NCBI GenBank assembly: GCA_041545745.1
Contig: CP168152.1
Span: 3,346,001-3,410,000, forward strand
Source: Stenotrophomonas indicatrix
Lineage (GTDB): Bacteria > Pseudomonadota > Gammaproteobacteria > Xanthomonadales > Xanthomonadaceae
Length of the DNA stretch: 64,000 nt
Direction: 5' to 3'
Shown here: piece by piece, positions 1 through 64,000 of the stretch
Position numbering within the stretch: position 1 is the stretch's first letter
Layout of the letters: the number at the start of each line of letters is the position of its first letter
Made by a program: the position numbers and the translations under genes
The notes under the pieces: model-generated
Told to the model about the DNA's origin: nothing
Database searches by the model: none
What the model saw: only the letters and a program-made list of their open reading frames with translations

Positions 1-594
1 CACGTCCGAGCCACCCTGCTTCTCGGTCATGCCCATGCCCAGGGTGATGCCGGCCTTGTCGGCCACCGGCACATCACGCGGGTCGTATACCGGTGCGGCG
101 GCCTTGCGCGACCACTCGGCCAGATGCGGCTGCCCGCGCAGCACGGCTACCGCGGCGTGGGTCATGGTCAACGGGCAGCTGGTGCCGGCCTCGGCCTGGT
201 GGTGCAGGTAGCTCAGCGCAGCGCGCGCGACATGCGCGCCGGGCTGTGGCTCGTGCCAGGACAGCCCGGCAACGCCATGCTCCTTGGCCGTCTGCATCAA
301 CTGGTGATACGACGGATGGAACTCCACGGTGTCGATGCGATGTCCCTGCGCATCATGGGTGCGCAGGCGCGGGCGATCGCGGTTGGCATCGAAGCCCAGC
401 CGGTACAACGCGTCGCCAGCCAGCCCTCCATACACCGCCAGGCGGGGCGCGAACGCTGCCGCACCCTCGCGCTGCACGGCCTCCATCAGTGCGATGTCGT
501 CGGTCCACAACTGGCGACCGGCGAACGGTGGCGGCTGGTTGAGCACCACGTGGGTTTCGTAGGGAGCGCTGCTGTTGAAGCTCGGTCCACTCAT
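1..594 (-). CDS. aidB: AidB-type acyl-CoA dehydrogenase, 3' end cut off
   Basis: First 198 codons of an acyl-CoA dehydrogenase family flavoprotein; the rest lies beyond the left edge. The protein starts MSGPSFNSSAPYETH and contains the N-terminal pattern typical of AidB (Y-x-T-H-x-V-x-N-Q-P-P, then W, D). The MTEKQGGSDV motif near the cut edge is the AidB/ACAD flavin-binding segment. AidB is induced by alkylation damage in E. coli and binds FAD and DNA; its in vivo reaction is not settled. It is divergent from the DNA ligase/helicase repair operon, with 114 bp between the two start codons, which suggests a shared damage-response region. Family call is strong; the isovaleryl-CoA dehydrogenase label used for some homologues is a less likely alternative. 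Confidence 0.9.
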   Translation of the reverse strand, partial: MSGPSFNSSAPYETHVVLNQPPPFAGRQLWTDDIALMEAVQREGAAAFAPRLAVYGGLAGDALYRLGFDANRDRPRLRTHDAQGHRIDTVEFHPSYHQLMQTAKEHGVAGLSWHEPQPGAHVARAALSYLHHQAEAGTSCPLTMTHAAVAVLRGQPHLAEWSRKAAAPVYDPRDVPVADKAGITLGMGMTEKQGGSDV

Positions 595-708
595 CGGTTC
601 CTTCCCCGCCGGCAAGAGGTGTGCGGCCCGATTGTGCCGTATCGTCCGGCAACCCCGCGTTCAGGCCGATTCTCGCCGCGTGCACGACCGGCGCGCCACA
701 GTGATGGC

Positions 709-1707
709 ATGGCAGGCAATGACGATCTGGTGGTACTGCGGCCGGAAGGCCTGTACTGCGCGGCAGGCGATTTCCATATCGATCCCTGGCGGCCAGTACC
801 GCGCGCGGTCATCACCCATGGCCATGGCGACCATGCGCGACCCGGCATGGGCGAATACCACTGCAGCACCGGCAGCGTGCCGATCCTGCACTGGCGCCTG
901 GGCGATGTGCCGCTGCACGCGCATGCCGAGGGCGTGCCGTTCGCGCTGGGCCGGGTGCAGGTATCGCTGCATCCGGCCGGCCACGTGCTCGGCTCGTCGC
1001 AGGTACGCATCGACGACGGTGAGCAGGTCTGGGTGGCGTCGGGCGACTACAAGCGTCAGCCCGACCCCACCTGCGCCCCGTTCGAAGTGGTGCCCTGCGA
1101 TACCTTCATCACCGAAGCGACCTTTGCGCTGCCGATCTATCGCTGGCCCGATACACGCGCCGTGGCGGCAGAGATCGCCGCCTGGCGTCGCGAGTGCGCG
1201 CTGCGGGGGGAAGCGGCCGTGCTGCTCTGCTACGCGCTGGGCAAGGCGCAACGCGTGCTTGCCGAGCTGCGCGCGGTGGATGACCAGCCTGCGTGGCTGC
1301 ATGGCGCTATCGCCAACGGCGTCGCCGTCTATCGGCAGGCCGGCGTACCCATGCTCGAAACGCTCACGGTTGCCGAACAGGGACGTCAGGCCGATGCCGC
1401 AGGCCAGCTGATCCTGGCGCCGCCCTCGGCCGCCGGCACGCCCTGGCTGCGCCGGTTCGGTCGCCACCAGCTCGGTTTCGCCTCGGGCTGGATGCAGTTG
1501 CGCGGCAATCGTCGGCGCCGCAACGTCGACCGCGGCTTCGTGATCTCCGACCATGCCGATTGGCCGGCGCTGCTGCAGACCATCACGCAGACCGGCGCAC
1601 GGAGGATCATCGCCACCCACGGCAACACCGATGCGCTTATTCCGTATCTGCGCGAACGCGGCATTGCCGCCGAAGCCTTCCGCACCGATTTCGGAGGCGA
1701 GGAATGA
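709..1707 (+). CDS. Ligase-associated DNA exonuclease (metallo-beta-lactamase fold)
   Basis: 332-residue protein of the metallo-beta-lactamase/beta-CASP family found beside bacterial ATP-dependent ligases and annotated as a ligase-associated exonuclease. Visible metal-binding motifs are H37-x-H39-x-D41-H42 (THGHGDHA), a later HPAGHVLGS segment near residues 85-93, SGDYKRQ, and the C-terminal SDHADW and THGN segments of beta-CASP nucleases. The ATG at 709 follows a possible start region at 701-706; it gives the family's usual length. The stop overlaps the ligase start (ATGA at 1704-1707), implying translational coupling. Function in DNA end processing is inferred from family and context. Confidence 0.93.
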   Translation: MAGNDDLVVLRPEGLYCAAGDFHIDPWRPVPRAVITHGHGDHARPGMGEYHCSTGSVPILHWRLGDVPLHAHAEGVPFALGRVQVSLHPAGHVLGSSQVRIDDGEQVWVASGDYKRQPDPTCAPFEVVPCDTFITEATFALPIYRWPDTRAVAAEIAAWRRECALRGEAAVLLCYALGKAQRVLAELRAVDDQPAWLHGAIANGVAVYRQAGVPMLETLTVAEQGRQADAAGQLILAPPSAAGTPWLRRFGRHQLGFASGWMQLRGNRRRRNVDRGFVISDHADWPALLQTITQTGARRIIATHGNTDALIPYLRERGIAAEAFRTDFGGEE

Positions 1708-3311
1708 AGGCCTTCGCCGCGCTGTACCAGCGGCTGGATCGCAGCACGGCGACGCTGGACAAGCGCGCGGCGCTGATCGACTACTTCCAGCACGCACGTC
1801 CGCACGACGCAGCGTGGGCGCTGTACCTGCTCAGTGGTGGCAAGGTGGGCGGCGCGCGCCGCAAGATCGCAGGCAGTGGCGAACTGCGGGCGTGGATCGC
1901 CGAAGAATCCGGCCTGCCGCCATGGCTGGTCGAGGACAGCTACGCGCAGGTCGGCGACCTTGCGGAAACGCTCACGCTGCTGCTGGATGATCCTGCCAGC
2001 GAAGGCGAGGATCGCCCTCTGGCCGACTGGATCGAACAGCACCTGCTTGCCGTCGCCAACCAGCCGGAGCCCGTGCGTCGTGCCGCTGTAGTCGAGGGCT
2101 GGCGACAGCTTGCATCGGCCGAACGCCTGGTCTTCAACAAGCTGCTGACCGGCGCACTGCGCGTTGGCGTATCGCAGCGCGTGGTGCAGCAGGCATTGGC
2201 CGAGTGGTCCGGGCTGGACATCGCCCGCATCGCCCAACGCATGCTAGGCGACTGGGTGCCTTCCCCTGGCCTGCTGGCCACTTTGTTGTCTGCCGAAGAA
2301 CTGCCGACCGATCGCCAGCAGCCCTATCCATTCTTTCTGGCCTCGCCGCTGGAAGGTGAGCCCACCGAGCGACTGGGCGAGATCAGCAACTGGCTGTTGG
2401 AATGGAAATGGGATGGCATCCGCCTGCAGCTGCTGCGGCGCCAGGGCGAGGTGGCCTTGTGGTCGCGCGGCGAAGAACGGCTGGACGGTCGCTTCCCGGA
2501 GATCGAGCAGGCCGCAGCATCGCTGCCCGATGGCTGCGTGCTCGATGGCGAGCTGCTGGCATGGGACGACGCCGACAATCTGCCGCGTGCATTCACCGCG
2601 CTGCAGACCCGCATCCAGCGCCGCAAGCCGGGCGCCGCCACCCTGCGCAACACGCCTGTGCGCGTACTCGCCTACGATCTGCTTGAACGCGACGGTCAGG
2701 ACCTGCGTGCGCTGCCACTGCAGCAACGGCGCGCGCAGTTGGCCGAGGTGGTCGGCGCGCTCGGCGATCCGCGCATCCAGCTGTCGCCCGAGGTACCCGC
2801 CGACGATTGGCAGCATGCCGCGCAGCTGCGCGAAGCATCGCGCGATCGCGGCGTGGAAGGGCTGATGCTGAAGCGCCGCGACTCGATGTACCAGTCCGGG
2901 CGTCGTCGTGGCGACTGGTGGAAGTGGAAGGTCGAGCCGCTCACCATCGATGCCGTACTGCTGTATGCGCAGGCAGGCCATGGCCGGCGCAGCACGCTCT
3001 ACACCGACTACACCTTCGGGGTCTGGGACGGCGAGACACTGGTTCCAGTGGCCAAGGCCTATTCCGGGTTGGACGACAAGGAGATCCTCGCCCTCGACCG
3101 CTGGATCCGCGCGAATACCCGCGAACGCTTCGGCCCGGTGCGCAGCGTCAGTGCCGAGCAGGTGTTCGAACTCGGCTTCGAAGCGGTCAACCGTAGCGCG
3201 CGCCACAAATCCGGCATCGCCGTACGCTTTCCACGCATCCTGCGCTGGCGCCACGACAAGCCGGCTGCCGAAGCCGACCATCTGGCCCAGCTGCAGGCGC
3301 TGGCGCGATGA
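1704..3311 (+). CDS. ATP-dependent DNA ligase
   Basis: 535-residue ATP-dependent DNA ligase that would seal nicks through a lysyl-AMP intermediate. The adenylation motif K-W-D-G-I-R places the nucleophile at Lys235. Motif III-like EERLDGRFPEIE, the GVEGLMLKRRDS segment (motif IV) and the WWKWKVEP segment (motif V) follow in order, then an OB-fold. The N-terminal ~200 residues are the helical DNA-binding domain (FNKLLTGALRVGVS). It is distinct from the NAD-dependent replicative ligase LigA. It is the central gene of a four-gene operon, with ATGA overlaps on both sides (1704-1707 and 3308-3311), so the products are probably made in fixed proportion. Confidence 0.96.
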   Translation: MKAFAALYQRLDRSTATLDKRAALIDYFQHARPHDAAWALYLLSGGKVGGARRKIAGSGELRAWIAEESGLPPWLVEDSYAQVGDLAETLTLLLDDPASEGEDRPLADWIEQHLLAVANQPEPVRRAAVVEGWRQLASAERLVFNKLLTGALRVGVSQRVVQQALAEWSGLDIARIAQRMLGDWVPSPGLLATLLSAEELPTDRQQPYPFFLASPLEGEPTERLGEISNWLLEWKWDGIRLQLLRRQGEVALWSRGEERLDGRFPEIEQAAASLPDGCVLDGELLAWDDADNLPRAFTALQTRIQRRKPGAATLRNTPVRVLAYDLLERDGQDLRALPLQQRRAQLAEVVGALGDPRIQLSPEVPADDWQHAAQLREASRDRGVEGLMLKRRDSMYQSGRRRGDWWKWKVEPLTIDAVLLYAQAGHGRRSTLYTDYTFGVWDGETLVPVAKAYSGLDDKEILALDRWIRANTRERFGPVRSVSAEQVFELGFEAVNRSARHKSGIAVRFPRILRWRHDKPAAEADHLAQLQALAR

Positions 3312-5767
3312 AGCGCAGCGATGCGCTGCAGCGCCTGAACGACTGGTTCGGAAGCCGCGGCTGGCGCGCCCTGCCCTTCCAGCGCGTGATGTGGCGCCAC
3401 TACCTGGCTGGCGAATCGGGCCTGCTGCATACCCCCACCGGCAGCGGCAAGACGCTTGCCATGTTCGGCGGCCCCTTGCTGCAGACGATGCTCGACCCGC
3501 CCCCCGCACCACGTCGCGCCAGCGCGGTACGCCCGCTGCAGGTGCTGTGGGTGACACCGCTGCGGGCGCTGGCCAGCGATACCGCACGTGCGCTGCAGGC
3601 GCCGATCGACGGCCTTGGCCTGGGTTGGCGCGTGGGGTTGCGCAGCGGCGATGCCAGCACTCGCGACAGGCGCCTGGCGCGTGAAGGTCGCATCGACGTG
3701 CTGGTGACCACACCGGAATCGCTGGCGCTGCTGCTCAGCTATCCCGACACCCTCGAGCGCATGCGCAGGCTGCGCTGCGTGGTGGTGGACGAATGGCACG
3801 AACTGCTGGGCAACAAGCGCGGCGTGCTGCTGCAGTTGAACCTGGCGCTGCTGCGTGCGGCGGCGCCCGCGATGCAGCTGTGGGGGCTGTCGGCCACATT
3901 GGGCAACCTGCCGCAGGCACGCGACGTACTGCTGCCACACCGGCCACAGTCACCCATCGTGGAAGGTGCCCGGCAGCGGCCGGTAACGATCCGCAGCCTG
4001 CTGCCCGAACCCGGCGAACGCTTTCCATGGGCCGGGCATCTCGGTCTTTCCCAGCTTCCGCGCGTGCTCGATGCAGTGTTCCGCGCACGCAGCAGCCTGT
4101 TTTTCACCAATACGCGTGCACAGGCGGAACTGTGGCACCAGGCCCTCGCAGCGGTGTGGCCGGAGGATGCCGGCACGCTCGCCCTGCACCACGGCTCATT
4201 GGATCCCGCGCTGCGCCAGCAGGTTGAAGACGGATTGCGTGCGGGCACGCTGCGGTGCGTGGTCGCCACGTCCAGTCTGGATCTGGGCGTGGACTTTCCG
4301 GAAGTGGACCAGGTGCTGCAGCTGGGCAGTCCGAAGGGGGTGGCCCGCCTGCGCCAGCGCGCCGGGCGTGCGCGCCATCGGCCCGGTGCCAGTGGCGAAA
4401 TACTGTGCATTCCCAGCCATGCGCTGGAACTGGCCGAGTACGCGGCGGCCCGACGCGCGTTGCATGACGGTGTGATCGAAGCGCGACGTCCTCCAACGTT
4501 GTCGCTGGACGTATTGGCCCAGCACGCGGTCAGCCGCGCGCTGGCGGGCGGCTTCAACGCCGATGCACTGCTGGAACAGGTCCGTGGCACGCATGCCTTC
4601 GCCGCGCTGGAGGACGCACAGTGGAATGCCGTGCTCGATTTCATCGTACAGGGCGGACGTGCATTGTCCCGGTATCCGGAGTTCCACAAGGTGGTACGCG
4701 ATGCCGATGGCATCTACCGCATGCCCGGTCGCCGCCAGGCGCTGCGCCATCGGCTGTCGATCGGCACCATCAGCAGCGACGGCAGCGTGCGCGTGCAGTT
4801 CCTGCGTGGCGGCAGCCTGGGCGCGGTGGAAGAGCAGTTCGCCAGCCGCCTGCGCCGCGGCGACCGCTTCCAGTTTGCAGGGCGGCTGCTGGAACTGGTG
4901 CAGCTGCGCGACATGACTGCGTTCGTGCGCATGGCGCGCGGTGGTGGTGATGGTGTGGTGCCGCGCTGGCAAGGTGGGCAGTTGCCACTGTCGATGCCCT
5001 TGGGCCGCGAACTGGAAAAGGTGCTGTCAGGCGCCGACCAGAGCGCGGAGTCGCGGTGGCTTGCGCCGCTGCTGGCATTGCAGTCGCAGCTGTCTGCGCC
5101 GCCATCGCCCGGCCACCTGCTGGTGGAAGACGTGCGCCGACGCGAAGGCCAGTTTCTGTTCGTCTATCCCTTTGCGGGCCGCCATGTGCATGAAGCGCTG
5201 GCCGCGCTGCTGGCCCTGCGCTGCACCCGTCGGCAACGCAACAGCATCGGCTATGCAGTGAATGACCATGGCCTGGTGCTCGCTCCAGCCACGCCGCTGG
5301 ATCTGCAGGAACCAGACTGGCGCGCGATGCTGGACGCTGGCGACCTGCTGCAGGACCTGCGCGAAGCGGTGAACCTGGGCGAGCTGGCACGCCGCCAGTT
5401 CCGCGGCATCGCGCGCGTGGCGGGCCTGCTGGTACCCAGCCTGCCTGGCGGCATGCCGCGCTCGCTGCGCCAACTGCAGGCCTCCGCCGGACTGCTGCAT
5501 GACGTGCTGCGCGAGCACGATCCGGAACATCTGCTGCTGGCACTGGCCGAGCAGGAAGTACTGCACGACAGCCTGGATCTGCCCGGGCTGCAGCAGGTGC
5601 TGGCAGGCATCGCCACGCGTTCGTTGTCGCTGCAGCAGCCATCGTCACTGACCCCGCTGGCATTCCCGCTGTGGGCCGAACGCCTGCGTGGGCAGTTCAG
5701 CAATGAAGACTGGCGCACGCGCGTGCAGCGTGCTGCGCAGCAGCTGGAGCGCCGCCATGGCCGCTGA
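3308..5767 (+). CDS. Ligase-associated Lhr-type DEXH helicase
   Basis: 819-residue superfamily 2 helicase of the Lhr-core type. Walker A is TPTGSGKT with Lys48; the DExH box is D161-E-W-H. SATLGN follows as motif III, then the helicase C domain with TSSLDLGVDFPEVD and the arginine-finger motif QRAGRARHR, and finally the winged-helix/Lhr C-terminal region. Family enzymes are 3'-to-5' ATP-dependent DNA translocases. It starts on the ligase stop (ATGA) and overlaps the next gene by 11 bases, so all four genes of the cluster are coupled. The role in a ligase-linked DNA damage response is inferred from the conserved gene set. Confidence 0.95.
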   Translation: MKRSDALQRLNDWFGSRGWRALPFQRVMWRHYLAGESGLLHTPTGSGKTLAMFGGPLLQTMLDPPPAPRRASAVRPLQVLWVTPLRALASDTARALQAPIDGLGLGWRVGLRSGDASTRDRRLAREGRIDVLVTTPESLALLLSYPDTLERMRRLRCVVVDEWHELLGNKRGVLLQLNLALLRAAAPAMQLWGLSATLGNLPQARDVLLPHRPQSPIVEGARQRPVTIRSLLPEPGERFPWAGHLGLSQLPRVLDAVFRARSSLFFTNTRAQAELWHQALAAVWPEDAGTLALHHGSLDPALRQQVEDGLRAGTLRCVVATSSLDLGVDFPEVDQVLQLGSPKGVARLRQRAGRARHRPGASGEILCIPSHALELAEYAAARRALHDGVIEARRPPTLSLDVLAQHAVSRALAGGFNADALLEQVRGTHAFAALEDAQWNAVLDFIVQGGRALSRYPEFHKVVRDADGIYRMPGRRQALRHRLSIGTISSDGSVRVQFLRGGSLGAVEEQFASRLRRGDRFQFAGRLLELVQLRDMTAFVRMARGGGDGVVPRWQGGQLPLSMPLGRELEKVLSGADQSAESRWLAPLLALQSQLSAPPSPGHLLVEDVRRREGQFLFVYPFAGRHVHEALAALLALRCTRRQRNSIGYAVNDHGLVLAPATPLDLQEPDWRAMLDAGDLLQDLREAVNLGELARRQFRGIARVAGLLVPSLPGGMPRSLRQLQASAGLLHDVLREHDPEHLLLALAEQEVLHDSLDLPGLQQVLAGIATRSLSLQQPSSLTPLAFPLWAERLRGQFSNEDWRTRVQRAAQQLERRHGR

Positions 5768-6398
5768 TCTGCCGCTGCAGCTGGGCGGTGAGTCGATGCT
5801 GCTGCTGGGCGGTCGGGCGCTGCTGTGGCCGGCGCGTCGCACGCTGTTGATCGCCGACCTGCACCTGGGCAAGGCGGACGTGTTCCGGCGTGCGGGAATC
5901 GCCCTGCCGTCGGGCGGCACTGGCAATGACCTGCAGCGCCTGCAGGACATGGTAACCATGCGCCAGTGCCAGCAACTATGGATCCTCGGCGACGTCCTGC
6001 ATGGCCCGGTGCATCGCGCAGCTTGGTATCAGCAATGGCTCGGTTGGCGCGAGCAGCACGCGGCCCTGGACATCCACGTGGTGCGCGGCAATCACGATCG
6101 TGATCTGCCGAAGGCAGCGCTGCAGGTACAGATGCATGACGACGCACGCTTGGGGCCGTTCCTGCTGCGGCACGAGCCGCTGGCCGATGCCTCCGCGCAC
6201 GTCCTGGCCGGCCATGTGCACCCGCAGGTTGCGTTGCCGGCGCTGCGTCGACGCTTTCCCGCGTTCTGGCTGCGCAAGGGCATCACCATCCTGCCGGCAT
6301 TCTCGGCATTCACCGCCGGTGTCGTGCCTGTACTGGCACCGGGCGAACAGCTGCTCGCCTGTGTGGAAGACAGCGTGGTGCCGCTGCCGGTTCGCTGA
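5757..6398 (+). CDS. pdeM: PdeM, ligase-associated DNA damage response phosphoesterase
   Basis: 213-residue calcineurin-like metallophosphoesterase. The full metal-binding series is visible: DLHLGK (about residue 34), GDVLH (about 79), GNHDRD (about 111) and GHVHP (about 149). In this family the partner of Lhr-core helicase is called PdeM. The start at 5757 is chosen because it gives the family N-terminus (a short lead, then LLLGGRALLWP). In-frame ATGs further upstream lie inside the helicase and would add an unrelated tail. Last gene of the repair operon. Confidence 0.92.
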   Translation: MAADLPLQLGGESMLLLGGRALLWPARRTLLIADLHLGKADVFRRAGIALPSGGTGNDLQRLQDMVTMRQCQQLWILGDVLHGPVHRAAWYQQWLGWREQHAALDIHVVRGNHDRDLPKAALQVQMHDDARLGPFLLRHEPLADASAHVLAGHVHPQVALPALRRRFPAFWLRKGITILPAFSAFTAGVVPVLAPGEQLLACVEDSVVPLPVR

Positions 6399-6432
6399 TT
6401 CGTCGAGGCCTGCGTCGAGGCCTGGCCTGCAA

Positions 6433-6702
6433 TTACGACGGGCGGGCGACGATCCCGGGCATCAGGCTGAAATCCGGCGCTTCCTCGTCAGCGTGGCGCG
6501 GCAGTGCCTGTATCGCCACCAGCATCTCGTGGGCGCAGGCGCGGATATGGTCGTGGCTTTCCGGTGATGCGTGGCTGATCAAATTGCCGACATGGAACTC
6601 GAACACATCTTCCAGTACGTCGGGCTGGTCCTCGTGCAGCATCCGCAGCAGACCGCGCAGCTTGCAGATTTCCGATTCCAGCTTCTCGACCGCGAACAAC
6701 AT
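6433..6702 (-). CDS. Small conserved hypothetical protein
   Basis: 89-residue acidic protein beginning MLFAVEKLESEI; no recognised domain. The start is chosen because a GAGGAGG ribosome-binding site lies five bases upstream of the ATG at 6702; upstream in-frame starts lack one. The N-terminal half (ESEICKLRGLLRMLHED) looks like an amphipathic helix, followed by a histidine-rich middle (SHASPESHDHIRACAHE). It sits alone between the end of pdeM (convergent) and the monooxygenase (same strand, 178 bases upstream). Function unknown. Confidence 0.7.
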   Translation of the reverse strand: MLFAVEKLESEICKLRGLLRMLHEDQPDVLEDVFEFHVGNLISHASPESHDHIRACAHEMLVAIQALPRHADEEAPDFSLMPGIVARPS

Positions 6703-6880
6703 GGCGTCCTCCTCGTGCATCGTGCGGCGCATCCGGGCCGCAGCAGGCAGCGACGGCGGCGCCACCCGGGCCACGCGATGATCGATCACGAAAAGGAAAG
6801 CGGGCGACGCGGCTGCCGCGTGCTCATCTCTTGTCGCATAAACGGGGTGAGGCAATCGTTAAGTGACCTGACGAAGAGCT

Positions 6881-8149
6881 TCACGCGATGGCCGGCATCG
6901 CCACGCCCGGTACCGGCACGGGCGCAGCGGCAAGCGCCTCGATGAATGCGGGATCGAGCGGCAACGCGCCCAGCCACCCGTGCTGGGTTCCGCTGAGCAC
7001 GCGCAGCATGTGTCCGCGCCCGCCAGGCAATCGTCCCATCGGCCCCAGCAGCACGTCGCGCGCCTTCGCCCACGCATCGCGATCGGACTGGAACAACGGC
7101 GTCAGCCAGCGGCTCCAGCGTTGATAGACCGCCACATGCGCGCGCCGTTGCGCCTGATAGGCCTGCAATGCCGGTTCACGGCCACCATGGGTGCGCAACG
7201 CGTCGCGCAGTGCCAGCGCATCCAGCAGCGCCATGTTCACGCCCTGCCCCAGCTGCGGGCTCATCGCGTGTGCTGCATCACCGACCAGTACCAGCCGGCC
7301 CTGGTGCCAACGCTTCATCACGGCATCGCGGTACACCGCCCGTGCCAGTTGCCCAGCGTCCTGCAGATGGGCGAAGCGCGCGCCCGCCTGTGGCCACAGC
7401 GCATGCAGTTCTTCCAGCCAGGGCGCCATGCCGTCGCCCTGCCAGCGCTCGAAATCCGCGCGCGGCAGGCTCCAGAAGAAGCTCAGGCGAGGCGTATCGT
7501 CACCCGGACGGGTACCGACCGGCAGCAGGCCGATCATCTTGCGCGCGGCGACGTAGCGCTGCCGCAGCTGCTGCATGTGCGGCCAGTCTTCGGCCGGCAA
7601 CAGGCACCACAGCGCGCCCCAGGGGTACACCCGATCCAGCGCCGCGCCGCCTTCGATACCGTTGCGCAGCGTGGATGCAGCGCCGTCGGCGGCAACCACC
7701 AGATCGAACGGTCCATGCGTGCGGCCGTCGCTGTCGCGCAAGCGCCCCTGCTGGTGATCGACCTCGACGACGGTCGTACCCACATGCAGTTCGCCGGCGC
7801 CTTCACGCGCTTTGTCCAGCACCGAGAACAACGCCCCGCGCTGCATGCCCAGGCCGTGCAGGCGCGCATCCAGGCCGTCATAGCCCATGTCCATCACCGC
7901 GCGCTCGCACGGGGTATCACCATACAGCCGGCGCACCGGCATGGCGTAGCCACGCACGGCATCGAGCAGGCCCATCTGCCACAGCACCTGCAGTCCGCTG
8001 GGCTGCAGCAGGAACCCTGCGCCCACCGGCCCTGGCGTCGGCACGCGTTCGAAGATCTCCACCTCGTGGCCGTCACGGGTGAGCAGGATGGCCAATGCCT
8101 GGCCAGCGGTGCCGTATCCAATTACGGCGATGCGCAGTCGTTCCGTCAT
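6881..8149 (-). CDS. FAD-dependent monooxygenase (group A, UbiH/salicylate hydroxylase type)
   Basis: 422-residue flavoprotein hydroxylase. The N-terminal Rossmann motif is present as IAVIGYGTAGQALAILL. The central DLVVAADGAAS (DG motif, binds FAD and NADPH) and GRLVLVGDAAHAMSPQLGQGVNMALLDA (GD motif) are both clear. Such enzymes hydroxylate aromatic or cyclic substrates using NAD(P)H and oxygen; the substrate cannot be told from sequence. The ATG at 8149 starts directly at the nucleotide-binding strand, as usual for the family. The upstream gap holds the paired hairpin structure at 8222-8453. Confidence 0.93.
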   Translation of the reverse strand: MTERLRIAVIGYGTAGQALAILLTRDGHEVEIFERVPTPGPVGAGFLLQPSGLQVLWQMGLLDAVRGYAMPVRRLYGDTPCERAVMDMGYDGLDARLHGLGMQRGALFSVLDKAREGAGELHVGTTVVEVDHQQGRLRDSDGRTHGPFDLVVAADGAASTLRNGIEGGAALDRVYPWGALWCLLPAEDWPHMQQLRQRYVAARKMIGLLPVGTRPGDDTPRLSFFWSLPRADFERWQGDGMAPWLEELHALWPQAGARFAHLQDAGQLARAVYRDAVMKRWHQGRLVLVGDAAHAMSPQLGQGVNMALLDALALRDALRTHGGREPALQAYQAQRRAHVAVYQRWSRWLTPLFQSDRDAWAKARDVLLGPMGRLPGGRGHMLRVLSGTQHGWLGALPLDPAFIEALAAAPVPVPGVAMPAIA

Positions 8150-8221
8150 GCCCGCATTGTGCCATCGGCGCAGGGGTGGTACATCGACCGCCTCCTCTTC
8201 CGAGCAGATTTGCATCGGGCT

Positions 8222-8453
8222 CCGCCACCACTGCCGTCTCTCCTGCGAATGTCCCCCGGCAGCCTCTGCGCGGCTGCCTCCTCCTTTACTTCGCAGGAGA
8301 GCCGGCAGTGGTGGCGGCGCTCGGCTTTCATGGCCTCTGTTGGCGCGCGCGATTCCGCAACGGGAGTGCCTGTCCTTGCGTGCGAAGTAAAGGAGGAGGC
8401 GATGGCCGTAGGCCGGCGCCGGGGGACATTCGCACGCAGGGACAGGCGCTCCC
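8222..8453. repeat. Two adjacent hairpins with mutually complementary loops
   Basis: Four interlocking inverted repeats. Stem A pairs 8222-8249 with 8290-8317 (27 of 28). Stem D pairs 8362-8384 with 8431-8453 (21 of 23; both mismatches can form G-U pairs). The two stems are unrelated in sequence, but the loops are reverse complements at both ends: 8276-8295 pairs perfectly with 8381-8400 (20 of 20), and 8244-8260 with 8418-8434 (17 of 17). One loop carries CCTCCTCCTTTA, the other TAAAGGAGGAGG, resembling the anti-SD and SD sequences. Each loop also holds its own small inner hairpin. No reading frame is convincing here. It lies between the cspA terminator and the monooxygenase start. Confidence 0.85.
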
Positions 8454-8479
8454 GCAGCAAGAGCATCTTCACGGCCCGC

Positions 8480-8506
8480 AAAAAAAACCCCGCCGAAGCG
8501 GGGTTC
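8480..8506 (-). terminator. Intrinsic terminator of the cold-shock gene
   Basis: On the minus strand a GC stem (ACCCCGCTTCGGCGGGGT) with a tight loop is followed by a run of T, about 20 bases after the cspA stop. It should separate cspA transcription from the paired-hairpin region and the monooxygenase. Confidence 0.9.
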
Positions 8507-8526
8507 TCAACGCACTATCGAGTGGA

Positions 8527-8733
8527 TCACTCGGCCGGAACGATGTTCGAGGCCTGGGCGCCCTTCGGGCCCTGGGTCACGTCGTAGGTGACCTTCTGGC
8601 CTTCCTGCAGACTGCGGAAGCCCTTGGAGTTGATCGCGGAGAAGTGCGCGAAGACGTCGGCGCTGCCGTCCTCCGGCGAGATGAAGCCAAATCCCTTGGC
8701 GTCGTTGAACCACTTGACGGTACCGTTCGGCAT
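8527..8733 (-). CDS. cspA: Cold-shock domain protein (CspA family)
   Basis: 68-residue single cold-shock domain protein, the usual length. The RNA-binding motifs RNP1 (KGFGFI) and RNP2 (VFAHF) are intact, and the protein starts [18 protein letters not shown]. Such proteins are single-stranded nucleic-acid chaperones that keep mRNA unfolded, often cold- or stress-induced; which paralogue this is cannot be told. Start at 8733 by family alignment. Monocistronic, with its own strong terminator downstream. Confidence 0.95.
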
Positions 8734-8821
8734 GGTGATGCGTGACCTTATGCAATGAATGGGTGGTGTACGCTGAACCCGCGCACAAGCTGAGTATGCA
8801 AAGCTTGTTACGCGAAGACAA

Positions 8822-9568
8822 TCACCCCCGCGCCAATTCGCCGACCAGTTCCGGAAGTCCGTTGCTGGCGGCCTGCACATTGGCCAGTACTTCGGCCATG
8901 GTGATTTCCTCGCCGTCACCGCACCCGGCAGCCCAGTTGGCAACGATCGCCAGGCAGGCGTAATCCAGCCCCAGCTCGCGTGCCAGCGCCGCTTCGGGCA
9001 TGCCGGTCATGCCTACCAGGTCGCAGCCATCGCGGCGCATGCGCGCGATTTCGGCGATGGTTTCCAGCCGCGGGCCCTGCGTTGCGCCGTAGCAACCGCC
9101 GTCGTGGACCTTCACACCGGTCACCTTCGCCGCCGCCAGGATCTTGCTGCGCAGCATCGGCGTGTACGGATGGCCGAAGTCGACGTGCACCACGTCGGTG
9201 CCTTCTTCTTCGCAGATCGTGCTGATACGACCCCAGGTGTAATCGATTACCTGATCCGGACAGGCCAGCACGCGCGGACCGAAATCGTCACCGATGCCAC
9301 CCACGGTATTCAGTGCCAACACCCGTTGCGCACCGATCTGCTGCAGCGCGGCCAGGTTGGCGCGGTAGTTGATCTTGTGCGGCGGCAGCGAATGACCTTC
9401 ACCGTGGCGCGCCAGGAAAGCCACGCGATGACCGAGCAATGTCCCGACCCGCACCGGGCCGGACGGCTGTCCGAAACGGGTCGAGACTTCGTGGGTCTGC
9501 ACGTCGTCAAGCTTGGCCAGGTTGTACACACCGGTGCCGCCAATCACGGCCAGGGCGATCTGTTGCAT
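8822..9568 (-). CDS. S-methyl-5'-thioinosine / methylthioadenosine phosphorylase
   Basis: 248-residue purine nucleoside phosphorylase of the MTAP/MTIP family. Motifs seen are the N-terminal IGGTGVY phosphate loop, [36 protein letters not shown], and [18 protein letters not shown]. It cleaves the nucleoside left from polyamine synthesis, feeding purine salvage. The Pseudomonas relative prefers methylthioinosine, so the exact substrate (MTI or MTA) is open. The ATG at 9568 has GGAG eight bases upstream; a GTG three codons earlier overlaps that site and was rejected. It follows hpt on the same strand, a sensible partner that uses the released hypoxanthine. Confidence 0.92.
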
Positions 9569-9584
9569 GAAAAGCACTCCAGAG

Positions 9585-9617
9585 AAAAAAGAACGCCGGC
9601 ACCCGAGGATGCCGGCG
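9585..9617 (-). terminator. Intrinsic terminator after hpt
   Basis: Minus-strand stem CGCCGGCA/TGCCGGCG with an eight-base loop followed by TTCTTTTTT. It lies between the hpt stop and the phosphorylase start, so the phosphorylase probably has its own promoter or relies on read-through. Confidence 0.85.
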
Positions 9618-9649
9618 ACAGGAAACGCAGGCCGCAGTCGGCCGCGTTG

Positions 9650-10204
9650 TTATTCCTTCATCGCGTAGATGGCCGGCACGCAGCGCAGGGTTTCGTTGAC
9701 GTCCATGCCGAAACCGAACACGTAGCGATCCGGCAGTTCGATGCCGGCGTAGTCGGCGGTGACGTCCGGCAGCGCGCGATCGTGCTTCTTCACGGTCATC
9801 GCGGCAATGCGCACGTCGGTCGCGCCCTGCTCCAGGCACCAGGTGCGCACGCCCTGCAGGGTGTAACCCTCGTCGAGGATGTCATCGACCAGCAGCACGC
9901 GACGGCCGAACAGCGCGGTGGCCGGCTTGTGCTTCCACACCAGGTCGCCACCGGTGGTCTCGCCGCGGTAACGGGTGGCGTGCAGGTAATCGAACTGCAC
10001 GTCCTGGCCGCGCGCGCCCAGCTCCAGTGCCAGCTGGCCTGCGAACGGAAGCGCACCATGCATGATCGACAGGAACAGCGGCACCTCGCCCTGGTAATCG
10101 CGCGCGATGGCGTCGGCGATGCCGGCAATGGCCTTGTCGATGGTGGGACGGTCGACCAGCAGGTCAGCTTGGGCCAGGGCCTGGGAAATGGTGAGGTTCG
10201 GCAT
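9650..10204 (-). CDS. hpt: Hypoxanthine-guanine phosphoribosyltransferase
   Basis: 184-residue type I phosphoribosyltransferase that makes IMP or GMP from hypoxanthine or guanine and PRPP in the cytoplasm. The PRPP motif VLLVDDILDEGYTL is intact, and the flexible-loop region (LHATRYRGETTGGDLVWKH) matches HPRT. Its ATG at 10204 overlaps the nagZ stop as TGATG, so it is translationally coupled to nagZ. Terminator downstream. Confidence 0.95.
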   Translation of the reverse strand: MPNLTISQALAQADLLVDRPTIDKAIAGIADAIARDYQGEVPLFLSIMHGALPFAGQLALELGARGQDVQFDYLHATRYRGETTGGDLVWKHKPATALFGRRVLLVDDILDEGYTLQGVRTWCLEQGATDVRIAAMTVKKHDRALPDVTADYAGIELPDRYVFGFGMDVNETLRCVPAIYAMKE

Positions 10205-11211
10205 CAGACGGTTCTTCCAAGGGTTTGAAGCAGACGGGATTGGGTGTCGCCATGGCGGGCATCGGCCAGCAGGCCATCCCAGCCAAGCGCGCCGCGGCCG
10301 AGCAGGCCCAGCAGCGCAGCGGTATTGAGGGAGCGTCCCTGCACCGCGTGCAGGGCTTCATCGACCAGTTCCGGGTGGCAGACCAGCACCACATCGCAGC
10401 CGGCATCCAGGTGCGCGTGCACGCGCGCCGGCACGCCGCCGGCGCTGTGCGAGGCGGCCATGCCGATGTCATCGGAGAACACCACGCCGCGGAAGCCGAG
10501 CTCGTCACGCAGGATCTGCTGGATCCAGCGCGGCGAGTAGCCAGCGGGTTCCGGCGCGACCTGCGGATAGATCACGTGCGCCATCATCACTGCATCGGCG
10601 CCGGCGGCGATACCGGCCGCGAACGGGACCAGATCCTGTGCGCGCAGCTCGTCCAGCGCGCGCGGATCGATCGCGGTGTCCACATGGGTGTCTTCCAGCA
10701 CGGTGCCATGGCCGGGGAAATGCTTGAGGGTGGCGGCCATGCCGACCGCATGCATGCCACGCACGTAGGCGGCGGTGAATGCGGCCACGACCTGCGGGTC
10801 TTCACTGAAGGCACGGTTGCCGATGGCGCGATTGCCACGGCCAAGGTCAACCACCGGCGCGAAGCTCAGGTCCACACCGCTGGCACGCACTTCACTGGCC
10901 ATCAGCCAGGCGTGCTGCTCGGCAAGCGCCAGTGCAGCGTCGGGGTCCTTGGCGTACTGGACACCAATGTCCTGCAGCGGCGGCAGCTCGCTGAAGCCCT
11001 CGCGGAAGCGCTGCACGCGCCCCCCTTCCTGGTCCACGCAGATCAACTGCGGACGCGGTACGGCAGCGCGGATTGCCGCCGACAGTTCGGTCACCTGCTG
11101 CCGCGAAGCGAAGTTGCGCTTGAACAGCACCACCCCGGCCACAGCATCGTGCTGCAGCCAGTCACGTTCCTGGGCGGTCAGTTCAGTACCGGCAACGCCG
11201 ATCAGCAGCAT
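10204..11211 (-). CDS. nagZ: Beta-N-acetylhexosaminidase NagZ (GH3)
   Basis: 335-residue cytoplasmic glycoside hydrolase family 3 enzyme that removes GlcNAc from anhydromuropeptides during peptidoglycan recycling. The family signature KHFPGHGTVLEDTHVD contains the acid/base histidine region, and FSDDIGM carries the nucleophile aspartate. The ATG at 11211 has GGAG seven bases upstream. In Stenotrophomonas and Pseudomonas NagZ products help induce chromosomal beta-lactamase; this is known for the family and not shown here. Coupled to hpt by a TGATG overlap. Confidence 0.95.
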   Translation of the reverse strand: MLLIGVAGTELTAQERDWLQHDAVAGVVLFKRNFASRQQVTELSAAIRAAVPRPQLICVDQEGGRVQRFREGFSELPPLQDIGVQYAKDPDAALALAEQHAWLMASEVRASGVDLSFAPVVDLGRGNRAIGNRAFSEDPQVVAAFTAAYVRGMHAVGMAATLKHFPGHGTVLEDTHVDTAIDPRALDELRAQDLVPFAAGIAAGADAVMMAHVIYPQVAPEPAGYSPRWIQQILRDELGFRGVVFSDDIGMAASHSAGGVPARVHAHLDAGCDVVLVCHPELVDEALHAVQGRSLNTAALLGLLGRGALGWDGLLADARHGDTQSRLLQTLGRTV

Positions 11212-11286
11212 GGTCGATCTCCACAACGGGCGCCCGCATGGCGCAGTGCCGCATTGTCGCAGAACCGGCCAACAGGCGCAGTGGTG

Positions 11287-11364
11287 AAAAAAGGGGACGG
11301 AGGGGATTAACGCGCAATCGACCCACTGGTGCCGAATACGACTTAATCCCCTCCGTCCCCTTTT
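11287..11364. repeat. REP hairpin, GGGGACGGAGGGGATTAA type
   Basis: Inverted repeat with one arm at 11287-11310 (A-run, GGGGACGGAGGGGATTAA) and the other at 11343-11364 (TTAATCCCC TCCGTCCCCTTTT); 22 bases pair perfectly around a 32-base loop. It lies between nagZ and the 3' end of the DsbA-like gene. Related single arms occur at 12108-12136 and 62388-62416. It could act as a terminator for the DsbA-like gene, which ends nine bases beyond the right arm. Confidence 0.85.
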
Positions 11365-11373
11365 GCGGTCCGG

Positions 11374-12078
11374 TCAGACCTTGCAGCCGTCCGCGCCGCA
11401 GGCGCCGCCGCTGCCATCCGGGGCATCCTGCGCGCCCTGCCCCGCCTGCTCGGCAGCAATCTGGCGCAGGGCGTTGGCGAAGGCTTCCGGGGGCTGGGCG
11501 CCGGAAACAGCCCAGCGGCCGTCGATGACGAAGGTGGGCACCGAGGAAATACCCAGGGCATGGGCCTGCGCCAGGCCCGCTTCCACTTCGGCCAGGCCAC
11601 GATCGCCGGCCAGCATCTGCTGGATCTCATCTCCGCCCAGACCACCTGCGGCGCCGGCCTCGACCAGCACCGCCGGGTCGGCCAGATTCCGTCCATGCTC
11701 GAAGTGCGCCCGGAACAGCGCCTCGCCGACCGCCTCCTGCGCGCCATGCTGGCCAGCCAGCCACAGCAGGCGATGCGCCGGCAGCGTGGTTACCCGCACC
11801 TGGCCCTGGCTGAAGTCCATCGGCAGGCCCTCGGCCCGCGCGGTGGTCTGGGTCTGGCCAAGAATCTGCTCGGTGCGCTCGGCACCGCCGAACTTGCGCA
11901 CATAGGCTTCCCGCAGCGGCACCGGGGTGGCGTCCGCATCCGGGTCGAGCTGGAACGGCTGCCAGTGGATTTCAAGTTCAGGCGCGTCGGCGCCCAGCAA
12001 CTGCACACCCTGCTGGAAGCGACGCTTGCCGATCCAGCACCAAGGGCAGACCACGTCGGAGTAGATGTCGATTCTCAT
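11374..12078 (-). CDS. DsbA-family oxidoreductase (FrnE-like)
   Basis: 234-residue thioredoxin-fold protein with an insertion domain of the DsbA/FrnE type. The N-terminal MRIDIYSDVVCPWCWIGK contains the CPWC redox motif. There is no signal peptide, so it is cytoplasmic, as expected for FrnE. The C-terminus is unusual: a short Gly/Ala tail with two further cysteines (ACGADGCKV). Family members include disulfide isomerases linked to oxidative stress and 2-hydroxychromene-2-carboxylate isomerases; the CPWC motif favours the former. Start at 12078 by family alignment. Confidence 0.9.
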   Translation of the reverse strand: MRIDIYSDVVCPWCWIGKRRFQQGVQLLGADAPELEIHWQPFQLDPDADATPVPLREAYVRKFGGAERTEQILGQTQTTARAEGLPMDFSQGQVRVTTLPAHRLLWLAGQHGAQEAVGEALFRAHFEHGRNLADPAVLVEAGAAGGLGGDEIQQMLAGDRGLAEVEAGLAQAHALGISSVPTFVIDGRWAVSGAQPPEAFANALRQIAAEQAGQGAQDAPDGSGGACGADGCKV

Positions 12079-12107
12079 CACTGCGACATGTGGCCTGCTC
12101 GCCGCCG

Positions 12108-12160
12108 AAAAAAGGGGACGGAGGGAAATCAAGTCGCTACTCCCTTCGCCCCTGTTCCAG
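12108..12160. repeat. Degenerate REP hairpin, GGGGACGG type
   Basis: A left arm with an A-run and GGGGACGGAGGGAAATCAAGTCG (12108-12136) and an imperfect right arm around 12138-12160 (ACTCCCTTCGCCCC). It sits between the CYTH gene (stop at 12165) and the DsbA-like gene (start at 12078). Confidence 0.65.
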
Positions 12161-12164
12161 GCCT

Positions 12165-12650
12165 TCACCACTGTGAATAGGGATTATTGGCCAATGCCAC
12201 GTTGTAGTAGCGCGCGTCGTCGGTCACTTCGGCGCCGATCCAGTCCGGCAGGTCGATCGCTTGGTCAGCGCTGTCGAGCTCGACTTCGGCCACCACCAGG
12301 CCGGCGTTGTCGCCAAGGAACTCGTCCACTTCCCAGGTCAGGCCGGCGTGCTGGACCAGGTGCCGGCGCTTGTCGATCAGGCCGCCGACGCACAGCGCCA
12401 GCAGGTCGCGCGCATCCTGCACTGGAATCGGGTAGTCGAACTCCTGCCGGGTATGGCCCAAGGTTCGCGACTTCAGGTTCAGGGCGGCCTTGTCGCCTTC
12501 GATGCGGACCCGCACCGAGGCGTTCTGGGTGCCGCGGTCGAGCGCCCCCAGATCGCTGATGTAGCCCTGCGCCATCGGAATGACCCGGTGCGCGGCGGTG
12601 CGCCACCCATCATGCGTGACGAGGAATTTGCGTTCGATTTCGATGCCCAT
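12165..12650 (-). CDS. CYTH-domain protein (inorganic triphosphatase/adenylate cyclase fold)
   Basis: 161-residue CYTH protein. The signature E-I-E-R-K-F-L is at the N-terminus (residues 3-9), followed by the basic strands VRVRIEGDKAALNLKSR that bind triphosphate, EFDYPIP and WEVDEFLG. Small bacterial CYTH proteins are mostly inorganic tripolyphosphatases; class IV adenylate cyclases share the fold, so activity is undecided. Start at 12650 places EIERKF at the usual position; upstream starts add an unrelated 18 residues. Divergent from the secreted protein at 12744. Confidence 0.9.
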   Translation of the reverse strand: MGIEIERKFLVTHDGWRTAAHRVIPMAQGYISDLGALDRGTQNASVRVRIEGDKAALNLKSRTLGHTRQEFDYPIPVQDARDLLALCVGGLIDKRRHLVQHAGLTWEVDEFLGDNAGLVVAEVELDSADQAIDLPDWIGAEVTDDARYYNVALANNPYSQW

Positions 12651-12743
12651 GGGCACAGTATGCGACTCACGCCAGACGCTGCCTATCGGCGCAGCGACAG
12701 GCACGACTACACTGCGCGGCCCCCAACCAAGGAATGGTCGCTC

Positions 12744-13364
12744 ATGACACTTCCCCGTCGTCTTCGCCGCTGTCTTGTCCTGTCGGCACTGCTGCCGTGT
12801 GTGGCCGCCAATGCCGCATCAACGGCGATGCCATCGCTGCAGCAGGCACAGGCTGCGATGGACCGGATGTTCGATCAGGCCATTGCCGATCGCCCCGCCA
12901 GCGACAGCAGCCGCCTGGTTGCCGAGACCTTCCGGCCCCGCCTGCAAGCCCTGGACAGCTGCGCGCCCGCCGAGGCCGGCGACGCCGTCGATTGCATCGC
13001 CACCGCCAGCGCAGGCATCAATTCGCGACCGCAGCTGCTGCGGTTGGCTCTGGTGGGCGGCGTGTGGACCCTGCCTGACCAGCGCGATGTCCCCGTTCCG
13101 GCGCCGCCGAAGGATCGGGTGCAGGCCCTGCTGCGGGAACGGATCGCCGTACAGGCGCAGCAGCAGGCCGACCCCACCCTGCGCGCACGCTACGAGCAGG
13201 CGGCCGGCACCTTGCAGGTGCAGGAAGTGAGGAGCTGCGACGTTGCCAGCGACAGGGCCGTCATCGAATGCACGGTGCGCGCGGGCGATGGCAACGAGCA
13301 AGGCGAGCAGTCCATGGCCTTCGTGCGCGTGGACGGCCAGTGGCAGAACGCCCCGGGCGACTGA
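12744..13364 (+). CDS. Secreted hypothetical protein
   Basis: 206 residues with a clear signal peptide (MTLPRRLRRCLVLSALLPC, Ala-rich cleavage region ending near ANAAS), so exported to the periplasm. The mature part has four cysteines able to form two disulfides and a C-terminal domain ending in an MAFVRVDGQW segment. No known family recognised. Start by the signal peptide. It is convergent with rlmD; a GC hairpin at 13395-13417 lies between them. Confidence 0.75.
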   Translation: MTLPRRLRRCLVLSALLPCVAANAASTAMPSLQQAQAAMDRMFDQAIADRPASDSSRLVAETFRPRLQALDSCAPAEAGDAVDCIATASAGINSRPQLLRLALVGGVWTLPDQRDVPVPAPPKDRVQALLRERIAVQAQQQADPTLRARYEQAAGTLQVQEVRSCDVASDRAVIECTVRAGDGNEQGEQSMAFVRVDGQWQNAPGD

Positions 13365-13394
13365 CCGCGTTGCTTCCGTGCAAACGGCAAGGCA

Positions 13395-13417
13395 GGCGCC
13401 GGGCAGCCCCCGGCGCC
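13395..13417. terminator. GC hairpin between convergent genes
   Basis: Perfect GGCGCCGGG/CCCGGCGCC stem with a short loop, between the secreted protein and rlmD. There is no T-run on either side, so terminator function is only possible. Confidence 0.4.
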
Positions 13418-13424
13418 GCAGGCA

Positions 13425-14759
13425 TCAACGTTTTTCGAACACCGCGATGCTTTCCACGTGCGCGGTATGCGGGAACATGTCCATCGCACCGGCGCTGACC
13501 AGGGTGAAGCCCTGTTCGTTGACCAGGTAACCGGCATCGCGGGCCAGCGAGCCTGGATGGCAGCTGACATAGACGATGCGCTTGAACTGCTTCAACGGCA
13601 GCTGCTGCAGCACTTCGATGGCGCCCGAACGCGGCGGATCCAGCAGCAGCTTGTCGAAGCCCTGGCGCATCCACGGCGTGCTGCGCTGGTCCTGGGTCAG
13701 GTCGGCGCTGTAGAACTGCGCATTGGCCAGTCCGTTGTGCTCGGCGTTCTCGCGCGCACGCGCCACCAGCCCGGCATCACCTTCCACGCCCACCACTTCG
13801 CGCACCTTGCGTGCCAGCGGCAGGGTGAAGTTGCCCAGGCCACAGAACAGGTCCAGCACGCGCTCGTCGGCACCCGGTTCAAGCAGGTCCAGCGCGTGGG
13901 CGATCATCTTCTCGTTGAGCTTGGCATTGACCTGGATGAAATCCAGCGGACGGAACGCCAGTTCGACATCCCACGGCGCCAGCCGGAACGACAGCGCCAC
14001 GCCCTGCCCGTCCAGCGGCTGCACGGTATCCACGCCGCCCGACTGCAGGTAGATGACAAAGCCCTGCTGTTGGCCAAAGGCCGCCCAGGCTGCGCGATCG
14101 GCGCCACTCAGCGGCTGCAGGTGGCGCACGGTCAGCACCACCGCCTGGTCACCGGCGATGAACTCGATCTGCGGGATGTCGCGCTTGCCGTCCAGCGATT
14201 CGATGAAGGTCGACAGCACCTCCACCTTGGTGCCGATTTCCGGAATCACGGTCAGGCACTGCTGCAGGTCCGCGACGAAGCGCGGGTCCTGCTCGCGGAA
14301 GCCGACCAGGGTCTTGTCCTTCTTCTCGACCCGGCGCACCGAGAACCGGCCCTTGCGGCGGTAGCCCCAGCTGTCACCCACCAGCGGCGGCAGCACGGTG
14401 CCCGGCTTCACATGGCCGATGCGCTCCAGGTTGTCCATCAGCACGCGCTGCTTGGCGACGATCTGCTGGTCTTCGTCCAGGTGCTGCAGCACGCAGCCGG
14501 CGCAGGTGCCGAAATGCGGGCACTTGGGGGTCACCCGCTGCGGCGAGGCCTGCAGCACTTCCACCGTGCGCGCCTCATCGAAGTGGCGGCTGCGGGCGGT
14601 CTGTTCGGCCATCACCACTTCGCCCGGCAGGGCGCCGCTGATGAAGGTGACCTTGCCGCCCTCGCCTTCACGGCGGGCAACACCGCGACCATCATGGCTG
14701 AGGTCGAGGATCTCGGTCTGGAAGGGAGTACGGTCGATGCGGGAGCGGGATCGGGCCAC
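13425..14759 (-). CDS. rlmD: 23S rRNA (uracil-1939-C5)-methyltransferase RlmD
   Basis: 444-residue SAM-dependent rRNA methyltransferase. The N-terminal TRAM domain (about residues 1-65) is followed by iron-sulfur cysteines (CPHFGTCAGCVLQH). Then come the SAM motif VLDLFCGLGNFTLP, LLLDPPRSGA, and the catalytic cysteine segment YVSCHPGSLARD. It modifies U1939 of 23S rRNA. The GTG at 14759 gives an N-terminus like that of homologues (ARSRSRIDRTPF). A TTG seven codons earlier is an alternative; neither has a convincing ribosome site. Confidence 0.94.
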   Translation of the reverse strand: MARSRSRIDRTPFQTEILDLSHDGRGVARREGEGGKVTFISGALPGEVVMAEQTARSRHFDEARTVEVLQASPQRVTPKCPHFGTCAGCVLQHLDEDQQIVAKQRVLMDNLERIGHVKPGTVLPPLVGDSWGYRRKGRFSVRRVEKKDKTLVGFREQDPRFVADLQQCLTVIPEIGTKVEVLSTFIESLDGKRDIPQIEFIAGDQAVVLTVRHLQPLSGADRAAWAAFGQQQGFVIYLQSGGVDTVQPLDGQGVALSFRLAPWDVELAFRPLDFIQVNAKLNEKMIAHALDLLEPGADERVLDLFCGLGNFTLPLARKVREVVGVEGDAGLVARARENAEHNGLANAQFYSADLTQDQRSTPWMRQGFDKLLLDPPRSGAIEVLQQLPLKQFKRIVYVSCHPGSLARDAGYLVNEQGFTLVSAGAMDMFPHTAHVESIAVFEKR

Positions 14760-14887
14760 GTGGCAACAGGCTGCGGGCAAAAGTGGGGGCGTATTGTCGC
14801 AGATCCTGACCAGCAGGGCCGCTGGCCGCTTGCGCCCGCCGCCGCCGTGCTTGATGATTGACCCCAGCTGACATGGAGGCAGCCCTG

Positions 14888-15610
14888 ATGCAGATGACCC
14901 CGCGGGCCAGTCGACCCCGCTTCCTGCTTGTCGAGGACGACATCATCAGCCGCGGTTTTTTCAAAGCGGCGTTGGAAACGTTACCAGCGGATGTGGATAC
15001 CGCCGACTCACTGGCCAGCGCCTTGGCGCGCGCCGAGCCCGGTGCCCACGATCTGTGGCTGATCGACGTCAACCTGCCCGATGGCAATGGTGCCCAGCTG
15101 TTGCACCAGTTGCGCCGCTCGCATCCGGACACCCCGGCGCTGGCGCACACCGCCGACGGCGATGCCGCCATTCACGCACGCCTGCGCGAGGCTGGCTTCA
15201 GCGATACCCTGGTCAAACCGCTGGGTCGCGACCAGCTGCTGAAGGCGGTCCGTCGTGCGCTGGTCAACAGCCCCGCCGGCTCCACAGTGCCGCCAGCGGC
15301 GGTCGAGCTGGCGCTGGAGGACTGGGATGAAACCGCCGCTCTGGCCGCGCTCAATGGCCAGCGCAACCACCTGATCGCCCTGCGCGAACTGTTCCTGGCC
15401 GAACTGCCGGGCGTGCGCGACGCGGTCGAACAGGCCGTGGACCAGCACGACGAGCGCCAGCTGCGCAGCCAGCTGCACCGGTTGCAGGCCAGCTGCGGGT
15501 TCGTGGGTGCAGCGCGACTGGCACGCGCGGTGCGGCAGCTGCACCACACGCCCGAATCGGGGCAGGCACAGGCGGTGTTCCGCGCCGCCGTAGCGGCTCT
15601 GCTGCACTAA
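14888..15610 (+). CDS. Receiver-Hpt phosphorelay protein
   Basis: 240 residues. The receiver domain (about 10-130) has acidic residues E16-D17-D18, phosphoacceptor D60 (LIDVNLPDGNG) and the lysine of LVKPLG. The C-terminal Hpt domain (about 150-240) has a histidine in the HRLQASCGFVGA segment (His197). There is no DNA-binding output, so it is a phosphorelay intermediate working with a kinase elsewhere. GGAGG lies eight bases upstream of the ATG at 14888, which decides this start over the ATG at 14873. It stands alone, divergent from rlmD, and is followed by composite repeat 1. Confidence 0.88.
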   Translation: MQMTPRASRPRFLLVEDDIISRGFFKAALETLPADVDTADSLASALARAEPGAHDLWLIDVNLPDGNGAQLLHQLRRSHPDTPALAHTADGDAAIHARLREAGFSDTLVKPLGRDQLLKAVRRALVNSPAGSTVPPAAVELALEDWDETAALAALNGQRNHLIALRELFLAELPGVRDAVEQAVDQHDERQLRSQLHRLQASCGFVGAARLARAVRQLHHTPESGQAQAVFRAAVAALLH

Positions 15611-16160
15611 GAGGGGTTCGGCCGGGCTGCGCCCGGCACCCGCAGAGGCAACAGCCGGAGCAACGGCCAAAGCCAAAGCGGCTTCCTGCGGGATGGCGGG
15701 GCGGCATGGGCTGGCAGGACACGCCGTAAACCCATCCATGGGGGCTCGATGGCGCCATCCATGGCGCCAACGGTCCTGCCAACCCATGCCGCCCCACCCC
15801 TGACAGTTTCCCGGTGTCTGGTAGATCCACGCCATGCGTGGATGAATCTCCATCGAAATCGAATATTTCGAGAATTGAACGAAGAGCATCCACGCATGGC
15901 GTGGATCTACGCGTCGACCAAGGTCGACACCTACCAGAGCCGGAAGCCGTTCCGACAGCTCGCGGACAATTGTCGAAGGCGGGGTGGGTCCGGTGGCAGG
16001 GGCGTGAGCCGCATGGATGCGGCGACCGAGCCTACAGGGACGTATTTACGGCGTCCCCTGCCACCGGGCCCACCCCGCCTACCCACGGATAACCAGCTCT
16101 TGCCGTTGACGTTGACGTTGATTCGGCAGGTGCAGGGCTGCAAGCCCTGCCGAACACCCC
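15611..16160. repeat. Composite palindromic element, copy 1
   Basis: Fills the gap between two convergent genes. In order: outer hairpin GCCGGGC-TGC-GCCCGGC (about 15620-15637), a CAACGGC-rich spacer, palindrome A (15697-15794, arms GGGGCGGCATGGG and its inverse), and the box TGACAGTTTCC (15800-15810). The centre holds two inverted GTAG REPs (15820-15843 and 15886-15909) and a GTCGACC REP (15911-15933). Then come the inverted box (about 15963-15975), palindrome B (15977-16078), a spacer, and an outer hairpin GGCAGG/CCTGCC (about 16123-16150) next to the recO stop. Same orientation as copies 2 and 3. Confidence 0.85.
15820..15933. repeat. GTAG (SMAG-type) REP inverted dimer plus third REP
   Basis: GTAGATCCACGCCATGCGTG at 15820 is inverted at 15886-15909, with a variable AT-rich stretch between. 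It is followed by an inverted GTCGACC/GGTCGAC REP ending in CTACC. The GTAG head and short palindrome match the SMAG repeat family of S. maltophilia. Confidence 0.85.
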
Positions 16161-16880
16161 TCAACGCCTGGGCGCGAGCTGCTCCAGCATCTCCCACGAT
16201 TTCAGGCCGCGTGCGCCAAGGTGATGAGCCAGCACCCGCCGCATCGGCAGCCGCAGGCTGGCCAGATCGGCTGCGTCCGGCTCGTCGTCGGCCGCCAGGG
16301 CCAACAGTGCTGAGCCAGTAGCCGCTGCACCACGCTCGCCGCCGCGCTCGCTGAGCAGGCGCTGCGGTCCTTCCTGCGGGTCCAGTTCATAACGCGCCGC
16401 CGGGTCGATCGGCTGGCCATCGCTGGCAGTCTCCAGATCGAAGCCCACGCCCAGTGCCGCCAGCAGCTCGCGCTCGAAACGGCGCAGGGTCCAGGCCAAT
16501 CCGGCACCCACGGCCAGGCGTGCACGCGCTTCGCCGTAGGCCAGGTATAACTCCGGCAACGGATCCTGGCGCGGCGCCAGGCGCAGGGTCAGTTCACTCA
16601 AATAGAACCCGGCCAGCATGGCCTGGCCGAGCAGGCGCGGCGCCACATCCAGCGCTTCAGCACCGCGCAGCTGGGCCAGTTCGCCACGTTGCAGCGCGCT
16701 GAAGCGGATCCACTGCAGGGGCTGCAGGGCCGCTCGCAGCACCTGGCCCTTGGCCGTGGAAACACCACGCGCGAGCAGGCCGATCCGGCCGTGCTCGGCG
16801 CTCAATACCTCGACCAGCAGGCTGGTCTCGCGATAGGCCCGCGCATGCAGCACGAAGCCGGTGTCGTCCTCGATCAGCAT
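16161..16880 (-). CDS. recO: DNA repair protein RecO
   Basis: 239-residue RecO with an N-terminal OB-fold ([32 protein letters not shown]) and a helical C-terminal domain. It mediates RecA loading onto SSB-coated single-stranded DNA in the RecFOR pathway. The zinc-binding cysteines seen in some RecO proteins are absent, as in many gammaproteobacteria. Last gene of the lepA-lepB-rnc-era-recO run, 18 bases after era. Confidence 0.95.
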
Positions 16881-16898
16881 CGAAGCGACCGTCGCGGC

Positions 16899-17795
16899 TT
16901 AGTCGTAGCCGAAGGCCTTCAGCGCGGCCTCGTCATCGGACCAGCCCTCACGCACGCGCACCCAGGTTTCCAGGAACACCTTGGCCCCGAACAGACGCTC
17001 CATCTGCAGGCGGGACTTGGCCCCGATCTCCTTCAGGCGGGTACCGCCCTTGCCGATCACGATCGCCTTCTGGCCTTCGCGCTCGACCCAGATCACCGCA
17101 CCGATGCGCAGCAGGTTGCCGTCCTCGGTGAAGCGCTCGATCTCCACCGTGGTGGCGTACGGCAGCTCTTCGCCCAACTGGCGCATCAGCTGTTCACGCA
17201 CCAGTTCGCCAGCCAGGAAACGCTGGCTGCGGTCGGTGATTTCGTCTTCGCCGAACATCGGCGGGGCTTCCGGCAACAGCGCCAGCACATCACGGACCAG
17301 GGCTTCCAGGCCGTTGCGCTTCTGCGCCGAAATCGGATGCACCGACGAGAAGTCACGGCCGGCGGTCACTTCCTGCAGGAACGGCAGCAGCGCCCCCTTG
17401 TCCTTCATGCGGTCGATCTTGTTGACCACCAGCACCACCGGGATACCGGCGTCGCGCAGCACGTTGAAAGCCAGGCTGTCCTCTTCGTCCCAGCGACCGG
17501 CTTCGATCACCAGCAGGCCGGCGTCGACGCCTTCCAGCGAACCGCGGGCAGCGCGGTTCATGACCCGGTTCATCGCACGCTTCTGCACCTTGTGCAGACC
17601 GGGCGTGTCGACCAGCACCAGCTGCCCTTCCGGGTAGGTGGCGATGCCCAGCAGGCGGTGACGGGTGGTCTGCGGCCGGTTGGACACGATGCTGACCTTG
17701 GCCCCGACCAAGGCATTGGTCAGGGTCGATTTGCCCACGTTCGGGCGGCCGATGACGGCCACGCTGCCGCAATGATGGGGGGTTTGTTCGCTCAC
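16899..17795 (-). CDS. era: GTPase Era
   Basis: 298-residue GTPase. G1 is [11 protein letters not shown]3 DTPGLH, G4 NKID; the C-terminal KH domain contains the GKGG loop ([13 protein letters not shown]). Era binds the 3' end of 16S rRNA and takes part in 30S maturation. It starts inside the rnc stop (ATGA overlap), the common rnc-era coupling that links rRNA processing enzymes. Confidence 0.97.
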
Positions 17796-18472
17796 TTGGA
17801 ATCCAGTTGTTCAAGGACGGCCGCAGCCGCTTGTTGTTCGGCGATCCGCCGCGAGGAGCCTTCGCCCTCGGTGCTGGCGGCGGGGTCGGCTACGTTGCAG
17901 CGTACCCGGAAGTGTTTGGCGTGGTCGTCACCGGATTCTGACACCAGTTCGTACTGTGGCAACGCCTTCTGTCGGCCCTGCAGCCATTCCTGCAGGCGGG
18001 TCTTGGGGTCCTTCTCCGGTCGCCCGGTGGCCGGCAGCGCCTCCATCGAGGCGGCAAACCAGGGCAGGACCATCGCCCGGCAGGCTTCAAAGCCGGCATC
18101 CAGGTAGATCGCCGCAACCACGGCCTCGAATGCATCGGCCAGGGTCGAGTCGCGGCGATGACCGCCGGACTTCATTTCGCCAGGCCCCATGGTCAGCCGG
18201 TCACCCAGCTGAAGAGTGCGCGCGATCACCGCCAGCGCACCCTCGCGCACCAGCTCGGCGCGGGCGCGGGTCATCGCGCCTTCGTCCGCCTTGGGCCAGC
18301 GCAGGTACAACGCCTCGGCGACCATCATGTTGACGATGCTGTCGCCGAGGAACTCCAGCCGCTCGTTATGCGGCGCGCCGGCACTGCGATGGGTCAGCGC
18401 CTGCTTGAGCAGGCCTGGATCGCGGAAGGTGTGACCGATCAGGTCTTCACGTTGGAAAGATTTATTCGGCAC
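17792..18472 (-). CDS. rnc: Ribonuclease III
   Basis: 226-residue double-strand-specific endoribonuclease. The catalytic signature [17 protein letters not shown] is at about residues 38-54 and a second acidic site at [13 protein letters not shown]. The C-terminal double-stranded RNA-binding domain spans about 155-226. It processes rRNA precursors and structured mRNAs, and would be expected to cut the long hairpins of the repeats in this window if transcribed. Its start overlaps the upstream DUF4845 gene by 11 bases. Confidence 0.97.
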
Positions 18473-18845
18473 CGCTACGGGTCAGGTCCTGGGAAGAATC
18501 GAATTTGCCAACCACATCCAGGTTGCCGACCAGTTGGCGGCGCACTTCGTAGTTGACCTTGAGGGTCCAGCCATTGTCGCGACGGTCGAACTTGACGTTG
18601 GCCGGCTTCACGTTGTCCGAGTAGTTGATGTACAGCCGCTTGAAGAACAGGTCCTGGATGTTGGCCGGCGCCATGCTGCCGATGCCGGGTTCCTTGGCCA
18701 GGCTCTTCATCGCCGAGCGCACCGCGTAATACTCCTGGTACATCGGGAACAGCTTCATGCCGATGTAGAGGAAGAAGCCAACCACGATCAGGACCGTCAG
18801 GAACGAGGTCAGGGTCATGCCGCGCTGCGTGTTCATCGTCTTCAT
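18462..18845 (-). CDS. DUF4845 membrane protein
   Basis: 127 residues with one N-terminal membrane helix (about 13-32) and a small periplasmic domain. It is commonly encoded between lepB and rnc in gamma- and betaproteobacteria; function unknown. The N-terminus [19 protein letters not shown] looks like a type IV pilin leader, but the Glu expected at position 5 of the mature protein is replaced by Ser, so processing by prepilin peptidase is doubtful. The ATG at 18845 has GGGAGA six bases upstream. Confidence 0.88.
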
Positions 18846-18879
18846 TGCGTTCTCCCCAGATACGCGAGTGGATGTGAAG

Positions 18880-19674
18880 TCAGTTGATGCTCGAGCCGAT
18901 CCGCGACGGTTCGAAACCATCCTTGCAGAACCAGCCCTGGCAGTTCAGCCAGATCAGGAATGCCTTGCCGCGCAGGTTCTCTTCCGGCAGCAGGCCCCAG
19001 AAACGGCCGTCGTCGCTGTTGTCGCGATTGTCGCCCATCACCAGGTACTTGCCGGCCGGTACGGTCCACTGGCCCTGGCCACGCGGATAGTCGGTCTCCA
19101 GCACGGTATGGGTACGGCCCGGCAGGTGCTCGACCAGCAGGTTGGCGCCCTCGCCCTGGCCCTTGTGGCCGGCGTAGATGCCCTTGCTGTCGTACTTCAG
19201 CGGCTCGCCGTTGAGGATCACACCGTCGCCTTCGAACACGATGGTGTCGCCCGGCACGCCGATCACGCGCTTGATGAAGTTCTCGCCCTTGGCCGGATCG
19301 TTGTCGCCATGGCCGGGGAAGTGGAACACCACCACGTCGCCGCGGGCCGGATCACCGACCGGCACGAAGCGGGTATTGGTGATCGGCAGGCGCAGGCCAT
19401 AGGAGAACTTGTTGACCAGGATGAAATCGCCGATCAGCAGGTTCGGCATCATCGAGCTGGACGGGATCTTGTACGGCTCGGCGATGAAGCTGCGCACGAT
19501 CAGCACGATCGCCAGCACCGGGAAGAACGCACGCGAGTAGTCCACCAGCACCGGCTCGGTGTCGAGCAGGCCGGCGCGCTGGGCGCGACGCTTGGCCAGG
19601 TACAGCTTGTCGGCCAGCAGGATCAGGCCGGAGGCCAGGGTCAGCACGACCAGGAGGATCTCAAACAGTTTCAT
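18880..19674 (-). CDS. lepB: Signal peptidase I
   Basis: 264-residue membrane serine protease that cleaves signal peptides of exported proteins. Two N-terminal membrane helices (about 3-22 and 49-64), catalytic Ser74 in PSSSMMPNLLIGD, and general-base Lys135 in KRVIGVPGD are visible. It follows lepA by 54 bases, the standard lepA-lepB order. Confidence 0.96.
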   Translation of the reverse strand: MKLFEILLVVLTLASGLILLADKLYLAKRRAQRAGLLDTEPVLVDYSRAFFPVLAIVLIVRSFIAEPYKIPSSSMMPNLLIGDFILVNKFSYGLRLPITNTRFVPVGDPARGDVVVFHFPGHGDNDPAKGENFIKRVIGVPGDTIVFEGDGVILNGEPLKYDSKGIYAGHKGQGEGANLLVEHLPGRTHTVLETDYPRGQGQWTVPAGKYLVMGDNRDNSDDGRFWGLLPEENLRGKAFLIWLNCQGWFCKDGFEPSRIGSSIN

Positions 19675-19728
19675 TCAGGGTCCTTTGCAACGTCACCGGA
19701 CGATCGGCCCGAAGGCCGGTTTCGGGGC

Positions 19729-21537
19729 TTATTTGTTGTCCATCTGCAGCACGGCCAGGAAGGCTTCCTGCGGAATTTCCACGCGGCCGACCTGCTTCAT
19801 GCGCTTCTTGCCTTCCTTCTGCTTTTCCAGAAGCTTCTTCTTGCGCGAAACGTCGCCACCATAGCACTTGGCCAGAACGTTCTTGCGCATGGCCTTGACC
19901 GTGGTGCGCGAGATGATCTGCGAGCCGACGGCCGCCTGGATGGCAACGTCGAACTGCTGGCGCGGGATCAGGTCCTTCATCTTCTCGCACAGCTCGCGAC
20001 CACGACGATCGGCATGGCTGCGGTGCACGATCAGCGACAGCGCATCGACCTTGTCGCCATTGATCAGCACGTCCACGCGCACGAACGGACCGGCATCGAA
20101 GCGCACGAAGTGATAGTCCAGCGAGGCATAGCCACGGCTGACCGACTTCAGCTTGTCGAAGAAGTCCAGCACCACTTCGGCCATCGGCAGCTCGTAGCTG
20201 ATCTGCACCTGGCTGCCCAGGTAGTTGATGCCGAGCTGGCTGCCACGCTTTTCTTCGCACAGCTTGATGATGTTGCCGATGTACTCCTCGGGGGTGAGCA
20301 CGTTGGCGCGGATGATCGGCTCGCGGATCTCCTGCACATGGTTCACCGGCGGCAGCTTGGCCGGGTTGTCCATGTTGATGATCGTGCCATCGGTCTTCAG
20401 CACTTCATACACCACCGTCGGCGCGGTGCTGATCAGGTCCAGGTTGTATTCGCGTTCCAGGCGTTCCTGCACGATTTCCATGTGCAGCATGCCGAGGAAG
20501 CCGCAGCGGAAACCGAAGCCCATCGCTTCGGAGCTTTCCGGCTCGAAGCGCAGCGCGGCATCGTTCAGGCGCAGCTTGTCCAGCGCCTCGCGCAGGTCCG
20601 GGTAATCCTCGGCATCGACCGGGAACAGGCCGGCGAACACGCGCGGCTGCATTTCCTGGAAGCCCGGCAGCGGCTTCGGCGCGGGATCCGCAGCGAGGGT
20701 GAGGGTGTCACCGACGGGCGCGCCGTGCACGTCCTTGATGCTGGCGGTGACCCAGCCCACTTCGCCCGCACGCAGTGCCGGCAGCACCTTGCGCTTGGGG
20801 GTGAACACACCGACGTTGTCGACCTGGTGGTTGCGGCCGGTGGACATCACCTGCAGCTTGTCGCCGGCCTTGATCTCGCCCTGCATCACGCGCACCAGCG
20901 AGACCACGCCCAGGTAGTTGTCGAACCACGAGTCGATGATCAGCGCCTGCAGCTTGTCGGTATCACGCGGCACCGGCGGCGGAATGCGATGCACGATCGC
21001 TTCCAGCACGTCGACCACGTTCAGGCCGGTCTTGGCACTGACCGGGACTGCGTCGCTGGCATCGATGCCGATCACGGCCTCGATCTCGGCCTTGGCACGC
21101 TCGATATCGGCGGTGGGCAGGTCGATCTTGTTGATCACCGGCACCACTTCCAGCCCCTGCTCCACGGCGGTGTAGCAGTTGGCCACCGACTGCGCCTCCA
21201 CACCCTGCGCCGCATCGACCACCAGCAGCGCGCCCTCGCAGGCGGCCAGCGAGCGGCTGACTTCATAGGAGAAGTCGACGTGGCCGGGGGTGTCGATGAA
21301 GTTCAGATGGTAGGTCTGGCCGTCCTTCGCCACGTACGGCAGCGACACCGACTGCGCCTTGATGGTGATGCCACGCTCGCGCTCGATCGGGTTGGAGTCG
21401 AGCACCTGCGCTTCCATCTCGCGCGCCTGGAGGCCGCCACAGAGCTGGATGATGCGGTCGGCCAGCGTGGACTTGCCGTGGTCGACGTGGGCGATGATGG
21501 AGAAGTTGCGGATGTTCCGCATCGAATCAGAGGACAT
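19729..21537 (-). CDS. lepA: Elongation factor 4 (LepA)
   Basis: 602-residue translational GTPase. G1 is [10 protein letters not shown]3 DTPGHVDF, G4 NKIDLP; EF-G-like domains follow, then the LepA-specific C-terminal domain ([32 protein letters not shown]). It acts on stalled or initiating ribosomes; the exact role is debated. Start at 21537; homologues often begin at the internal MRNIRNFS five residues later. First gene of the lepA-lepB-DUF4845-rnc-era-recO series. Confidence 0.97.
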
Positions 21538-21638
21538 AGAGAGGTGGCGGCGGCGCGCGGCGTCGTCAGGGTAACGGTCGATTATCGCACGCCCGGAGGG
21601 TAGCCGCGTGGTTGGCCTGTCCGGGCAAGCCCCGGAAT

Positions 21639-21668
21639 GGCCGAAGCCCCGCCAGGGCGGGGCTTTGG
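21639..21668 (-). terminator. Hairpin after mucD
   Basis: AAGCCCCGCC/GGCGGGGCTT stem downstream of the mucD stop on the minus strand, followed only by a TT, so a weak intrinsic terminator. It separates the sigma-E group from lepA. Confidence 0.6.
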
Positions 21669-21707
21669 GGGTACCACAAGGACCGCCGTGAAGGCGGACA
21701 TGCGTTG

Positions 21708-23246
21708 TTACGGTCCGGCCTTGACCGCCACAAAGGCGCTGTTGCCGCTGCCGGTACGGACCAGCAGCATGACCACGTCGCCCTTTTTGTACCCGGACAG
21801 CGCACGGTTCAGGGTTTCGACGCTGCCGACCGGGGTGCTGGCCACCTGCAGGATCACCATGCCGCCCGACAGGCCGGCATCACGGGCGCCCTCGCCCTTC
21901 ACTGCGGTGATGCGGACGCCTTCGCCCGCCTCCAGGCCCAGCTGCTTGCGCTGCGGCGCGGTCAGGTCGGCAACCTCCAACCCAAGCAGGGCATTGGCCC
22001 CGGTCTGCGGCGCTGCCGTGTCATTGCCTGCGGAGGGGCTGCGGGCATTGCCCTGCGCATCCTCTGCCAAAGCGGTCAGGGTCGCGCTCAGGTCACGCGG
22101 CTTGCCGTCGCGGATGACGCCCAGAGTGACCCGGCTGCCCGGTGCCATCGCACCGATCAGCGGCGGCAGATCGGACCAGCTGTTGACCGGCGCACCGTTG
22201 ACCGTGCGGATCACGTCACCGATCTTGACCCCGGCCTTGGCCGCGGCACTGTCCGGCACGATCTGGTTGACCAGCGCACCACGGCTATCGGGCAGGCCCA
22301 TCGCCTGTGCCTTCAGGCCGTCGATTTCCTGGACCACCGCGCCGAGCTGGCCACGGGTCACCTTGCCGCTCTTCTTGATCTGCTCGACCGCGCTCATCGC
22401 CAGATCGATCGGGATCGCAAAGCTGATGCCCATGTAGCCGCCCGAGGCCGAGAAGATCTGCGAGTTGATGCCGACCACTTCGCCACGGGTATTCAGCAGC
22501 GGGCCGCCGGAGTTGCCTTGATTGATCGCCACGTCTGTCTGGATGAAAGGCACATAGCGCTGGTCCGGCCCACCGGTGTTGCGGCCGAGGGCACTGACCA
22601 CGCCGGCGGTGACGGAGTGGTCGAGGCCGAACGGCGAACCGATCGCGACAACCCACTGACCGGGCTTCAGGCTGTTGGAATCACCCACGCGCACGGTCGG
22701 CAGGTTCTTGCCGTCGATCTTCAGCAGGGCGACGTCGTACTGCTGGTCGCTGCCGACCACCTTGGCGGTGAACTCGCGACGATCACCGAGCTTGACCTTC
22801 ACTTCACTGGCGTCGGCGACCACGTGGTAATTGGTCAGCACGTAGCCGTCAGGCGAAATGATGAAGCCCGAGCCCATGCCGCGGCCCTTGATGCTGGGTC
22901 CGCCGTCCTGGCCGCCGGGGCCCTGCCCCGGCATCGGGAAATCCGGGCCGAAGAAGCGGCGGAAGAATTCAGGCATCTCGTCATCACCCGGGCCCATGCC
23001 GCCGCGTGCCTGGCGGTTGCTGCGGACGATGGTGGTGTCGACGTTGACCACACCGGGGCCGACCTGCTCGACCAGATTGGTGAAGTCAGGCAGGCCGCTG
23101 ACCAGCGGCTGCGCCGGTGCGCGCGGCGCCGCAGCAGCGGCTGCGGCCTGCGGCTGGGCGGCAGGCGCCGCCGGTTGGGCACAGGCCACCAGCGGCAGGG
23201 TCAGGGCGAACAGGCCAATGGCATGTGTGCGCAGTCGGGGAGTCAT
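21708..23246 (-). CDS. mucD: DegP/MucD periplasmic serine protease
   Basis: 512-residue HtrA-family protease with a trypsin-like domain and two PDZ domains. The triad histidine is in TNYHVVAD, the aspartate in YDVALLKID, and the serine in NQGNSGGPL. The N-terminus has an export signal ending in a lipobox (L-V-A-C), which predicts a lipid-anchored form. An Ala/Pro-rich linker follows. It degrades misfolded envelope proteins and in this operon would act downstream of sigma-E. GGAGG lies ten bases before the ATG at 23246. A terminator hairpin stands between rseA and this gene. Confidence 0.95.
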
Positions 23247-23278
23247 CGGACGGCAACCTCCGGGTCGGATGGAAAGGG

Positions 23279-23305
23279 AAAAATGCGCCCCGCCGACGGC
23301 GGGGC
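23279..23305 (-). terminator. Attenuator-like terminator between rseA and mucD
   Basis: Minus-strand stem GCCCCGCC/GGCGGGGC closed by a GTC loop and followed by GCATTTTT. It begins 18 bases beyond the rseA stop and ends 33 bases before mucD, leaving little room for a separate mucD promoter; partial read-through is likely. Confidence 0.8.
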
Positions 23306-23322
23306 GTGGGACGGTACCCGGC

Positions 23323-24198
23323 TCAGTCGCGCGGGCGTGGCGACGCCGGCAGGTCGTCCTGCAGGCGTGGCTCGAATGGATAGAACGCGGCGCCACCGGC
23401 ATGGGCCGGGAAGCTGGCATTGAGAGCGCCAGCGGCGGCGGGCGCCAGGCTGGAACGCGGCCACGGCCGTGCCTGCAGGCTGCCGACCTCGCCAAATGGC
23501 AGGTTGCGCGCGCTACTGGCGGGCACGGTCGGGGTCAGCGGCGCCTGGCTGGCGACCGCGCGCAGCGGTGCGTCATCGCGCTGGGCCACGCGTGCGGCCT
23601 GCTGGCTGCGGGTGGCGCTGGCGCGGCGCGCGTCCTGGCGACGGCTGGCCGCTGCCATGGCCACCGCCGGCACGCTGGCCACGGCCATCGCGGCGGTGTC
23701 CACCGATGCCTCGGTGACAGCCGCAGGCTGCCCGGATGCCGGTGGCAACTGCGCCTGGCTGGCGATCACCTGCGGTGCGGAGACATCGACGGGGGGCGCC
23801 TCCTGCAGCTTTTCGCGGCCGACGAACAGCGCCACGGCAGCAACCGAAGCAGCCAGTGCGCCACCACCCCAAGCACGCCAACCACTGCGGCGGGCCTGAC
23901 GCTTCGGCTCGGCCAGCGGTGCAGGCTCGGCGGCGATGGCGGCAGCCACGGCGGCACTGAAACCGGCCGGTGCCAGCAGCGACGCCTGGCCGCGCATGAC
24001 ATCACCCAACAGGTGCCAGCGTTCCTGGCAGCCGGCCAGTTCCGGATCGTGTTCCATGCGGCGCACCAGGAAGCGCGCCTCATCTGCACCCAGTTCGCCG
24101 TCGACCAGCGCCGACAGCTGCTGGCGATGGCGTTCGTCCAGGCGTTGCCCGGCGGGAGACTGGTGGTTGTGCGATTCGTTGTTCGGAATGCGGGTCAT
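23323..24198 (-). CDS. rseA: Anti-sigma-E factor RseA
   Basis: 291-residue anti-sigma factor. The N-terminal domain (LSALVDGELGADEARFLVRRM...ERWHLLGDVMRG) matches the sigma-binding fold of RseA/MucA. A single membrane segment lies at about residues 118-133 (ALAASVAAVALFVG), then a long Ala/Gln-rich periplasmic region. It holds RpoE at the inner membrane until envelope stress triggers proteolysis. It starts on the rpoE stop (ATGA). No rseB/mucB gene follows. Confidence 0.92.
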   Translation of the reverse strand: MTRIPNNESHNHQSPAGQRLDERHRQQLSALVDGELGADEARFLVRRMEHDPELAGCQERWHLLGDVMRGQASLLAPAGFSAAVAAAIAAEPAPLAEPKRQARRSGWRAWGGGALAASVAAVALFVGREKLQEAPPVDVSAPQVIASQAQLPPASGQPAAVTEASVDTAAMAVASVPAVAMAAASRRQDARRASATRSQQAARVAQRDDAPLRAVASQAPLTPTVPASSARNLPFGEVGSLQARPWPRSSLAPAAAGALNASFPAHAGGAAFYPFEPRLQDDLPASPRPRD

Positions 24199-24815
24199 AT
24201 ACGGTTCTTCTCGCGGGTGGCACTGCCGATGTCCAACAGCGGCCGGAGTTCGGTGTCGATCGCCTCGCGCGCCCGGAAGATCCGGGAACGCACGGTGCCG
24301 ATCGGACACCCCATCTTCTGCGCGATTTCCTCGTAGCTCAGGCCTTCCACCTCGCGCAGGGTGATCGCTGACCGGAGTTCTTCCGGCAGCGCATTGACGG
24401 CCTTCATCACCGTCTGTTCCAGTTCCTGGCGCATCAACTCGCGCTCGGGCGTGTCGGTGTCGCGCAGGCGAGTGCCGCTGTCGAACTGCTCGGCGTCGCC
24501 GATGTCGATGTCATCGGTCGGCGGGCGGCGATTGTGCGAAGCCAGGTGATTTTTGGCGGTATTCACGGCGATCCGATGCAACCAGGTTGAGAACTGGGCG
24601 TCGCCGCGGAAGCTTCCAATCGCACGGTAAGCACGGATGAAAGTGTCCTGGGCCACGTCCTGACATTCACTCCAGTCGGCGATGTAGCGACCGACCAGGG
24701 CCACGACCCGATGCTGGTACTTGCGCACCAGGACATCAAAGGCGGCACTCTCGCCGTGCTGCACGCGCCGGACCAGTTCCAGATCCAGCTCCTGAGGTGT
24801 ATCAACATCGGCCAT
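24195..24815 (-). CDS. rpoE: RNA polymerase sigma factor RpoE (sigma-E/AlgU)
   Basis: 206-residue ECF sigma factor. Region 2 (AFDVLVRKYQHRVVALVGRYI, DVAQDTFIRAYRAIGSF, STWLHRIAVNTAKNHL) and region 4 (LREVEGLSYEEIAQKMGCPIGTVRSRIFRAREAI) are complete. It directs the envelope-stress response. The ATG at 24815 gives the usual N-terminus; an in-frame GTG at 24827 overlaps the ribosome-site region and was rejected. A matching sigma-E promoter lies upstream, indicating self-activation. Confidence 0.96.
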   Translation of the reverse strand: MADVDTPQELDLELVRRVQHGESAAFDVLVRKYQHRVVALVGRYIADWSECQDVAQDTFIRAYRAIGSFRGDAQFSTWLHRIAVNTAKNHLASHNRRPPTDDIDIGDAEQFDSGTRLRDTDTPERELMRQELEQTVMKAVNALPEELRSAITLREVEGLSYEEIAQKMGCPIGTVRSRIFRAREAIDTELRPLLDIGSATREKNRI

Positions 24816-24855
24816 GAGGGGCCGCACTCCTGTCAGCCCAACCGACGTCGGGCAA

Positions 24856-24882
24856 TGAGACTGCCAATCCCGGGAAAAGTTC
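24856..24882 (-). promoter_or_regulatory. Sigma-E type promoter of rpoE
   Basis: Minus-strand -35 GAACTT (24877-24882), a 16-base spacer, and -10 TCTCA (24856-24860). This is the consensus layout for RpoE/AlgU promoters. It lies about 40 bases upstream of the rpoE start codon, as expected for positive autoregulation. Confidence 0.85.
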
Positions 24883-25050
24883 AGTCGCCGATCACCTGGC
24901 GCCGCACCAGCTTTTAACCACCGTTCCGTTAACGTTCCGGTCCAAGGCCTGCGATCCGGGGCGCCACACCCCTGCTATTGGGATTTGACGCGGGGGAAAC
25001 AACCTCTGGATCATAGCCCCCTTCTCCATACACAACCGGATGGAACGTCC

Positions 25051-27114
25051 ATGCTCTCAAGCTTCGATGGTCTCCGCTTCAGCCACTGGCACCCCGAGAT
25101 CCGCGACGATGGCGTGGTGGTCCTCTCCCTTGATCGTCAGGACAGCAGTGTCAACGCAATGTCGCAGGATGTCCTGCTGGAGCTGGGCGACCTGCTGGAG
25201 CGCATCGCCATGGACCCGCCCAAGGGCGTGGTGATCCAGTCGATCAAGAAGGCAGGCTTCATCGCCGGCGCCGACCTGAAGGAATTCCAGGAATTCGATC
25301 GCCGCGGCACCGTCAACGACGCCATCCGTCGTGGCCAGTCGACCTACCAGAAGCTGGCCGAACTACCCTGCCCGACCGTGGCCGCCATCCATGGCCATTG
25401 CCTGGGCGGCGGCACCGAGCTGGCCCTGGCCTGTCGCTACCGCGTCGCGTCCAATGACAGTTCCACCCGCATCGGACTGCCGGAAACCCAGCTGGGCATC
25501 TTCCCGGGCTGGGGTGGCAGCGCGCGCCTGCCGCAGCTGGTCGGCGCGCCCGCTGCGATGGACATGATGCTGACCGGACGCACGCTGTCGGCCTCGGCCG
25601 CACGCGGCATCGGCCTGGTCGACAAGGTGGTGGCACCGGCCGTAGTACTCGACACCGCCGTGGCGCTGACCTTGTCCGGCACCACCCGCCCGTTCAAGCA
25701 GCGTGCGACGGCGTGGGCAACCAATACCTGGCTTGCACGCCAGCTGCTGGCCCCGCAGATGGTCAAGCAGGTCGCGCGCAAGGCGAAGAAGGACCAGTAC
25801 CCGGCGCCGTATGCGTTGATCAACACCTGGCAGCGCAGCGGCGGCAAGCCGGTGCAGGCACGCCTGGATGCCGAACGACGCGCGGTGGTGAAGCTGGCCA
25901 GCACACCGACCGCACGCAACCTGATCCGCATCTTCTTCCTGACCGAACGCCTGAAGGGCCTCGGTGGTGGTGATTCCGGCATCCGCCACGTGCACGTGGT
26001 CGGTGCCGGTGTGATGGGCGGTGACATCGCCGCGTGGGCGGCCTACAAGGGCTTCGACGTGACCCTGCAGGACCGCGAGCAGCGCTTCATCGACCCGGCC
26101 ATGGAACGCGCGCAGGCGCTGTTCGCCAAGAAGGTGCGTGACGAGAGCAAGCGCCCGGCCGTCGCCGCGCGCCTGCGTGCCGATCTGGAAGGCAACGGCG
26201 TGGCGCAGGCCGATCTGGTGATCGAAGCGATCATCGAGAACCCGGAAGCCAAGCGTGCGCTGTACCAGACGCTGGAGCCGAAGATGAAGCTCGACGCGTT
26301 GCTGACCACCAACACCTCGTCGATTCCGCTGGTGGAACTGCGCGATCACATCCAGCGTCCGGCGCAGTTCGCCGGCCTGCATTACTTCAACCCGGTGGCA
26401 CAGATGCCGCTGGTGGAGATCATTCATCACGATGGCATGGCCGCTGAAACCGAGCGTCGCCTGGCAGCCTTCTGCAAGGCGCTGGGCAAGTTCCCGGTGC
26501 CGGTGGCCGGCACTCCCGGTTTCCTGGTCAACCGCGTGCTGTTCCCGTACATGCTGGAAGCGGCCACCGCATACGCTGAAGGCATTCCGGGCCCGGTGAT
26601 CGACAAGGCGGCGGTGAAGTTCGGCATGCCGATGGGCCCGATTGAACTGATCGACACCGTGGGCCTGGACGTGGCTGCTGGCGTGGGCAAGGAACTGGCT
26701 CCATTCCTGGGCCTGCAGATTCCGGCGGCGCTGCAGACGGTGGAACCGGACAAGCGCGGCAAGAAGGATGGCCAGGGCATCTACACCTGGGAAAACGGCC
26801 GGGCCAAGAAGCCGGACGTAGCGCGCGACTACCAGGCGCCTGCCGATCTGGAAGATCGCTTGATCCTGCCGCTGTTGAACGAGGCCGTGGCGTGCCTGCA
26901 CGAGGGCGTGGTGGCCGACGCGGACCTGCTGGACGCGGGCGTGATCTTCGGTACCGGTTTCGCACCGTTCCGCGGCGGTCCGATCCAGCACATCCGTGCA
27001 GTCGGTGCCGATGCACTGGTGGAACGCCTGAAGGCGTTGCAGCAGCGTCACGGCGACCGCTTCGCACCGCGCCCGGGCTGGGACAACCCGCTTCTGCGCG
27101 AACCGGTGGTTTGA
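25051..27114 (+). CDS. Two-domain enoyl-CoA hydratase / 3-hydroxyacyl-CoA dehydrogenase
   Basis: 687-residue fusion of the FadB/FadJ type. The N-terminal crotonase domain has KAGFIAGADLKEF and the HGHCLGGGTELALAC oxyanion region. A Rossmann dehydrogenase domain (HVHVVGAGVMGGDIAAWAA at about residue 314) follows, then the C-terminal helical domains with HYFNPVAQMPLVEII. It would carry out two beta-oxidation steps on fatty acyl-CoA. No thiolase gene is adjacent, so the complex partner lies elsewhere. Start at 25051 by alignment. It ends at a GC hairpin that begins composite repeat 2. Confidence 0.95.
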   Translation: MLSSFDGLRFSHWHPEIRDDGVVVLSLDRQDSSVNAMSQDVLLELGDLLERIAMDPPKGVVIQSIKKAGFIAGADLKEFQEFDRRGTVNDAIRRGQSTYQKLAELPCPTVAAIHGHCLGGGTELALACRYRVASNDSSTRIGLPETQLGIFPGWGGSARLPQLVGAPAAMDMMLTGRTLSASAARGIGLVDKVVAPAVVLDTAVALTLSGTTRPFKQRATAWATNTWLARQLLAPQMVKQVARKAKKDQYPAPYALINTWQRSGGKPVQARLDAERRAVVKLASTPTARNLIRIFFLTERLKGLGGGDSGIRHVHVVGAGVMGGDIAAWAAYKGFDVTLQDREQRFIDPAMERAQALFAKKVRDESKRPAVAARLRADLEGNGVAQADLVIEAIIENPEAKRALYQTLEPKMKLDALLTTNTSSIPLVELRDHIQRPAQFAGLHYFNPVAQMPLVEIIHHDGMAAETERRLAAFCKALGKFPVPVAGTPGFLVNRVLFPYMLEAATAYAEGIPGPVIDKAAVKFGMPMGPIELIDTVGLDVAAGVGKELAPFLGLQIPAALQTVEPDKRGKKDGQGIYTWENGRAKKPDVARDYQAPADLEDRLILPLLNEAVACLHEGVVADADLLDAGVIFGTGFAPFRGGPIQHIRAVGADALVERLKALQQRHGDRFAPRPGWDNPLLREPVV

Positions 27115-27298
27115 TCGGCCGGGCCTGCGGCCCGGCACCCGCAGAGGCAACGTCAAGTTCCACAGCAGAAGCCAGAGCCAAAGCGGCTCTGGCTTTTCTG
27201 TTTGTTGGGCGGGGCGGTGTCGGGTTGCGGGGACGCCGTAAACCCATCCTTGAAGTGACCCCCGGAAGTTGGACACCCCGTCCAACTCCGAGGATTTC

Positions 27299-27820
27299 AT
27301 GAATAGGTATGACGCGCGCTTCAAACTTCAGGTCGCCAAGGAGGCCTGCAAGACCTCCACATCCGTCAAGGCGGTGGCCCGTCGCCACGGTCTGGAGTTT
27401 TCGACGGTCCGGCGTTGGGCAGCGACCTACCGGCTGCATGGTTGGCGTGGGTTTCACCGCAAAGTCCGGTCCTACGATCTCCAGTTCAAGCTGGATGTCC
27501 TTGAAAAGATGCGTCAAGAAGGGATGTCTGGGCGCGAGGCCACGACCTATTTCCAGATCGGAGATGCCGGCGCGGTGGGGCAATGGCAACGGCTGTATGC
27601 TGACGGTGGCGCCCAAGCGTTGGCGCCGCCACCATTACCGCCCCCAAAGCCGATGAAGAAGACCCGCTCGTCCAAGCCAGCCGAGGACATGAGCCGCGAT
27701 GAGCTCCTTAAGGAAGTAGCCTACCTGCGTGCGGAGACGGCCTACTTAAAAAAGCTCGATGCCTTGATCCAGGAAGAGCAGGCGGCACAGCGCACAAAGC
27801 GCAAGCCGTCCAAGGATTGA
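27299..27820 (+). CDS. IS3-family transposase OrfA (helix-turn-helix)
   Basis: 173-residue DNA-binding subunit with two helix-turn-helix segments (VKAVARRHGLEFSTVRRWAATY and a second around GREATTYFQIGDAGAVGQW). A C-terminal leucine-zipper-like coiled coil (LLKEVAYLRAETAYLKKLDAL) follows. The two-HTH layout is typical of the IS150 group. An in-frame start ten codons upstream would run into the terminal repeat, so 27299 is used. The slippery AAAAAAG lies at 27748-27754. Confidence 0.9.
   Translation: MNRYDARFKLQVAKEACKTSTSVKAVARRHGLEFSTVRRWAATYRLHGWRGFHRKVRSYDLQFKLDVLEKMRQEGMSGREATTYFQIGDAGAVGQWQRLYADGGAQALAPPPLPPPKPMKKTRSSKPAEDMSRDELLKEVAYLRAETAYLKKLDALIQEEQAAQRTKRKPSKD
27748..27754 (+). promoter_or_regulatory. 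A6G programmed -1 frameshift site
   Basis: AAAAAAG in OrfA, read in frame as TTA-AAA-AAG. After a -1 slip the reading frame is open from here straight into OrfB, with no stop codon, so an OrfAB fusion transposase can be made as in other IS3 elements. Confidence 0.8.
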
Positions 27821-28650
27821 GGCAGGCCCACTCCCTGCCGCTTTTGCTCGAGGCGGCCGAGTTGTCGCGCAGCACGTTCTATTACCAGGTTCATGCCTTG
27901 GCCCATCCTGATGAGGGCGAGGTGGAACTGCGTGAGCGCATCCGCGCGATTTACGACGAAAGCCAAGGGCGCTATGGCTACCGCCGCATAACACTGGAAC
28001 TGGCCAATCGGGGCGAGGCGATCAACCACAAGCGGGTGCAGCGCCTGATGGCCGAGCTGGGCCTGCAGTCGCGCGTACGCATCAAGCGCTACCGCGCGTT
28101 CAAGGGCACAGCCAATGTCGTGGTTCCCAACGAACTGGACCGTCAGTTTGAAGCCGAAATTCCCAACCAGAAGTGGGTGACCGATGTAACCGAGTTCAAA
28201 GTGCAGGGCATGAAGCTCTATCTTTCGCCGATCATGGACCTCTACAACGGCGAAATCGTGGCCTACCAGATGAAGCGTCGGCCGGTGTTCGATCTGGTGG
28301 GTCAGATGCTGGATCAGGCGATCAAAAAGCTCTCACCCGAAGATCGACCGATGATCCACTCTGACCAGGGATGGCACTACCAGCACGAGAACTACCGGCA
28401 CAAGCTCGAGAGGCGCGGCCTGAAACAAAGCATGTCCCGACGTGGCAACTGCCTGGACAACGCGGCCATGGAGAGTTTCTTCGGGACACTGAAGTCGGAA
28501 TTTTTCTACCTGAACAGCTTTGACAGTATCGAAAGCCTGGAAGCGGGCCTGGTTGAGTACATCAGGTACTACAACGAAGACCGCATCAAGCTGAAGTTGA
28601 AGGGCATGAGCCCGGTAAAGTACCGGGAACAGGCCAAGCTGGCCGCCTGA
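27817..28650 (+). CDS. IS3-family transposase OrfB (DDE integrase)
   Basis: 277 residues counted from a TTG at 27817; normally translated as part of the OrfAB fusion by frameshifting. It has the HTH_21-like region GRYGYRRITLEL and the DDE residues in WVTDVTEF, MIHSDQGWHYQ and CLDNAAMESFFGTLKSE. It ends with the typical YNEDRIKLKLKGMSPVKYR segment. No internal stops, so the element appears active. Confidence 0.93.
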   Translation: MRQAHSLPLLLEAAELSRSTFYYQVHALAHPDEGEVELRERIRAIYDESQGRYGYRRITLELANRGEAINHKRVQRLMAELGLQSRVRIKRYRAFKGTANVVVPNELDRQFEAEIPNQKWVTDVTEFKVQGMKLYLSPIMDLYNGEIVAYQMKRRPVFDLVGQMLDQAIKKLSPEDRPMIHSDQGWHYQHENYRHKLERRGLKQSMSRRGNCLDNAAMESFFGTLKSEFFYLNSFDSIESLEAGLVEYIRYYNEDRIKLKLKGMSPVKYREQAKLAA

Positions 28651-29172
28651 CCGCCCAACTGTCCAGCTTTTGGGGGTCACTTCACCTTGGGGGCTTGGCC
28701 GCGGCATCCATGCCGCGGACACCCCGCAACCCGACACCGCCCCACCCCTGACAGTTTCCCGGTGACGGTCAGTGAACTGCGATTGCTGGTAGGTGTCGAC
28801 CTTGGTCGACACGCTTGATCCACGCCATGCGTGGATGCGAGCGAAGCGACCAGCGTTTGATTTTGATTTTCTTTTTTCTTCTCCGTGGCTGGACGGCACA
28901 CGGAAACTGTCAGAGGCCGGGCGGGTGGGTTGCGCAGGGGCGTGAGCCGCATGGATGCGGCGCCCGAGCTTACAGGGACGTACTTGCAGCGCCCCCTGCG
29001 CAACCCACCCGCCCGGCCAAGCGCGGCTTCTGCTTTTGCCTTCAGCGACCAACCACCAGCCACGAGAGGCTGCGCCGTTGGCTGGAACAACCTGTTACCC
29101 GAACGGGGAATGTCACCCTCACGACAGCATGCGATGCTGACCACCTTGATCCCTGCCAGCGAGAACGCCCGC

Positions 29173-30036
29173 ATGACCACCATCATCGCCCCGCGCGTGC
29201 ACGACATCGGCGGCCTGGAAGTACGCCGGGCAGTGCCCACCCTGCAGGCCCGCAGCATTGGTTCGTTCGTGTTCGTCGACCAGATGGGCCCGGCACTCAT
29301 GCACCCCGGTACGGCCATCGACGTGCGCCCCCACCCGCATATCGGCCTGGCCACCGTCACCTATCTGTGGTCGGGCGCCATCGGCCACCGCGACACGCTG
29401 GGTTCGGACCAGGTGATCCGTCCCGGTGACGTCAACTGGATGACCGCCGGCCGCGGCATCGCCCATTCCGAGCGCACGCCGCAACCGGACCGCGACCATG
29501 ACAACCCGATCCACGGCATGCAGACCTGGGTCGCGTTGCCGAAGTCGCATGAGGAAATCGAACCGGCGTTCTACCACCATGCTGCCGCCACGCTGCCCGA
29601 GCAGCGTCGCAACGGCGCCTGGCTGCGAGTGATCGCCGGACGCGCCTATGGCGAGGAGTCGCCGGTAAAGGTGTTCGCCGACACCCTCAATGTAGCGATC
29701 GACCTCGACCCCGATGCAGAGATCGACATCGATGATGGCCACCGCGAGCGTGCGCTGTACATCCTCGAAGGCCAAGCGCAGCTGGACGGCGTGGACATTC
29801 CCGCCCAGCACCTGGTGATTCCCGAAGCCGGTGCGCGCGGCCGCCTGCGCGCAAAGACGCCGGTGAAGGCGATGCTGTTCGGCGGCGAGCCGCTGGATGG
29901 CCCGCGCCATCTGTGGTGGAACTTCGTTTCCAGTTCGAAGGAACGCATCGAGCAGGCCAAGCACGACTGGGAAGCCGGGCGTTTCGGCACCATTCCCGGC
30001 GACGACAAGGAATTCATTCCCCTGCCCGAGCATTGA
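29173..30036 (+). CDS. Pirin-family protein (paralogue 1)
   Basis: 287-residue bicupin of the pirin family. Metal-binding histidines are in RPHPHIGLATVTY and in the glutamate/histidine segment GIAHSERTP. Bacterial pirins include quercetin dioxygenases and metabolic regulators; the role here is unknown. The ATG at 29173 gives the family N-terminus; an in-frame ATG about 40 bases upstream is possible. A second pirin lies 1.6 kb downstream on the other strand. Confidence 0.9.
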   Translation: MTTIIAPRVHDIGGLEVRRAVPTLQARSIGSFVFVDQMGPALMHPGTAIDVRPHPHIGLATVTYLWSGAIGHRDTLGSDQVIRPGDVNWMTAGRGIAHSERTPQPDRDHDNPIHGMQTWVALPKSHEEIEPAFYHHAAATLPEQRRNGAWLRVIAGRAYGEESPVKVFADTLNVAIDLDPDAEIDIDDGHRERALYILEGQAQLDGVDIPAQHLVIPEAGARGRLRAKTPVKAMLFGGEPLDGPRHLWWNFVSSSKERIEQAKHDWEAGRFGTIPGDDKEFIPLPEH

Positions 30037-30082
30037 GCATCGCGTGTTGCACACATCCAAAGGTGTATCCCTGCACCCGGCG

Positions 30083-30130
30083 TTGACACTACAGTCACCC
30101 GCTGATCACTGAAATGTGACATAAATCACA
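30083..30130 (+). promoter_or_regulatory. CRP/Clp operator and possible promoter of aqpZ
   Basis: TGTGA-CATAAA-TCACA at 30115-30130 is a perfect match to the CRP consensus palindrome; Clp of xanthomonads recognises a similar site. A -35-like TTGACA lies at 30083-30088, but the -10 that would follow is poor. The operator ends 27 bases before the aqpZ start codon, a position that favours repression or roadblock unless the promoter is upstream. Confidence 0.7.
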
Positions 30131-30157
30131 ATTTAGACCGTCAAAGGAGTGCAACAC

Positions 30158-30877
30158 ATGAGCATGGGTAAACGCTTGTCCGCCGAGTTCCTCGGCACGT
30201 TCTGGCTGGTACTGGGTGGCTGTGGCAGTGCGGTGCTGGCCGCCAAGTTCGGTGGCGATGGCAATCCTCTGGGTATCGGTTTCCTCGGCGTGGCCCTCGC
30301 CTTCGGCCTGACCGTGGTGACCGGCGCCTACGCGTTCGGCCATATCTCCGGCGCGCACTTCAATCCTGCGGTCAGCGTGGGCCTGTGGGCCGGCGGCCGC
30401 TTCCCGACCAAGGATTTGGTGCCCTACATCATCGCCCAGGTGGCCGGCGGCCTGCTGGCCGGCTTCATCCTGTTGCAGATTGCCTCCGGCGCCAGCGGCT
30501 TCGCCATTGATGGCAGCCAGGCCGGTGCATTCGCCAGCAACGGCTATGGCGCGCTGTCGCCCGGTGGCTACAGTGTGGCGGCCGCGTTCCTGTGCGAAGT
30601 GGTGCTCACGGCGGTGTTCCTGATCGTGATCATGGGCGCGACCCATGGGAAGGCTCCGGCAGGCTTCGCGCCACTGGCCATCGGCCTGGCCCTGACCCTG
30701 ATCCACCTGATCAGCATCCCGGTCACCAATACCTCGGTGAACCCGGCCCGCTCCACGGCGGTGGCTTTCTTTGCCGGCAGTGGCGCCACCGGCCAGCTGT
30801 GGCTGTTCTGGGTCGCCCCGCTGCTGGGCGGTGCTAGCGGCGGCATCATCTACAAGTGGATCGGCAACGACCGCTGA
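30158..30877 (+). CDS. aqpZ: Aquaporin Z
   Basis: 239-residue aquaporin with six membrane segments and both half-helix motifs intact (GAHFNPAVS and [10 protein letters not shown]), forming a water channel in the inner membrane. The aromatic/arginine filter region (NPAR) is present, arguing for a water-selective channel over a glycerol facilitator. AGGAG lies eight bases before the ATG at 30158. Preceded by a consensus CRP/Clp site. Confidence 0.96.
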
Positions 30878-30887
30878 GCCGTGACCG

Positions 30888-30916
30888 TGCCATTGCGGCC
30901 GACCTTCGGCCGCAAT
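30888..30916 (+). terminator. Hairpin after aqpZ
   Basis: CCATTGCGGCCGA/TCGGCCGCAATGG, a perfect 13-bp stem with a three-base loop, 11 bases after the aqpZ stop. It is followed by TTGCGG, not a T-run, so termination may be partial. Confidence 0.65.
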
Positions 30917-31073
30917 GGTTGCGGATGTAACCGCGATTTGTGCGATCGCTCACGTTCCGTTAAGGTCTGGTCATCCGCCCGCGCTTGTGCCGGGCAGGAC
31001 GGCATCCGGGGATGGGATGCCTCGACCGCCGGTGACACCGGCGGTGCCAACGACACGCCACCTTGGGGGATGC

Positions 31074-31532
31074 ATGAAGTTCGCGCCTGTTGTTTTGTCG
31101 AGCCTGTTGTTCGTTGCGGCATCTGCCTTCGCGCAGGCCCCGGTCGACTGTCCTTCGTTGCCCGCGAGCAGCGGCCTGCAATGGCAGCAGCAGGCACAGT
31201 CCGGTTTCCTGGTCTGCCGCGCAGCTACCAGTGATGGTCGCGAAGTGTTGAGCCTGATGCTCAGCCAGCGCGATCCGGGCATTCCACTGACCCGCTCGCT
31301 GCGCCAGGAAAAGGGCAGCTTTGCCGGTGAATCGATGTACTGGTATCAGCCGGATCTGGGCGGCCAGCAGCCGCCGGGCTATGCCGAGCGCCGCATCAGC
31401 GTGGTCAAGCTGGACAAGGGCCGCTACGCGCAGATCGCGCTGTATCCCGACAGCTCCCAGGAACTGGGCACATTGCAGCAGCTTGCGCAGGGCATGAACC
31501 TGACGCCCTCTGCCGTGGCCGACGGCCGCTGA
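31074..31532 (+). CDS. Secreted hypothetical protein
   Basis: 152 residues with a signal peptide (MKFAPVVLSSLLFVAASAFA, cleavage before QAPVD). The mature protein has two cysteines and a pattern of alternating strands; no family recognised. GGGGA lies before the ATG at 31074. The 196-base gap from aqpZ contains a second hairpin around 31028-31046 (CACCGGCGGTG type). It converges with pirin 2. Confidence 0.78.
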   Translation: MKFAPVVLSSLLFVAASAFAQAPVDCPSLPASSGLQWQQQAQSGFLVCRAATSDGREVLSLMLSQRDPGIPLTRSLRQEKGSFAGESMYWYQPDLGGQQPPGYAERRISVVKLDKGRYAQIALYPDSSQELGTLQQLAQGMNLTPSAVADGR

Positions 31533-31590
31533 GGGGCTGCGGGGATGACTGCCTTGCAGCGTCCCCGCAGGATCCGGCACGCCGGGCATC

Positions 31591-31609
31591 CGCCGGGCAT
31601 GGCCCGGCG
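31591..31609. repeat. REP hairpin CGCCGGGC/GCCCGGCG
   Basis: Short perfect palindrome flanked by GGCATC and GCTGCC, matching an inverted SMAG-type unit. It sits between the secreted protein and the pirin 2 stop and may serve as a shared 3'-end structure. Confidence 0.65.
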
Positions 31610-31616
31610 CTGCCCC

Positions 31617-32468
31617 TCAGAACCTGCCTTCCTGGAAATCAACAAACGCCTGCATCAGTTCTTCGCGTGTGTTCATCACGAACGGGCCATGACGCATCAC
31701 CGGCTCGCGCAGTGGACGACCCGCCACCAGGATCAACCGTGCGCCGTCAGCACCTGCCGACAGATGCAGCTGCTCGCCGCCGCCCAGCACCGCCAGTTCC
31801 TGCCGCGCCACGTCGCGCGCAGCATCCTGCTCACCCACCGTCAGCCCGCCTTCGAACACATAGACGAACGCGTTGTGGCCTTCCGGCAGCAGATAGGTCC
31901 AGGCACGGTCGGCGGCCAGTTCGATATCCAGGTACAGCGGGTCAGTAGCCGGCTGTGCGATCGGGCCCACCGTGCCCTCGACCGTGCCGGCGATCACCTT
32001 GACCTGCACGCCTTCGGCCGGGCCTACCACCGGAATCTTCTCTGGAGCGAATTCCTGGTACTTCGGCGCGGTCATCTTGTCGCGCGCCGGCAGGTTCACC
32101 CACAACTGGAAGCCGCGCATGTGCCCGCTTTCCTGCTCGGGCATCTCCGAATGCACCAGGCCACGGCCGGCGGTCATCCACTGCACGCTGCCCGGGGTCA
32201 GCAGGCCTTCGTTGCCGTGATTGTCGCGATGCCGCATGCGGCCATCGAGCATGTAGGTAACGGTCTCGAAACCACGATGCGGATGCTCGGGGAAACCAGC
32301 GATGTAGTCCTCGGCGCGATCGGTACCGAATTCATCGAGCAGCAGGAACGGATCGAGGTCGGGCAGCGACGGACCGCCGATGACCCGGGTCAGGCGAACA
32401 CCGGCACCGTCGGAGGTGGGCATGCCACGGATGGTGCGCAGGACGCGGACCGGCTCGGGAAGGCTCAT
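31617..32468 (-). CDS. Pirin-family protein (paralogue 2)
   Basis: 283-residue pirin with the cupin metal site HPHRGFETVTYMLDG and GLVHSEMPE, then the second cupin (YVFEGGLTVGEQ). It is more typical of the classic pirin than paralogue 1. AGGAG lies five bases before the ATG at 32468. Divergent from cstA, with a 269-base gap in which no clear promoter or operator was recognised. Confidence 0.92.
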   Translation of the reverse strand: MSLPEPVRVLRTIRGMPTSDGAGVRLTRVIGGPSLPDLDPFLLLDEFGTDRAEDYIAGFPEHPHRGFETVTYMLDGRMRHRDNHGNEGLLTPGSVQWMTAGRGLVHSEMPEQESGHMRGFQLWVNLPARDKMTAPKYQEFAPEKIPVVGPAEGVQVKVIAGTVEGTVGPIAQPATDPLYLDIELAADRAWTYLLPEGHNAFVYVFEGGLTVGEQDAARDVARQELAVLGGGEQLHLSAGADGARLILVAGRPLREPVMRHGPFVMNTREELMQAFVDFQEGRF

Positions 32469-32737
32469 GGTGACTCCTGTTGGATGGATGCCAGTAAAAA
32501 TGGACGCTGCAGCGCGCAACGCCAATGGATGCCGTCGCAACCGATTGTTCCATCCCTGGTGTTCGCCGCATGTCATGTCCGCACGCCGGCACCGCCTGCG
32601 TTGTGGGCAGCGAGGGAACATCGCCACCTGCCACACCCATGTACGACCAAAGTACTACCGCTGAATGGTCCCGTGCACATTGACCCTGCCAGGGGCACGC
32701 GGGACTCTTTGCCTGTCTTTCCGGGAGAGAGCACCTC

Positions 32738-34819
32738 ATGAAAGGTTTTTCCAAAATAGGCTGGGCGGCGCTCGCCCTGCTCGGCGCGTTCTGCCTGGGT
32801 ACGGTGGCGCTTCGACGCGGTGAGCACATCAATGCGTTGTGGATCGTGGTGGCGGCGGTATCGCTGTACCTGGTCGCCTACCGCTTCTACAGCCTGTTCA
32901 TCGCCGACAAGGTGATGCAGATCGATCCGAGCCGGGCCACCCCGGCGGTGATCAACAACGATGGCTTGGACTACGTACCCACCAACAAGCACGTGCTGTT
33001 CGGCCACCACTTCGCCGCCATTGCCGGTGCCGGCCCGCTGGTCGGCCCGGTGCTGGCCGCGCAGATGGGCTACCTGCCCGGCCTGCTATGGCTGGTGGTC
33101 GGTGTGGTGCTGGCCGGCGCGGTGCAGGACTTCATGGTCCTGTTCCTGTCGAGCCGCCGCAACGGCCGCTCACTGGGTGACCTGGTGCGCGAGGAGATGG
33201 GCCAGGTGCCCGGCACCATCGCGTTGTTCGGTGCCTTCCTGATCATGATCATCATCCTGGCTGTGCTGGCGATGGTGGTGGTCAAGGCACTGGCGGAAAG
33301 TCCGTGGGGCATGTTCACGGTGATTGCCACGATGCCCATCGCGATCCTGATGGGCGTCTACATGCGCTACATCCGGCCAGGCAAGATCGGTGAGATCTCG
33401 GTGGTGGGCCTGGTGCTGCTGCTCGCCGCGATCTGGTTCGGTGGCAAGGTGGCCGCAGACCCGACCTGGGGCCCGGCCTTCACCTTCACCGGCACCCAGA
33501 TCACCTGGATGCTGATCGGCTACGGCTTCGTCGCCTCGGTGCTGCCGGTCTGGCTGCTGCTGGCCCCACGCGATTACCTGTCGACCTTCCTGAAGATCGG
33601 CACGATCATCGCGCTGGCCATCGGCATCCTGGTGGTGATGCCGGAACTGAAGATGCCGGCACTCACCCAGTTCGCTGCCAGCGGCGACGGCCCGGTGTGG
33701 AAGGGCGGGATGTTCCCGTTCCTGTTCATCACCATCGCCTGCGGCGCGGTGTCAGGCTTCCATGCACTGATTTCTTCGGGTACCACACCGAAGCTGCTGG
33801 CCAACGAAGCGCACATGCGCTACATCGGCTACGGCGGCATGCTGATGGAATCGTTCGTGGCCGTGATGGCGCTGGTGGCCGCTTCGATCATCGATCCGGG
33901 CATCTACTTCGCGATGAACAGCCCGGCAGCCGTGATCGGTACCGATGCAGCGTCGGCCGCGCACTACATCACCAACACCTGGGGCTTCACCATCACCCCC
34001 GAACAGCTGACCGCCACGGCGGCAGCGATCGGTGAACCGACCATCCTGCACCGTGCCGGTGGTGCACCCACCCTGGCGGTGGGTATCGCGCAGATCCTGC
34101 ATGAGGCGATTCCCAGCAGCAGCGACGCGATGATGGCGTTCTGGTACCACTTCGCCATCCTGTTCGAAGCACTGTTCATCCTCACCGCTGTGGATGCGGG
34201 CACCCGTGCCGGTCGCTTCATGCTGCAGGACCTGCTCGGCAACTTCATTCCTGCACTGAAGAAGACCGAGTCGTGGACCGCCAACATCATCGGTACGGCC
34301 GGCTGCGTGGCGCTGTGGGGTTACCTGCTGTACACCGGCGTGGTCGATCCGTTCGGCGGCATCCAGACGTTGTGGCCGTTGTTCGGCATCTCCAACCAGA
34401 TGCTGGCGGGCATCGCGTTGATGCTGGGTACGGTGGTGCTGTTCAAGATGAAGCGTGACCGTTACGCGTGGGTCACTGCGCTGCCTGCGGTGTGGCTGTT
34501 GATCTGCACCACCTACGCCGGTTTCATCAAGATCTTCGACAGCAATCCGGCGCAGGGCTTCCTGGCCCAGGCACACAAGTTCCAGGACGCCCTGGCCAGC
34601 GGCACCATCACCGCACCGGCCAAGTCGGTGGCACAGATGCAGCAGATCGTGGTCAACGCCTATGTCAACACCGGTCTGACCGCGTTGTTCCTGCTGGTGG
34701 TGGCGTCGGTGCTGGTGTATTCGATCAAGACGATCGTGGCGGCGCGCCGCAATCCGCAGCGCAGCGACCGCGAGACCCCGTACGTGGCGCTGAAGCCGCA
34801 TGAAATGGTGGACCTGTAA
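32738..34819 (+). CDS. cstA: Carbon starvation / peptide transporter CstA
   Basis: 693-residue inner-membrane protein with many transmembrane helices. The family segments [30 protein letters not shown] and [15 protein letters not shown] are clear. CstA proteins import peptides or pyruvate and respond to carbon limitation. GGGAGAGAG precedes the ATG at 32738. Its TAA shares a base with the ATG of the next gene, coupling it to its small YbdD partner. Confidence 0.95.
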
Positions 34820-35043
34820 TGAGTACACAACTGGTTCCGGTGGGGCAGTACCAGGCGCATCGCCGGATCTGGCGACGCTTGGTGCAGACGGCGCGCCTGT
34901 GCTGCGGCATTCCCGACTACGACAACTATGTGCGGCATGTCCGGGAGAAGCATCCGGACCGTGAGCCGATGGACTACAAGACGTTCTTCCGCGAGCGGCA
35001 GGAAGCGCGGTATGGCGGGCGCAACGGCGGTCGCTGCTGTTGA
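34819..35043 (+). CDS. YbdD/YjiX family small protein
   Basis: 74 residues with the family core [19 protein letters not shown] and a C-terminal [16 protein letters not shown]. It is almost always encoded right after cstA or btsT and is needed for function of those transporters in studied species. The overlap TAATG with cstA indicates coupled translation. Followed by composite repeat 3. Confidence 0.93.
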
Positions 35044-35054
35044 GGTTCTCGGTG

Positions 35055-35590
35055 GGCGCCGGGCTTGCAGCCCGGCGCCCGCAGAAGCGACGGCAACGGC
35101 AACTGCAACTGCAACGGCCGAAGCGTCGGCTCTGGGTTTCTGTGGGATTGGCGGGGCGGTGTGGGCTTGCAGGACACGCCGTAAACCCTTCCATGGGGGC
35201 TCGATGGCGCCATCCATGGCGCCAACGGTCCTGCAAGCCCACACCGCCCCACCTTTGACAGATTTCCGCTGACGGTGCGAAACATCTGGGGTCGGCTCCG
35301 TTTTCCTTGGAAAACGGAGCCGACCCCTTCTTTGTTCATGGATACCGATGGAATTGATTCACGCATGGCGTGGATCCAGCAGATCGCGGAAAACTGTCGG
35401 AGGCGGGGTGGGGCCGGTTGCGGGGGCGTGAGCGCCATGGATGGCGCGACCGAGGCTACATGGACGTACTTGCGCCGTCCCCCGCAACCGGACCCACCCC
35501 GCCATCACACGGAATGCCCGCTGTTGCTGTTGCTGTATGAGGTTGCCGGCCAGCGGCCGATACTACCGCGGGTGCCGGGCGCCGCCCGGC
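35055..35590. repeat. Composite palindromic element, copy 3
   Basis: Best-preserved copy, between convergent genes. Outer hairpin GGCGCCGGGC/GCCCGGCGCC (35055-35079), a CAACGGC spacer, palindrome A (35153-35250), and the box TTGACAGATTTCC. The centre holds a near-perfect 40-base hairpin, GGGGTCGGCTCCGTTTTCC and its inverse (35288-35327), and a GTAG-like REP (35357-35377). Then come the inverted box GGAAAACTGTC (35388-35398), palindrome B (35402-35503), a spacer, and the outer hairpin GCCGGGC/GCCCGGC (35574-35590) eight bases from the DUF819 stop. Confidence 0.87.
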
Positions 35591-35598
35591 TGGACCAC

Positions 35599-36849
35599 TC
35601 AGCCGTTGGCCATCCACTTCAGGATCAACCCGGTCACGTACGCCAGTCCGGTACCGGTGGCATAACCGACCGTGCCGAGCAGCACGCCCACCGGCGCCAG
35701 CGTCGGGTGGAACGCCGCCGCCACCACCGGTGCCGACGCTGCAGCACCGATGTTGCCCTGCGAACCAATCGCGAAGAAGAACAGCGGGGCACGCACCAGC
35801 TTGGCCACGATCCACAGCACCAGCACGTGGGTGGCCATCCAGATTGCCCCCAGCAGGAACAGCCACGGACGATCCAGCAGCGACAACAGGTTCATCTGCA
35901 TGCCGATGCAGGCGATCAGGAAATACAGGAACACGGTACCCAGGCGCGAGGCGCCTGCCGCTTCCAGCCGTCGTGCACGGGTGAAGCTGAGGGTCAGGCC
36001 CATCGCGGTGGACAACAGGATCACCCACACGAACTGACTGTCGAGACTGAACTGGCTGGCCCAGCTGACATTGGCCTTGAACCAGCCCGACAGCGGTGCG
36101 GCGATGGCATGGGCCAGGCCGACGGCACCCAGTGCCACACCGACAATCACCATCAGGTCGGTCATGCTGGGAATGCGCGCGTTCTGTGCCTCGTAGGCGC
36201 TGATACGCGCCTTCATCTCATCGATGGCGCGCGTGTCGGCGCCATTGCGGGCATCGATCTGCTGGGCGCGGTTGGCCATGAACAGCAGGATCGCCATCCA
36301 CAGGCTGGCGCACGCCACGTCGACCACTGCGAACTGGCCGAAGGTGGTGGCATCGGTGCCGAACACTTCGCGCATGGCGACCATGTTGGCGCCACCGCCG
36401 ATCCAACTGCCCGCCAATGCCGCCATTCCGGCCCAGGTGTCACCGGCGACTGTTTCCGGGTGGATCAGCTTCATCACCTGGAAGGAGACGATGGCACCGA
36501 GCATGATGCCTGCAGTGCCGGCACTGAACACCAGCAGCAGCTTCGGTCCAAGCTTGGCGATGCCCTTCAGGTCGATCGACAGGGTCAGCAGGACCAGTGC
36601 CGCCGGCAGCAGCACATCACGTGCGACCGGGTTGTACAGCGAGGTGTTGTGGCCATCGATGACACCGGCGGTGTTGTAGATGGCGGGGATGAAATAGCAC
36701 AGCAGGAGTGCAGGTACCCAGGCGAAGATCTTCTTCAGCAGGGGCGTCGGGCCGCTGGCAGACCAGAAAATCAGGGCGAGAGTGGCGGCGATCAGACCAA
36801 GGCCAACGATGTCGTTGCTGATCAGGGCAGTAGCGGGTTCGGTCGGCAT
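35599..36849 (-). CDS. DUF819 family membrane protein
   Basis: 416-residue integral membrane protein with about ten to twelve helices, two repeats (the [13 protein letters not shown] and [19 protein letters not shown] half-segments), and a cytoplasmic loop around [11 protein letters not shown]. The architecture resembles anion/sodium symporters; no substrate is known for the family. GAGG five bases before the ATG at 36849 decides the start over an ATG 30 codons upstream. It converges on composite repeat 3. Confidence 0.9.
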
Positions 36850-37005
36850 GGGATCCTCTGTCGATCGAAAGAGCGGGAAATAAAAACGCCGCATGAGGCG
36901 GCGCAAGTCGAGATTAACATTGTCTTCACGCAGGGTCATGCTTCGCTGCTTGCGGCACGACGCGGGCCCGCCGAGAATCGCGGCATCGCCCTCCCGGCCT
37001 CATCC

Positions 37006-37395
37006 ATGCAACTTGGTGCTTTCTCGGTCAGCCTGTCGGTGAAGGATCTGGCCACCTCACACGCGTTCTATGAGGCGCTCGGGTTCTCGGTGACCGGTGG
37101 TGATGCGGCGCAGAACTGGCTGGTACTGCGCAACAACGGCATCGTGGTCGGCCTGTTCCAGGGCATGTTCGAGGGCAACCTGTTGACCTTCAATCCTGGC
37201 TGGGACCAGCACAAGCAGGAACTGGCATCCTTCCAGGACGTACGCGAGATACAGGCAGAACTGGATGCCAAGGGCATTGCGCTCACTGCACGTGCCGATC
37301 CCGATGGCGCAGGTCCCGCCTATCTGCAATTGGCCGATCCGGATGGCAACGTGATCCTGATCGACCAGCATGTGGCGCGGCCAACGGGGCGGTGA
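37006..37395 (+). CDS. VOC family protein (glyoxalase/bleomycin-resistance fold)
   Basis: 129 residues; one pair of beta-alpha-beta-beta-beta modules. It begins [27 protein letters not shown] and ends with [16 protein letters not shown], both characteristic of VOC proteins. Metal-binding or resistance roles vary in this family, so function is open. Divergent from the DUF819 gene. Followed by two short REPs. Confidence 0.9.
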
Positions 37396-37405
37396 CGCGG
37401 CCAGC

Positions 37406-37476
37406 GTGCCAACCAAGGTTGGCACCTACCAGAACGCACGCGGCCATTGCTTGGTAGGCGTCGACCTTGGTCGACG
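37406..37476. repeat. Pair of SMAG-type REPs
   Basis: GTGCCAACC-AAGGTTGGCACC ending in CTACC (37406-37430), and GGTAGGCGTCGACC-TTGGTCGACG (37453-37476), in opposite orientation. They occupy the gap between the VOC gene and the converging kinase gene. Confidence 0.8.
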
Positions 37477-37482
37477 GACAGG

Positions 37483-38763
37483 TCAGCCTGGCCGCGATGT
37501 ACCAAAATCGAGGGTGGCCCGCGTACCGCGCGGCTTGCAGGGCTGCAGCTGCAGGGTCCAGCCCAGGTGCTCGCACAGCCGCGCGATCAGTTCCAGGCCG
37601 ATGCCGCCGCGATCGCCACGCTCACCGCGTGCCATCCGCGCGTGGATCGCGGCGATTTCCTCCGGGCTCATGCCGTGGCCGGGATCCTGCAGGGTCAATA
37701 CCGCTGCCGAGGTCAGGCGCAGCTCGATATGACCGCGGCCGCTGTTCTCGATCGCATTGCGCAGCAGGTTGCCGATCGCTGCCTGCACCACGGCCAGAGG
37801 TGCGACGATGTCCACCGGCGCCGCCTGGATACCGATGCTCAGGTCCTTATCGCCCAGCAGGTGGCGATGGTCATCGACGATCTCCGGCAGCAGCTGGTCC
37901 AGGGCGATGCGCTCGGCACGGGTAGCCAGACGCGCGGGATCACGCGCCAACACCAGCAACAACTCGATCAGCTGTTCGACACCCTGCGCGGTACGCAGTA
38001 CGCGCTGCACCTGCTGGCGTGCGCGCTCAGGCAGGCCCGGCTGTTCCAGGGCCAGCTCGGCGGCACCGGTCATCACCGCGATCGGCGTGCGCAGTTCATG
38101 GCTTGCGGTGCTGATGAACACCCGCTCGCGCTCGACGAACTGCTCATTGCGGTCAAGGTAATCGTTCAGCGCATCGGCAATGGTATGCAGCTCGGAACTG
38201 CCGCGCGGATCGACGTCGATGCGCTGGCCCTGCACGCCTGGCCGCAGTGCACCGATGTGCTGGGCCAGCAGGCTCAGCGGGCGCACCATGCGCTCCATGC
38301 CGAACGAGGCCATCAACACGGTGACGAAGATCATGATGATGCCGGCGAGCATCACCCAGCGTGTGGCGAACTGTTCCAGGTCGTGGAAATCGGAGATGTC
38401 CAGGGCCAGCGCAACCCGTCCCATCGAACCGGTATCGCGCACCATCACCGCCGTCTCGCGCTCGCCGATCATCACCCCGTCATGCAACCCCGGATGCAGG
38501 GTGCGCAGGCTGGCGGGCATGTTGGCTTCATTGAAGCGGAACAGGCTGAGCGTATCCGAGTCCTGCCAGCGATAGTGCGGCTCGTGCTCGGTGTGATCGA
38601 CAATGCTGTCCAGTTCCGAATTGAGCAGCGCACGCCACGCGGCGTGCTCGGCGTGTTCGTGCACGTAGTTGCCCACGCTGAACACCGCCAGCGAAATCAG
38701 CGCCAGGTAGCCCAACAGCCACCACACCACCCGCCGGTACAGCGGCCCGGGTTTACGCGCCAT
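37483..38763 (-). CDS. Sensor histidine kinase
   Basis: 426-residue membrane kinase. Two transmembrane helices (about 11-30 and 160-180) enclose a periplasmic sensor domain of about 130 residues, then HAMP, an H-box (ISTASHELRTPIAVMTG), an N-box (NLLRNAIENSG), G1 DPGHGM, and a glycine-rich GGIGLELI. The signal is unknown. It overlaps the end of its response regulator gene (ten bases). Placed next to a lipid A modification operon, it is analogous to PmrB/ColS-like sensors. ATG at 38763 or two codons earlier. Confidence 0.93.
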   Translation of the reverse strand: MARKPGPLYRRVVWWLLGYLALISLAVFSVGNYVHEHAEHAAWRALLNSELDSIVDHTEHEPHYRWQDSDTLSLFRFNEANMPASLRTLHPGLHDGVMIGERETAVMVRDTGSMGRVALALDISDFHDLEQFATRWVMLAGIIMIFVTVLMASFGMERMVRPLSLLAQHIGALRPGVQGQRIDVDPRGSSELHTIADALNDYLDRNEQFVERERVFISTASHELRTPIAVMTGAAELALEQPGLPERARQQVQRVLRTAQGVEQLIELLLVLARDPARLATRAERIALDQLLPEIVDDHRHLLGDKDLSIGIQAAPVDIVAPLAVVQAAIGNLLRNAIENSGRGHIELRLTSAAVLTLQDPGHGMSPEEIAAIHARMARGERGDRGGIGLELIARLCEHLGWTLQLQPCKPRGTRATLDFGTSRPG

Positions 38764-39463
38764 CGTCATCGTTCCGGGTGTCGGCATCTGCAGTGGACGC
38801 CAGCCGGTAGCCGACCCGCGGCAGGGTGTGGATCAGCTTGTCGGCAAACGGACCGTCCACGCTGCGCCGCAGCTCGTACACATGCGAGCGCAGCAGGTCG
38901 CCGTCCGGCGGTTCATCACCCCACAGGGCGAATTCCAGCTGCTGCCGGGTCACCGCACCCGGGCTGGCCCGCATCAGCACTTCCAGCAGCTTGCGGCAGG
39001 CCGGGTACAGGTGCAGCACTTGGCCAGCACGCTGCGCCTCCAGGGTCGCCAGGTCCAGCACCAGGTCGCCCACCTGCAGGCGCTTGCGCGGATTGCGGCC
39101 CTGCGCGCGCAGCAGCAGCGCCTCCAGGCGCACTTCCAGTTCCGGCAATGCGAACGGTTTGGTCAGGTAGTCATCCGCTCCGGCACGGAAGCCAGCGATC
39201 TTGTCCGGCAGCTCGTCGCGCGCGGTCAGCATGATCACCGGCACTTCCGACGCGTGCTCGGAGCGCAGCCGACGCAGCACCTCGGGGCCTTCCATGCGCG
39301 GCAGCATCCAGTCCAGGATCACCGCGTCGTACGGGTGGCTGCCGGCCAGGTGCAGGCCGGTGATGCCATCCGGGGCAACGTCCAGCACATGCCCGCGTGA
39401 CTCGAAGTAGTCGAACAGGTTGGCCACCAGCTGACGGTTGTCCTCGATCACCAACAGGCGCAT
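38753..39463 (-). CDS. OmpR/PhoB-type response regulator
   Basis: 236 residues. Receiver domain with E7-D8, phosphoacceptor D51 (ILDWMLP), Thr in MLTARD and Lys in YLTKPF; C-terminal winged-helix DNA-binding domain (VTRQQLEFALWGDEPPDGDLLRSHVYELRRSVD). First gene of the two-component pair, divergent from the glycosyltransferase operon with 133 bases between starts. No PmrA-like direct repeat was seen in that gap, so the target sequence is not known. Confidence 0.93.
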   Translation of the reverse strand: MRLLVIEDNRQLVANLFDYFESRGHVLDVAPDGITGLHLAGSHPYDAVILDWMLPRMEGPEVLRRLRSEHASEVPVIMLTARDELPDKIAGFRAGADDYLTKPFALPELEVRLEALLLRAQGRNPRKRLQVGDLVLDLATLEAQRAGQVLHLYPACRKLLEVLMRASPGAVTRQQLEFALWGDEPPDGDLLRSHVYELRRSVDGPFADKLIHTLPRVGYRLASTADADTRNDDDGA

Positions 39464-39596
39464 GCACGACACATCCACGGGAAGTGCCACCATGGTAGCG
39501 CCGCAGATGTCGGAATGCGGTCGCCGTGGCAGCGGCTCTGACGGCTTTCCCACGTGCCCCTCATCAGAATGGCCGTTTTGCTGCCGGAGCCCCCCC

Positions 39597-41300
39597 GTGC
39601 CCGTTGCCCTGCCCCGCCGCTGGCACCTTCCCCTGCTGTGGCTGCTGATCGTGATGGCGCTGGCTGCCGGTCTTGGCATGCGCCAGCCGCAGCCACCGGA
39701 CGAGCCACGGTTCGTACTGGCCGCGCGGGCCATGGTGGAGAGCGGCGAGTGGCTGCTGCCGCACCGGGGCAGCGAGCTGTACGCCGAAAAGCCGCCGGTG
39801 TTCATGTGGCTGCAGGCCGCTGCCCATCAGGTGGTCGGCAGCTGGCAGTGGTCGTTCCTGCTGCCGTCGCTGCTGGCCGCCCTGCTCAGCCTGTGGCTGG
39901 TTTCGGACCTGGCGCGCCGGCTGTGGTCGCCACGCCATTCGCTGTACGCGCTTGGCGCACTGTTCTGCACCCTGCAGTTCGGCCTGATGGCCAAGCGCGC
40001 GCAGATCGACATGGTGCTGGTGGGCATGACCACGCTGGCCCTGTGGGGCCTGCTGCGCCATCTCTGCGAGCGCCGCAACCTGCCGGCGCTGTGGCTGGCC
40101 GGCTTCGCCGCTGGCGTCGGCACGGTGACCAAGGGTGTGGGCTTCCTGCCGCTGCTGATGGTGCTGCCCTGGTTCGGCTGGTGGCTGTACCAACGCCGTC
40201 GCGGCCAGGTGGTGGACGGCCCCCACCCCGCCAGCCTCCTGTGGCTGATTCCGGCGTTCCTGCTCGGCACGGCCGTATGGCTGGCGCCGCTGGGCTGGGC
40301 GCTGCTGCATGAACCCAGTGCATCGCTGCAGTCGTACGCACACGAACTGCTGTTCAAGCAGACCGGCACCCGCTACGCCAACGCCTGGCACCATCGCCAA
40401 CCGGTCTGGTACTACCTGCAGGTGATCGCCACCCTGTGGCTGCCCGGCGCCCTGTTGCTGCCGCTGATGGTCAAGCCATGGTGGCGCCGCCTGCGTCGCG
40501 GTGACCAGCGCCAATGGCTGCTGCTGGGCTGGGCCGCGCTGGTCCTGCTGTTCTTCACTGCCAGTCCTGGCAAGCGTGAGGTGTATGTACTGCCGATGTT
40601 GCCGGCGATGGCACTGGCAGTTGCACCGTTGCTGCCCGGCCTGCTGCGTCGCCAGTGCGTGCGCCGCTACCTGTTCGGCTACAGCCTGCTGCTGATGCTG
40701 GCCACCGGCGCGCTTGGTGTGATGATGCTGACCGACAACCCCTGGGCACAGGCGCAACTGGCACGGCGGGCGATGCCCGACACGTTGCTGCCCGTATTCG
40801 GCGATGGCCTGCTGACCTTCGCCATCGCCGTGGCGACGCTGGCGGTGTGGTTGCGGGTACGACGCGCGGCCACGCTCGTGCTGCTCACCCACGGCCTGCT
40901 GTGGATGCTGTACGGACTGGTGCTGATACCTGCGCTGGACCCCTATGCCTCGGCGTCGGCGGTGATGCGCCGGGTGGGCATGCGGATCGGCCCCGATGCG
41001 GAACTTGCGCTGGTGGCCTGGCGCGAACAGAACCTGCTGCAGGCCGACCGGCCGGTGCGCGAGTTCGGCTTCAAGCGACCGTGGGCGGAGCAGTGGCATG
41101 ACGCTGGCCCATGGTTGGCCGAGGTCCCGGACAAGCGCTGGTTGCTGGTGCTGGACAAGGCGATGAGCCCCTGTGTCGATCCGACCCAGGTCATCGAGAT
41201 CGGTGTTGCAAACCGCAATCGTTGGCAATTGCTTCCGGGTACTGCGTGGGACCCGGCATGCCACGCCGAACGCGCCGGCGCCAACGACGATGAAGACTGA
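39597..41300 (+). CDS. ArnT-like membrane glycosyltransferase (GT83/PMT family)
   Basis: 567-residue protein with about twelve membrane helices. The first periplasmic loop has the acidic DEPRFVLAARAM motif of ArnT/PMT enzymes, followed by GSELYAEKPPVFMWLQAA. Family members transfer sugars (aminoarabinose, mannose) from undecaprenyl phosphate to lipid A or proteins. GTG at 39597 is chosen because CGGAG lies seven bases upstream. The donor sugar cannot be told, and no arn biosynthesis genes are near. First gene of an operon with PAP2 phosphatase and EptA. Confidence 0.9.
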   Translation: MPVALPRRWHLPLLWLLIVMALAAGLGMRQPQPPDEPRFVLAARAMVESGEWLLPHRGSELYAEKPPVFMWLQAAAHQVVGSWQWSFLLPSLLAALLSLWLVSDLARRLWSPRHSLYALGALFCTLQFGLMAKRAQIDMVLVGMTTLALWGLLRHLCERRNLPALWLAGFAAGVGTVTKGVGFLPLLMVLPWFGWWLYQRRRGQVVDGPHPASLLWLIPAFLLGTAVWLAPLGWALLHEPSASLQSYAHELLFKQTGTRYANAWHHRQPVWYYLQVIATLWLPGALLLPLMVKPWWRRLRRGDQRQWLLLGWAALVLLFFTASPGKREVYVLPMLPAMALAVAPLLPGLLRRQCVRRYLFGYSLLLMLATGALGVMMLTDNPWAQAQLARRAMPDTLLPVFGDGLLTFAIAVATLAVWLRVRRAATLVLLTHGLLWMLYGLVLIPALDPYASASAVMRRVGMRIGPDAELALVAWREQNLLQADRPVREFGFKRPWAEQWHDAGPWLAEVPDKRWLLVLDKAMSPCVDPTQVIEIGVANRNRWQLLPGTAWDPACHAERAGANDDED

Positions 41301-41412
41301 ACGACGATTTGCGCCGCGCACGTATTAACCCGGCGCAAACGCACGTACGACCCTTCTCCGACATGCCAGTGACGAGCATGGCCGCGGATTCCCGTAACGG
41401 CCCCTTCCCTGC

Positions 41413-42165
41413 ATGCCCGCTCGTCCTCTTGCCCCGGCAGCCTCCTTCGCGCCATCGCTATTGGCGTCGCGTTTTGCCGTTACCCATCTTTGGCTGCCCT
41501 CTGTCATCGGCGTTGCGATGTTCACCCTGCTGATGGGCTTCGGTGGCGACCAGTGGCTGGCCGACCAACTGTTCCGGCTGGAAGGCGGCCACTGGGCACT
41601 GCAGGATGCGTGGCTGACACGTTCGGTGGTGCACAAGGCCGGCAAGTGGCTGAGCACCACTGCGGCCCTGGTGGCGATGCTGCTGTGCTTCCACCACTGG
41701 CGCCGTGGCCGCGATCGCACGCTGCGTTGGGCGCTGCTGTATGTGGTGATGGCTGTGGCACTCGGCACCGGGCTGATCTCGCTGCTGAAGTCGCTGGTAC
41801 CGATGGACTGTCCGTGGGATCTGCTGCGCTATGGCGGACACGAACCGTTCGTCGGCCTTTTCAGCAGCCGCCCGACCAGCATGGCCGCCCGCGCCTGTTT
41901 CCCCGCCGGCCATGCAAGCGCGGGATATGCATGGCTGTGCCTGTACTTCTTCGCACTGCTGTGGCGCCCCGCCTGGCGTTGGGCCGGACTGTGGATCGGC
42001 CTCGGCAGTGGCCTGGTGTTCGGTATCGGCCAGCAGCTGCGCGGTGCCCATTTCCTCTCGCATGACGTTGCCACCGCGTTGATATGTTGGCTGCTGTCGC
42101 TGGGCCTGTACCTGATGGTTCGTCGCCAGCTGGACCGCTCGACCCGCCAGGAGGCGATGGCATGA
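41413..42165 (+). CDS. PAP2-family membrane phosphatase
   Basis: 250 residues with about six membrane helices. The phosphatase motifs are KSLVPMDCPWDL (variant of the first), FPAGHASAGYAW (second) and RGAHFLSHD (third, with the catalytic histidine and aspartate). Such enzymes dephosphorylate lipid A, undecaprenyl pyrophosphate or phosphatidic acid. Between a lipid-A-type glycosyltransferase and EptA, an LpxE/LpxT-like role is plausible. It overlaps eptA by four bases (ATGA). Confidence 0.9.
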   Translation: MPARPLAPAASFAPSLLASRFAVTHLWLPSVIGVAMFTLLMGFGGDQWLADQLFRLEGGHWALQDAWLTRSVVHKAGKWLSTTAALVAMLLCFHHWRRGRDRTLRWALLYVVMAVALGTGLISLLKSLVPMDCPWDLLRYGGHEPFVGLFSSRPTSMAARACFPAGHASAGYAWLCLYFFALLWRPAWRWAGLWIGLGSGLVFGIGQQLRGAHFLSHDVATALICWLLSLGLYLMVRRQLDRSTRQEAMA

Positions 42166-43811
42166 ACGCATCGGTGCAACGTTCCTTGCGGTTGCCGACA
42201 CTGGCCAGCATCCGCGCATGGCGGCCGCAGCTGTCCACCGAATCACTGATCGTGCTGACCAGCCTGTTCTTCGCTGTGGCCGGCAATGGACTGTTCTGGC
42301 ACAGCGCCATGGCCAGCCATCCGGGCAGCCTGCGCTATGCGCTTTCGCTGCTGTTGCTGCTGCTGGGTGCACACGGCGTGCTGCTGGGCATCCTGGTGTG
42401 GCGCTGGAATGCCAAGGTGGTGATCAGCGTACTGCTGCTGGTCACCGCGTTTGCCGCGCACTACATGAGCCGTTACCACATCTATCTGGATGCGGACATG
42501 CTGCGCAATGTGCTGGCGACCGACCCGAAGGAAAGCCGCGAACTGTTGACGATGTCGCTGCTGTGGCCGGTACTGCTGCTGGCCGCGCTGCCGATGGTGG
42601 TGCTGTGGCGCGTTGAACTGCGCCGCCGCAGCTGGGGCCGCAGCCTGCTGTGGCGCATCGGCTTCCTGCTGGTCGCTGCGGCCACCGCACTCGGTGGCGC
42701 GCTGGTGTCCTTCCAGGATGTGTCGGCCCTGATGCGCAACCAGCGCGAGGTGCGCTACCTGGCAACGCCCGCCAATGTGCTGCTGGGGCTGCCGCGTGCG
42801 CTACGCGGCGACAACCCGGTACAACGCGCGCCGAAGCTGCCGATCGGCACCGATGCCAAGGCGACCCCGCGCGCGCCGACCAGCAAGCCACGCCTGCTGG
42901 TGATCGTGATGGGCGAAACGGTGCGTGCGCAGAACTGGGGCCTGAATGGTGGCCGCAATACCACGCCGGAGCTGGCCCAGGCGGCGGTGGTCAATTTCCC
43001 GGACATGCACTCCTGCGGCACCAGTACCGAGGTGTCGCTGCCGTGCCTGTTCTCGCCGTGGGGACGCCACGAGTACGACGAAAAGAAGATCCGTGCGCAC
43101 CAATCACTGCTGCATGTACTGAACCGCGCAGGCATCGCGCCGCTGTGGCGCGACAACCAGTCCGGCTGTAAAGGCGTATGCGAGGGCCTGGACTTCCAGT
43201 CACTGTCGGACGCGACCACGCCGGGGCTGTGTGCCGATGGCCGTTGCATGGACGAGATCCTGCTGCAGGACCTGGCGACCCAGGTGCGTGCGCGCCCGGG
43301 TGACCGGGTGGTAGTGATGCACCAGCTGGGCAACCATGGCCCGGCCTATTTCGAGCGCTACCCACCTGCCTTCCGCCGCTTCACCCCGACCTGCGATACC
43401 CGCGACATCGGCCGCTGCACGCGCGAAGAGATCACCAACAGCTACGACAACGCCGTGCTGTACACCGACCACTTCCTGAGCAAGACAATCGGCACGCTGC
43501 AGGGTCTGCAGGACTACGACACGGCGATGATCTACCTGTCCGACCACGGTGAGTCGCTGGGCGAAAAGGGCCTGTACCTGCACGGCGTGCCATACGCGAT
43601 CGCACCGGCCGAGCAGACCCGGGTACCGATGACGATGTGGTTCTCACCGGGCTTTGCCAGCAGCCGTGGGCTGGATCTGCAGTGCGTGCGCAAGCGCTCG
43701 GCCAGCTACACCGACCACGACAACCTGTTCCCCTCGGTGCTTGGGCTGATGCAGGTGAAGACGTCGCTGTACGAGCGTGATCGCGACCTGTTCGCCAACT
43801 GCGAGAGTTGA
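42162..43811 (+). CDS. eptA: Phosphoethanolamine-lipid A transferase EptA
   Basis: 549-residue inner-membrane enzyme with five N-terminal helices and a periplasmic sulfatase-fold domain. Zinc ligands and catalytic residues are in MGETVRAQNWG (Glu252), SCGTSTEVSLPC (nucleophile Thr among 287/289) and YLSDHGESLG. It adds phosphoethanolamine to lipid A, lowering affinity for polymyxins; MCR enzymes share this family. An alternative acceptor such as LPS core is possible. Third gene of the operon; followed by composite repeat 4. Confidence 0.94.
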   Translation: MNASVQRSLRLPTLASIRAWRPQLSTESLIVLTSLFFAVAGNGLFWHSAMASHPGSLRYALSLLLLLLGAHGVLLGILVWRWNAKVVISVLLLVTAFAAHYMSRYHIYLDADMLRNVLATDPKESRELLTMSLLWPVLLLAALPMVVLWRVELRRRSWGRSLLWRIGFLLVAAATALGGALVSFQDVSALMRNQREVRYLATPANVLLGLPRALRGDNPVQRAPKLPIGTDAKATPRAPTSKPRLLVIVMGETVRAQNWGLNGGRNTTPELAQAAVVNFPDMHSCGTSTEVSLPCLFSPWGRHEYDEKKIRAHQSLLHVLNRAGIAPLWRDNQSGCKGVCEGLDFQSLSDATTPGLCADGRCMDEILLQDLATQVRARPGDRVVVMHQLGNHGPAYFERYPPAFRRFTPTCDTRDIGRCTREEITNSYDNAVLYTDHFLSKTIGTLQGLQDYDTAMIYLSDHGESLGEKGLYLHGVPYAIAPAEQTRVPMTMWFSPGFASSRGLDLQCVRKRSASYTDHDNLFPSVLGLMQVKTSLYERDRDLFANCES

Positions 43812-43820
43812 GGGTTTGTC

Positions 43821-44345
43821 GGCAGGGCTGCGCCCTGCACCCGCAGAGGCAACGGCAACAGCAACGGCCGAAGCAACAGCAGAAGCGGGTTTTCTGAGGG
43901 GGGCGGGGCGGGTCCGGTTGCGGGGGACGCTGCAAGTACGTCCATGTAAGCTCGGTCGCCGCATCCATGCGGCTCACGCCCCCGCAACCGGACCCACCCC
44001 GCCTTCGACAGTTGGCCGCGATCTGTCAGGCCATCTCTCGGGGTCGGATCCGTTTTCCTCCGGAAAACGGATCCGACCCCATTTTGATTTTCGATACCTG
44101 ACAGATTTCATCCACGCATGGCGTGGATCTACCAGATCGCGGAAAACTGTCAGAGGTGGGGCGGTGTGGGCTTGCAGGACCGTTGGCGCCATGGATGGCG
44201 CCATCGAGCCCCCATGGATGGGTTTACGGCGTGTCCTGCAAGCCCACACCGCCCCGCCAAACCAAAGATGGCCGGCTCTTGCTGTTGCTCCGGCTTTTGA
44301 CGTTGCTTGAGGGCCTCTGCGGGCGCCGGGCGCCGCCCGGCCGAC
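43821..44345. repeat. Composite palindromic element, copy 4 (inverted)
   Basis: Same parts as copy 3 in reverse-complement order. Outer hairpin GCAGGGC-TGC-GCCCTGC, a CAACGGC spacer, palindrome B (43902-44003), and the box GACAGTTGGCC. The centre holds the 40-base hairpin GGGGTCGGATCCGTTTTCC and inverse (44040-44079) and a GTAG-type REP (44110-44132). The inverted box GGAAAACTGTC (44141-44151), palindrome A (44158-44254), a spacer, and the hairpin GGGCGCCGGGCGCCGCCCGG (about 44321-44341) follow. No gene is seen in 43812-44414. Confidence 0.86.
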
Positions 44346-44414
44346 TTCCGCCACTTGCGGTGGCAAGCCCTGCCCACTAGCCTTCGGCGGTCGTTCACCA
44401 CCCAAGGATCGCCC

Positions 44415-46385
44415 GTGAAACATCGTCATCTCCTGCTGGCTTCGGCAATCGCCGCCGCTACGCTGGCCCTGGCCGCCTGCAACAAGGAAGCTGCCCCAGG
44501 CGCCGATACCGCCAGCAGCAGCGCACCGGCCGGCGAAACCGCCGACCAGTTCGTGGCCCGCATCAATGCCGAGTTCAAGGCGGCCTACCCGGAGATGACC
44601 TCGGCCCAATGGCTGTCCTCCACCTACATCAACAGTGATTCAGAGCGCATCGCAGCCAAGGCCAACGAGCGTTCGCTGACCCAGCTCAACAGCTGGATCG
44701 AGCAGGCCGGCAAGTTCGACGGCAAGCCGATGAGCGAGGACAGCAAGCGCGCGATCCACCTGCTGAAGCTGATGTCGTCGATGCCGGCACCGCGCGACCC
44801 GGCCAAGCTGGCCGAACTGACCCAGATCGCCACCCGCATGGAAGGCAGCTACGGCGCAGGCAAGTACTGCACCGACGCCAACGATCCGAACTCGTGTCGC
44901 CAGCTGGGCGAACTGGAGCAGGTGCTGGCGCGCAGCCGCGACTATGACCAGCAGCTCGATGCCTGGCAGGGCTGGCACAGCACCACCAAGAGCATGCGCG
45001 GTGATTACCAGAAGTTCGTCGGCTTGGTGAACGAGGGTGCCAAGGGCATGGGCTTCACCGATGCCGGGCAGATGTGGCGCAGTGGCTATGACATGCCGCC
45101 GGAGCAGATCGGCCCGGAAACCGATCGCCTGTGGGAACAGGTCAAGCCGATGTACGAGCAGCTGCACTGCTATGCGCGCGGCAAGCTGGACAAGACCTAT
45201 GGCAAGGACAAGGCCGAGGTGGGCAATGGCCTGATCGCCGCGCACCTGATGGGCAACATGTGGCAGCAGGACTGGTCCAACCTGTGGGACCAGCTGGAAC
45301 CGTACCCGGGCGCCGGCAGCCTGGACATCACCGCGGCGCTGGAAAAGCAGTACCAGACCAACCTGAGCGCGGCGCTGGCCAAGGCCGGCAAGGATGCGAA
45401 CGTGGCCGCGCAGTACAAGGCACAGCGCGAAGCCGAACTGCGCACCGCCAAGCAGATGACCGAGCGTGCGCAGGACTTCTACGTATCGCTGGGCATGCCG
45501 TCGTTGCCGCAGTCGTACTGGGACAAGACCCAGTTCATCAAGCCCGACGACCGCGACGTGGTCTGCCACGCCAGTGCCTGGGACATGAACATGGAAGGCG
45601 ACGTGCGCACCAAGATGTGCATCAAGCCCAACGAAGAAAACTTCACCACCATCTACCACGAGCTGGGCCACATCTATTACGACCTGGCCTACAACCCACT
45701 GCCGCCGCTGTTCCAGGGCGGTGCCAACGATGGCTTCCATGAAGCGATCGGCGACACCATCGTGCTGGCGATGACGCCGAAGTACCTCAGTTCGATCGGC
45801 CTGGTCGATGCGCCGACCGAGAGCCGCGAGGCGGTCATCAACAACCAGATGCGCATGGCGCTTTCGGGCGTGTCGTTCCTGCCGTTCGGCTTGATGATCG
45901 ACCGCTGGCGCTGGGGCGTGTTCGATGGTTCGATCACCGCGGACAACTACAACAAGGCCTGGTGGGACCTGAAGGCCAAGTACCAGGGCGTGGCACCGGC
46001 CAGCACCCGTGGCGAGGAGTTCTTTGATCCGGGTGCCAAGTACCACGTGCCGGGCAACACCCCGTATACCCGCTACTTCCTGGCGCGCATCCTGCAGTTC
46101 CAGTTCTACAAGGGCCTGTGCGATGCCTCCGGCTTCAAGGGCCCGCTGCACGAGTGCACCTTCTACGGCAACAAGGAAGCTGGCCAGAAGTACTGGGCGA
46201 TGCTGAGCAAGGGCGCCAGCCAGCCGTGGCAGGCCACGCTGAAGGAACTGACCGGCTCGGACAAACTCGATGCCGGCCCGATGATCGAGTACTTCAGCCC
46301 GGTCAACGCTTGGTTGAAGCAGCAGAACGAAGGCCAGATGTGCGGTTGGCAGGCCAACGCGGCACCGGCAGCGGCGGCGAAATGA
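44415..46385 (+). CDS. M2-family dipeptidyl carboxypeptidase (ACE-like) lipoprotein
   Basis: 656-residue zinc peptidase. An export signal ends in the lipobox L-A-A-C (after about residue 22), so the protein is membrane-anchored facing outward. The zinc site is H415-E-L-G-H419 (IYHELGHIYYDLA), with the third ligand in GFHEAIGDT about 25 residues on. It is homologous to eukaryotic angiotensin-converting enzyme; xanthomonad homologues are known. The GTG at 44415 is used because AAGGAT lies upstream and the signal peptide begins there. Confidence 0.94.
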   Translation: MKHRHLLLASAIAAATLALAACNKEAAPGADTASSSAPAGETADQFVARINAEFKAAYPEMTSAQWLSSTYINSDSERIAAKANERSLTQLNSWIEQAGKFDGKPMSEDSKRAIHLLKLMSSMPAPRDPAKLAELTQIATRMEGSYGAGKYCTDANDPNSCRQLGELEQVLARSRDYDQQLDAWQGWHSTTKSMRGDYQKFVGLVNEGAKGMGFTDAGQMWRSGYDMPPEQIGPETDRLWEQVKPMYEQLHCYARGKLDKTYGKDKAEVGNGLIAAHLMGNMWQQDWSNLWDQLEPYPGAGSLDITAALEKQYQTNLSAALAKAGKDANVAAQYKAQREAELRTAKQMTERAQDFYVSLGMPSLPQSYWDKTQFIKPDDRDVVCHASAWDMNMEGDVRTKMCIKPNEENFTTIYHELGHIYYDLAYNPLPPLFQGGANDGFHEAIGDTIVLAMTPKYLSSIGLVDAPTESREAVINNQMRMALSGVSFLPFGLMIDRWRWGVFDGSITADNYNKAWWDLKAKYQGVAPASTRGEEFFDPGAKYHVPGNTPYTRYFLARILQFQFYKGLCDASGFKGPLHECTFYGNKEAGQKYWAMLSKGASQPWQATLKELTGSDKLDAGPMIEYFSPVNAWLKQQNEGQMCGWQANAAPAAAAK

Positions 46386-46390
46386 ACGAA

Positions 46391-46421
46391 GGGGCGGGTC
46401 CGCGAGGATCCGCCCCTTTCC
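46391..46421 (+). terminator. Terminator after the M2 peptidase
   Basis: GGGGCGG(G)TCC/GGATCCGCCCC stem with a short loop followed by TTTCC, six bases after the stop codon. Confidence 0.75.
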
Positions 46422-46428
46422 AGGTGTT

Positions 46429-46500
46429 GTAGAGCCGAGCCATGCTCGGCTGCTTTTCCACCGTGCTGCGCACGGTAAGCCGAGCATGGCTCGGCTCTAC
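46429..46500. repeat. SMAG REP inverted dimer
   Basis: GTAGAGCCGAGCCATGCTCG head-on with its inverse ending CGGCTCTAC (46477-46500), enclosing a smaller hairpin ACCGTG/CACGGT (46460-46476). This is the typical SMAG dimer layout of S. maltophilia. Confidence 0.9.
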
Positions 46501-46513
46501 AGATTCGGCGCGA

Positions 46514-46906
46514 TCAGTTGCTCTTCTTGGCCGCCAACTGCGCGGCCAGCGCGGCCTTGAATTCCTCGAAGGTCTGACCCTTCTCGTTGGCTTCGGCCTG
46601 CGCCGCATCGCGCAGCGCATCCGAATAGATCAAGCGCACCGGCGTGCCCTGCCGTTCGTGCAGTTCACCGGCCTGCATGATCAGCGCCAGCACCTGTGCC
46701 GCGCTTTCGCTCTGGCCGGCGATGCGGCCATCCATGCCCAGCACCCATTCGCCATCGCGACGGACGACGCCGGCCAGCAGCGTGCGCTGCGTGTCGCGCA
46801 GTTCGGCGTGCGGCTCGACGGGCGAGGCGGTGGCGGCGGCCTTGTTGGCAGCCTGCTGTTCCTGGCGACGGCGCTGGTCGCGGCGGGATTTGGAAGAGGT
46901 CGACAT
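46514..46906 (-). CDS. Hypothetical protein
   Basis: 130 residues. The N-terminal part is basic and low-complexity (MSTSSKSRRDQRRRQEQQ); the middle (LLAGVVRRDGEWVLGMDGRIAG) looks like a small beta domain; the C-terminus is a helical lysine-rich tail. No family recognised, no signal peptide. The start is uncertain; an ATG five codons upstream is also possible, and neither has a clear ribosome site. Confidence 0.7.
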   Translation of the reverse strand: MSTSSKSRRDQRRRQEQQAANKAAATASPVEPHAELRDTQRTLLAGVVRRDGEWVLGMDGRIAGQSESAAQVLALIMQAGELHERQGTPVRLIYSDALRDAAQAEANEKGQTFEEFKAALAAQLAAKKSN

Positions 46907-46983
46907 CAGTGGGGCTTGCATTGCGGGGGCGCAAGGATAACCCACGCCCCCCGCATGCCGGTTCACACCGCTACGGCATCGGC

Positions 46984-47880
46984 TCAGTCCAGCACCCGCC
47001 CCTGCCGCCAGTAGCCCATGAAGGTGATCGCGCGGCGATCCAGGCCGCAGTCCTTCACCAGATGCCGGCGGATCGCCATTACCGCGCCGGCCTCGCCCGC
47101 TACCCAGGCATACATCGCGCCGTCCGCGCTGGCGTCAGCCTGCTCCCACAGGATCTGCGCGTCGACGTCGATGTCGTCCAGTTCTGCGCCTTCGGCCACG
47201 GCCGAGGCCGCCGCCAGCCGCGCCTGCACAGCCTGCAGCAACCGCTGCCCATGGGCCTCCTGCCCGCGCGGCAACCACACCAGTTCGGCCGTGGCCGGTG
47301 CCTTCAATCGCACCGCATCACCCGCCTGGGCGATCTCCAGCAGGGCCAGCGTGCGCGGCGGATCGGCCAGCCCGGCCAGTTCCTCGAGGATGCCGGCCAC
47401 CGCCGGCAATGCGGTCTCATCGGCCACCAGCAACACCTGGCCAACCCCAGCTGGCGGCTTCCACTCCCAGCCATCGCTGCTGTCCGCACAGTCGGCATCG
47501 GGGGCCAGCAGCACCACGCGGTCGCCCGGCCGTGCGTGCATGGCCCAGCGCGAGGCCGGCCCGGTCTGCCCATGCAGCACGAAGTCGACGTCGACCTCGC
47601 ACTCCTGGGCGCGCAGCTGGCGGAGGGTAAAGGTGCGCATCGGCGGCCGCGCGTCATCGGGCAGTGCCCGGTAACGGGCATACCAGTCTTCGCCGCTGGG
47701 TACGTCTGGCGCGTCCTGGCCGGGCAAGGGGAAGAACACCTTGATGCGTTGGTCCGGGCCTTCGGTCTTCATGCGCGCTACGTCGGCGCCGGTGAACACC
47801 ATGCGGTCCAGGGAAGGAGAAAGAACGCGGCGCTCCTTCAGCGCCACCTCGAACAGGCGGTAGGTCTGCTGCGCAGCCAT
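46984..47880 (-). CDS. Siderophore-interacting protein (ferric reductase)
   Basis: 298-residue NADPH/FAD reductase of the SIP family. FAD-binding segment PPMRTFTLRQLR, then the SIP signature HGQTGPASRWAMHARPGD and the C-terminal MYAWVAGEAGAVMAIRRHLV. It would reduce ferric siderophores in the cytoplasm to release iron. No Fur box or siderophore transporter is adjacent in this window. Confidence 0.93.
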   Translation of the reverse strand: MAAQQTYRLFEVALKERRVLSPSLDRMVFTGADVARMKTEGPDQRIKVFFPLPGQDAPDVPSGEDWYARYRALPDDARPPMRTFTLRQLRAQECEVDVDFVLHGQTGPASRWAMHARPGDRVVLLAPDADCADSSDGWEWKPPAGVGQVLLVADETALPAVAGILEELAGLADPPRTLALLEIAQAGDAVRLKAPATAELVWLPRGQEAHGQRLLQAVQARLAAASAVAEGAELDDIDVDAQILWEQADASADGAMYAWVAGEAGAVMAIRRHLVKDCGLDRRAITFMGYWRQGRVLD

Positions 47881-48021
47881 GCGGGTACCTCATACGACGA
47901 CATCGGGATGGCTGGCTGTCGTGCATCCACGAACCGGCTCGCTGGAAACCCCAGCCTAATCCTTGCTCCCGGCGCCGCAACGGGCCCGCGCGTGATGGCG
48001 CACCCTACCCCTGCGCGACGC

Positions 48022-49248
48022 TCAATGCGCCGTGCCGGCTGCCTCTGATGCGCGCTCGCGCTGGTGCTCCCAGTACCAGAACACGAAGCCGGCCGCGAAG
48101 AAGGCCGCCTGTCCCAGTGCCAGATGCAGCGGGCTGTCGTGCAGCAGTGGCGATACCACGCCGGCCACCACGGTGCTGATCATCAGCTGCACGAAGGCCT
48201 GCAGCGACGACGCCAGACCGCGCTGCAACGGATACATGTCCAGCACCGCCAGCGCCAGGATCGGGAAGATCAGCGCCATGCCCATGCCGCCCAGGAAGAT
48301 CGGCATCACCGCCCACGGCAGCGCGAACTGCGGCGCCAGACTGACGTAGCCTATGTTCAACGCGGCTGAGACCGCACACAGGGTGAAGCCGAGGGAGACC
48401 TGCCGGGCCGGTGTGCTGTGCCCGGCCATGCGCCCGGACAGGAACGAACCGGTGGTCATGCCGCCGATGGTGGGAATGAACAGCCATGCAAAGCCGCCTT
48501 CACCCAGATGCAGGTGCTGCATCACGATAGCCGGCGCCGAGGAGATGTACAGGAAGATGCCGCCAAACCCGATGCTGCCAGCCAGTGCCAGGCGCAGGAA
48601 ACGCGGGTTGAAGCCGATGCGCACGTAATCGCGCATCAACGTGCGTGGCGACAGGGCGATGCGGGCCTCCACCGGATGGGTTTCCGGCAGGAAGCGCGCG
48701 GTGGCCGCCAGCAGCACCAGCGCGAACACCACCAGGAACCAGAAGATCAGCGGCCAGCCGGCACCGCTGAGCAGGATCCAGCCGCCGATGATCGGCGCAA
48801 TGGCCGGAGCGATGCCGAACAGCATCGACACCTGACTCATCAGCCGCTGCGCGTCGTGGCCGTGGTACAGATCGCGGATCACCGCGCGGCCGACAATCAT
48901 GCCCACGCCGGCGGACAGCCCCTGCAGTGCACGGAACATCAGCAGCGTGGTCAGGTCGGTGGACAGCGCACAGCCCACCGAGGCGCCGACGAAAATCACC
49001 AGGCCGCCGAGGATCACCCGCTTGCGCCCCCATGCATCGGACAGCGGACCATGCGCCAGACTCATCAGGCCGTAGAACAGCAGGTAGACGCTGATGGTCT
49101 GCTGTACCGCCACCTCGTCCACCGCCAAGCGCTGGGCCAGCTGCGGAAACGCGGGAAAGATGGTGTCGATCGAGAACGGACCGAACATGGCCAGGCCAGC
49201 GAGCAACAGGGCCATGCGGCGGGTGGAAGGAGCAACAGCGGCGGTCAT
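48022..49248 (-). CDS. Bcr/CflA-type MFS drug exporter
   Basis: 408 residues, about twelve membrane helices. It begins with the family segment MALLLAGLAMFGPFSIDTIFPAFP and has the MFS motif GPLSDAWGRKRVILGG between helices 2 and 3. The first cytoplasmic loops are basic. Such proteins export chloramphenicol, bicyclomycin or sulfonamides; substrate not predictable. The ATG at 49248 is supported by alignment only; an upstream ATG eight codons earlier is possible. Confidence 0.9.
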   Translation of the reverse strand: MTAAVAPSTRRMALLLAGLAMFGPFSIDTIFPAFPQLAQRLAVDEVAVQQTISVYLLFYGLMSLAHGPLSDAWGRKRVILGGLVIFVGASVGCALSTDLTTLLMFRALQGLSAGVGMIVGRAVIRDLYHGHDAQRLMSQVSMLFGIAPAIAPIIGGWILLSGAGWPLIFWFLVVFALVLLAATARFLPETHPVEARIALSPRTLMRDYVRIGFNPRFLRLALAGSIGFGGIFLYISSAPAIVMQHLHLGEGGFAWLFIPTIGGMTTGSFLSGRMAGHSTPARQVSLGFTLCAVSAALNIGYVSLAPQFALPWAVMPIFLGGMGMALIFPILALAVLDMYPLQRGLASSLQAFVQLMISTVVAGVVSPLLHDSPLHLALGQAAFFAAGFVFWYWEHQRERASEAAGTAH

Positions 49249-49460
49249 CGGGCAAGCGTCCGGCAGGGCCATGCATGACACGCACGGCGGGCGCCGATCC
49301 CCTGCAGCAGGGACAGCGCCAGATGAATACGAGAATTCGTCCATGATAGGTGGGGAATGCGTGCGATGCCATGCACGGGTGCACAGAACGCACGCCCGGG
49401 CCATCGGCCATTCAGGCCCGTGAGGCCGATCCGGACCACCGTCGGGCGTCGGCAAGAGGC

Positions 49461-49466
49461 TATAAT
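49461..49466 (+). promoter_or_regulatory. -10 element of the gcvP promoter
   Basis: TATAAT, perfect consensus, placed so that transcription begins just before the first glycine aptamer. The -35 region about 17 bases upstream is weak. Confidence 0.65.
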
Positions 49467-49479
49467 CGGCGGGCAACAC

Positions 49480-49643
49480 GGTGGGAGAAGCAGGTCACCG
49501 CTGCCGAAGGCGCAACGCCCGTAATCGCTCAGGCCCGATACCACCCGTAACAGAACTCTGGAGAGACCGGTTCGATCCGGCGCCGAAGGGGCACGAAGCT
49601 GCGGTTTTCCGCGCTTTTAAACTCTCAGGCAAAAGGACAGAGG
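49480..49643 (+). ncRNA. Tandem glycine riboswitch
   Basis: Two aptamers in series. The first (49480-49547) has GGTGGGAGAAG, GCCGAAGGCGCAA, GCTCAGGCC and the closing CCACC. The second (about 49554-49643) has CTCTGGAGAG, GCCGAAGGGGCA, CTCTCAGGCAAAAGGACAGAG. These are the conserved blocks of the gcvT-motif riboswitch. Glycine binding usually turns on cleavage-system genes. It lies directly upstream of gcvP, with about 70 bases to the start codon. Confidence 0.95.
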
Positions 49644-49711
49644 GGCGCCCGCAGACCGCCGACCGGCGGCTTGTGCCCGTGCGTGTGCCCTTTCCTGACG
49701 GATCCTTCGCC

Positions 49712-52579
<2,868 letters not shown>

Positions 52580-52603
52580 GCCTTCGCGGTACCGGAATTG
52601 AGA

Positions 52604-52631
52604 ACGGCCCGCGCAAGCGGGCCGTTTTCCT
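52604..52631 (+). terminator. Intrinsic terminator after gcvP
   Basis: AACGGCCCGC/GCGGGCCGTT with a CAA-type loop followed by TTCCTTT, 25 bases after the stop codon. Confidence 0.9.
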
Positions 52632-52636
52632 TTGCA

Positions 52637-52661
52637 GTAGATCCACGCCATGCGTGGATGC
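52637..52661. repeat. SMAG-type REP, single
   Basis: GTAGATCCACGCCATGCGTG, same variant as in composite repeat 1, between gcvP and the converging VOC gene. Confidence 0.85.
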
Positions 52662-52668
52662 CCTGCCG

Positions 52669-53079
52669 TCACGGGTCCGGCATCTGCCCCAGGCTCAACT
52701 GCCACGACACGCCGAAGCGGTCCTGCACCCAGCCATAGCGGCTGCTGAACTCGTAGTCGCCCACCGGCATCAGCCAATGCCCGCCGTCGCCCAGCACGCG
52801 CGCGGCACGCTCGAACGATTCGGCACCCGCACATTCCACGAACAGCGACATCGAGGGCGTGAACGTGAAGTCATGCACATCCAGGCTGTCGAAGCACAGG
52901 TAGTGGGTGCCGCCGAGCAGGAAAATGGCCTGGCGGACCTGTCCGGGCACGCCCGCGCCCGCCCCGTCCGGATGGCGCTGCAGGGCCAGCAGGCGGAATT
53001 CCGCGAAGGCTTCGGCGTACAGGGCCAGCGCGGCTTCGGCCTGGCCGGTGAACATCAGGAAGGGACGGCTGCGCAGCAT
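52669..53079 (-). CDS. VOC family protein (PhnB-like)
   Basis: 136 residues of the PhnB/3-demethylubiquinone methyltransferase-like VOC group. Typical segments are PFLMFTGQAEAALALYAEAF and the C-terminal YGWVQDRFGVSWQLS. Function unknown. GGGAG six bases before the ATG at 53079 decides the start; an ATG 12 codons upstream is not supported. Confidence 0.9.
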   Translation of the reverse strand: MLRSRPFLMFTGQAEAALALYAEAFAEFRLLALQRHPDGAGAGVPGQVRQAIFLLGGTHYLCFDSLDVHDFTFTPSMSLFVECAGAESFERAARVLGDGGHWLMPVGDYEFSSRYGWVQDRFGVSWQLSLGQMPDP

Positions 53080-53155
53080 GCGGTGCTCCCGTTCGTCGGG
53101 CCGGTGATGGCCCACCCGATCAGGATGGCACGCGGAATGTGGGCGCGGCGTATCG

Positions 53156-53180
53156 GTAGCGCCGGGCCATGCCCGGCGGC
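53156..53180. repeat. SMAG-like REP
   Basis: GTAGCGCCGGGCCATGCCCG, a GTAG-headed palindrome immediately after the permease stop codon on the minus strand. Confidence 0.75.
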
Positions 53181-53184
53181 CCCA

Positions 53185-54555
53185 TCACGCCTCGCGCATG
53201 CGCCGTGCAATGGCGCTGCTGGCCGCGATGGTCGCCGTCAGCGCCACCATCGACAGGAACTGCAGGCGCGTATGCGCTTCACTCAGCAGCAGGCCGAAGA
53301 TCAGCGCCAGGATCGCCAGCGCGCAGACGGTCAGCCACGGGAAGCCGGCCATGCGGAACGGCAGGCGCGTGCCCAGGCGGTCGGCGCGACGGCGCAGCAC
53401 CAGCTGCGAAACCAGCGACAACGTCCACACCAGCAGGCAGGTGGAACCGACGATGTTCAGCAGCACCGGCAACACCTTGTCCGGGAACAGCAGTTCCATG
53501 ATGGTGGCAGCGAAGCCGAACAGGACGCTGGCCAGCACCGCGATCACCGGCACCTGGCGCGGGTCGGTCCAGCCCAGCACGGCCGGTGCTTCGCGGCGTT
53601 GCGCCAGCGAATACATCATGCGCGAGGCGCCGTAGAGATTGGCATTGAGCGCCGACAGCAGGGCAATCACTGCGATCAGGGTGATGGCCGTGGCCGCACC
53701 CGGAATATTGGCGACATCGAGAACCGCGGCGAACGGCGATTTCAGCGCTTCGCTGGTCCACGGCACCACGGCGATGATCACGCTCAGCGAACCGATGTAG
53801 AACACCAGGATGCGCCAGGCCACGGTGCGGATGGCACGGGCGATGCTGCGCTCGGGGTCCTCGGTTTCCGCCGCCGCGACGGCCACGATCTCGGTGCCGC
53901 CGAAGGCGAACACCACCACCAGCAGCGCCGCGCCGATGCCGGCCAGGCCCTTCGGTGCGAAGCCACCGTGCTCGGTGAAGTTGCTCAGGCCCGGCGAGGC
54001 CACCTGCGGCAGCCAGCCCATCAGCAGCGCCACGCCAACAGCGATGAATGCCAGGATCGCCGCCACCTTGAGGATGGCGAACCAGAATTCGAACTCACCG
54101 AAGTTCTTTACCCCGAGCAGGTTGATCGCGGTGAAGAACAGCATGAATGCCAGTGCCGCCATCGGTACCGGCACCACCGGCCAGACCGTGGCCAGCAACC
54201 CGGCCGCACCCACCGCCTCGGCGGCGATCACGATGACCAGCTGCACCCACCACAGCCAGCCCACGGTGGCGCCCGCGGTGGCGCCCATGGCATCGGCCGC
54301 ATACACCGAGAACGCACCGCTGGTCGGCTTGGCGGCGGCCATTTCGCCCAGCGCGTTCATGACGATGATCACCAGCGCACCGGCCACCAGGTAGGACACC
54401 AGCACCGCCGGGCCGGCCGCCTGCACGCCCACGCCGGAGCCGAGGAACAGGCCGGCGCCGATGGCGCTGCCCAGCCCCATCATGATCAGCTGGCGTGGCT
54501 TGAGCGAATGGCCGAGGCGGGAGGGCGAAGCGGTCTGATCGGGGGTGGCGGGCAT
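53185..54555 (-). CDS. Amino-acid permease (APC family)
   Basis: 456 residues with twelve predicted helices. The AAT-family signature is present: RQLIMMGLGSAIGAGLFLGSGVGVQAAGPAVLVSYLVAG near residues 20-60, then FGGTEIVAVAAAETEDPERSI. Sodium- or proton-coupled uptake of a neutral amino acid is likely; the substrate cannot be read. Start by alignment. Same strand as the AraC regulator upstream, 81 bases away. Confidence 0.93.
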   Translation of the reverse strand: MPATPDQTASPSRLGHSLKPRQLIMMGLGSAIGAGLFLGSGVGVQAAGPAVLVSYLVAGALVIIVMNALGEMAAAKPTSGAFSVYAADAMGATAGATVGWLWWVQLVIVIAAEAVGAAGLLATVWPVVPVPMAALAFMLFFTAINLLGVKNFGEFEFWFAILKVAAILAFIAVGVALLMGWLPQVASPGLSNFTEHGGFAPKGLAGIGAALLVVVFAFGGTEIVAVAAAETEDPERSIARAIRTVAWRILVFYIGSLSVIIAVVPWTSEALKSPFAAVLDVANIPGAATAITLIAVIALLSALNANLYGASRMMYSLAQRREAPAVLGWTDPRQVPVIAVLASVLFGFAATIMELLFPDKVLPVLLNIVGSTCLLVWTLSLVSQLVLRRRADRLGTRLPFRMAGFPWLTVCALAILALIFGLLLSEAHTRLQFLSMVALTATIAASSAIARRMREA

Positions 54556-54636
54556 CGGCAGGGCTGGCGGCGGCGACAAGGGCGACACCTTACCGTGTCC
54601 AGCCGCCGCGGGGATAGGCACAGCGCAGCAGGGAAC

Positions 54637-55371
54637 TCAGGCCGGTACCGGCTCGCCGAGATTACCGCTGACATTCCCACCAATACGGGCGCGATAGGCG
54701 CGTGGTGAGAAACCGGTTTCAGCCTTGAACTTGCGGGTGAACGCGCTCTGGTCGCTGAAACCGCAGGCCTGGCCGATGCAGGCGATGCTCTCGTTGCCAT
54801 GCAGCAGGTGCATGGCCATCTGGATCCGCAACCGGGTCAGCACCTGCTGCGGGGTCATCTGGAACACCTTGCGGAAGCTGCGCTCCAGCTTGGACAACGA
54901 GAATCCGGTGATGTCCAGCAGGGTCTGCATGCGCACGTTCTCGGCGTAGTGCGTATTGAGGTGGGCCAAGGCCAGACGAAGCTGCTCATACTGGGTGCCC
55001 AGGCTGTCCTTCTGGCCGAGGTCGCGGGAGATGCCGATCAGGCCCTCGACCTGCCCGTCCACCACCAACGGGCGTTTGCAGGTCAAGCACCAGCCCGGTT
55101 CGCGGTTGGCGAACAGGTGCAGTTCCATCAGGTTCTCGATCACCTCGCCGGACAGCACGCGTGCGTCCTGGTCGACATAGTCCGCACTCAGGCCGGTGGG
55201 GTAGATCTCGGCCGCGGTGCGGCCGATCACGTCCTTGCGCGCACGCAGGCCCAGCCGTCGCAGCATGGTCTGGTTGACGTAGGTGTAGCGGCCCTGGCGG
55301 TCCTTCATGAAGAACAGCACGTCCGGAATGGCGTCGAACAGGGCTTCGATGTCGGCGGGTTCGACTCGCAT
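54637..55371 (-). CDS. PAS-domain AraC-family regulator
   Basis: 244 residues. An N-terminal PAS domain (about 5-120: LFDAIPDVLFFMKDRQGRYTYVNQTML and GISRDLG) is followed by a C-terminal AraC double helix-turn-helix (FSLSKLERSFRKVFQMTPQQVLTRLRIQMAMHLL, IACIGQACGFSDQSAFTRKFKAETGFSPRAYR). The PAS domain could bind haem, flavin or a small ligand. Divergent from katE with 117 bases between starts, so it is a candidate regulator of katE. Confidence 0.92.
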   Translation of the reverse strand: MRVEPADIEALFDAIPDVLFFMKDRQGRYTYVNQTMLRRLGLRARKDVIGRTAAEIYPTGLSADYVDQDARVLSGEVIENLMELHLFANREPGWCLTCKRPLVVDGQVEGLIGISRDLGQKDSLGTQYEQLRLALAHLNTHYAENVRMQTLLDITGFSLSKLERSFRKVFQMTPQQVLTRLRIQMAMHLLHGNESIACIGQACGFSDQSAFTRKFKAETGFSPRAYRARIGGNVSGNLGEPVPA

Positions 55372-55488
55372 GCGGCAAGCATACCCGAGCCGCCGATTTG
55401 TCTGCGCGTTCACTCCTACGGGACCGTGCATTAACGCCGCCAGCGCCAGTGTCTGGAGTCTGCCCCTACCCGCTCCAGGAGATCCTCC

Positions 55489-57585
55489 ATGGCCGCCAGC
55501 AAGCCGACCGGCAAGCGCGCTCCCGCCACTCCCTCCGCCGACCGTGACAGCCGCGGCCAGGGCGATGAACTGCATCAGCTCGCAGGAGGCGCCCATCCGG
55601 TACTGACCAGCAACCAGGGCATCCCGGTCGCCGACAACCAGAATTCCCTGCGCCAAGGGCCGCGTGGCCCGACCCTGCTGGAAGACTTCCTGCTGCGCGA
55701 GAAGATCACCCACTTCGACCACGAGCGCATTCCCGAGCGCATCGTCCACGCGCGCGGTTCGGCCGCCCATGGCTACTTCGAACTGACCCGCTCGCTGGGC
55801 AAGGTGACCCGGGCGAAGATCCTCACCGAGGTCGGGGTGAAGACGCCGGTGTTCACCCGCTTCTCCACCGTCGCCGGCGGCGCTGGCTCGGTCGACACCC
55901 CGCGCGACGTGCGCGGCTTCGCGGTGAAGTTCTACACCAGGGAGGGCAACTGGGACCTGGTCGGCAACAACATTCCGGTGTTCTTCATCCAGGACGCGAT
56001 CAAGTTCCCCGACCTGATCCATGCGGTGAAGATGGAACCGGACCGCGCGTTCCCGCAGGCCGCCAGCGCGCACGACACGTTCTGGGATTTCGTCTCGTTG
56101 ATGCCCGAATCGATGCATATGATCATGTGGGCGATGAGCGACCGCACGATCCCACGCTCGCTGCGCACCATCGAAGGTTTCGGCATCCACAGCTTCCGCC
56201 TGCTGGATGAAGAAGGGAACTCCACCTTCGTCAAGTTCCACTGGCGCCCGAAGCTGGGGCTGCAGTCCACCATCTGGGACGAGGCGCTGAAACTGCAGGC
56301 AGCCGACAATGATTTCCACAGGCGCGACCTGTTCGAGGCGATCCAGCGCGGTGACTTCCCCGAGTGGGAGCTGGCCGTGCAGTTGTTCAGCGAGGAACAG
56401 GCCGACGGTTTCCCGTTCGACCACCTGGACCCGACCAAGATCATCCCCGAGTCGCTGGTGCCGCTGCAGGTGATCGGACGCATGGTGCTGGACCGCTGGC
56501 CGGACAACTTCTTCGCCGAGACCGAGCAGGTTGCGTTCTGCCCGGCCAACGTGCCGCCCGGCATCGACTTCAGCAACGATCCGCTGCTGCAGGGACGGCT
56601 GTTCTCCTATCTGGATACCCAGCTGATCCGCCTCGGTGGACCGAACTTCCACCAGATCCCGATCAACGCACCGAAGTGCCCGTTCGCCAACCACCAGCGC
56701 GATGGCCACATGCAGATGCAGGTGCCGAAGGGGCGCGTGGCCTACGACCCCAGTTCGCTGCAGGAAGACAGCCCGCGCGAGACCCCCGCCGGTTTCCGCA
56801 GCCACGCCAGCGCCGATGACGGGCGCAAAGGCCGCACCCGCGCGGAGAGCTTTGCCGACCACTACAGCCAGGCGCGGATGTTCTTCCGCAGCCTGGAGAA
56901 ACCGGAGCAGGCGCACCTGGCCTCGGCGCTGGTGTTCGAGCTGTCGAAGGTGGAAACGGAGAAGGTGCGCGTGCGCACCGTCAGCCATCTGCGCAACATC
57001 GACGAAGGACTGGCCAAACGCGTGGCCGATGGGCTGGCCCTGCGTACCCTGCCCGACCCGGCACCGACGGCAACCCCCGCGCAGGACCTGCCCGCCGCAC
57101 CCGAAGTACGCGTGATCGGCCGCAACAAGCCAGTGCTGCAGGGGCGCTGCATCGGCATCCTGTTCGACGAAGGTTCCGATGCGCGAGTGATCGCCAACCT
57201 GCGCAAAGCCGCTGAAAAGGCTGGCGCCAGCGTCAAGCTGGTGGCACCCAAAGTGGGCGGCGCCACCCTCAGCGACGGCAAGGTGCAGGCCGCCGACGGA
57301 CAGCTGGCCGGTACCCCATCGGTGATCTTCGATGCGGTCGCGGTGGTGCTGAGTGCCGATGCTGGCAAGGCGTTGGCCAAGGAAGCGGCGGCCGTCGGCT
57401 TCGTCAGCGACGCCTGGGCGCACCTCAAAGCGATTGCCAGTGACGAAGGCGCACAGGCCCTGCTGAAGGCAGCGCGCGTCGGCAACGATGCCGGCACCGT
57501 GGAGGCCGAAGACAGCAAGGCCTTCCTCGCCGGTGCCGCCATCCGCCAGTGGGCACGCGAGCCGAAGCTGCGCCTGCTGGCCTGA
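55489..57585 (+). CDS. katE: Catalase HPII (KatE)
   Basis: 698-residue large-subunit monofunctional catalase. The active-site region is [19 protein letters not shown] (distal His), the proximal haem ligand region [14 protein letters not shown] has the Tyr, and [17 protein letters not shown] precedes it. An extra C-terminal flavodoxin/PfpI-like domain begins near residue 540 ([19 protein letters not shown]). AGGAG precedes the ATG at 55489. The next gene follows after 21 bases, probably in one transcript. Confidence 0.97.
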
Positions 57586-57606
57586 CCATACGACAGGAGA
57601 ATTCCC

Positions 57607-58083
57607 ATGCCCCGTGGTGACAAATCCGCCTATACCGACAAGCAGAAGCGCCAGGCCGAGCATATCGAGCAGAGCGAGCGCGAACGTGGTGCCAGCGAGG
57701 GCACCGCCGAGCGCATCGCCTGGGCCACCGTGAACAAGCAGGATGGTGGCGGCAAGCGCAGCGGCAGCGCCCGCAAGGCAACGAAGAAGGCGGCCAGAAA
57801 GACAACGGCGAAGAAGGCTTCCGCAAGCAAGGCGCCTGCGAAGAAGGTGGCCAAGAAGACCGCTGCGAAAAAGACGCCTGCAAAGAAGGCGGCCACCAGG
57901 AAGACTGCTGCAAAGAAGGCGGTGAAGAAAGCCCCGGCAAAGAAGGCGGCCGCCAGCAAAGCAACGAAGAAGACCGCCTCACGCAGCACCGCAGCGAAGA
58001 AGGCCGCGAAGACGCGTGCAGCAAAAAAGGCGGTACGCAAGACCGCGGCGAAGAAGGCCGCACGCACCCGCGCTGGCGGTTAG
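57607..58083 (+). CDS. Lysine-rich histone-like protein
   Basis: 158 residues. The first ~50 (MPRGDKSAYTDKQKRQAEHIEQSERERG...AWATVNKQDGGGK) match a conserved stress-related N-terminus; the remaining ~105 are an Ala/Lys-rich tail built from KKAA/KKTA-type units, like histone H1 tails. DNA binding or condensation is likely. AGGAG precedes the ATG. Being next to katE suggests protection of DNA in oxidative or stationary-phase stress; this is inference. The tail length is repeat-based and may vary between strains. Confidence 0.85.
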   Translation: MPRGDKSAYTDKQKRQAEHIEQSERERGASEGTAERIAWATVNKQDGGGKRSGSARKATKKAARKTTAKKASASKAPAKKVAKKTAAKKTPAKKAATRKTAAKKAVKKAPAKKAAASKATKKTASRSTAAKKAAKTRAAKKAVRKTAAKKAARTRAGG

Positions 58084-58184
58084 CCGGTAGCGGGCAGCGC
58101 CCTCACCCAACCGGCCACCACCGCCGCGGCCGGGGGGCACGTGGACCGCGCAGATGGTGGTCAGGGATCTGCTGCGGAATGTGA

Positions 58185-58352
58185 GCCTGCCCCTGCAGGC
58201 GCGCTTCGACGTCCGTTGAAGCATGGCCAACAGATGAAGACGCGACGGGTGATGAGCTGGACTGGTCGACCGCGTATGCGGTGCTGGTTCCTCCAACGCT
58301 GCTGCTGTACGCGGCCGGTTGGTTGATCGAACGTTCCGCGCGCGGGCGCTAG
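58185..58352 (+). pseudogene. Possible remnant of a small membrane protein
   Basis: An open stretch after a TGA at 58182 with no standard start until deep inside; its C-terminal part reads ELDWSTAYAVLVPPTLLLYAAGWLIERSARGR, a plausible single membrane helix with a positive tail. It may be the end of a decayed gene; it may equally be chance. The whole 58084-58436 stretch otherwise shows only a hairpin near its end. Confidence 0.3.
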
Positions 58353-58378
58353 CTGTGCCCATCCTTTGGACCCATCGG

Positions 58379-58410
58379 CGCCCTGCATGCGGGCCATCGC
58401 ATGCAGGGCG
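58379..58410 (-). terminator. Hairpin after the chemoreceptor gene
   Basis: CGCCCTGCATGCG/CGCATGCAGGGCG, perfect 13-bp stem, six-base loop, 26 bases beyond the minus-strand stop codon. No T-run, so function is uncertain. Confidence 0.55.
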
Positions 58411-58436
58411 TCATCCAACTTCCAACTACGGACTGC

Positions 58437-60563
58437 TTACGCCGCGCGTGCAGACACGGTGGGCATGCGCACCCCCTGTTCCAGCTGGAACACCAACACC
58501 GACGTGGTCAGCGCATGTGCCTGCTCTTCCAGCGCACGGCTGGCAGCGGTGGCCTCTTCCACCAACGCCGCGTTCTGCTGGGTCACCTGGTCCATCTGCA
58601 CCACCACTTGGTTGACCTGCTCGATGCCAGCCGCCTGTTCCTTGCTGGCGGCGGCGATATCGCTCATCAGCAGGGTGGTACGCGAACTGGCCTGCGCCAC
58701 GCGCGCAATGGCGGCTTCGGACTGCACGGTCACGGCCAGGCCGCTCTGCACCTTGGCAGCGGCGTCCTCGATCAGTTCCTTGATCTCCTTGGCAGCGACA
58801 CCGGCACGCTGGGCCAACGTACGCACTTCGCTGGCCACCACCGCGAAGCCGCGGCCCTGTTCGCCGGCACGCGCCGCTTCCACTGCGGCATTCAACGCCA
58901 GGATGTTGGTCTGGAAGGCGATGCCATCGATCACCGTGGAGATCTCCGAAATGCGCGCGGAAGACTGATCGATCTCGCCCATCACCGTGGCCATCTGCGC
59001 CATGGCCTGCTCGGTCTCGCGTACGGCAACGCCGGCCGCATGCGCTTCGCTGTCTGCCTGGCGGGCCAGCTCAGCGTTCTGGCGCACGGTCGAAGTCAGC
59101 TCCTCCATCGAGGCGGCAGCCTCTTCCAGATTCGCGGCCTGTTGTTCGGTACGGCGCGACAGATCGTTGTTGCCGGCCGCCAGTTCCTGTGCCGCGTTGT
59201 TGATGCTGTCAGCCGCTACCTGGATGCCGCGCACGATGCCGGTCAGCTGCGTGGTGGTGGCATTGGCATCGTCACGCATGCGCGCGAACACGCCTTCGTA
59301 CTCGCCTTCCATGCGCGCGGTGAGGTTGCCATGCGAGATGGCGCGCAGCACGTCGGAGACATCGGCGATGCTGGCCTGCGAGCTGGCCATCATGCCGTTG
59401 AGGTGGTTCACCATTGCCTGGAACTGGTACTGGAATGCCGCAGCATCGCCACGCACGCTGAAATCGCCAGCGCGCGCGGCACGGGCCAGTTCATCGATCT
59501 GCGCGTTGATCGCCATCAGGCTCTGCTTCACCGCCGCCAGGGTGCGGGTCAGCGTGCCCTTCTCGCCCGGATACTCGGGCAGATCGCGGCTGAGATCGCC
59601 GATGGCATAGCGCTGCATCACCTCGGCCATCAGCAGCTGCACCTGCACGTGCGACTCGACCAGATGGTTGGTGGCCTGCACCATGCGGCCGAAGTCGCCG
59701 GGGAACGCACTGGCATCCATCCGGTAACGGATCGCACCGGCTTCATGCTGTTCGGCCATCTGCAGCTGCGCGCCGATCGCCGCCTGCACGCTCTGGCGCA
59801 CACTGGCCATGGCCTCGCCAAGCTGGGTCAGCTCGTCACGACCGCCAAGGCGGAATTCCTGGTCCAGTTCGCCCTTGGACAGGCGCTCGGCCAGCTGCAC
59901 CGCACGCGCCAGCGGGCCGGTCATGCTGCGGCCGATCAACACCGACGCGGCGATGCCGACCAGCAGCGCCACGCCACCCAGCACCAGCAGCTGCAACAGG
60001 CTGCGCTCGCCCAGGCGGATCGCCTCGCCAGCAGCCTCGCGGCTTTCCTTTTCTTCATAGGCCACGCCATCGGCCAGCGCCTTGTTCCAGCCATTGGCCG
60101 CTTCCTGCACCGGGCCCAGGGTCAGCGCCACGGCACCGGGGAAATCGCCCTGCTCCATCAGTTCGCTGGTCTGCTTGTTGAGCGGACGGGCGAGCGCACG
60201 CTTGGCGGCGATGGTCTCGCCGATCACCTTGCCCCCGGCATCGCCGGGCAGGGCCTGGTAGGCAGTCCAGCTGGCCTCGTAGCGCTTGACCAGATCGGCA
60301 ATGCGCTGCTCGTCGTTGGCGCGGTCTTCGCCCTGGCGGATCAGCATCTCGCGGCGCACGACCATCATCTGGTTGTTGGCATCGAGCATCTCCGACAGCA
60401 GCCGTACCTTGGCTACGCCAACCTCGACCACCTGCTCCATCGCGCGCTTCTGCACGGTGGTGGCGGTAGCACCGGTGGCCACCACGGCGGCAACCAGCAG
60501 CAACAACAGGCCAAAGCCAAGCCCAAGACGCCAGGCAACCCTGACGTTCCTCAAGTAGTTCAT
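58437..60563 (-). CDS. Methyl-accepting chemotaxis protein
   Basis: 708 residues. Membrane helix 1 (about 10-32), a periplasmic four-helix ligand domain, helix 2 (about 190-210), HAMP, a second HAMP-like linker with PAS-free helices, and the signalling domain with the hairpin tip region ([37 protein letters not shown]). No C-terminal CheR-binding pentapeptide. Signal unknown. Start at 60563 by the N-terminal membrane helix. It is alone, without che genes. Confidence 0.95.
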
Positions 60564-60796
60564 GGGGTGAATCCAAAACGGGGGAGATGCGCCCATATCG
60601 GCCTGCCTGTCGGGAATCTTGATCGCCCCGCGCTCGCCTGCGTCGGATGCCGTTCACCTTGGTGAGGCGCCGTCCTCCGCTTCTGCGGTGGATCTTTGGC
60701 GTGACGATGCACCCCGCTGCTCATGCCGGCATCAGTTCCCTTTCACGGCAGCTACGCAGCGTTTGCAGGCAGGGTGAAGGCGTTATCTGTCTGGAA

Positions 60797-61762
60797 ATGC
60801 CCATGCCCGTATGCCGCCTCGCCCTGCTTGCCCTGTCGCTGCTGATGTCGCCCGCCTTCGCGCAGACGTCTCCACCTGCCGGCCTGCCAGCGCCCATCGC
60901 CGAAGAGGCCGGACCTGACACCGCAACGCGCTCGCCTCTGCACGCACAGGTGCTGTTGGACCGCGCGAACTTCTCGCCGGGCGAGATCGATGGCGAAGTG
61001 GGCAGCAACCAGCGGCGGGCGGTGTCCGGCTTCCAGGCCGCGCACGGGCTGACCGTCAGCGGTGAACTGGACGACGCCACCTGGAGGGCCCTGCAGGCCG
61101 ATTCGGTTGGTCCGCTGGCCAGCTACACGCTGACCGCCGAGGATGTGGCCGGTCCGTTTGTTGCGGTTCCCCAAAAGCCCGCCGAACAGGCCAAACTGAA
61201 ATCCCTGGGCTTCAGTAGTATCGAAGAATCACTGGGCGAGCGTTTCCATGCCGCCCCGGAGCTGTTGAAGGCACTCAATCCCGGCGTGGATCTGAGCAAG
61301 GCCGGCAGCCGCATCCAGGTGCCCAACATTGCGCCTGCCGCTTTGCCCAAGGCCACCAAGTTGGTGGTCGACAAATCCGACTCCACCCTGCAGCTGCTGG
61401 ACGCACAGGGCAAGTTGATCGCACAGGTGCCGGTGTCGTCGGGCAGCGAGCATGACCCGCTGCCGATCGGTGAGTGGAAGATCCTTGGTGTGTATCCGGA
61501 TCCGCCGTTCCACTACAACCCGAAACTGTTCTGGGACGCGAAGAAGGGCGATCGCAAAGCCACGATTCCGCCCGGCCCGAACAATCCCGTCGGCCGGGTC
61601 TGGATCGACCTGTCCAAGCCGCATTACGGCCTGCACGGCACGCCGGTGCCCGGCCACGTCGGCAAGACCGAATCGCACGGCTGCGTGCGCATGACCAACT
61701 GGGATGCGCTGCGCGTGGCCGCGGCGGTGGATACGTCGGTAGTCGTGGTGATGCAGGAGTAA
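60797..61762 (+). CDS. L,D-transpeptidase (YkuD) with peptidoglycan-binding domain
   Basis: 321 residues. Signal peptide (to about residue 24, PAFA-QT), a PG_binding_1 domain (about 50-100: VLLDRANFSPGEIDGEVGSNQRRAVSGFQ), and a YkuD domain with catalytic C296 in ESHGCVRMTNW. It would form 3-3 peptidoglycan cross-links or attach proteins to peptidoglycan in the periplasm. ATG at 60797 or 60803. The M23 peptidase gene follows after 4 bases, so both act on the wall together. Confidence 0.94.
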   Translation: MPMPVCRLALLALSLLMSPAFAQTSPPAGLPAPIAEEAGPDTATRSPLHAQVLLDRANFSPGEIDGEVGSNQRRAVSGFQAAHGLTVSGELDDATWRALQADSVGPLASYTLTAEDVAGPFVAVPQKPAEQAKLKSLGFSSIEESLGERFHAAPELLKALNPGVDLSKAGSRIQVPNIAPAALPKATKLVVDKSDSTLQLLDAQGKLIAQVPVSSGSEHDPLPIGEWKILGVYPDPPFHYNPKLFWDAKKGDRKATIPPGPNNPVGRVWIDLSKPHYGLHGTPVPGHVGKTESHGCVRMTNWDALRVAAAVDTSVVVVMQE

Positions 61763-61766
61763 GCCG

Positions 61767-62411
61767 ATGCGACTTGCGCAACTGATCGTGCCAGGACTGG
61801 TGATGGGCGTCGCCGCCGGGTGGTGGCTGCAGCGCGATGGCGAGCCTTCCGATGGCGCGGCTGTCCACCCTTCTGCAGTAGTTGCGGCGGACCACGCACC
61901 TGCCGTACCCGCGGAGCAGGCAGCGACGGCAATCGCTGCGCCCGCCCCACCAGCAACCGGCGACACACCCTCCGGCCTGCTGCTGCCGGTACAGGGCATT
62001 GCGCCGTCGCAACTGCAGGACACCTTCACCGACGCACGCAGCGAAGGCCGTGTGCACGACGCCATCGACATCATGGCCGCTGCCGGCACGCCGGTGCTGG
62101 CCGTGGCCGATGGCCATGTCGAGAAACTGTTCGACAGCAAACGCGGTGGCCTGACGATCTACCAGTTCGAACCCAGCGGCCGCTGGTGCTACTACTACGC
62201 ACACCTGCAGCGCTACGCCGACGGCCTGGCCGAGAAGCAGACCATCAAGCACGGCGACGTGATCGGCTACGTCGGCAGCACCGGCAATGCCAACCCCGAA
62301 GCTCCCCATCTGCATTTCGAAGTGCACACATTGGGGCCAGAGAAGCAGTGGTGGAAGGGCGAGTCGATCAATCCCTATCCGCTGCTGAAAAAAGGGGACG
62401 GAGGGGATTAA
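61767..62411 (+). CDS. M23 (LytM) metallopeptidase
   Basis: 214 residues with an N-terminal signal or anchor helix. The LytM domain has HDAIDIMAAAGTPVLAVADGHV, YYYAHLQRY and the zinc-site HLHFEV. The first ligand histidine (R-V-H-D-A-I-D) and the H-x-H pair are present, so an active endopeptidase is likely. The last residues (KKGDGGD) and stop codon come from a REP sequence, so the native C-terminus may have been replaced. Four bases after the L,D-transpeptidase gene. Confidence 0.92.
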   Translation: MRLAQLIVPGLVMGVAAGWWLQRDGEPSDGAAVHPSAVVAADHAPAVPAEQAATAIAAPAPPATGDTPSGLLLPVQGIAPSQLQDTFTDARSEGRVHDAIDIMAAAGTPVLAVADGHVEKLFDSKRGGLTIYQFEPSGRWCYYYAHLQRYADGLAEKQTIKHGDVIGYVGSTGNANPEAPHLHFEVHTLGPEKQWWKGESINPYPLLKKGDGGD

Positions 62412-62416
62412 GTCGC
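62388..62416. repeat. REP arm, GGGGACGGAGGGGATTAA type, overlapping a stop codon
   Basis: An A-run followed by GGGGACGGAGGGGATTAAGTCG, identical in its core to the left arm at 11287-11310. It encodes KKGDGGD and the TAA stop of the M23 peptidase. No inverted partner is seen nearby. Confidence 0.8.
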
Positions 62417-62441
62417 AACCCACACGGTTTCTGCGGGACGC

Positions 62442-63098
62442 CTATACAGCGCGCGGGCTCTGCCTGCGCAGCGCGATGGTGAAGATCACCAGTGCGATGC
62501 CTGGAATCAGCAGCAACAGCGCCGCCAGTTTCCAGAAGAAGAACGGCCACAGCCAGATGTAGTCCAGGTCGGTCAGTTTCAGAAGATCCAGCGGCGGTTG
62601 CAGCTCGATGGTTGCCGGCCTGCCGAGCAGCGCCGGCTCCACCTCCAGCACGGTCACCCGCAGCCAGGAACGGCCACGGGGCAATGCGTCACCGCGGCCA
62701 TAGCCGAAGTACGCGGCGGCGAAACCCGCCGTTTCAACGGTTTCCACCCTGCGCACGACATCCGTTGCGGGCGGGCCTGATCGCACGCTCGCGCGGAAGT
62801 CCGCATGCTCGTTGGGGGTTTCGACGCGCAGCAGCACGTCGGGGTCGAGGGCCGGGTCGGCAGCGTTGGGCGGATAGCGCAGCCGCAACCGCAGGCGATC
62901 GTCAATGAAGCGGTAGACCGTGATCTCCGCGCTCGCACCCGGGCTCAGCTCCAGCGGCAGGGTCTGGGTGCGTGAGGCCAGGTGGTTGGCCACAGCGCCC
63001 ACCGCCAGCACCACACAAGCGGCTGCCCACAGGCCCCAGAACACCCACAGGGTGATCCGCAGCACCTTCGTCCCTTTCACGCTGACATCGCCGGGCAT
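62442..63098 (-). CDS. Hypothetical membrane protein
   Basis: 218 residues. A membrane helix near residues 14-34 (VFWGLWAAACVVLAVGAVA), a periplasmic beta-rich domain, and a second helix near the C-terminus (WPFFFWKLAALLLLIPGIALVIF). No recognised family. The ATG at 63098 is chosen because it gives a short cytoplasmic lead before the first helix. Downstream of purA on the same strand, separated by a terminator. Confidence 0.8.
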   Translation of the reverse strand: MPGDVSVKGTKVLRITLWVFWGLWAAACVVLAVGAVANHLASRTQTLPLELSPGASAEITVYRFIDDRLRLRLRYPPNAADPALDPDVLLRVETPNEHADFRASVRSGPPATDVVRRVETVETAGFAAAYFGYGRGDALPRGRSWLRVTVLEVEPALLGRPATIELQPPLDLLKLTDLDYIWLWPFFFWKLAALLLLIPGIALVIFTIALRRQSPRAV

Positions 63099-63135
63099 CG
63101 ATCCGCTTCCCTGCTGGCATTGCGTACACACTAAC

Positions 63136-63170
63136 GAAAAAGCCCCGCTTTCGCGGGGCTTTTTCTTCAC
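63136..63170 (-). terminator. Intrinsic terminator after purA
   Basis: AAAAAGCCCCGC-TTTC-GCGGGGCTTTTT, symmetric with A and T runs, so it can stop transcription in both directions; it lies 17 bases beyond the purA stop. Confidence 0.92.
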
Positions 63171-63186
63171 GCTACCAGGCAGTCAC

Positions 63187-64000
63187 TCAGGCGAACGGAT
63201 CCTGCAGGACCATGGTGTGGTCGCGGTCCGGGCCGGTGGAGACGATGCTGATCGGGCAACCGGCCAACTCTTCCAGCGAACGCAGGTAGGCACGTGCGGC
63301 GGGCGGCAGGTCGTCCCAGTTGGTGATGCCGTGGGTGTTCTCGGTCCAGCCCGGGAACTCCAGGTACACCGGGGTGCACTCTTCCCAGCCCTGCGCGTCC
63401 AGCGGCGCGTACTCGGTACGCTTGCCGTTGTATTCGTAGGCGATGCAGACCTTCAGCTTCTCCATGCCGTCCAGCACGTCCAGCTTGGTGATGCACAGGC
63501 CGCTGATGCCGTTGATGGCCACGGCGCGCTTGAGGGCGACGATGTCCATCCAGCCGCAGCGACGCGGGCGGCCGGTCGAGGCACCATACTCGGCACCGCG
63601 ATCGCGGATGCCCTGGCCGATTTCATCGTCCAGCTCGGTCGGGAACGGGCCACCGCCCACGCGGGTCGCGTAGGCCTTGGCGATGCCCAGCACGTAGTCG
63701 ATCGCATCAGCGCCGACGCCGGCACCGGCCAGCGCGCCACCAACGGTGGTGTTGGAGCTGGTGACGTACGGGTAGGTACCGTGGTCGATGTCCAGCAGCG
63801 CGCCCTGCGCACCTTCGAACAGCACGCGCTTACCCTGCTTGCGCAGGTCATGCAGAATGCCGGCAACGTCGGACTTCATCGGCTGCACGTACTCGCCGAA
63901 GGCCAGCGCTTCGTCGAAGGTCTTCTGGAAATCGACCGCGTCGGTCTTCAGGTAGTTGGTCAGCACGAAGTTGTGGTAATCCAGCGCGGTGCGCAGGAGT
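63187..64000 (-). CDS. purA: Adenylosuccinate synthetase, 5' end cut off
   Basis: C-terminal 271 codons; the start lies beyond the right edge. The enzyme joins IMP and aspartate using GTP in AMP synthesis. Visible features include GKRVLFEGAQGALLDIDHGTYPYVTSSNT (IMP site and signature), GPFPTELDDEIGQ, STGRPRRCGW and the guanine-binding KLDVLDG. Reading is open to the edge (the segment before MLTNYLKTD reads LLRTALDYHNFV). Confidence 0.96.
   Translation of the reverse strand, partial: LLRTALDYHNFVLTNYLKTDAVDFQKTFDEALAFGEYVQPMKSDVAGILHDLRKQGKRVLFEGAQGALLDIDHGTYPYVTSSNTTVGGALAGAGVGADAIDYVLGIAKAYATRVGGGPFPTELDDEIGQGIRDRGAEYGASTGRPRRCGWMDIVALKRAVAINGISGLCITKLDVLDGMEKLKVCIAYEYNGKRTEYAPLDAQGWEECTPVYLEFPGWTENTHGITNWDDLPPAARAYLRSLEELAGCPISIVSTGPDRDHTMVLQDPFA

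Follow-up and report, generated by a model that had tools for sequence, protein, structure and literature searches.

In SELEX experiments, the consensus selected by CsrA is RUACARGGAUGU, with the GGA placed within a hairpin loop (PMC4347634). A CsrA-binding role was already proposed in 2014 for the RNA family TwoAYGGAY (RF01731; PMC4333381). Ysr224 (RF02770, Yersinia sRNA 224) is temperature-responsive in Y. pseudotuberculosis and is among the most abundant sRNA annotations, and the available portion of the same report contains no link between it and CsrA (PMC9029176). For Xanthomonas, the available portions of two studies report no RsmB-type homologue and describe RsmU, an RsmA-sequestering RNA derived from an mRNA 3' UTR (PMC7694677, PMC3937308). 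Altering the four GGA motifs of RsmU did not abolish its in-vitro binding to RsmA but gave a smaller complex (PMC7694677).

The repeat examined here, from Stenotrophomonas indicatrix, is related to both TwoAYGGAY and Ysr224 and is hence not new to databases. The window (the whole 64,000-nucleotide stretch analysed) gave its best TwoAYGGAY score, 36.6 bits, on the minus strand of the left half-unit of copy 3; no window match reached the gathering threshold of 43, and 15 other loci of the same genome gave no match at E ≤ 1. A related unit from another genus and family of the class (L105) scored 44.0 bits, above that threshold. The plus strand of the same copy 3 half-unit scored 41.5 bits (E 1e-6) against Ysr224, for which 15 loci of the genome yielded 14 matches at E < 0.01; every match seen fell below the gathering threshold of 70 bits.

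Four composites of facing units

The unit is a stem of ~26 bp bearing two hairpins, ~104 bp in all, and two units facing each other form a composite of ~0.5 kb. An earlier note, made from the window alone, had placed four such composites and reported that their arms pair, and both observations hold: in copies 1, 3, and 4 and the right half of copy 2, arms of 25-26 nt are 92-100% paired and flank ~52 nt. The note also treated the two halves as distinct palindromes, A and B. Their arm classes do differ, but they are a single unit in inverted orientation rather than two kinds of palindrome, and the order of arm classes in copy 4 is the reverse of that in copy 3. The parts are as follows.

15622..15636, no strand, left GC hairpin of copy 1, read from the letters
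15695..15798, + (UCC strand on +), left half-unit of copy 1, 26-bp arms and 52-nt core, 144.3 bits with model R1
15802..15811, +, GACAGTTTCC box of copy 1, read from the letters
15821..15910, no strand, centre of copy 1, inverted SMAG-type hairpins with 24-nt arms, 100% complementary
15977..16080, - (GGA strand on +), right half-unit of copy 1, 158.9 bits
16133..16149, no strand, right GC hairpin of copy 1, read from the letters
27119..27135, no strand, left GC hairpin of copy 2, read from the letters
27207..27250, +, left half-unit of copy 2, part 1, with the 5' arm (27207-27232) and the start of the core
27251..28684, +, insertion sequence (IS) inside the core of that half-unit, two ORFs, rve integrase core
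28685..28747, +, left half-unit of copy 2, part 2, with the 3' arm (28722-28747), 41.5 bits
28750..28759, +, GACAGTTTCC box of copy 2, read from the letters
28902..28911, -, inverted box of copy 2, read from the letters
28915..29018, - (GGA strand on +), right half-unit of copy 2, 122 bits
35054..35080, no strand, left GC hairpin of copy 3
35150..35253, +, left half-unit of copy 3, 141.7 bits
35257..35267, +, box of copy 3, read from the letters
35288..35327, no strand, centre hairpin of copy 3, GGGGTCGGCTCC..., similar to hairpins adjoining a transposase gene at locus L030
35388..35398, -, inverted box of copy 3, read from the letters
35402..35503, - (GGA strand on +), right half-unit of copy 3, 161.2 bits
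35574..35590, no strand, right GC hairpin of copy 3, read from the letters
43823..43837, no strand, left GC hairpin of copy 4, read from the letters
43902..44003, +, left half-unit of copy 4, arm class T1, 151.8 bits
44007..44017, +, box of copy 4, read from the letters
44040..44080, no strand, centre hairpin of copy 4, GGGGTCGGATCC..., followed by a T-rich tail
44141..44151, -, inverted box of copy 4, read from the letters
44155..44258, -, right half-unit of copy 4, arm class T3, 149.3 bits
44325..44341, no strand, right GC hairpin of copy 4, read from the letters

The centre hairpins of copy 1 are presumably SMAG, a name used in the available part of PMC3733652. A fixed plan of parts had been proposed; it holds for the palindromes, but the surrounding parts are looser, and no right GC hairpin is evident in copy 2. 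Across the genome, 113 of 158 units have a GACAR[TA]T box, 98 are preceded by two or more AACRGC-like words, and 38 are preceded by CCCGCRGW. Two units folded on both strands gave z-scores of -6.6 to -8.8, and none of 200 shuffles reached each value. The statement that no copy carries a coding region fails for copy 2, whose IS contains two transposase ORFs (27269-27820 and 27817-28650) with HTH_Tnp_1 and rve domains. By our own reading, this IS is bordered by a 3-bp duplication, CCT (27248-27250 and 28685-28687), and it is absent from the orthologous site in six genomes (G564, G567, G571, G578, G582, and G040).

Genomic distribution and turnover

The genome contains 97 clusters with a total of at least 158 units, that is, about sixty half-kilobase composites and some forty single halves; these numbers are minima because the search scored the best 150 candidates, and two more units turned up later. 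Palindromes occurring mostly alone would have reduced the composite to chance clustering, an outcome that did not occur, since in 60 of the 97 clusters two or three units are linked, and each such cluster starts with a "+" unit and ends with a "-" unit. None of the best 150 candidates lies between 2.136 and 2.586 Mb. A first scoring of 40 of 457 candidates suggested that copies are missing around the origin and the terminus; this was discarded, as a larger set has copies in both regions.

The placement just downstream of a gene extends genome-wide: with genes called by our own codon-usage finder rather than a curated annotation, one or both flanking genes end towards the cluster in 88 of 97 cases, 35 clusters lie between convergent genes, and 9 between divergent genes. 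The median distance is 73 nt to a gene's 3' end versus 139 nt to a 5' end. Of 59 composite centres, 34 contain SMAG-like hairpins and 16 contain GGGGTC hairpins. The two composites scanned for signals contain no sigma-70-like promoter and one T-tailed stem each, central and at about chance level. Three of 13 genomes of the genus gave no unit match, so the repeat is dispensable. Searches across 40 genomes scored 8-15 candidates per genome, and absences there are weak; phage and plasmid collections searched with the unit gave no match.

Comparison of syntenic sites, as the earlier note had advised, revealed the element in some species and empty sites in others, several of which, by eye, bear short, ordinary terminator-like hairpins. 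Where sister species both carry a composite, the palindromes at orthologous sites differ and are still paired. At seven half-unit positions, arms and cores differ, yet each of the 41 units in the table has 21-25 of its 25 arm positions paired; this table omits the truncated or degenerate L188, L189, L195, L377, and right halves of L384 and L190, as well as the L187 single unit and the IS-split left half of copy 2. Three of its rows (G040 c1A, G572 c1B, and G570 c2B) are out of register, which inflates their difference counts. The middle triplets of T3 arms are varied yet matched. Clean terminal inverted repeats with a target duplication, the criterion for a MITE, were not found at the window composites. 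A related unit in genus g276 has, by eye, inverted ends of ~22 bp and a TTAG duplication; at a g276 locus, the short palindromic MITE of one species lacks the unit, and that of another species contains it at the centre (also by eye). Insertion of the core into pre-existing hairpins is suggestive at this one locus only, and its generality was not supported.

Hairpin loops and strand polarity

The composite had previously been read as a non-autonomous element, larger than ordinary REPs, at gene 3' ends. That reading fits, also for a unit already related to database RNA families, but it overlooked CsrA-type loops and a strand polarity. On one strand, each loop reads A-N-GGA, matching the CsrA/RsmA motif, in at least 96% of own units and at least 90% of other-genus units examined. 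With a loop finder that preferred GGA when placing the loop, A-N-GGA-N was found on the GGA strand in 144 of 149 own units for hairpin 1 and 147 of 149 for hairpin 2. Of the 61 units from other genera, 59 had it in hairpin 1 and at least 55 in hairpin 2. These counts took units of 95-155 nt, with 9 of 158 own and 2 of 63 other-genus units outside that range. Units in alignment A1 were chosen by a pattern, and five of 50 hits were dropped (four false, one the IS-split copy). In hairpin 1 of own units, N is any of the four bases. Of 158 own units, 102 match at least nine of the 12 SELEX consensus positions, as do 49 of 62 units from other genera; the figures are 10 of 158 for shuffled own units and 2 of 158 for the opposite strand. 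The two loops lie ~23 nt apart. A double GGA site of such spacing is of the kind gripped by a CsrA/RsmA dimer. Lowest-energy fold predictions often close hairpin 1, leaving its GGA unpaired in only 41 of 128 units of this genome and 28 of 52 from other genera, against 106 of 128 and 44 of 52 for hairpin 2; opening both loops has a predicted median cost of ~2 kcal/mol. The genome has one CsrA gene.

Isolated stem mismatches are strongly polarised. Written in the UCC orientation, they comprise 93 A·C and 7 G·T in 153 own units (46:7 in distinct contexts; 5 of 158 units excluded for having under 19 of 24 pairs) and 37 A·C and 3 G·T in 51 units of other genera (32:3; 51 of 63 rows kept, longer than 130 nt and with at least 19 pairs). 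An A·C in this orientation is a G·U on the GGA strand, where mismatches are thus nearly all G·U. Because the unit-finding model accepts G·U when units are read in the UCC orientation, hit selection would be expected to oppose the observed polarity. The ratio is similar for + units (27:3) and - units (27:4) and in each chromosome half. It is also the same whether the local transcript carries the UCC strand (16:3) or the GGA strand (15:2), indicating that read-through transcription does not select it. SMAG hairpins at the same loci showed no bias (2 versus 3, five mismatches only). By type of change, G-to-A exceeded its mirror 33 to 3 and T-to-C 13 to 3; cytosine deamination on the GGA strand could account in part for the former but does not explain the latter. 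Compensatory changes affect 22 of 36 pairs (243 cells versus 73 in shuffles). The mismatches that the stems tolerate show that one strand of the unit stays foldable, and they hint at an RNA decoy acting genome-wide and not at junk repeats. Single units between tandem genes have no strand preference, the transcript carrying the GGA strand in 12 of 21, and their orientation was dropped as proof of RNA function.

Explanations and known systems

The explanation we favour, with about even confidence, is a CsrA/RsmA-binding RNA repeat that spread as inverted pairs behind genes and was reshuffled by gene conversion. RNA from the GGA strand would fold into the ~26-bp stem with two A-N-GGA hairpins and serve as a putative decoy titrating RsmA; with the units in facing orientation, transcription entering from either side would yield one. 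Several results speak against this reading: single units lack a preference for the transcribed strand, the polarity is indifferent to local transcription, hairpin 1 is often closed in predicted folds, no promoter was seen in the two composites scanned, deamination could account for part of the polarity, and the repeat is dispensable. The family would have reached the 3' ends of ~100 genes as a non-autonomous repeat, and gene conversion would exchange palindromes between sites as whole cassettes, so that arms change together and remain paired. A broader version, which we hold to be doubtful, is that a self-spreading repeat family rather than one gene titrates RsmA, the ~100 3'-end sites acting as a distributed, dosage-like sponge. 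Facing units would then put a decoy in any transcript, the stems of the two halves would stay distinct to let each fold separately, and exchange of cassettes would keep the pool foldable.

The polarity, bound to the unit and indifferent to gene direction, would also suit a single-stranded DNA mobile element, a rather unlikely alternative in which the folded GGA strand is read by a strand-specific nuclease or transposase, as REPs are recognised by TnpA-REP, and the loops contact that protein and resemble CsrA sites by coincidence. G·T in single-stranded DNA hairpins should be tolerated like G·U in RNA, some species carry the element where others have an empty site, and the g276 unit is, by eye, enclosed by short inverted ends and a duplication. 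Association with a Y1/RAYT transposase was nevertheless not found: near 34 Y1 loci in 31 genomes (four in our genome plus the best locus in each of 30 others, 30 of 123 matches) there was no convincing unit match, only one of 18 bits, and of 51 genomes selected because they match the unit, 7 have no PF01797 match at 1e-5. The lack of polarity in SMAG REPs of the same genome, on five mismatches only, also argues against such an element, which leaves the fit of A-N-GGA loops with a free N unexplained.

It is less probable still that the palindromes are structural 3'-end elements that stabilise or terminate transcripts in both directions, with GGA loops that have no partner. The position at gene ends, the clusters between convergent genes, and the terminator-like hairpins that by eye replace the element at several empty sites are in keeping with this, but terminators need no conserved A-N-GGA loops, 5-nt bulge, or strand polarity, and the T-tailed stems in two composites are central and near chance. 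Quasi-palindrome correction is known in general, and a functionless neutral repeat kept palindromic by such correction through template switching would have matched arms during sequence drift, as in the varied but matched T3 triplets. This possibility is disfavoured as quite improbable: it gives no evident reason for A·C over G·T, fixed to the unit on both chromosome strands and in both halves, nor for the fixing of A-N-GGA loops across genera.

The favoured decoy reading joins long palindromic repeats of Gammaproteobacteria to the orphan families TwoAYGGAY and Ysr224, a connection not found in the portions of the open-access literature searched. The mismatch-polarity test needs genome sequence alone and tells which strand of a palindromic repeat stays foldable. 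If the RNA binds RsmA, it would be a mobile repeat acting as a sponge of a global regulator. Our lineage and Xanthomonas belong to the same order. Such binding would suggest how RsmA is titrated in relatives of Xanthomonas, where RsmB-type RNAs are reported missing in the available text (PMC3937308, PMC7694677).

Like REP/BIME/REPIN sequences with their RAYT, the SMAG of S. maltophilia, and TIRYT-TIR repeats, as described in the available part of PMC3733652, the units are facing intergenic palindromes downstream of genes. They differ from REPs and REPINs in measuring ~104 bp and lacking a GTAG/CGTC tag, GTAG hairpins occurring in composite centres only. The unit probably belongs to neither of the two TIR families described there for S. 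maltophilia, of which we think the self-complementary one is the GGGGTC hairpin (L030). TwoAYGGAY shares the basal stem and two hairpins with AYGGAY-type loops on the same strand, and its literature, so far as available, does not describe inverted pairing, differing half stems, strand polarity, or cassette turnover. Ysr224 has a similar core sequence in the UCC orientation, but its annotated strand is opposite to that of the GGA loops. CsrB, RsmB, RsmX/Y/Z, and Xanthomonas RsmU likewise have multiple hairpin loops with GGA that serve to sequester RsmA, and RsmU shares a 3'-UTR origin (PMC7694677); these are single dedicated RNAs, whereas the repeat comprises ~100 dispersed sites of putative binding.

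Architecture and genomic setting of the unit

All four composite elements claimed in the window by an earlier note are real, and that finding is sound and better than its description. The two palindromes of each composite, presented there as different (A and B), are one unit facing itself, as seen when 45 half-units were aligned in one orientation. Window palindromes have arms of 25-26 nt, 92-100% paired, and a core of about 52 nt. The exception is the left palindrome of copy 2, which is interrupted by an IS (27251-28684) with transposase domains inside and a CCT duplication (read by eye). The consensus from own-genome half-units is a Y, with a basal stem followed by two hairpins. Both sides have changed in 22 of 36 pairs, and 97.3% of pairing cells are paired in the unit alignment, compared with 81.0% when shuffled and 40-49% when slid. 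The flanking genes, from Pfam, are as follows.

Copy 1, 15.61-16.16 kb: response regulator and RecO
Copy 2, 27.12-29.05 kb: enoyl-CoA hydratase/3-hydroxyacyl-CoA dehydrogenase and pirin
Copy 3, 35.06-35.59 kb: CstA (left) and a DUF819 protein (right), with an apparent small ORF between CstA and the element (by eye)
Copy 4, 43.82-44.35 kb: EptA-type phosphoethanolamine transferase and M2 peptidase

By search with a covariance model (R1) built on the unit, the own genome holds at least 150 units, and at least 158, in 97 clusters, when neighbouring sequence was included. With + denoting a unit whose UCC strand lies on the + strand, the clusters comprise 59 "+-", 1 "++-", 19 "-" alone and 18 "+" alone; the order "-+" occurs in none of the 97. 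Units lie a median of 73 nt from gene 3' ends (123 sides) and 139 nt from 5' ends (71 sides), and gene calls from the author's own codon-usage finder place 35 clusters between convergent, 53 between tandem and 9 between divergent genes.

The halves of a composite are unlike. Across 55 own composites in which both arms of the comparison were measured, none reached an arm match of at least 21/24 (5.6 expected with shuffled partners, P 0.001) and 2 reached at least 20/24 (7.8 expected, P 0.006); in other species, halves were unlike in all 15 composites readable on both sides (by eye). If the two halves were alike, they could base-pair or recombine with one another, and selection or instability may remove such halves. 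A further facing pair of long palindromes lies at window 8222-8455 (25 and 23 of 26 bp paired), with unlike arms and common loops (AATGTCCCCCGGC...GCCTCCTCCTTTACTT and its inverse); it represents a second family, laid out in the same way but distinct from the A-N-GGA unit.

Turnover and distribution

Orthologous composites in other species of the genus carry different palindromes in the same frame. Arm class switches between species at seven half-unit positions, the core switches inside an unchanged outer stem in the right half of copy 2, and pairing is kept in all 41 tabulated orthologous units (21-25 of 25). In the left half of copy 2, genomes G567 and G571 differ at 5 positions per arm, all 5 matched, and at 1 of the next 23 bases. 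The arms change together because whole cassettes are exchanged, probably by gene conversion. The unit is missing from the copy 1 and 2 sites in G583 and G580 (copy 1 also in G565), from the copy 3 site in G569, G565 and G580, and from the copy 4 site in G583 and G565; a model search of these sites gave no match, confirming absence. At the copy 3 site, G571 and G564 retain the box and centre without the palindromes. By eye, loci L107/L231 of another genus (g276) hold a unit within ~22-bp inverted ends with a TTAG duplication; among L232, L233, L234 and L235, this intergenic site is empty in two species, a third carries a different TA-flanked MITE with a unit, and a fourth that MITE without one.

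Some units contain an extra ~77-nt segment inside a hairpin loop:

Hairpin 2: L166, L121, L392, L394
Hairpin 1: L127, L175, L151, L168, L153

In the hairpin-2 form, the segment's own hairpins add further AGGA loops. One segment, searched in its genome, occurred at four places, each within hairpin 2 of a unit; this placement suggests that it arose by expansion within the unit rather than as a separate element.

Unit matches were found in 10 of 13 genomes of the own genus, own included, and in 59 of 200 across the order (both E<=1e-3). The other three of the genus (G013, G151, G165) lack any unit at that threshold and offer a natural contrast for asking how RsmA regulation differs when the repeat is absent. 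Class-wide, 66 of 369 genomes had matches (E<=1e-5). In a phylum sample, matches occurred in 30 of 398 genomes (E<=1e-6), all 30 of the own class, the share of other classes among the 398 not being stated. An exact core-pattern scan of named genomes matched at least 120 stretches; among the 80 matches listed, the titles naming a group are ones we take to be gammaproteobacterial, and a few say only Proteobacteria. One contig titled as a Klebsiella pneumoniae MAG (L274) has three exact core matches and is possibly misbinned.

Loop motifs, strand polarity and competing readings

Both hexaloops read A-N-GGA-N in one orientation. Two motifs were located in 144 units, and in 128 of these their starts are separated by 23 nt. 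The hairpin stems covary, and in the loop A and GGA are fixed and N is free. In sequence, the A-N-GGA loop is the CsrA/RsmA motif; the passages on SELEX in PMC4347634 give RUACARGGAUGU as the CsrA consensus, and some other-genus units carry UACAGGGAUGU or UACAUGGAUGU.

A palindrome that mattered purely as duplex DNA would be expected to show single A·C and G·T stem mismatches in equal numbers. In UCC orientation, their ratio is 93:7 in 153 own units (distinct contexts 46:7) and 37:3 in 51 other-genus units (32:3). Such an A·C reads as G·U on the complementary, GGA strand, and the bias therefore marks the GGA strand as the one kept foldable. Each of the two transitions yielding G·U there outnumbers its mirror change, 33 to 3 for G to A and 13 to 3 for T to C; SMAG hairpins (GTAG-tagged) at the same loci, a small control, gave 2:3 among 72 hairpins.

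An even chance is given to the element being a repeat whose RNA binds CsrA/RsmA and whose cassettes turn over, the binding being putative. Against this reading, single units in tandem-gene context show no orientation preference (12/21), and hairpin 1 GGA is open in only 41 of 128 own units in the predicted lowest-energy folds; hairpin 2 GGA is open in 106 of 128, and opening both loops has a predicted median cost of 2.1 kcal/mol. The mismatch bias is unchanged by chromosome strand or half, and stands at 15:2 where transcription of the adjacent gene puts the GGA strand into the RNA and 16:3 where it puts in the UCC strand. We think that any signal of local transcription is blurred as cassettes are exchanged with a shared pool. 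A strand-specific, mobile single-stranded DNA element would account equally well for a polarity that ignores local transcription, and is considered unlikely overall; structural or neutral readings take the remaining weight.

Relation to known families

At the gathering threshold, Rfam matched only a glycine riboswitch in the window (49548-49650, 62.5 bits) and no family for the units. The S. maltophilia study PMC3733652 describes repeats as TIRs of tyrosine transposases; these seem to be other repeats, because transposase genes here are flanked by other hairpins and the unit was not seen as their flank. At L030, a Y1-transposase gene lies between GGGGTCRGA...TCYGACCCC hairpins, a type also central in copies 3 and 4.

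A 2010 list (entry in PMC2864571) includes TwoAYGGAY as a probable RNA, and CsrA binding was proposed for it in 2014 (passage in PMC4333381). The GGA strand of the copy 3 left half scored 36.6 bits against this family (gathering 43; E<=0.5 search), and a unit from another family of the class (L105) 44.0 bits; 15 other own loci had no match at E<=1. The UCC strand scored up to 41.5 bits against Ysr224 (gathering 70), with the core aligned closely. The window copies, scoring below gathering, are not strict members of either family, but the matches to both suggest a unit that would work like TwoAYGGAY and Ysr224 and is probably related to them.
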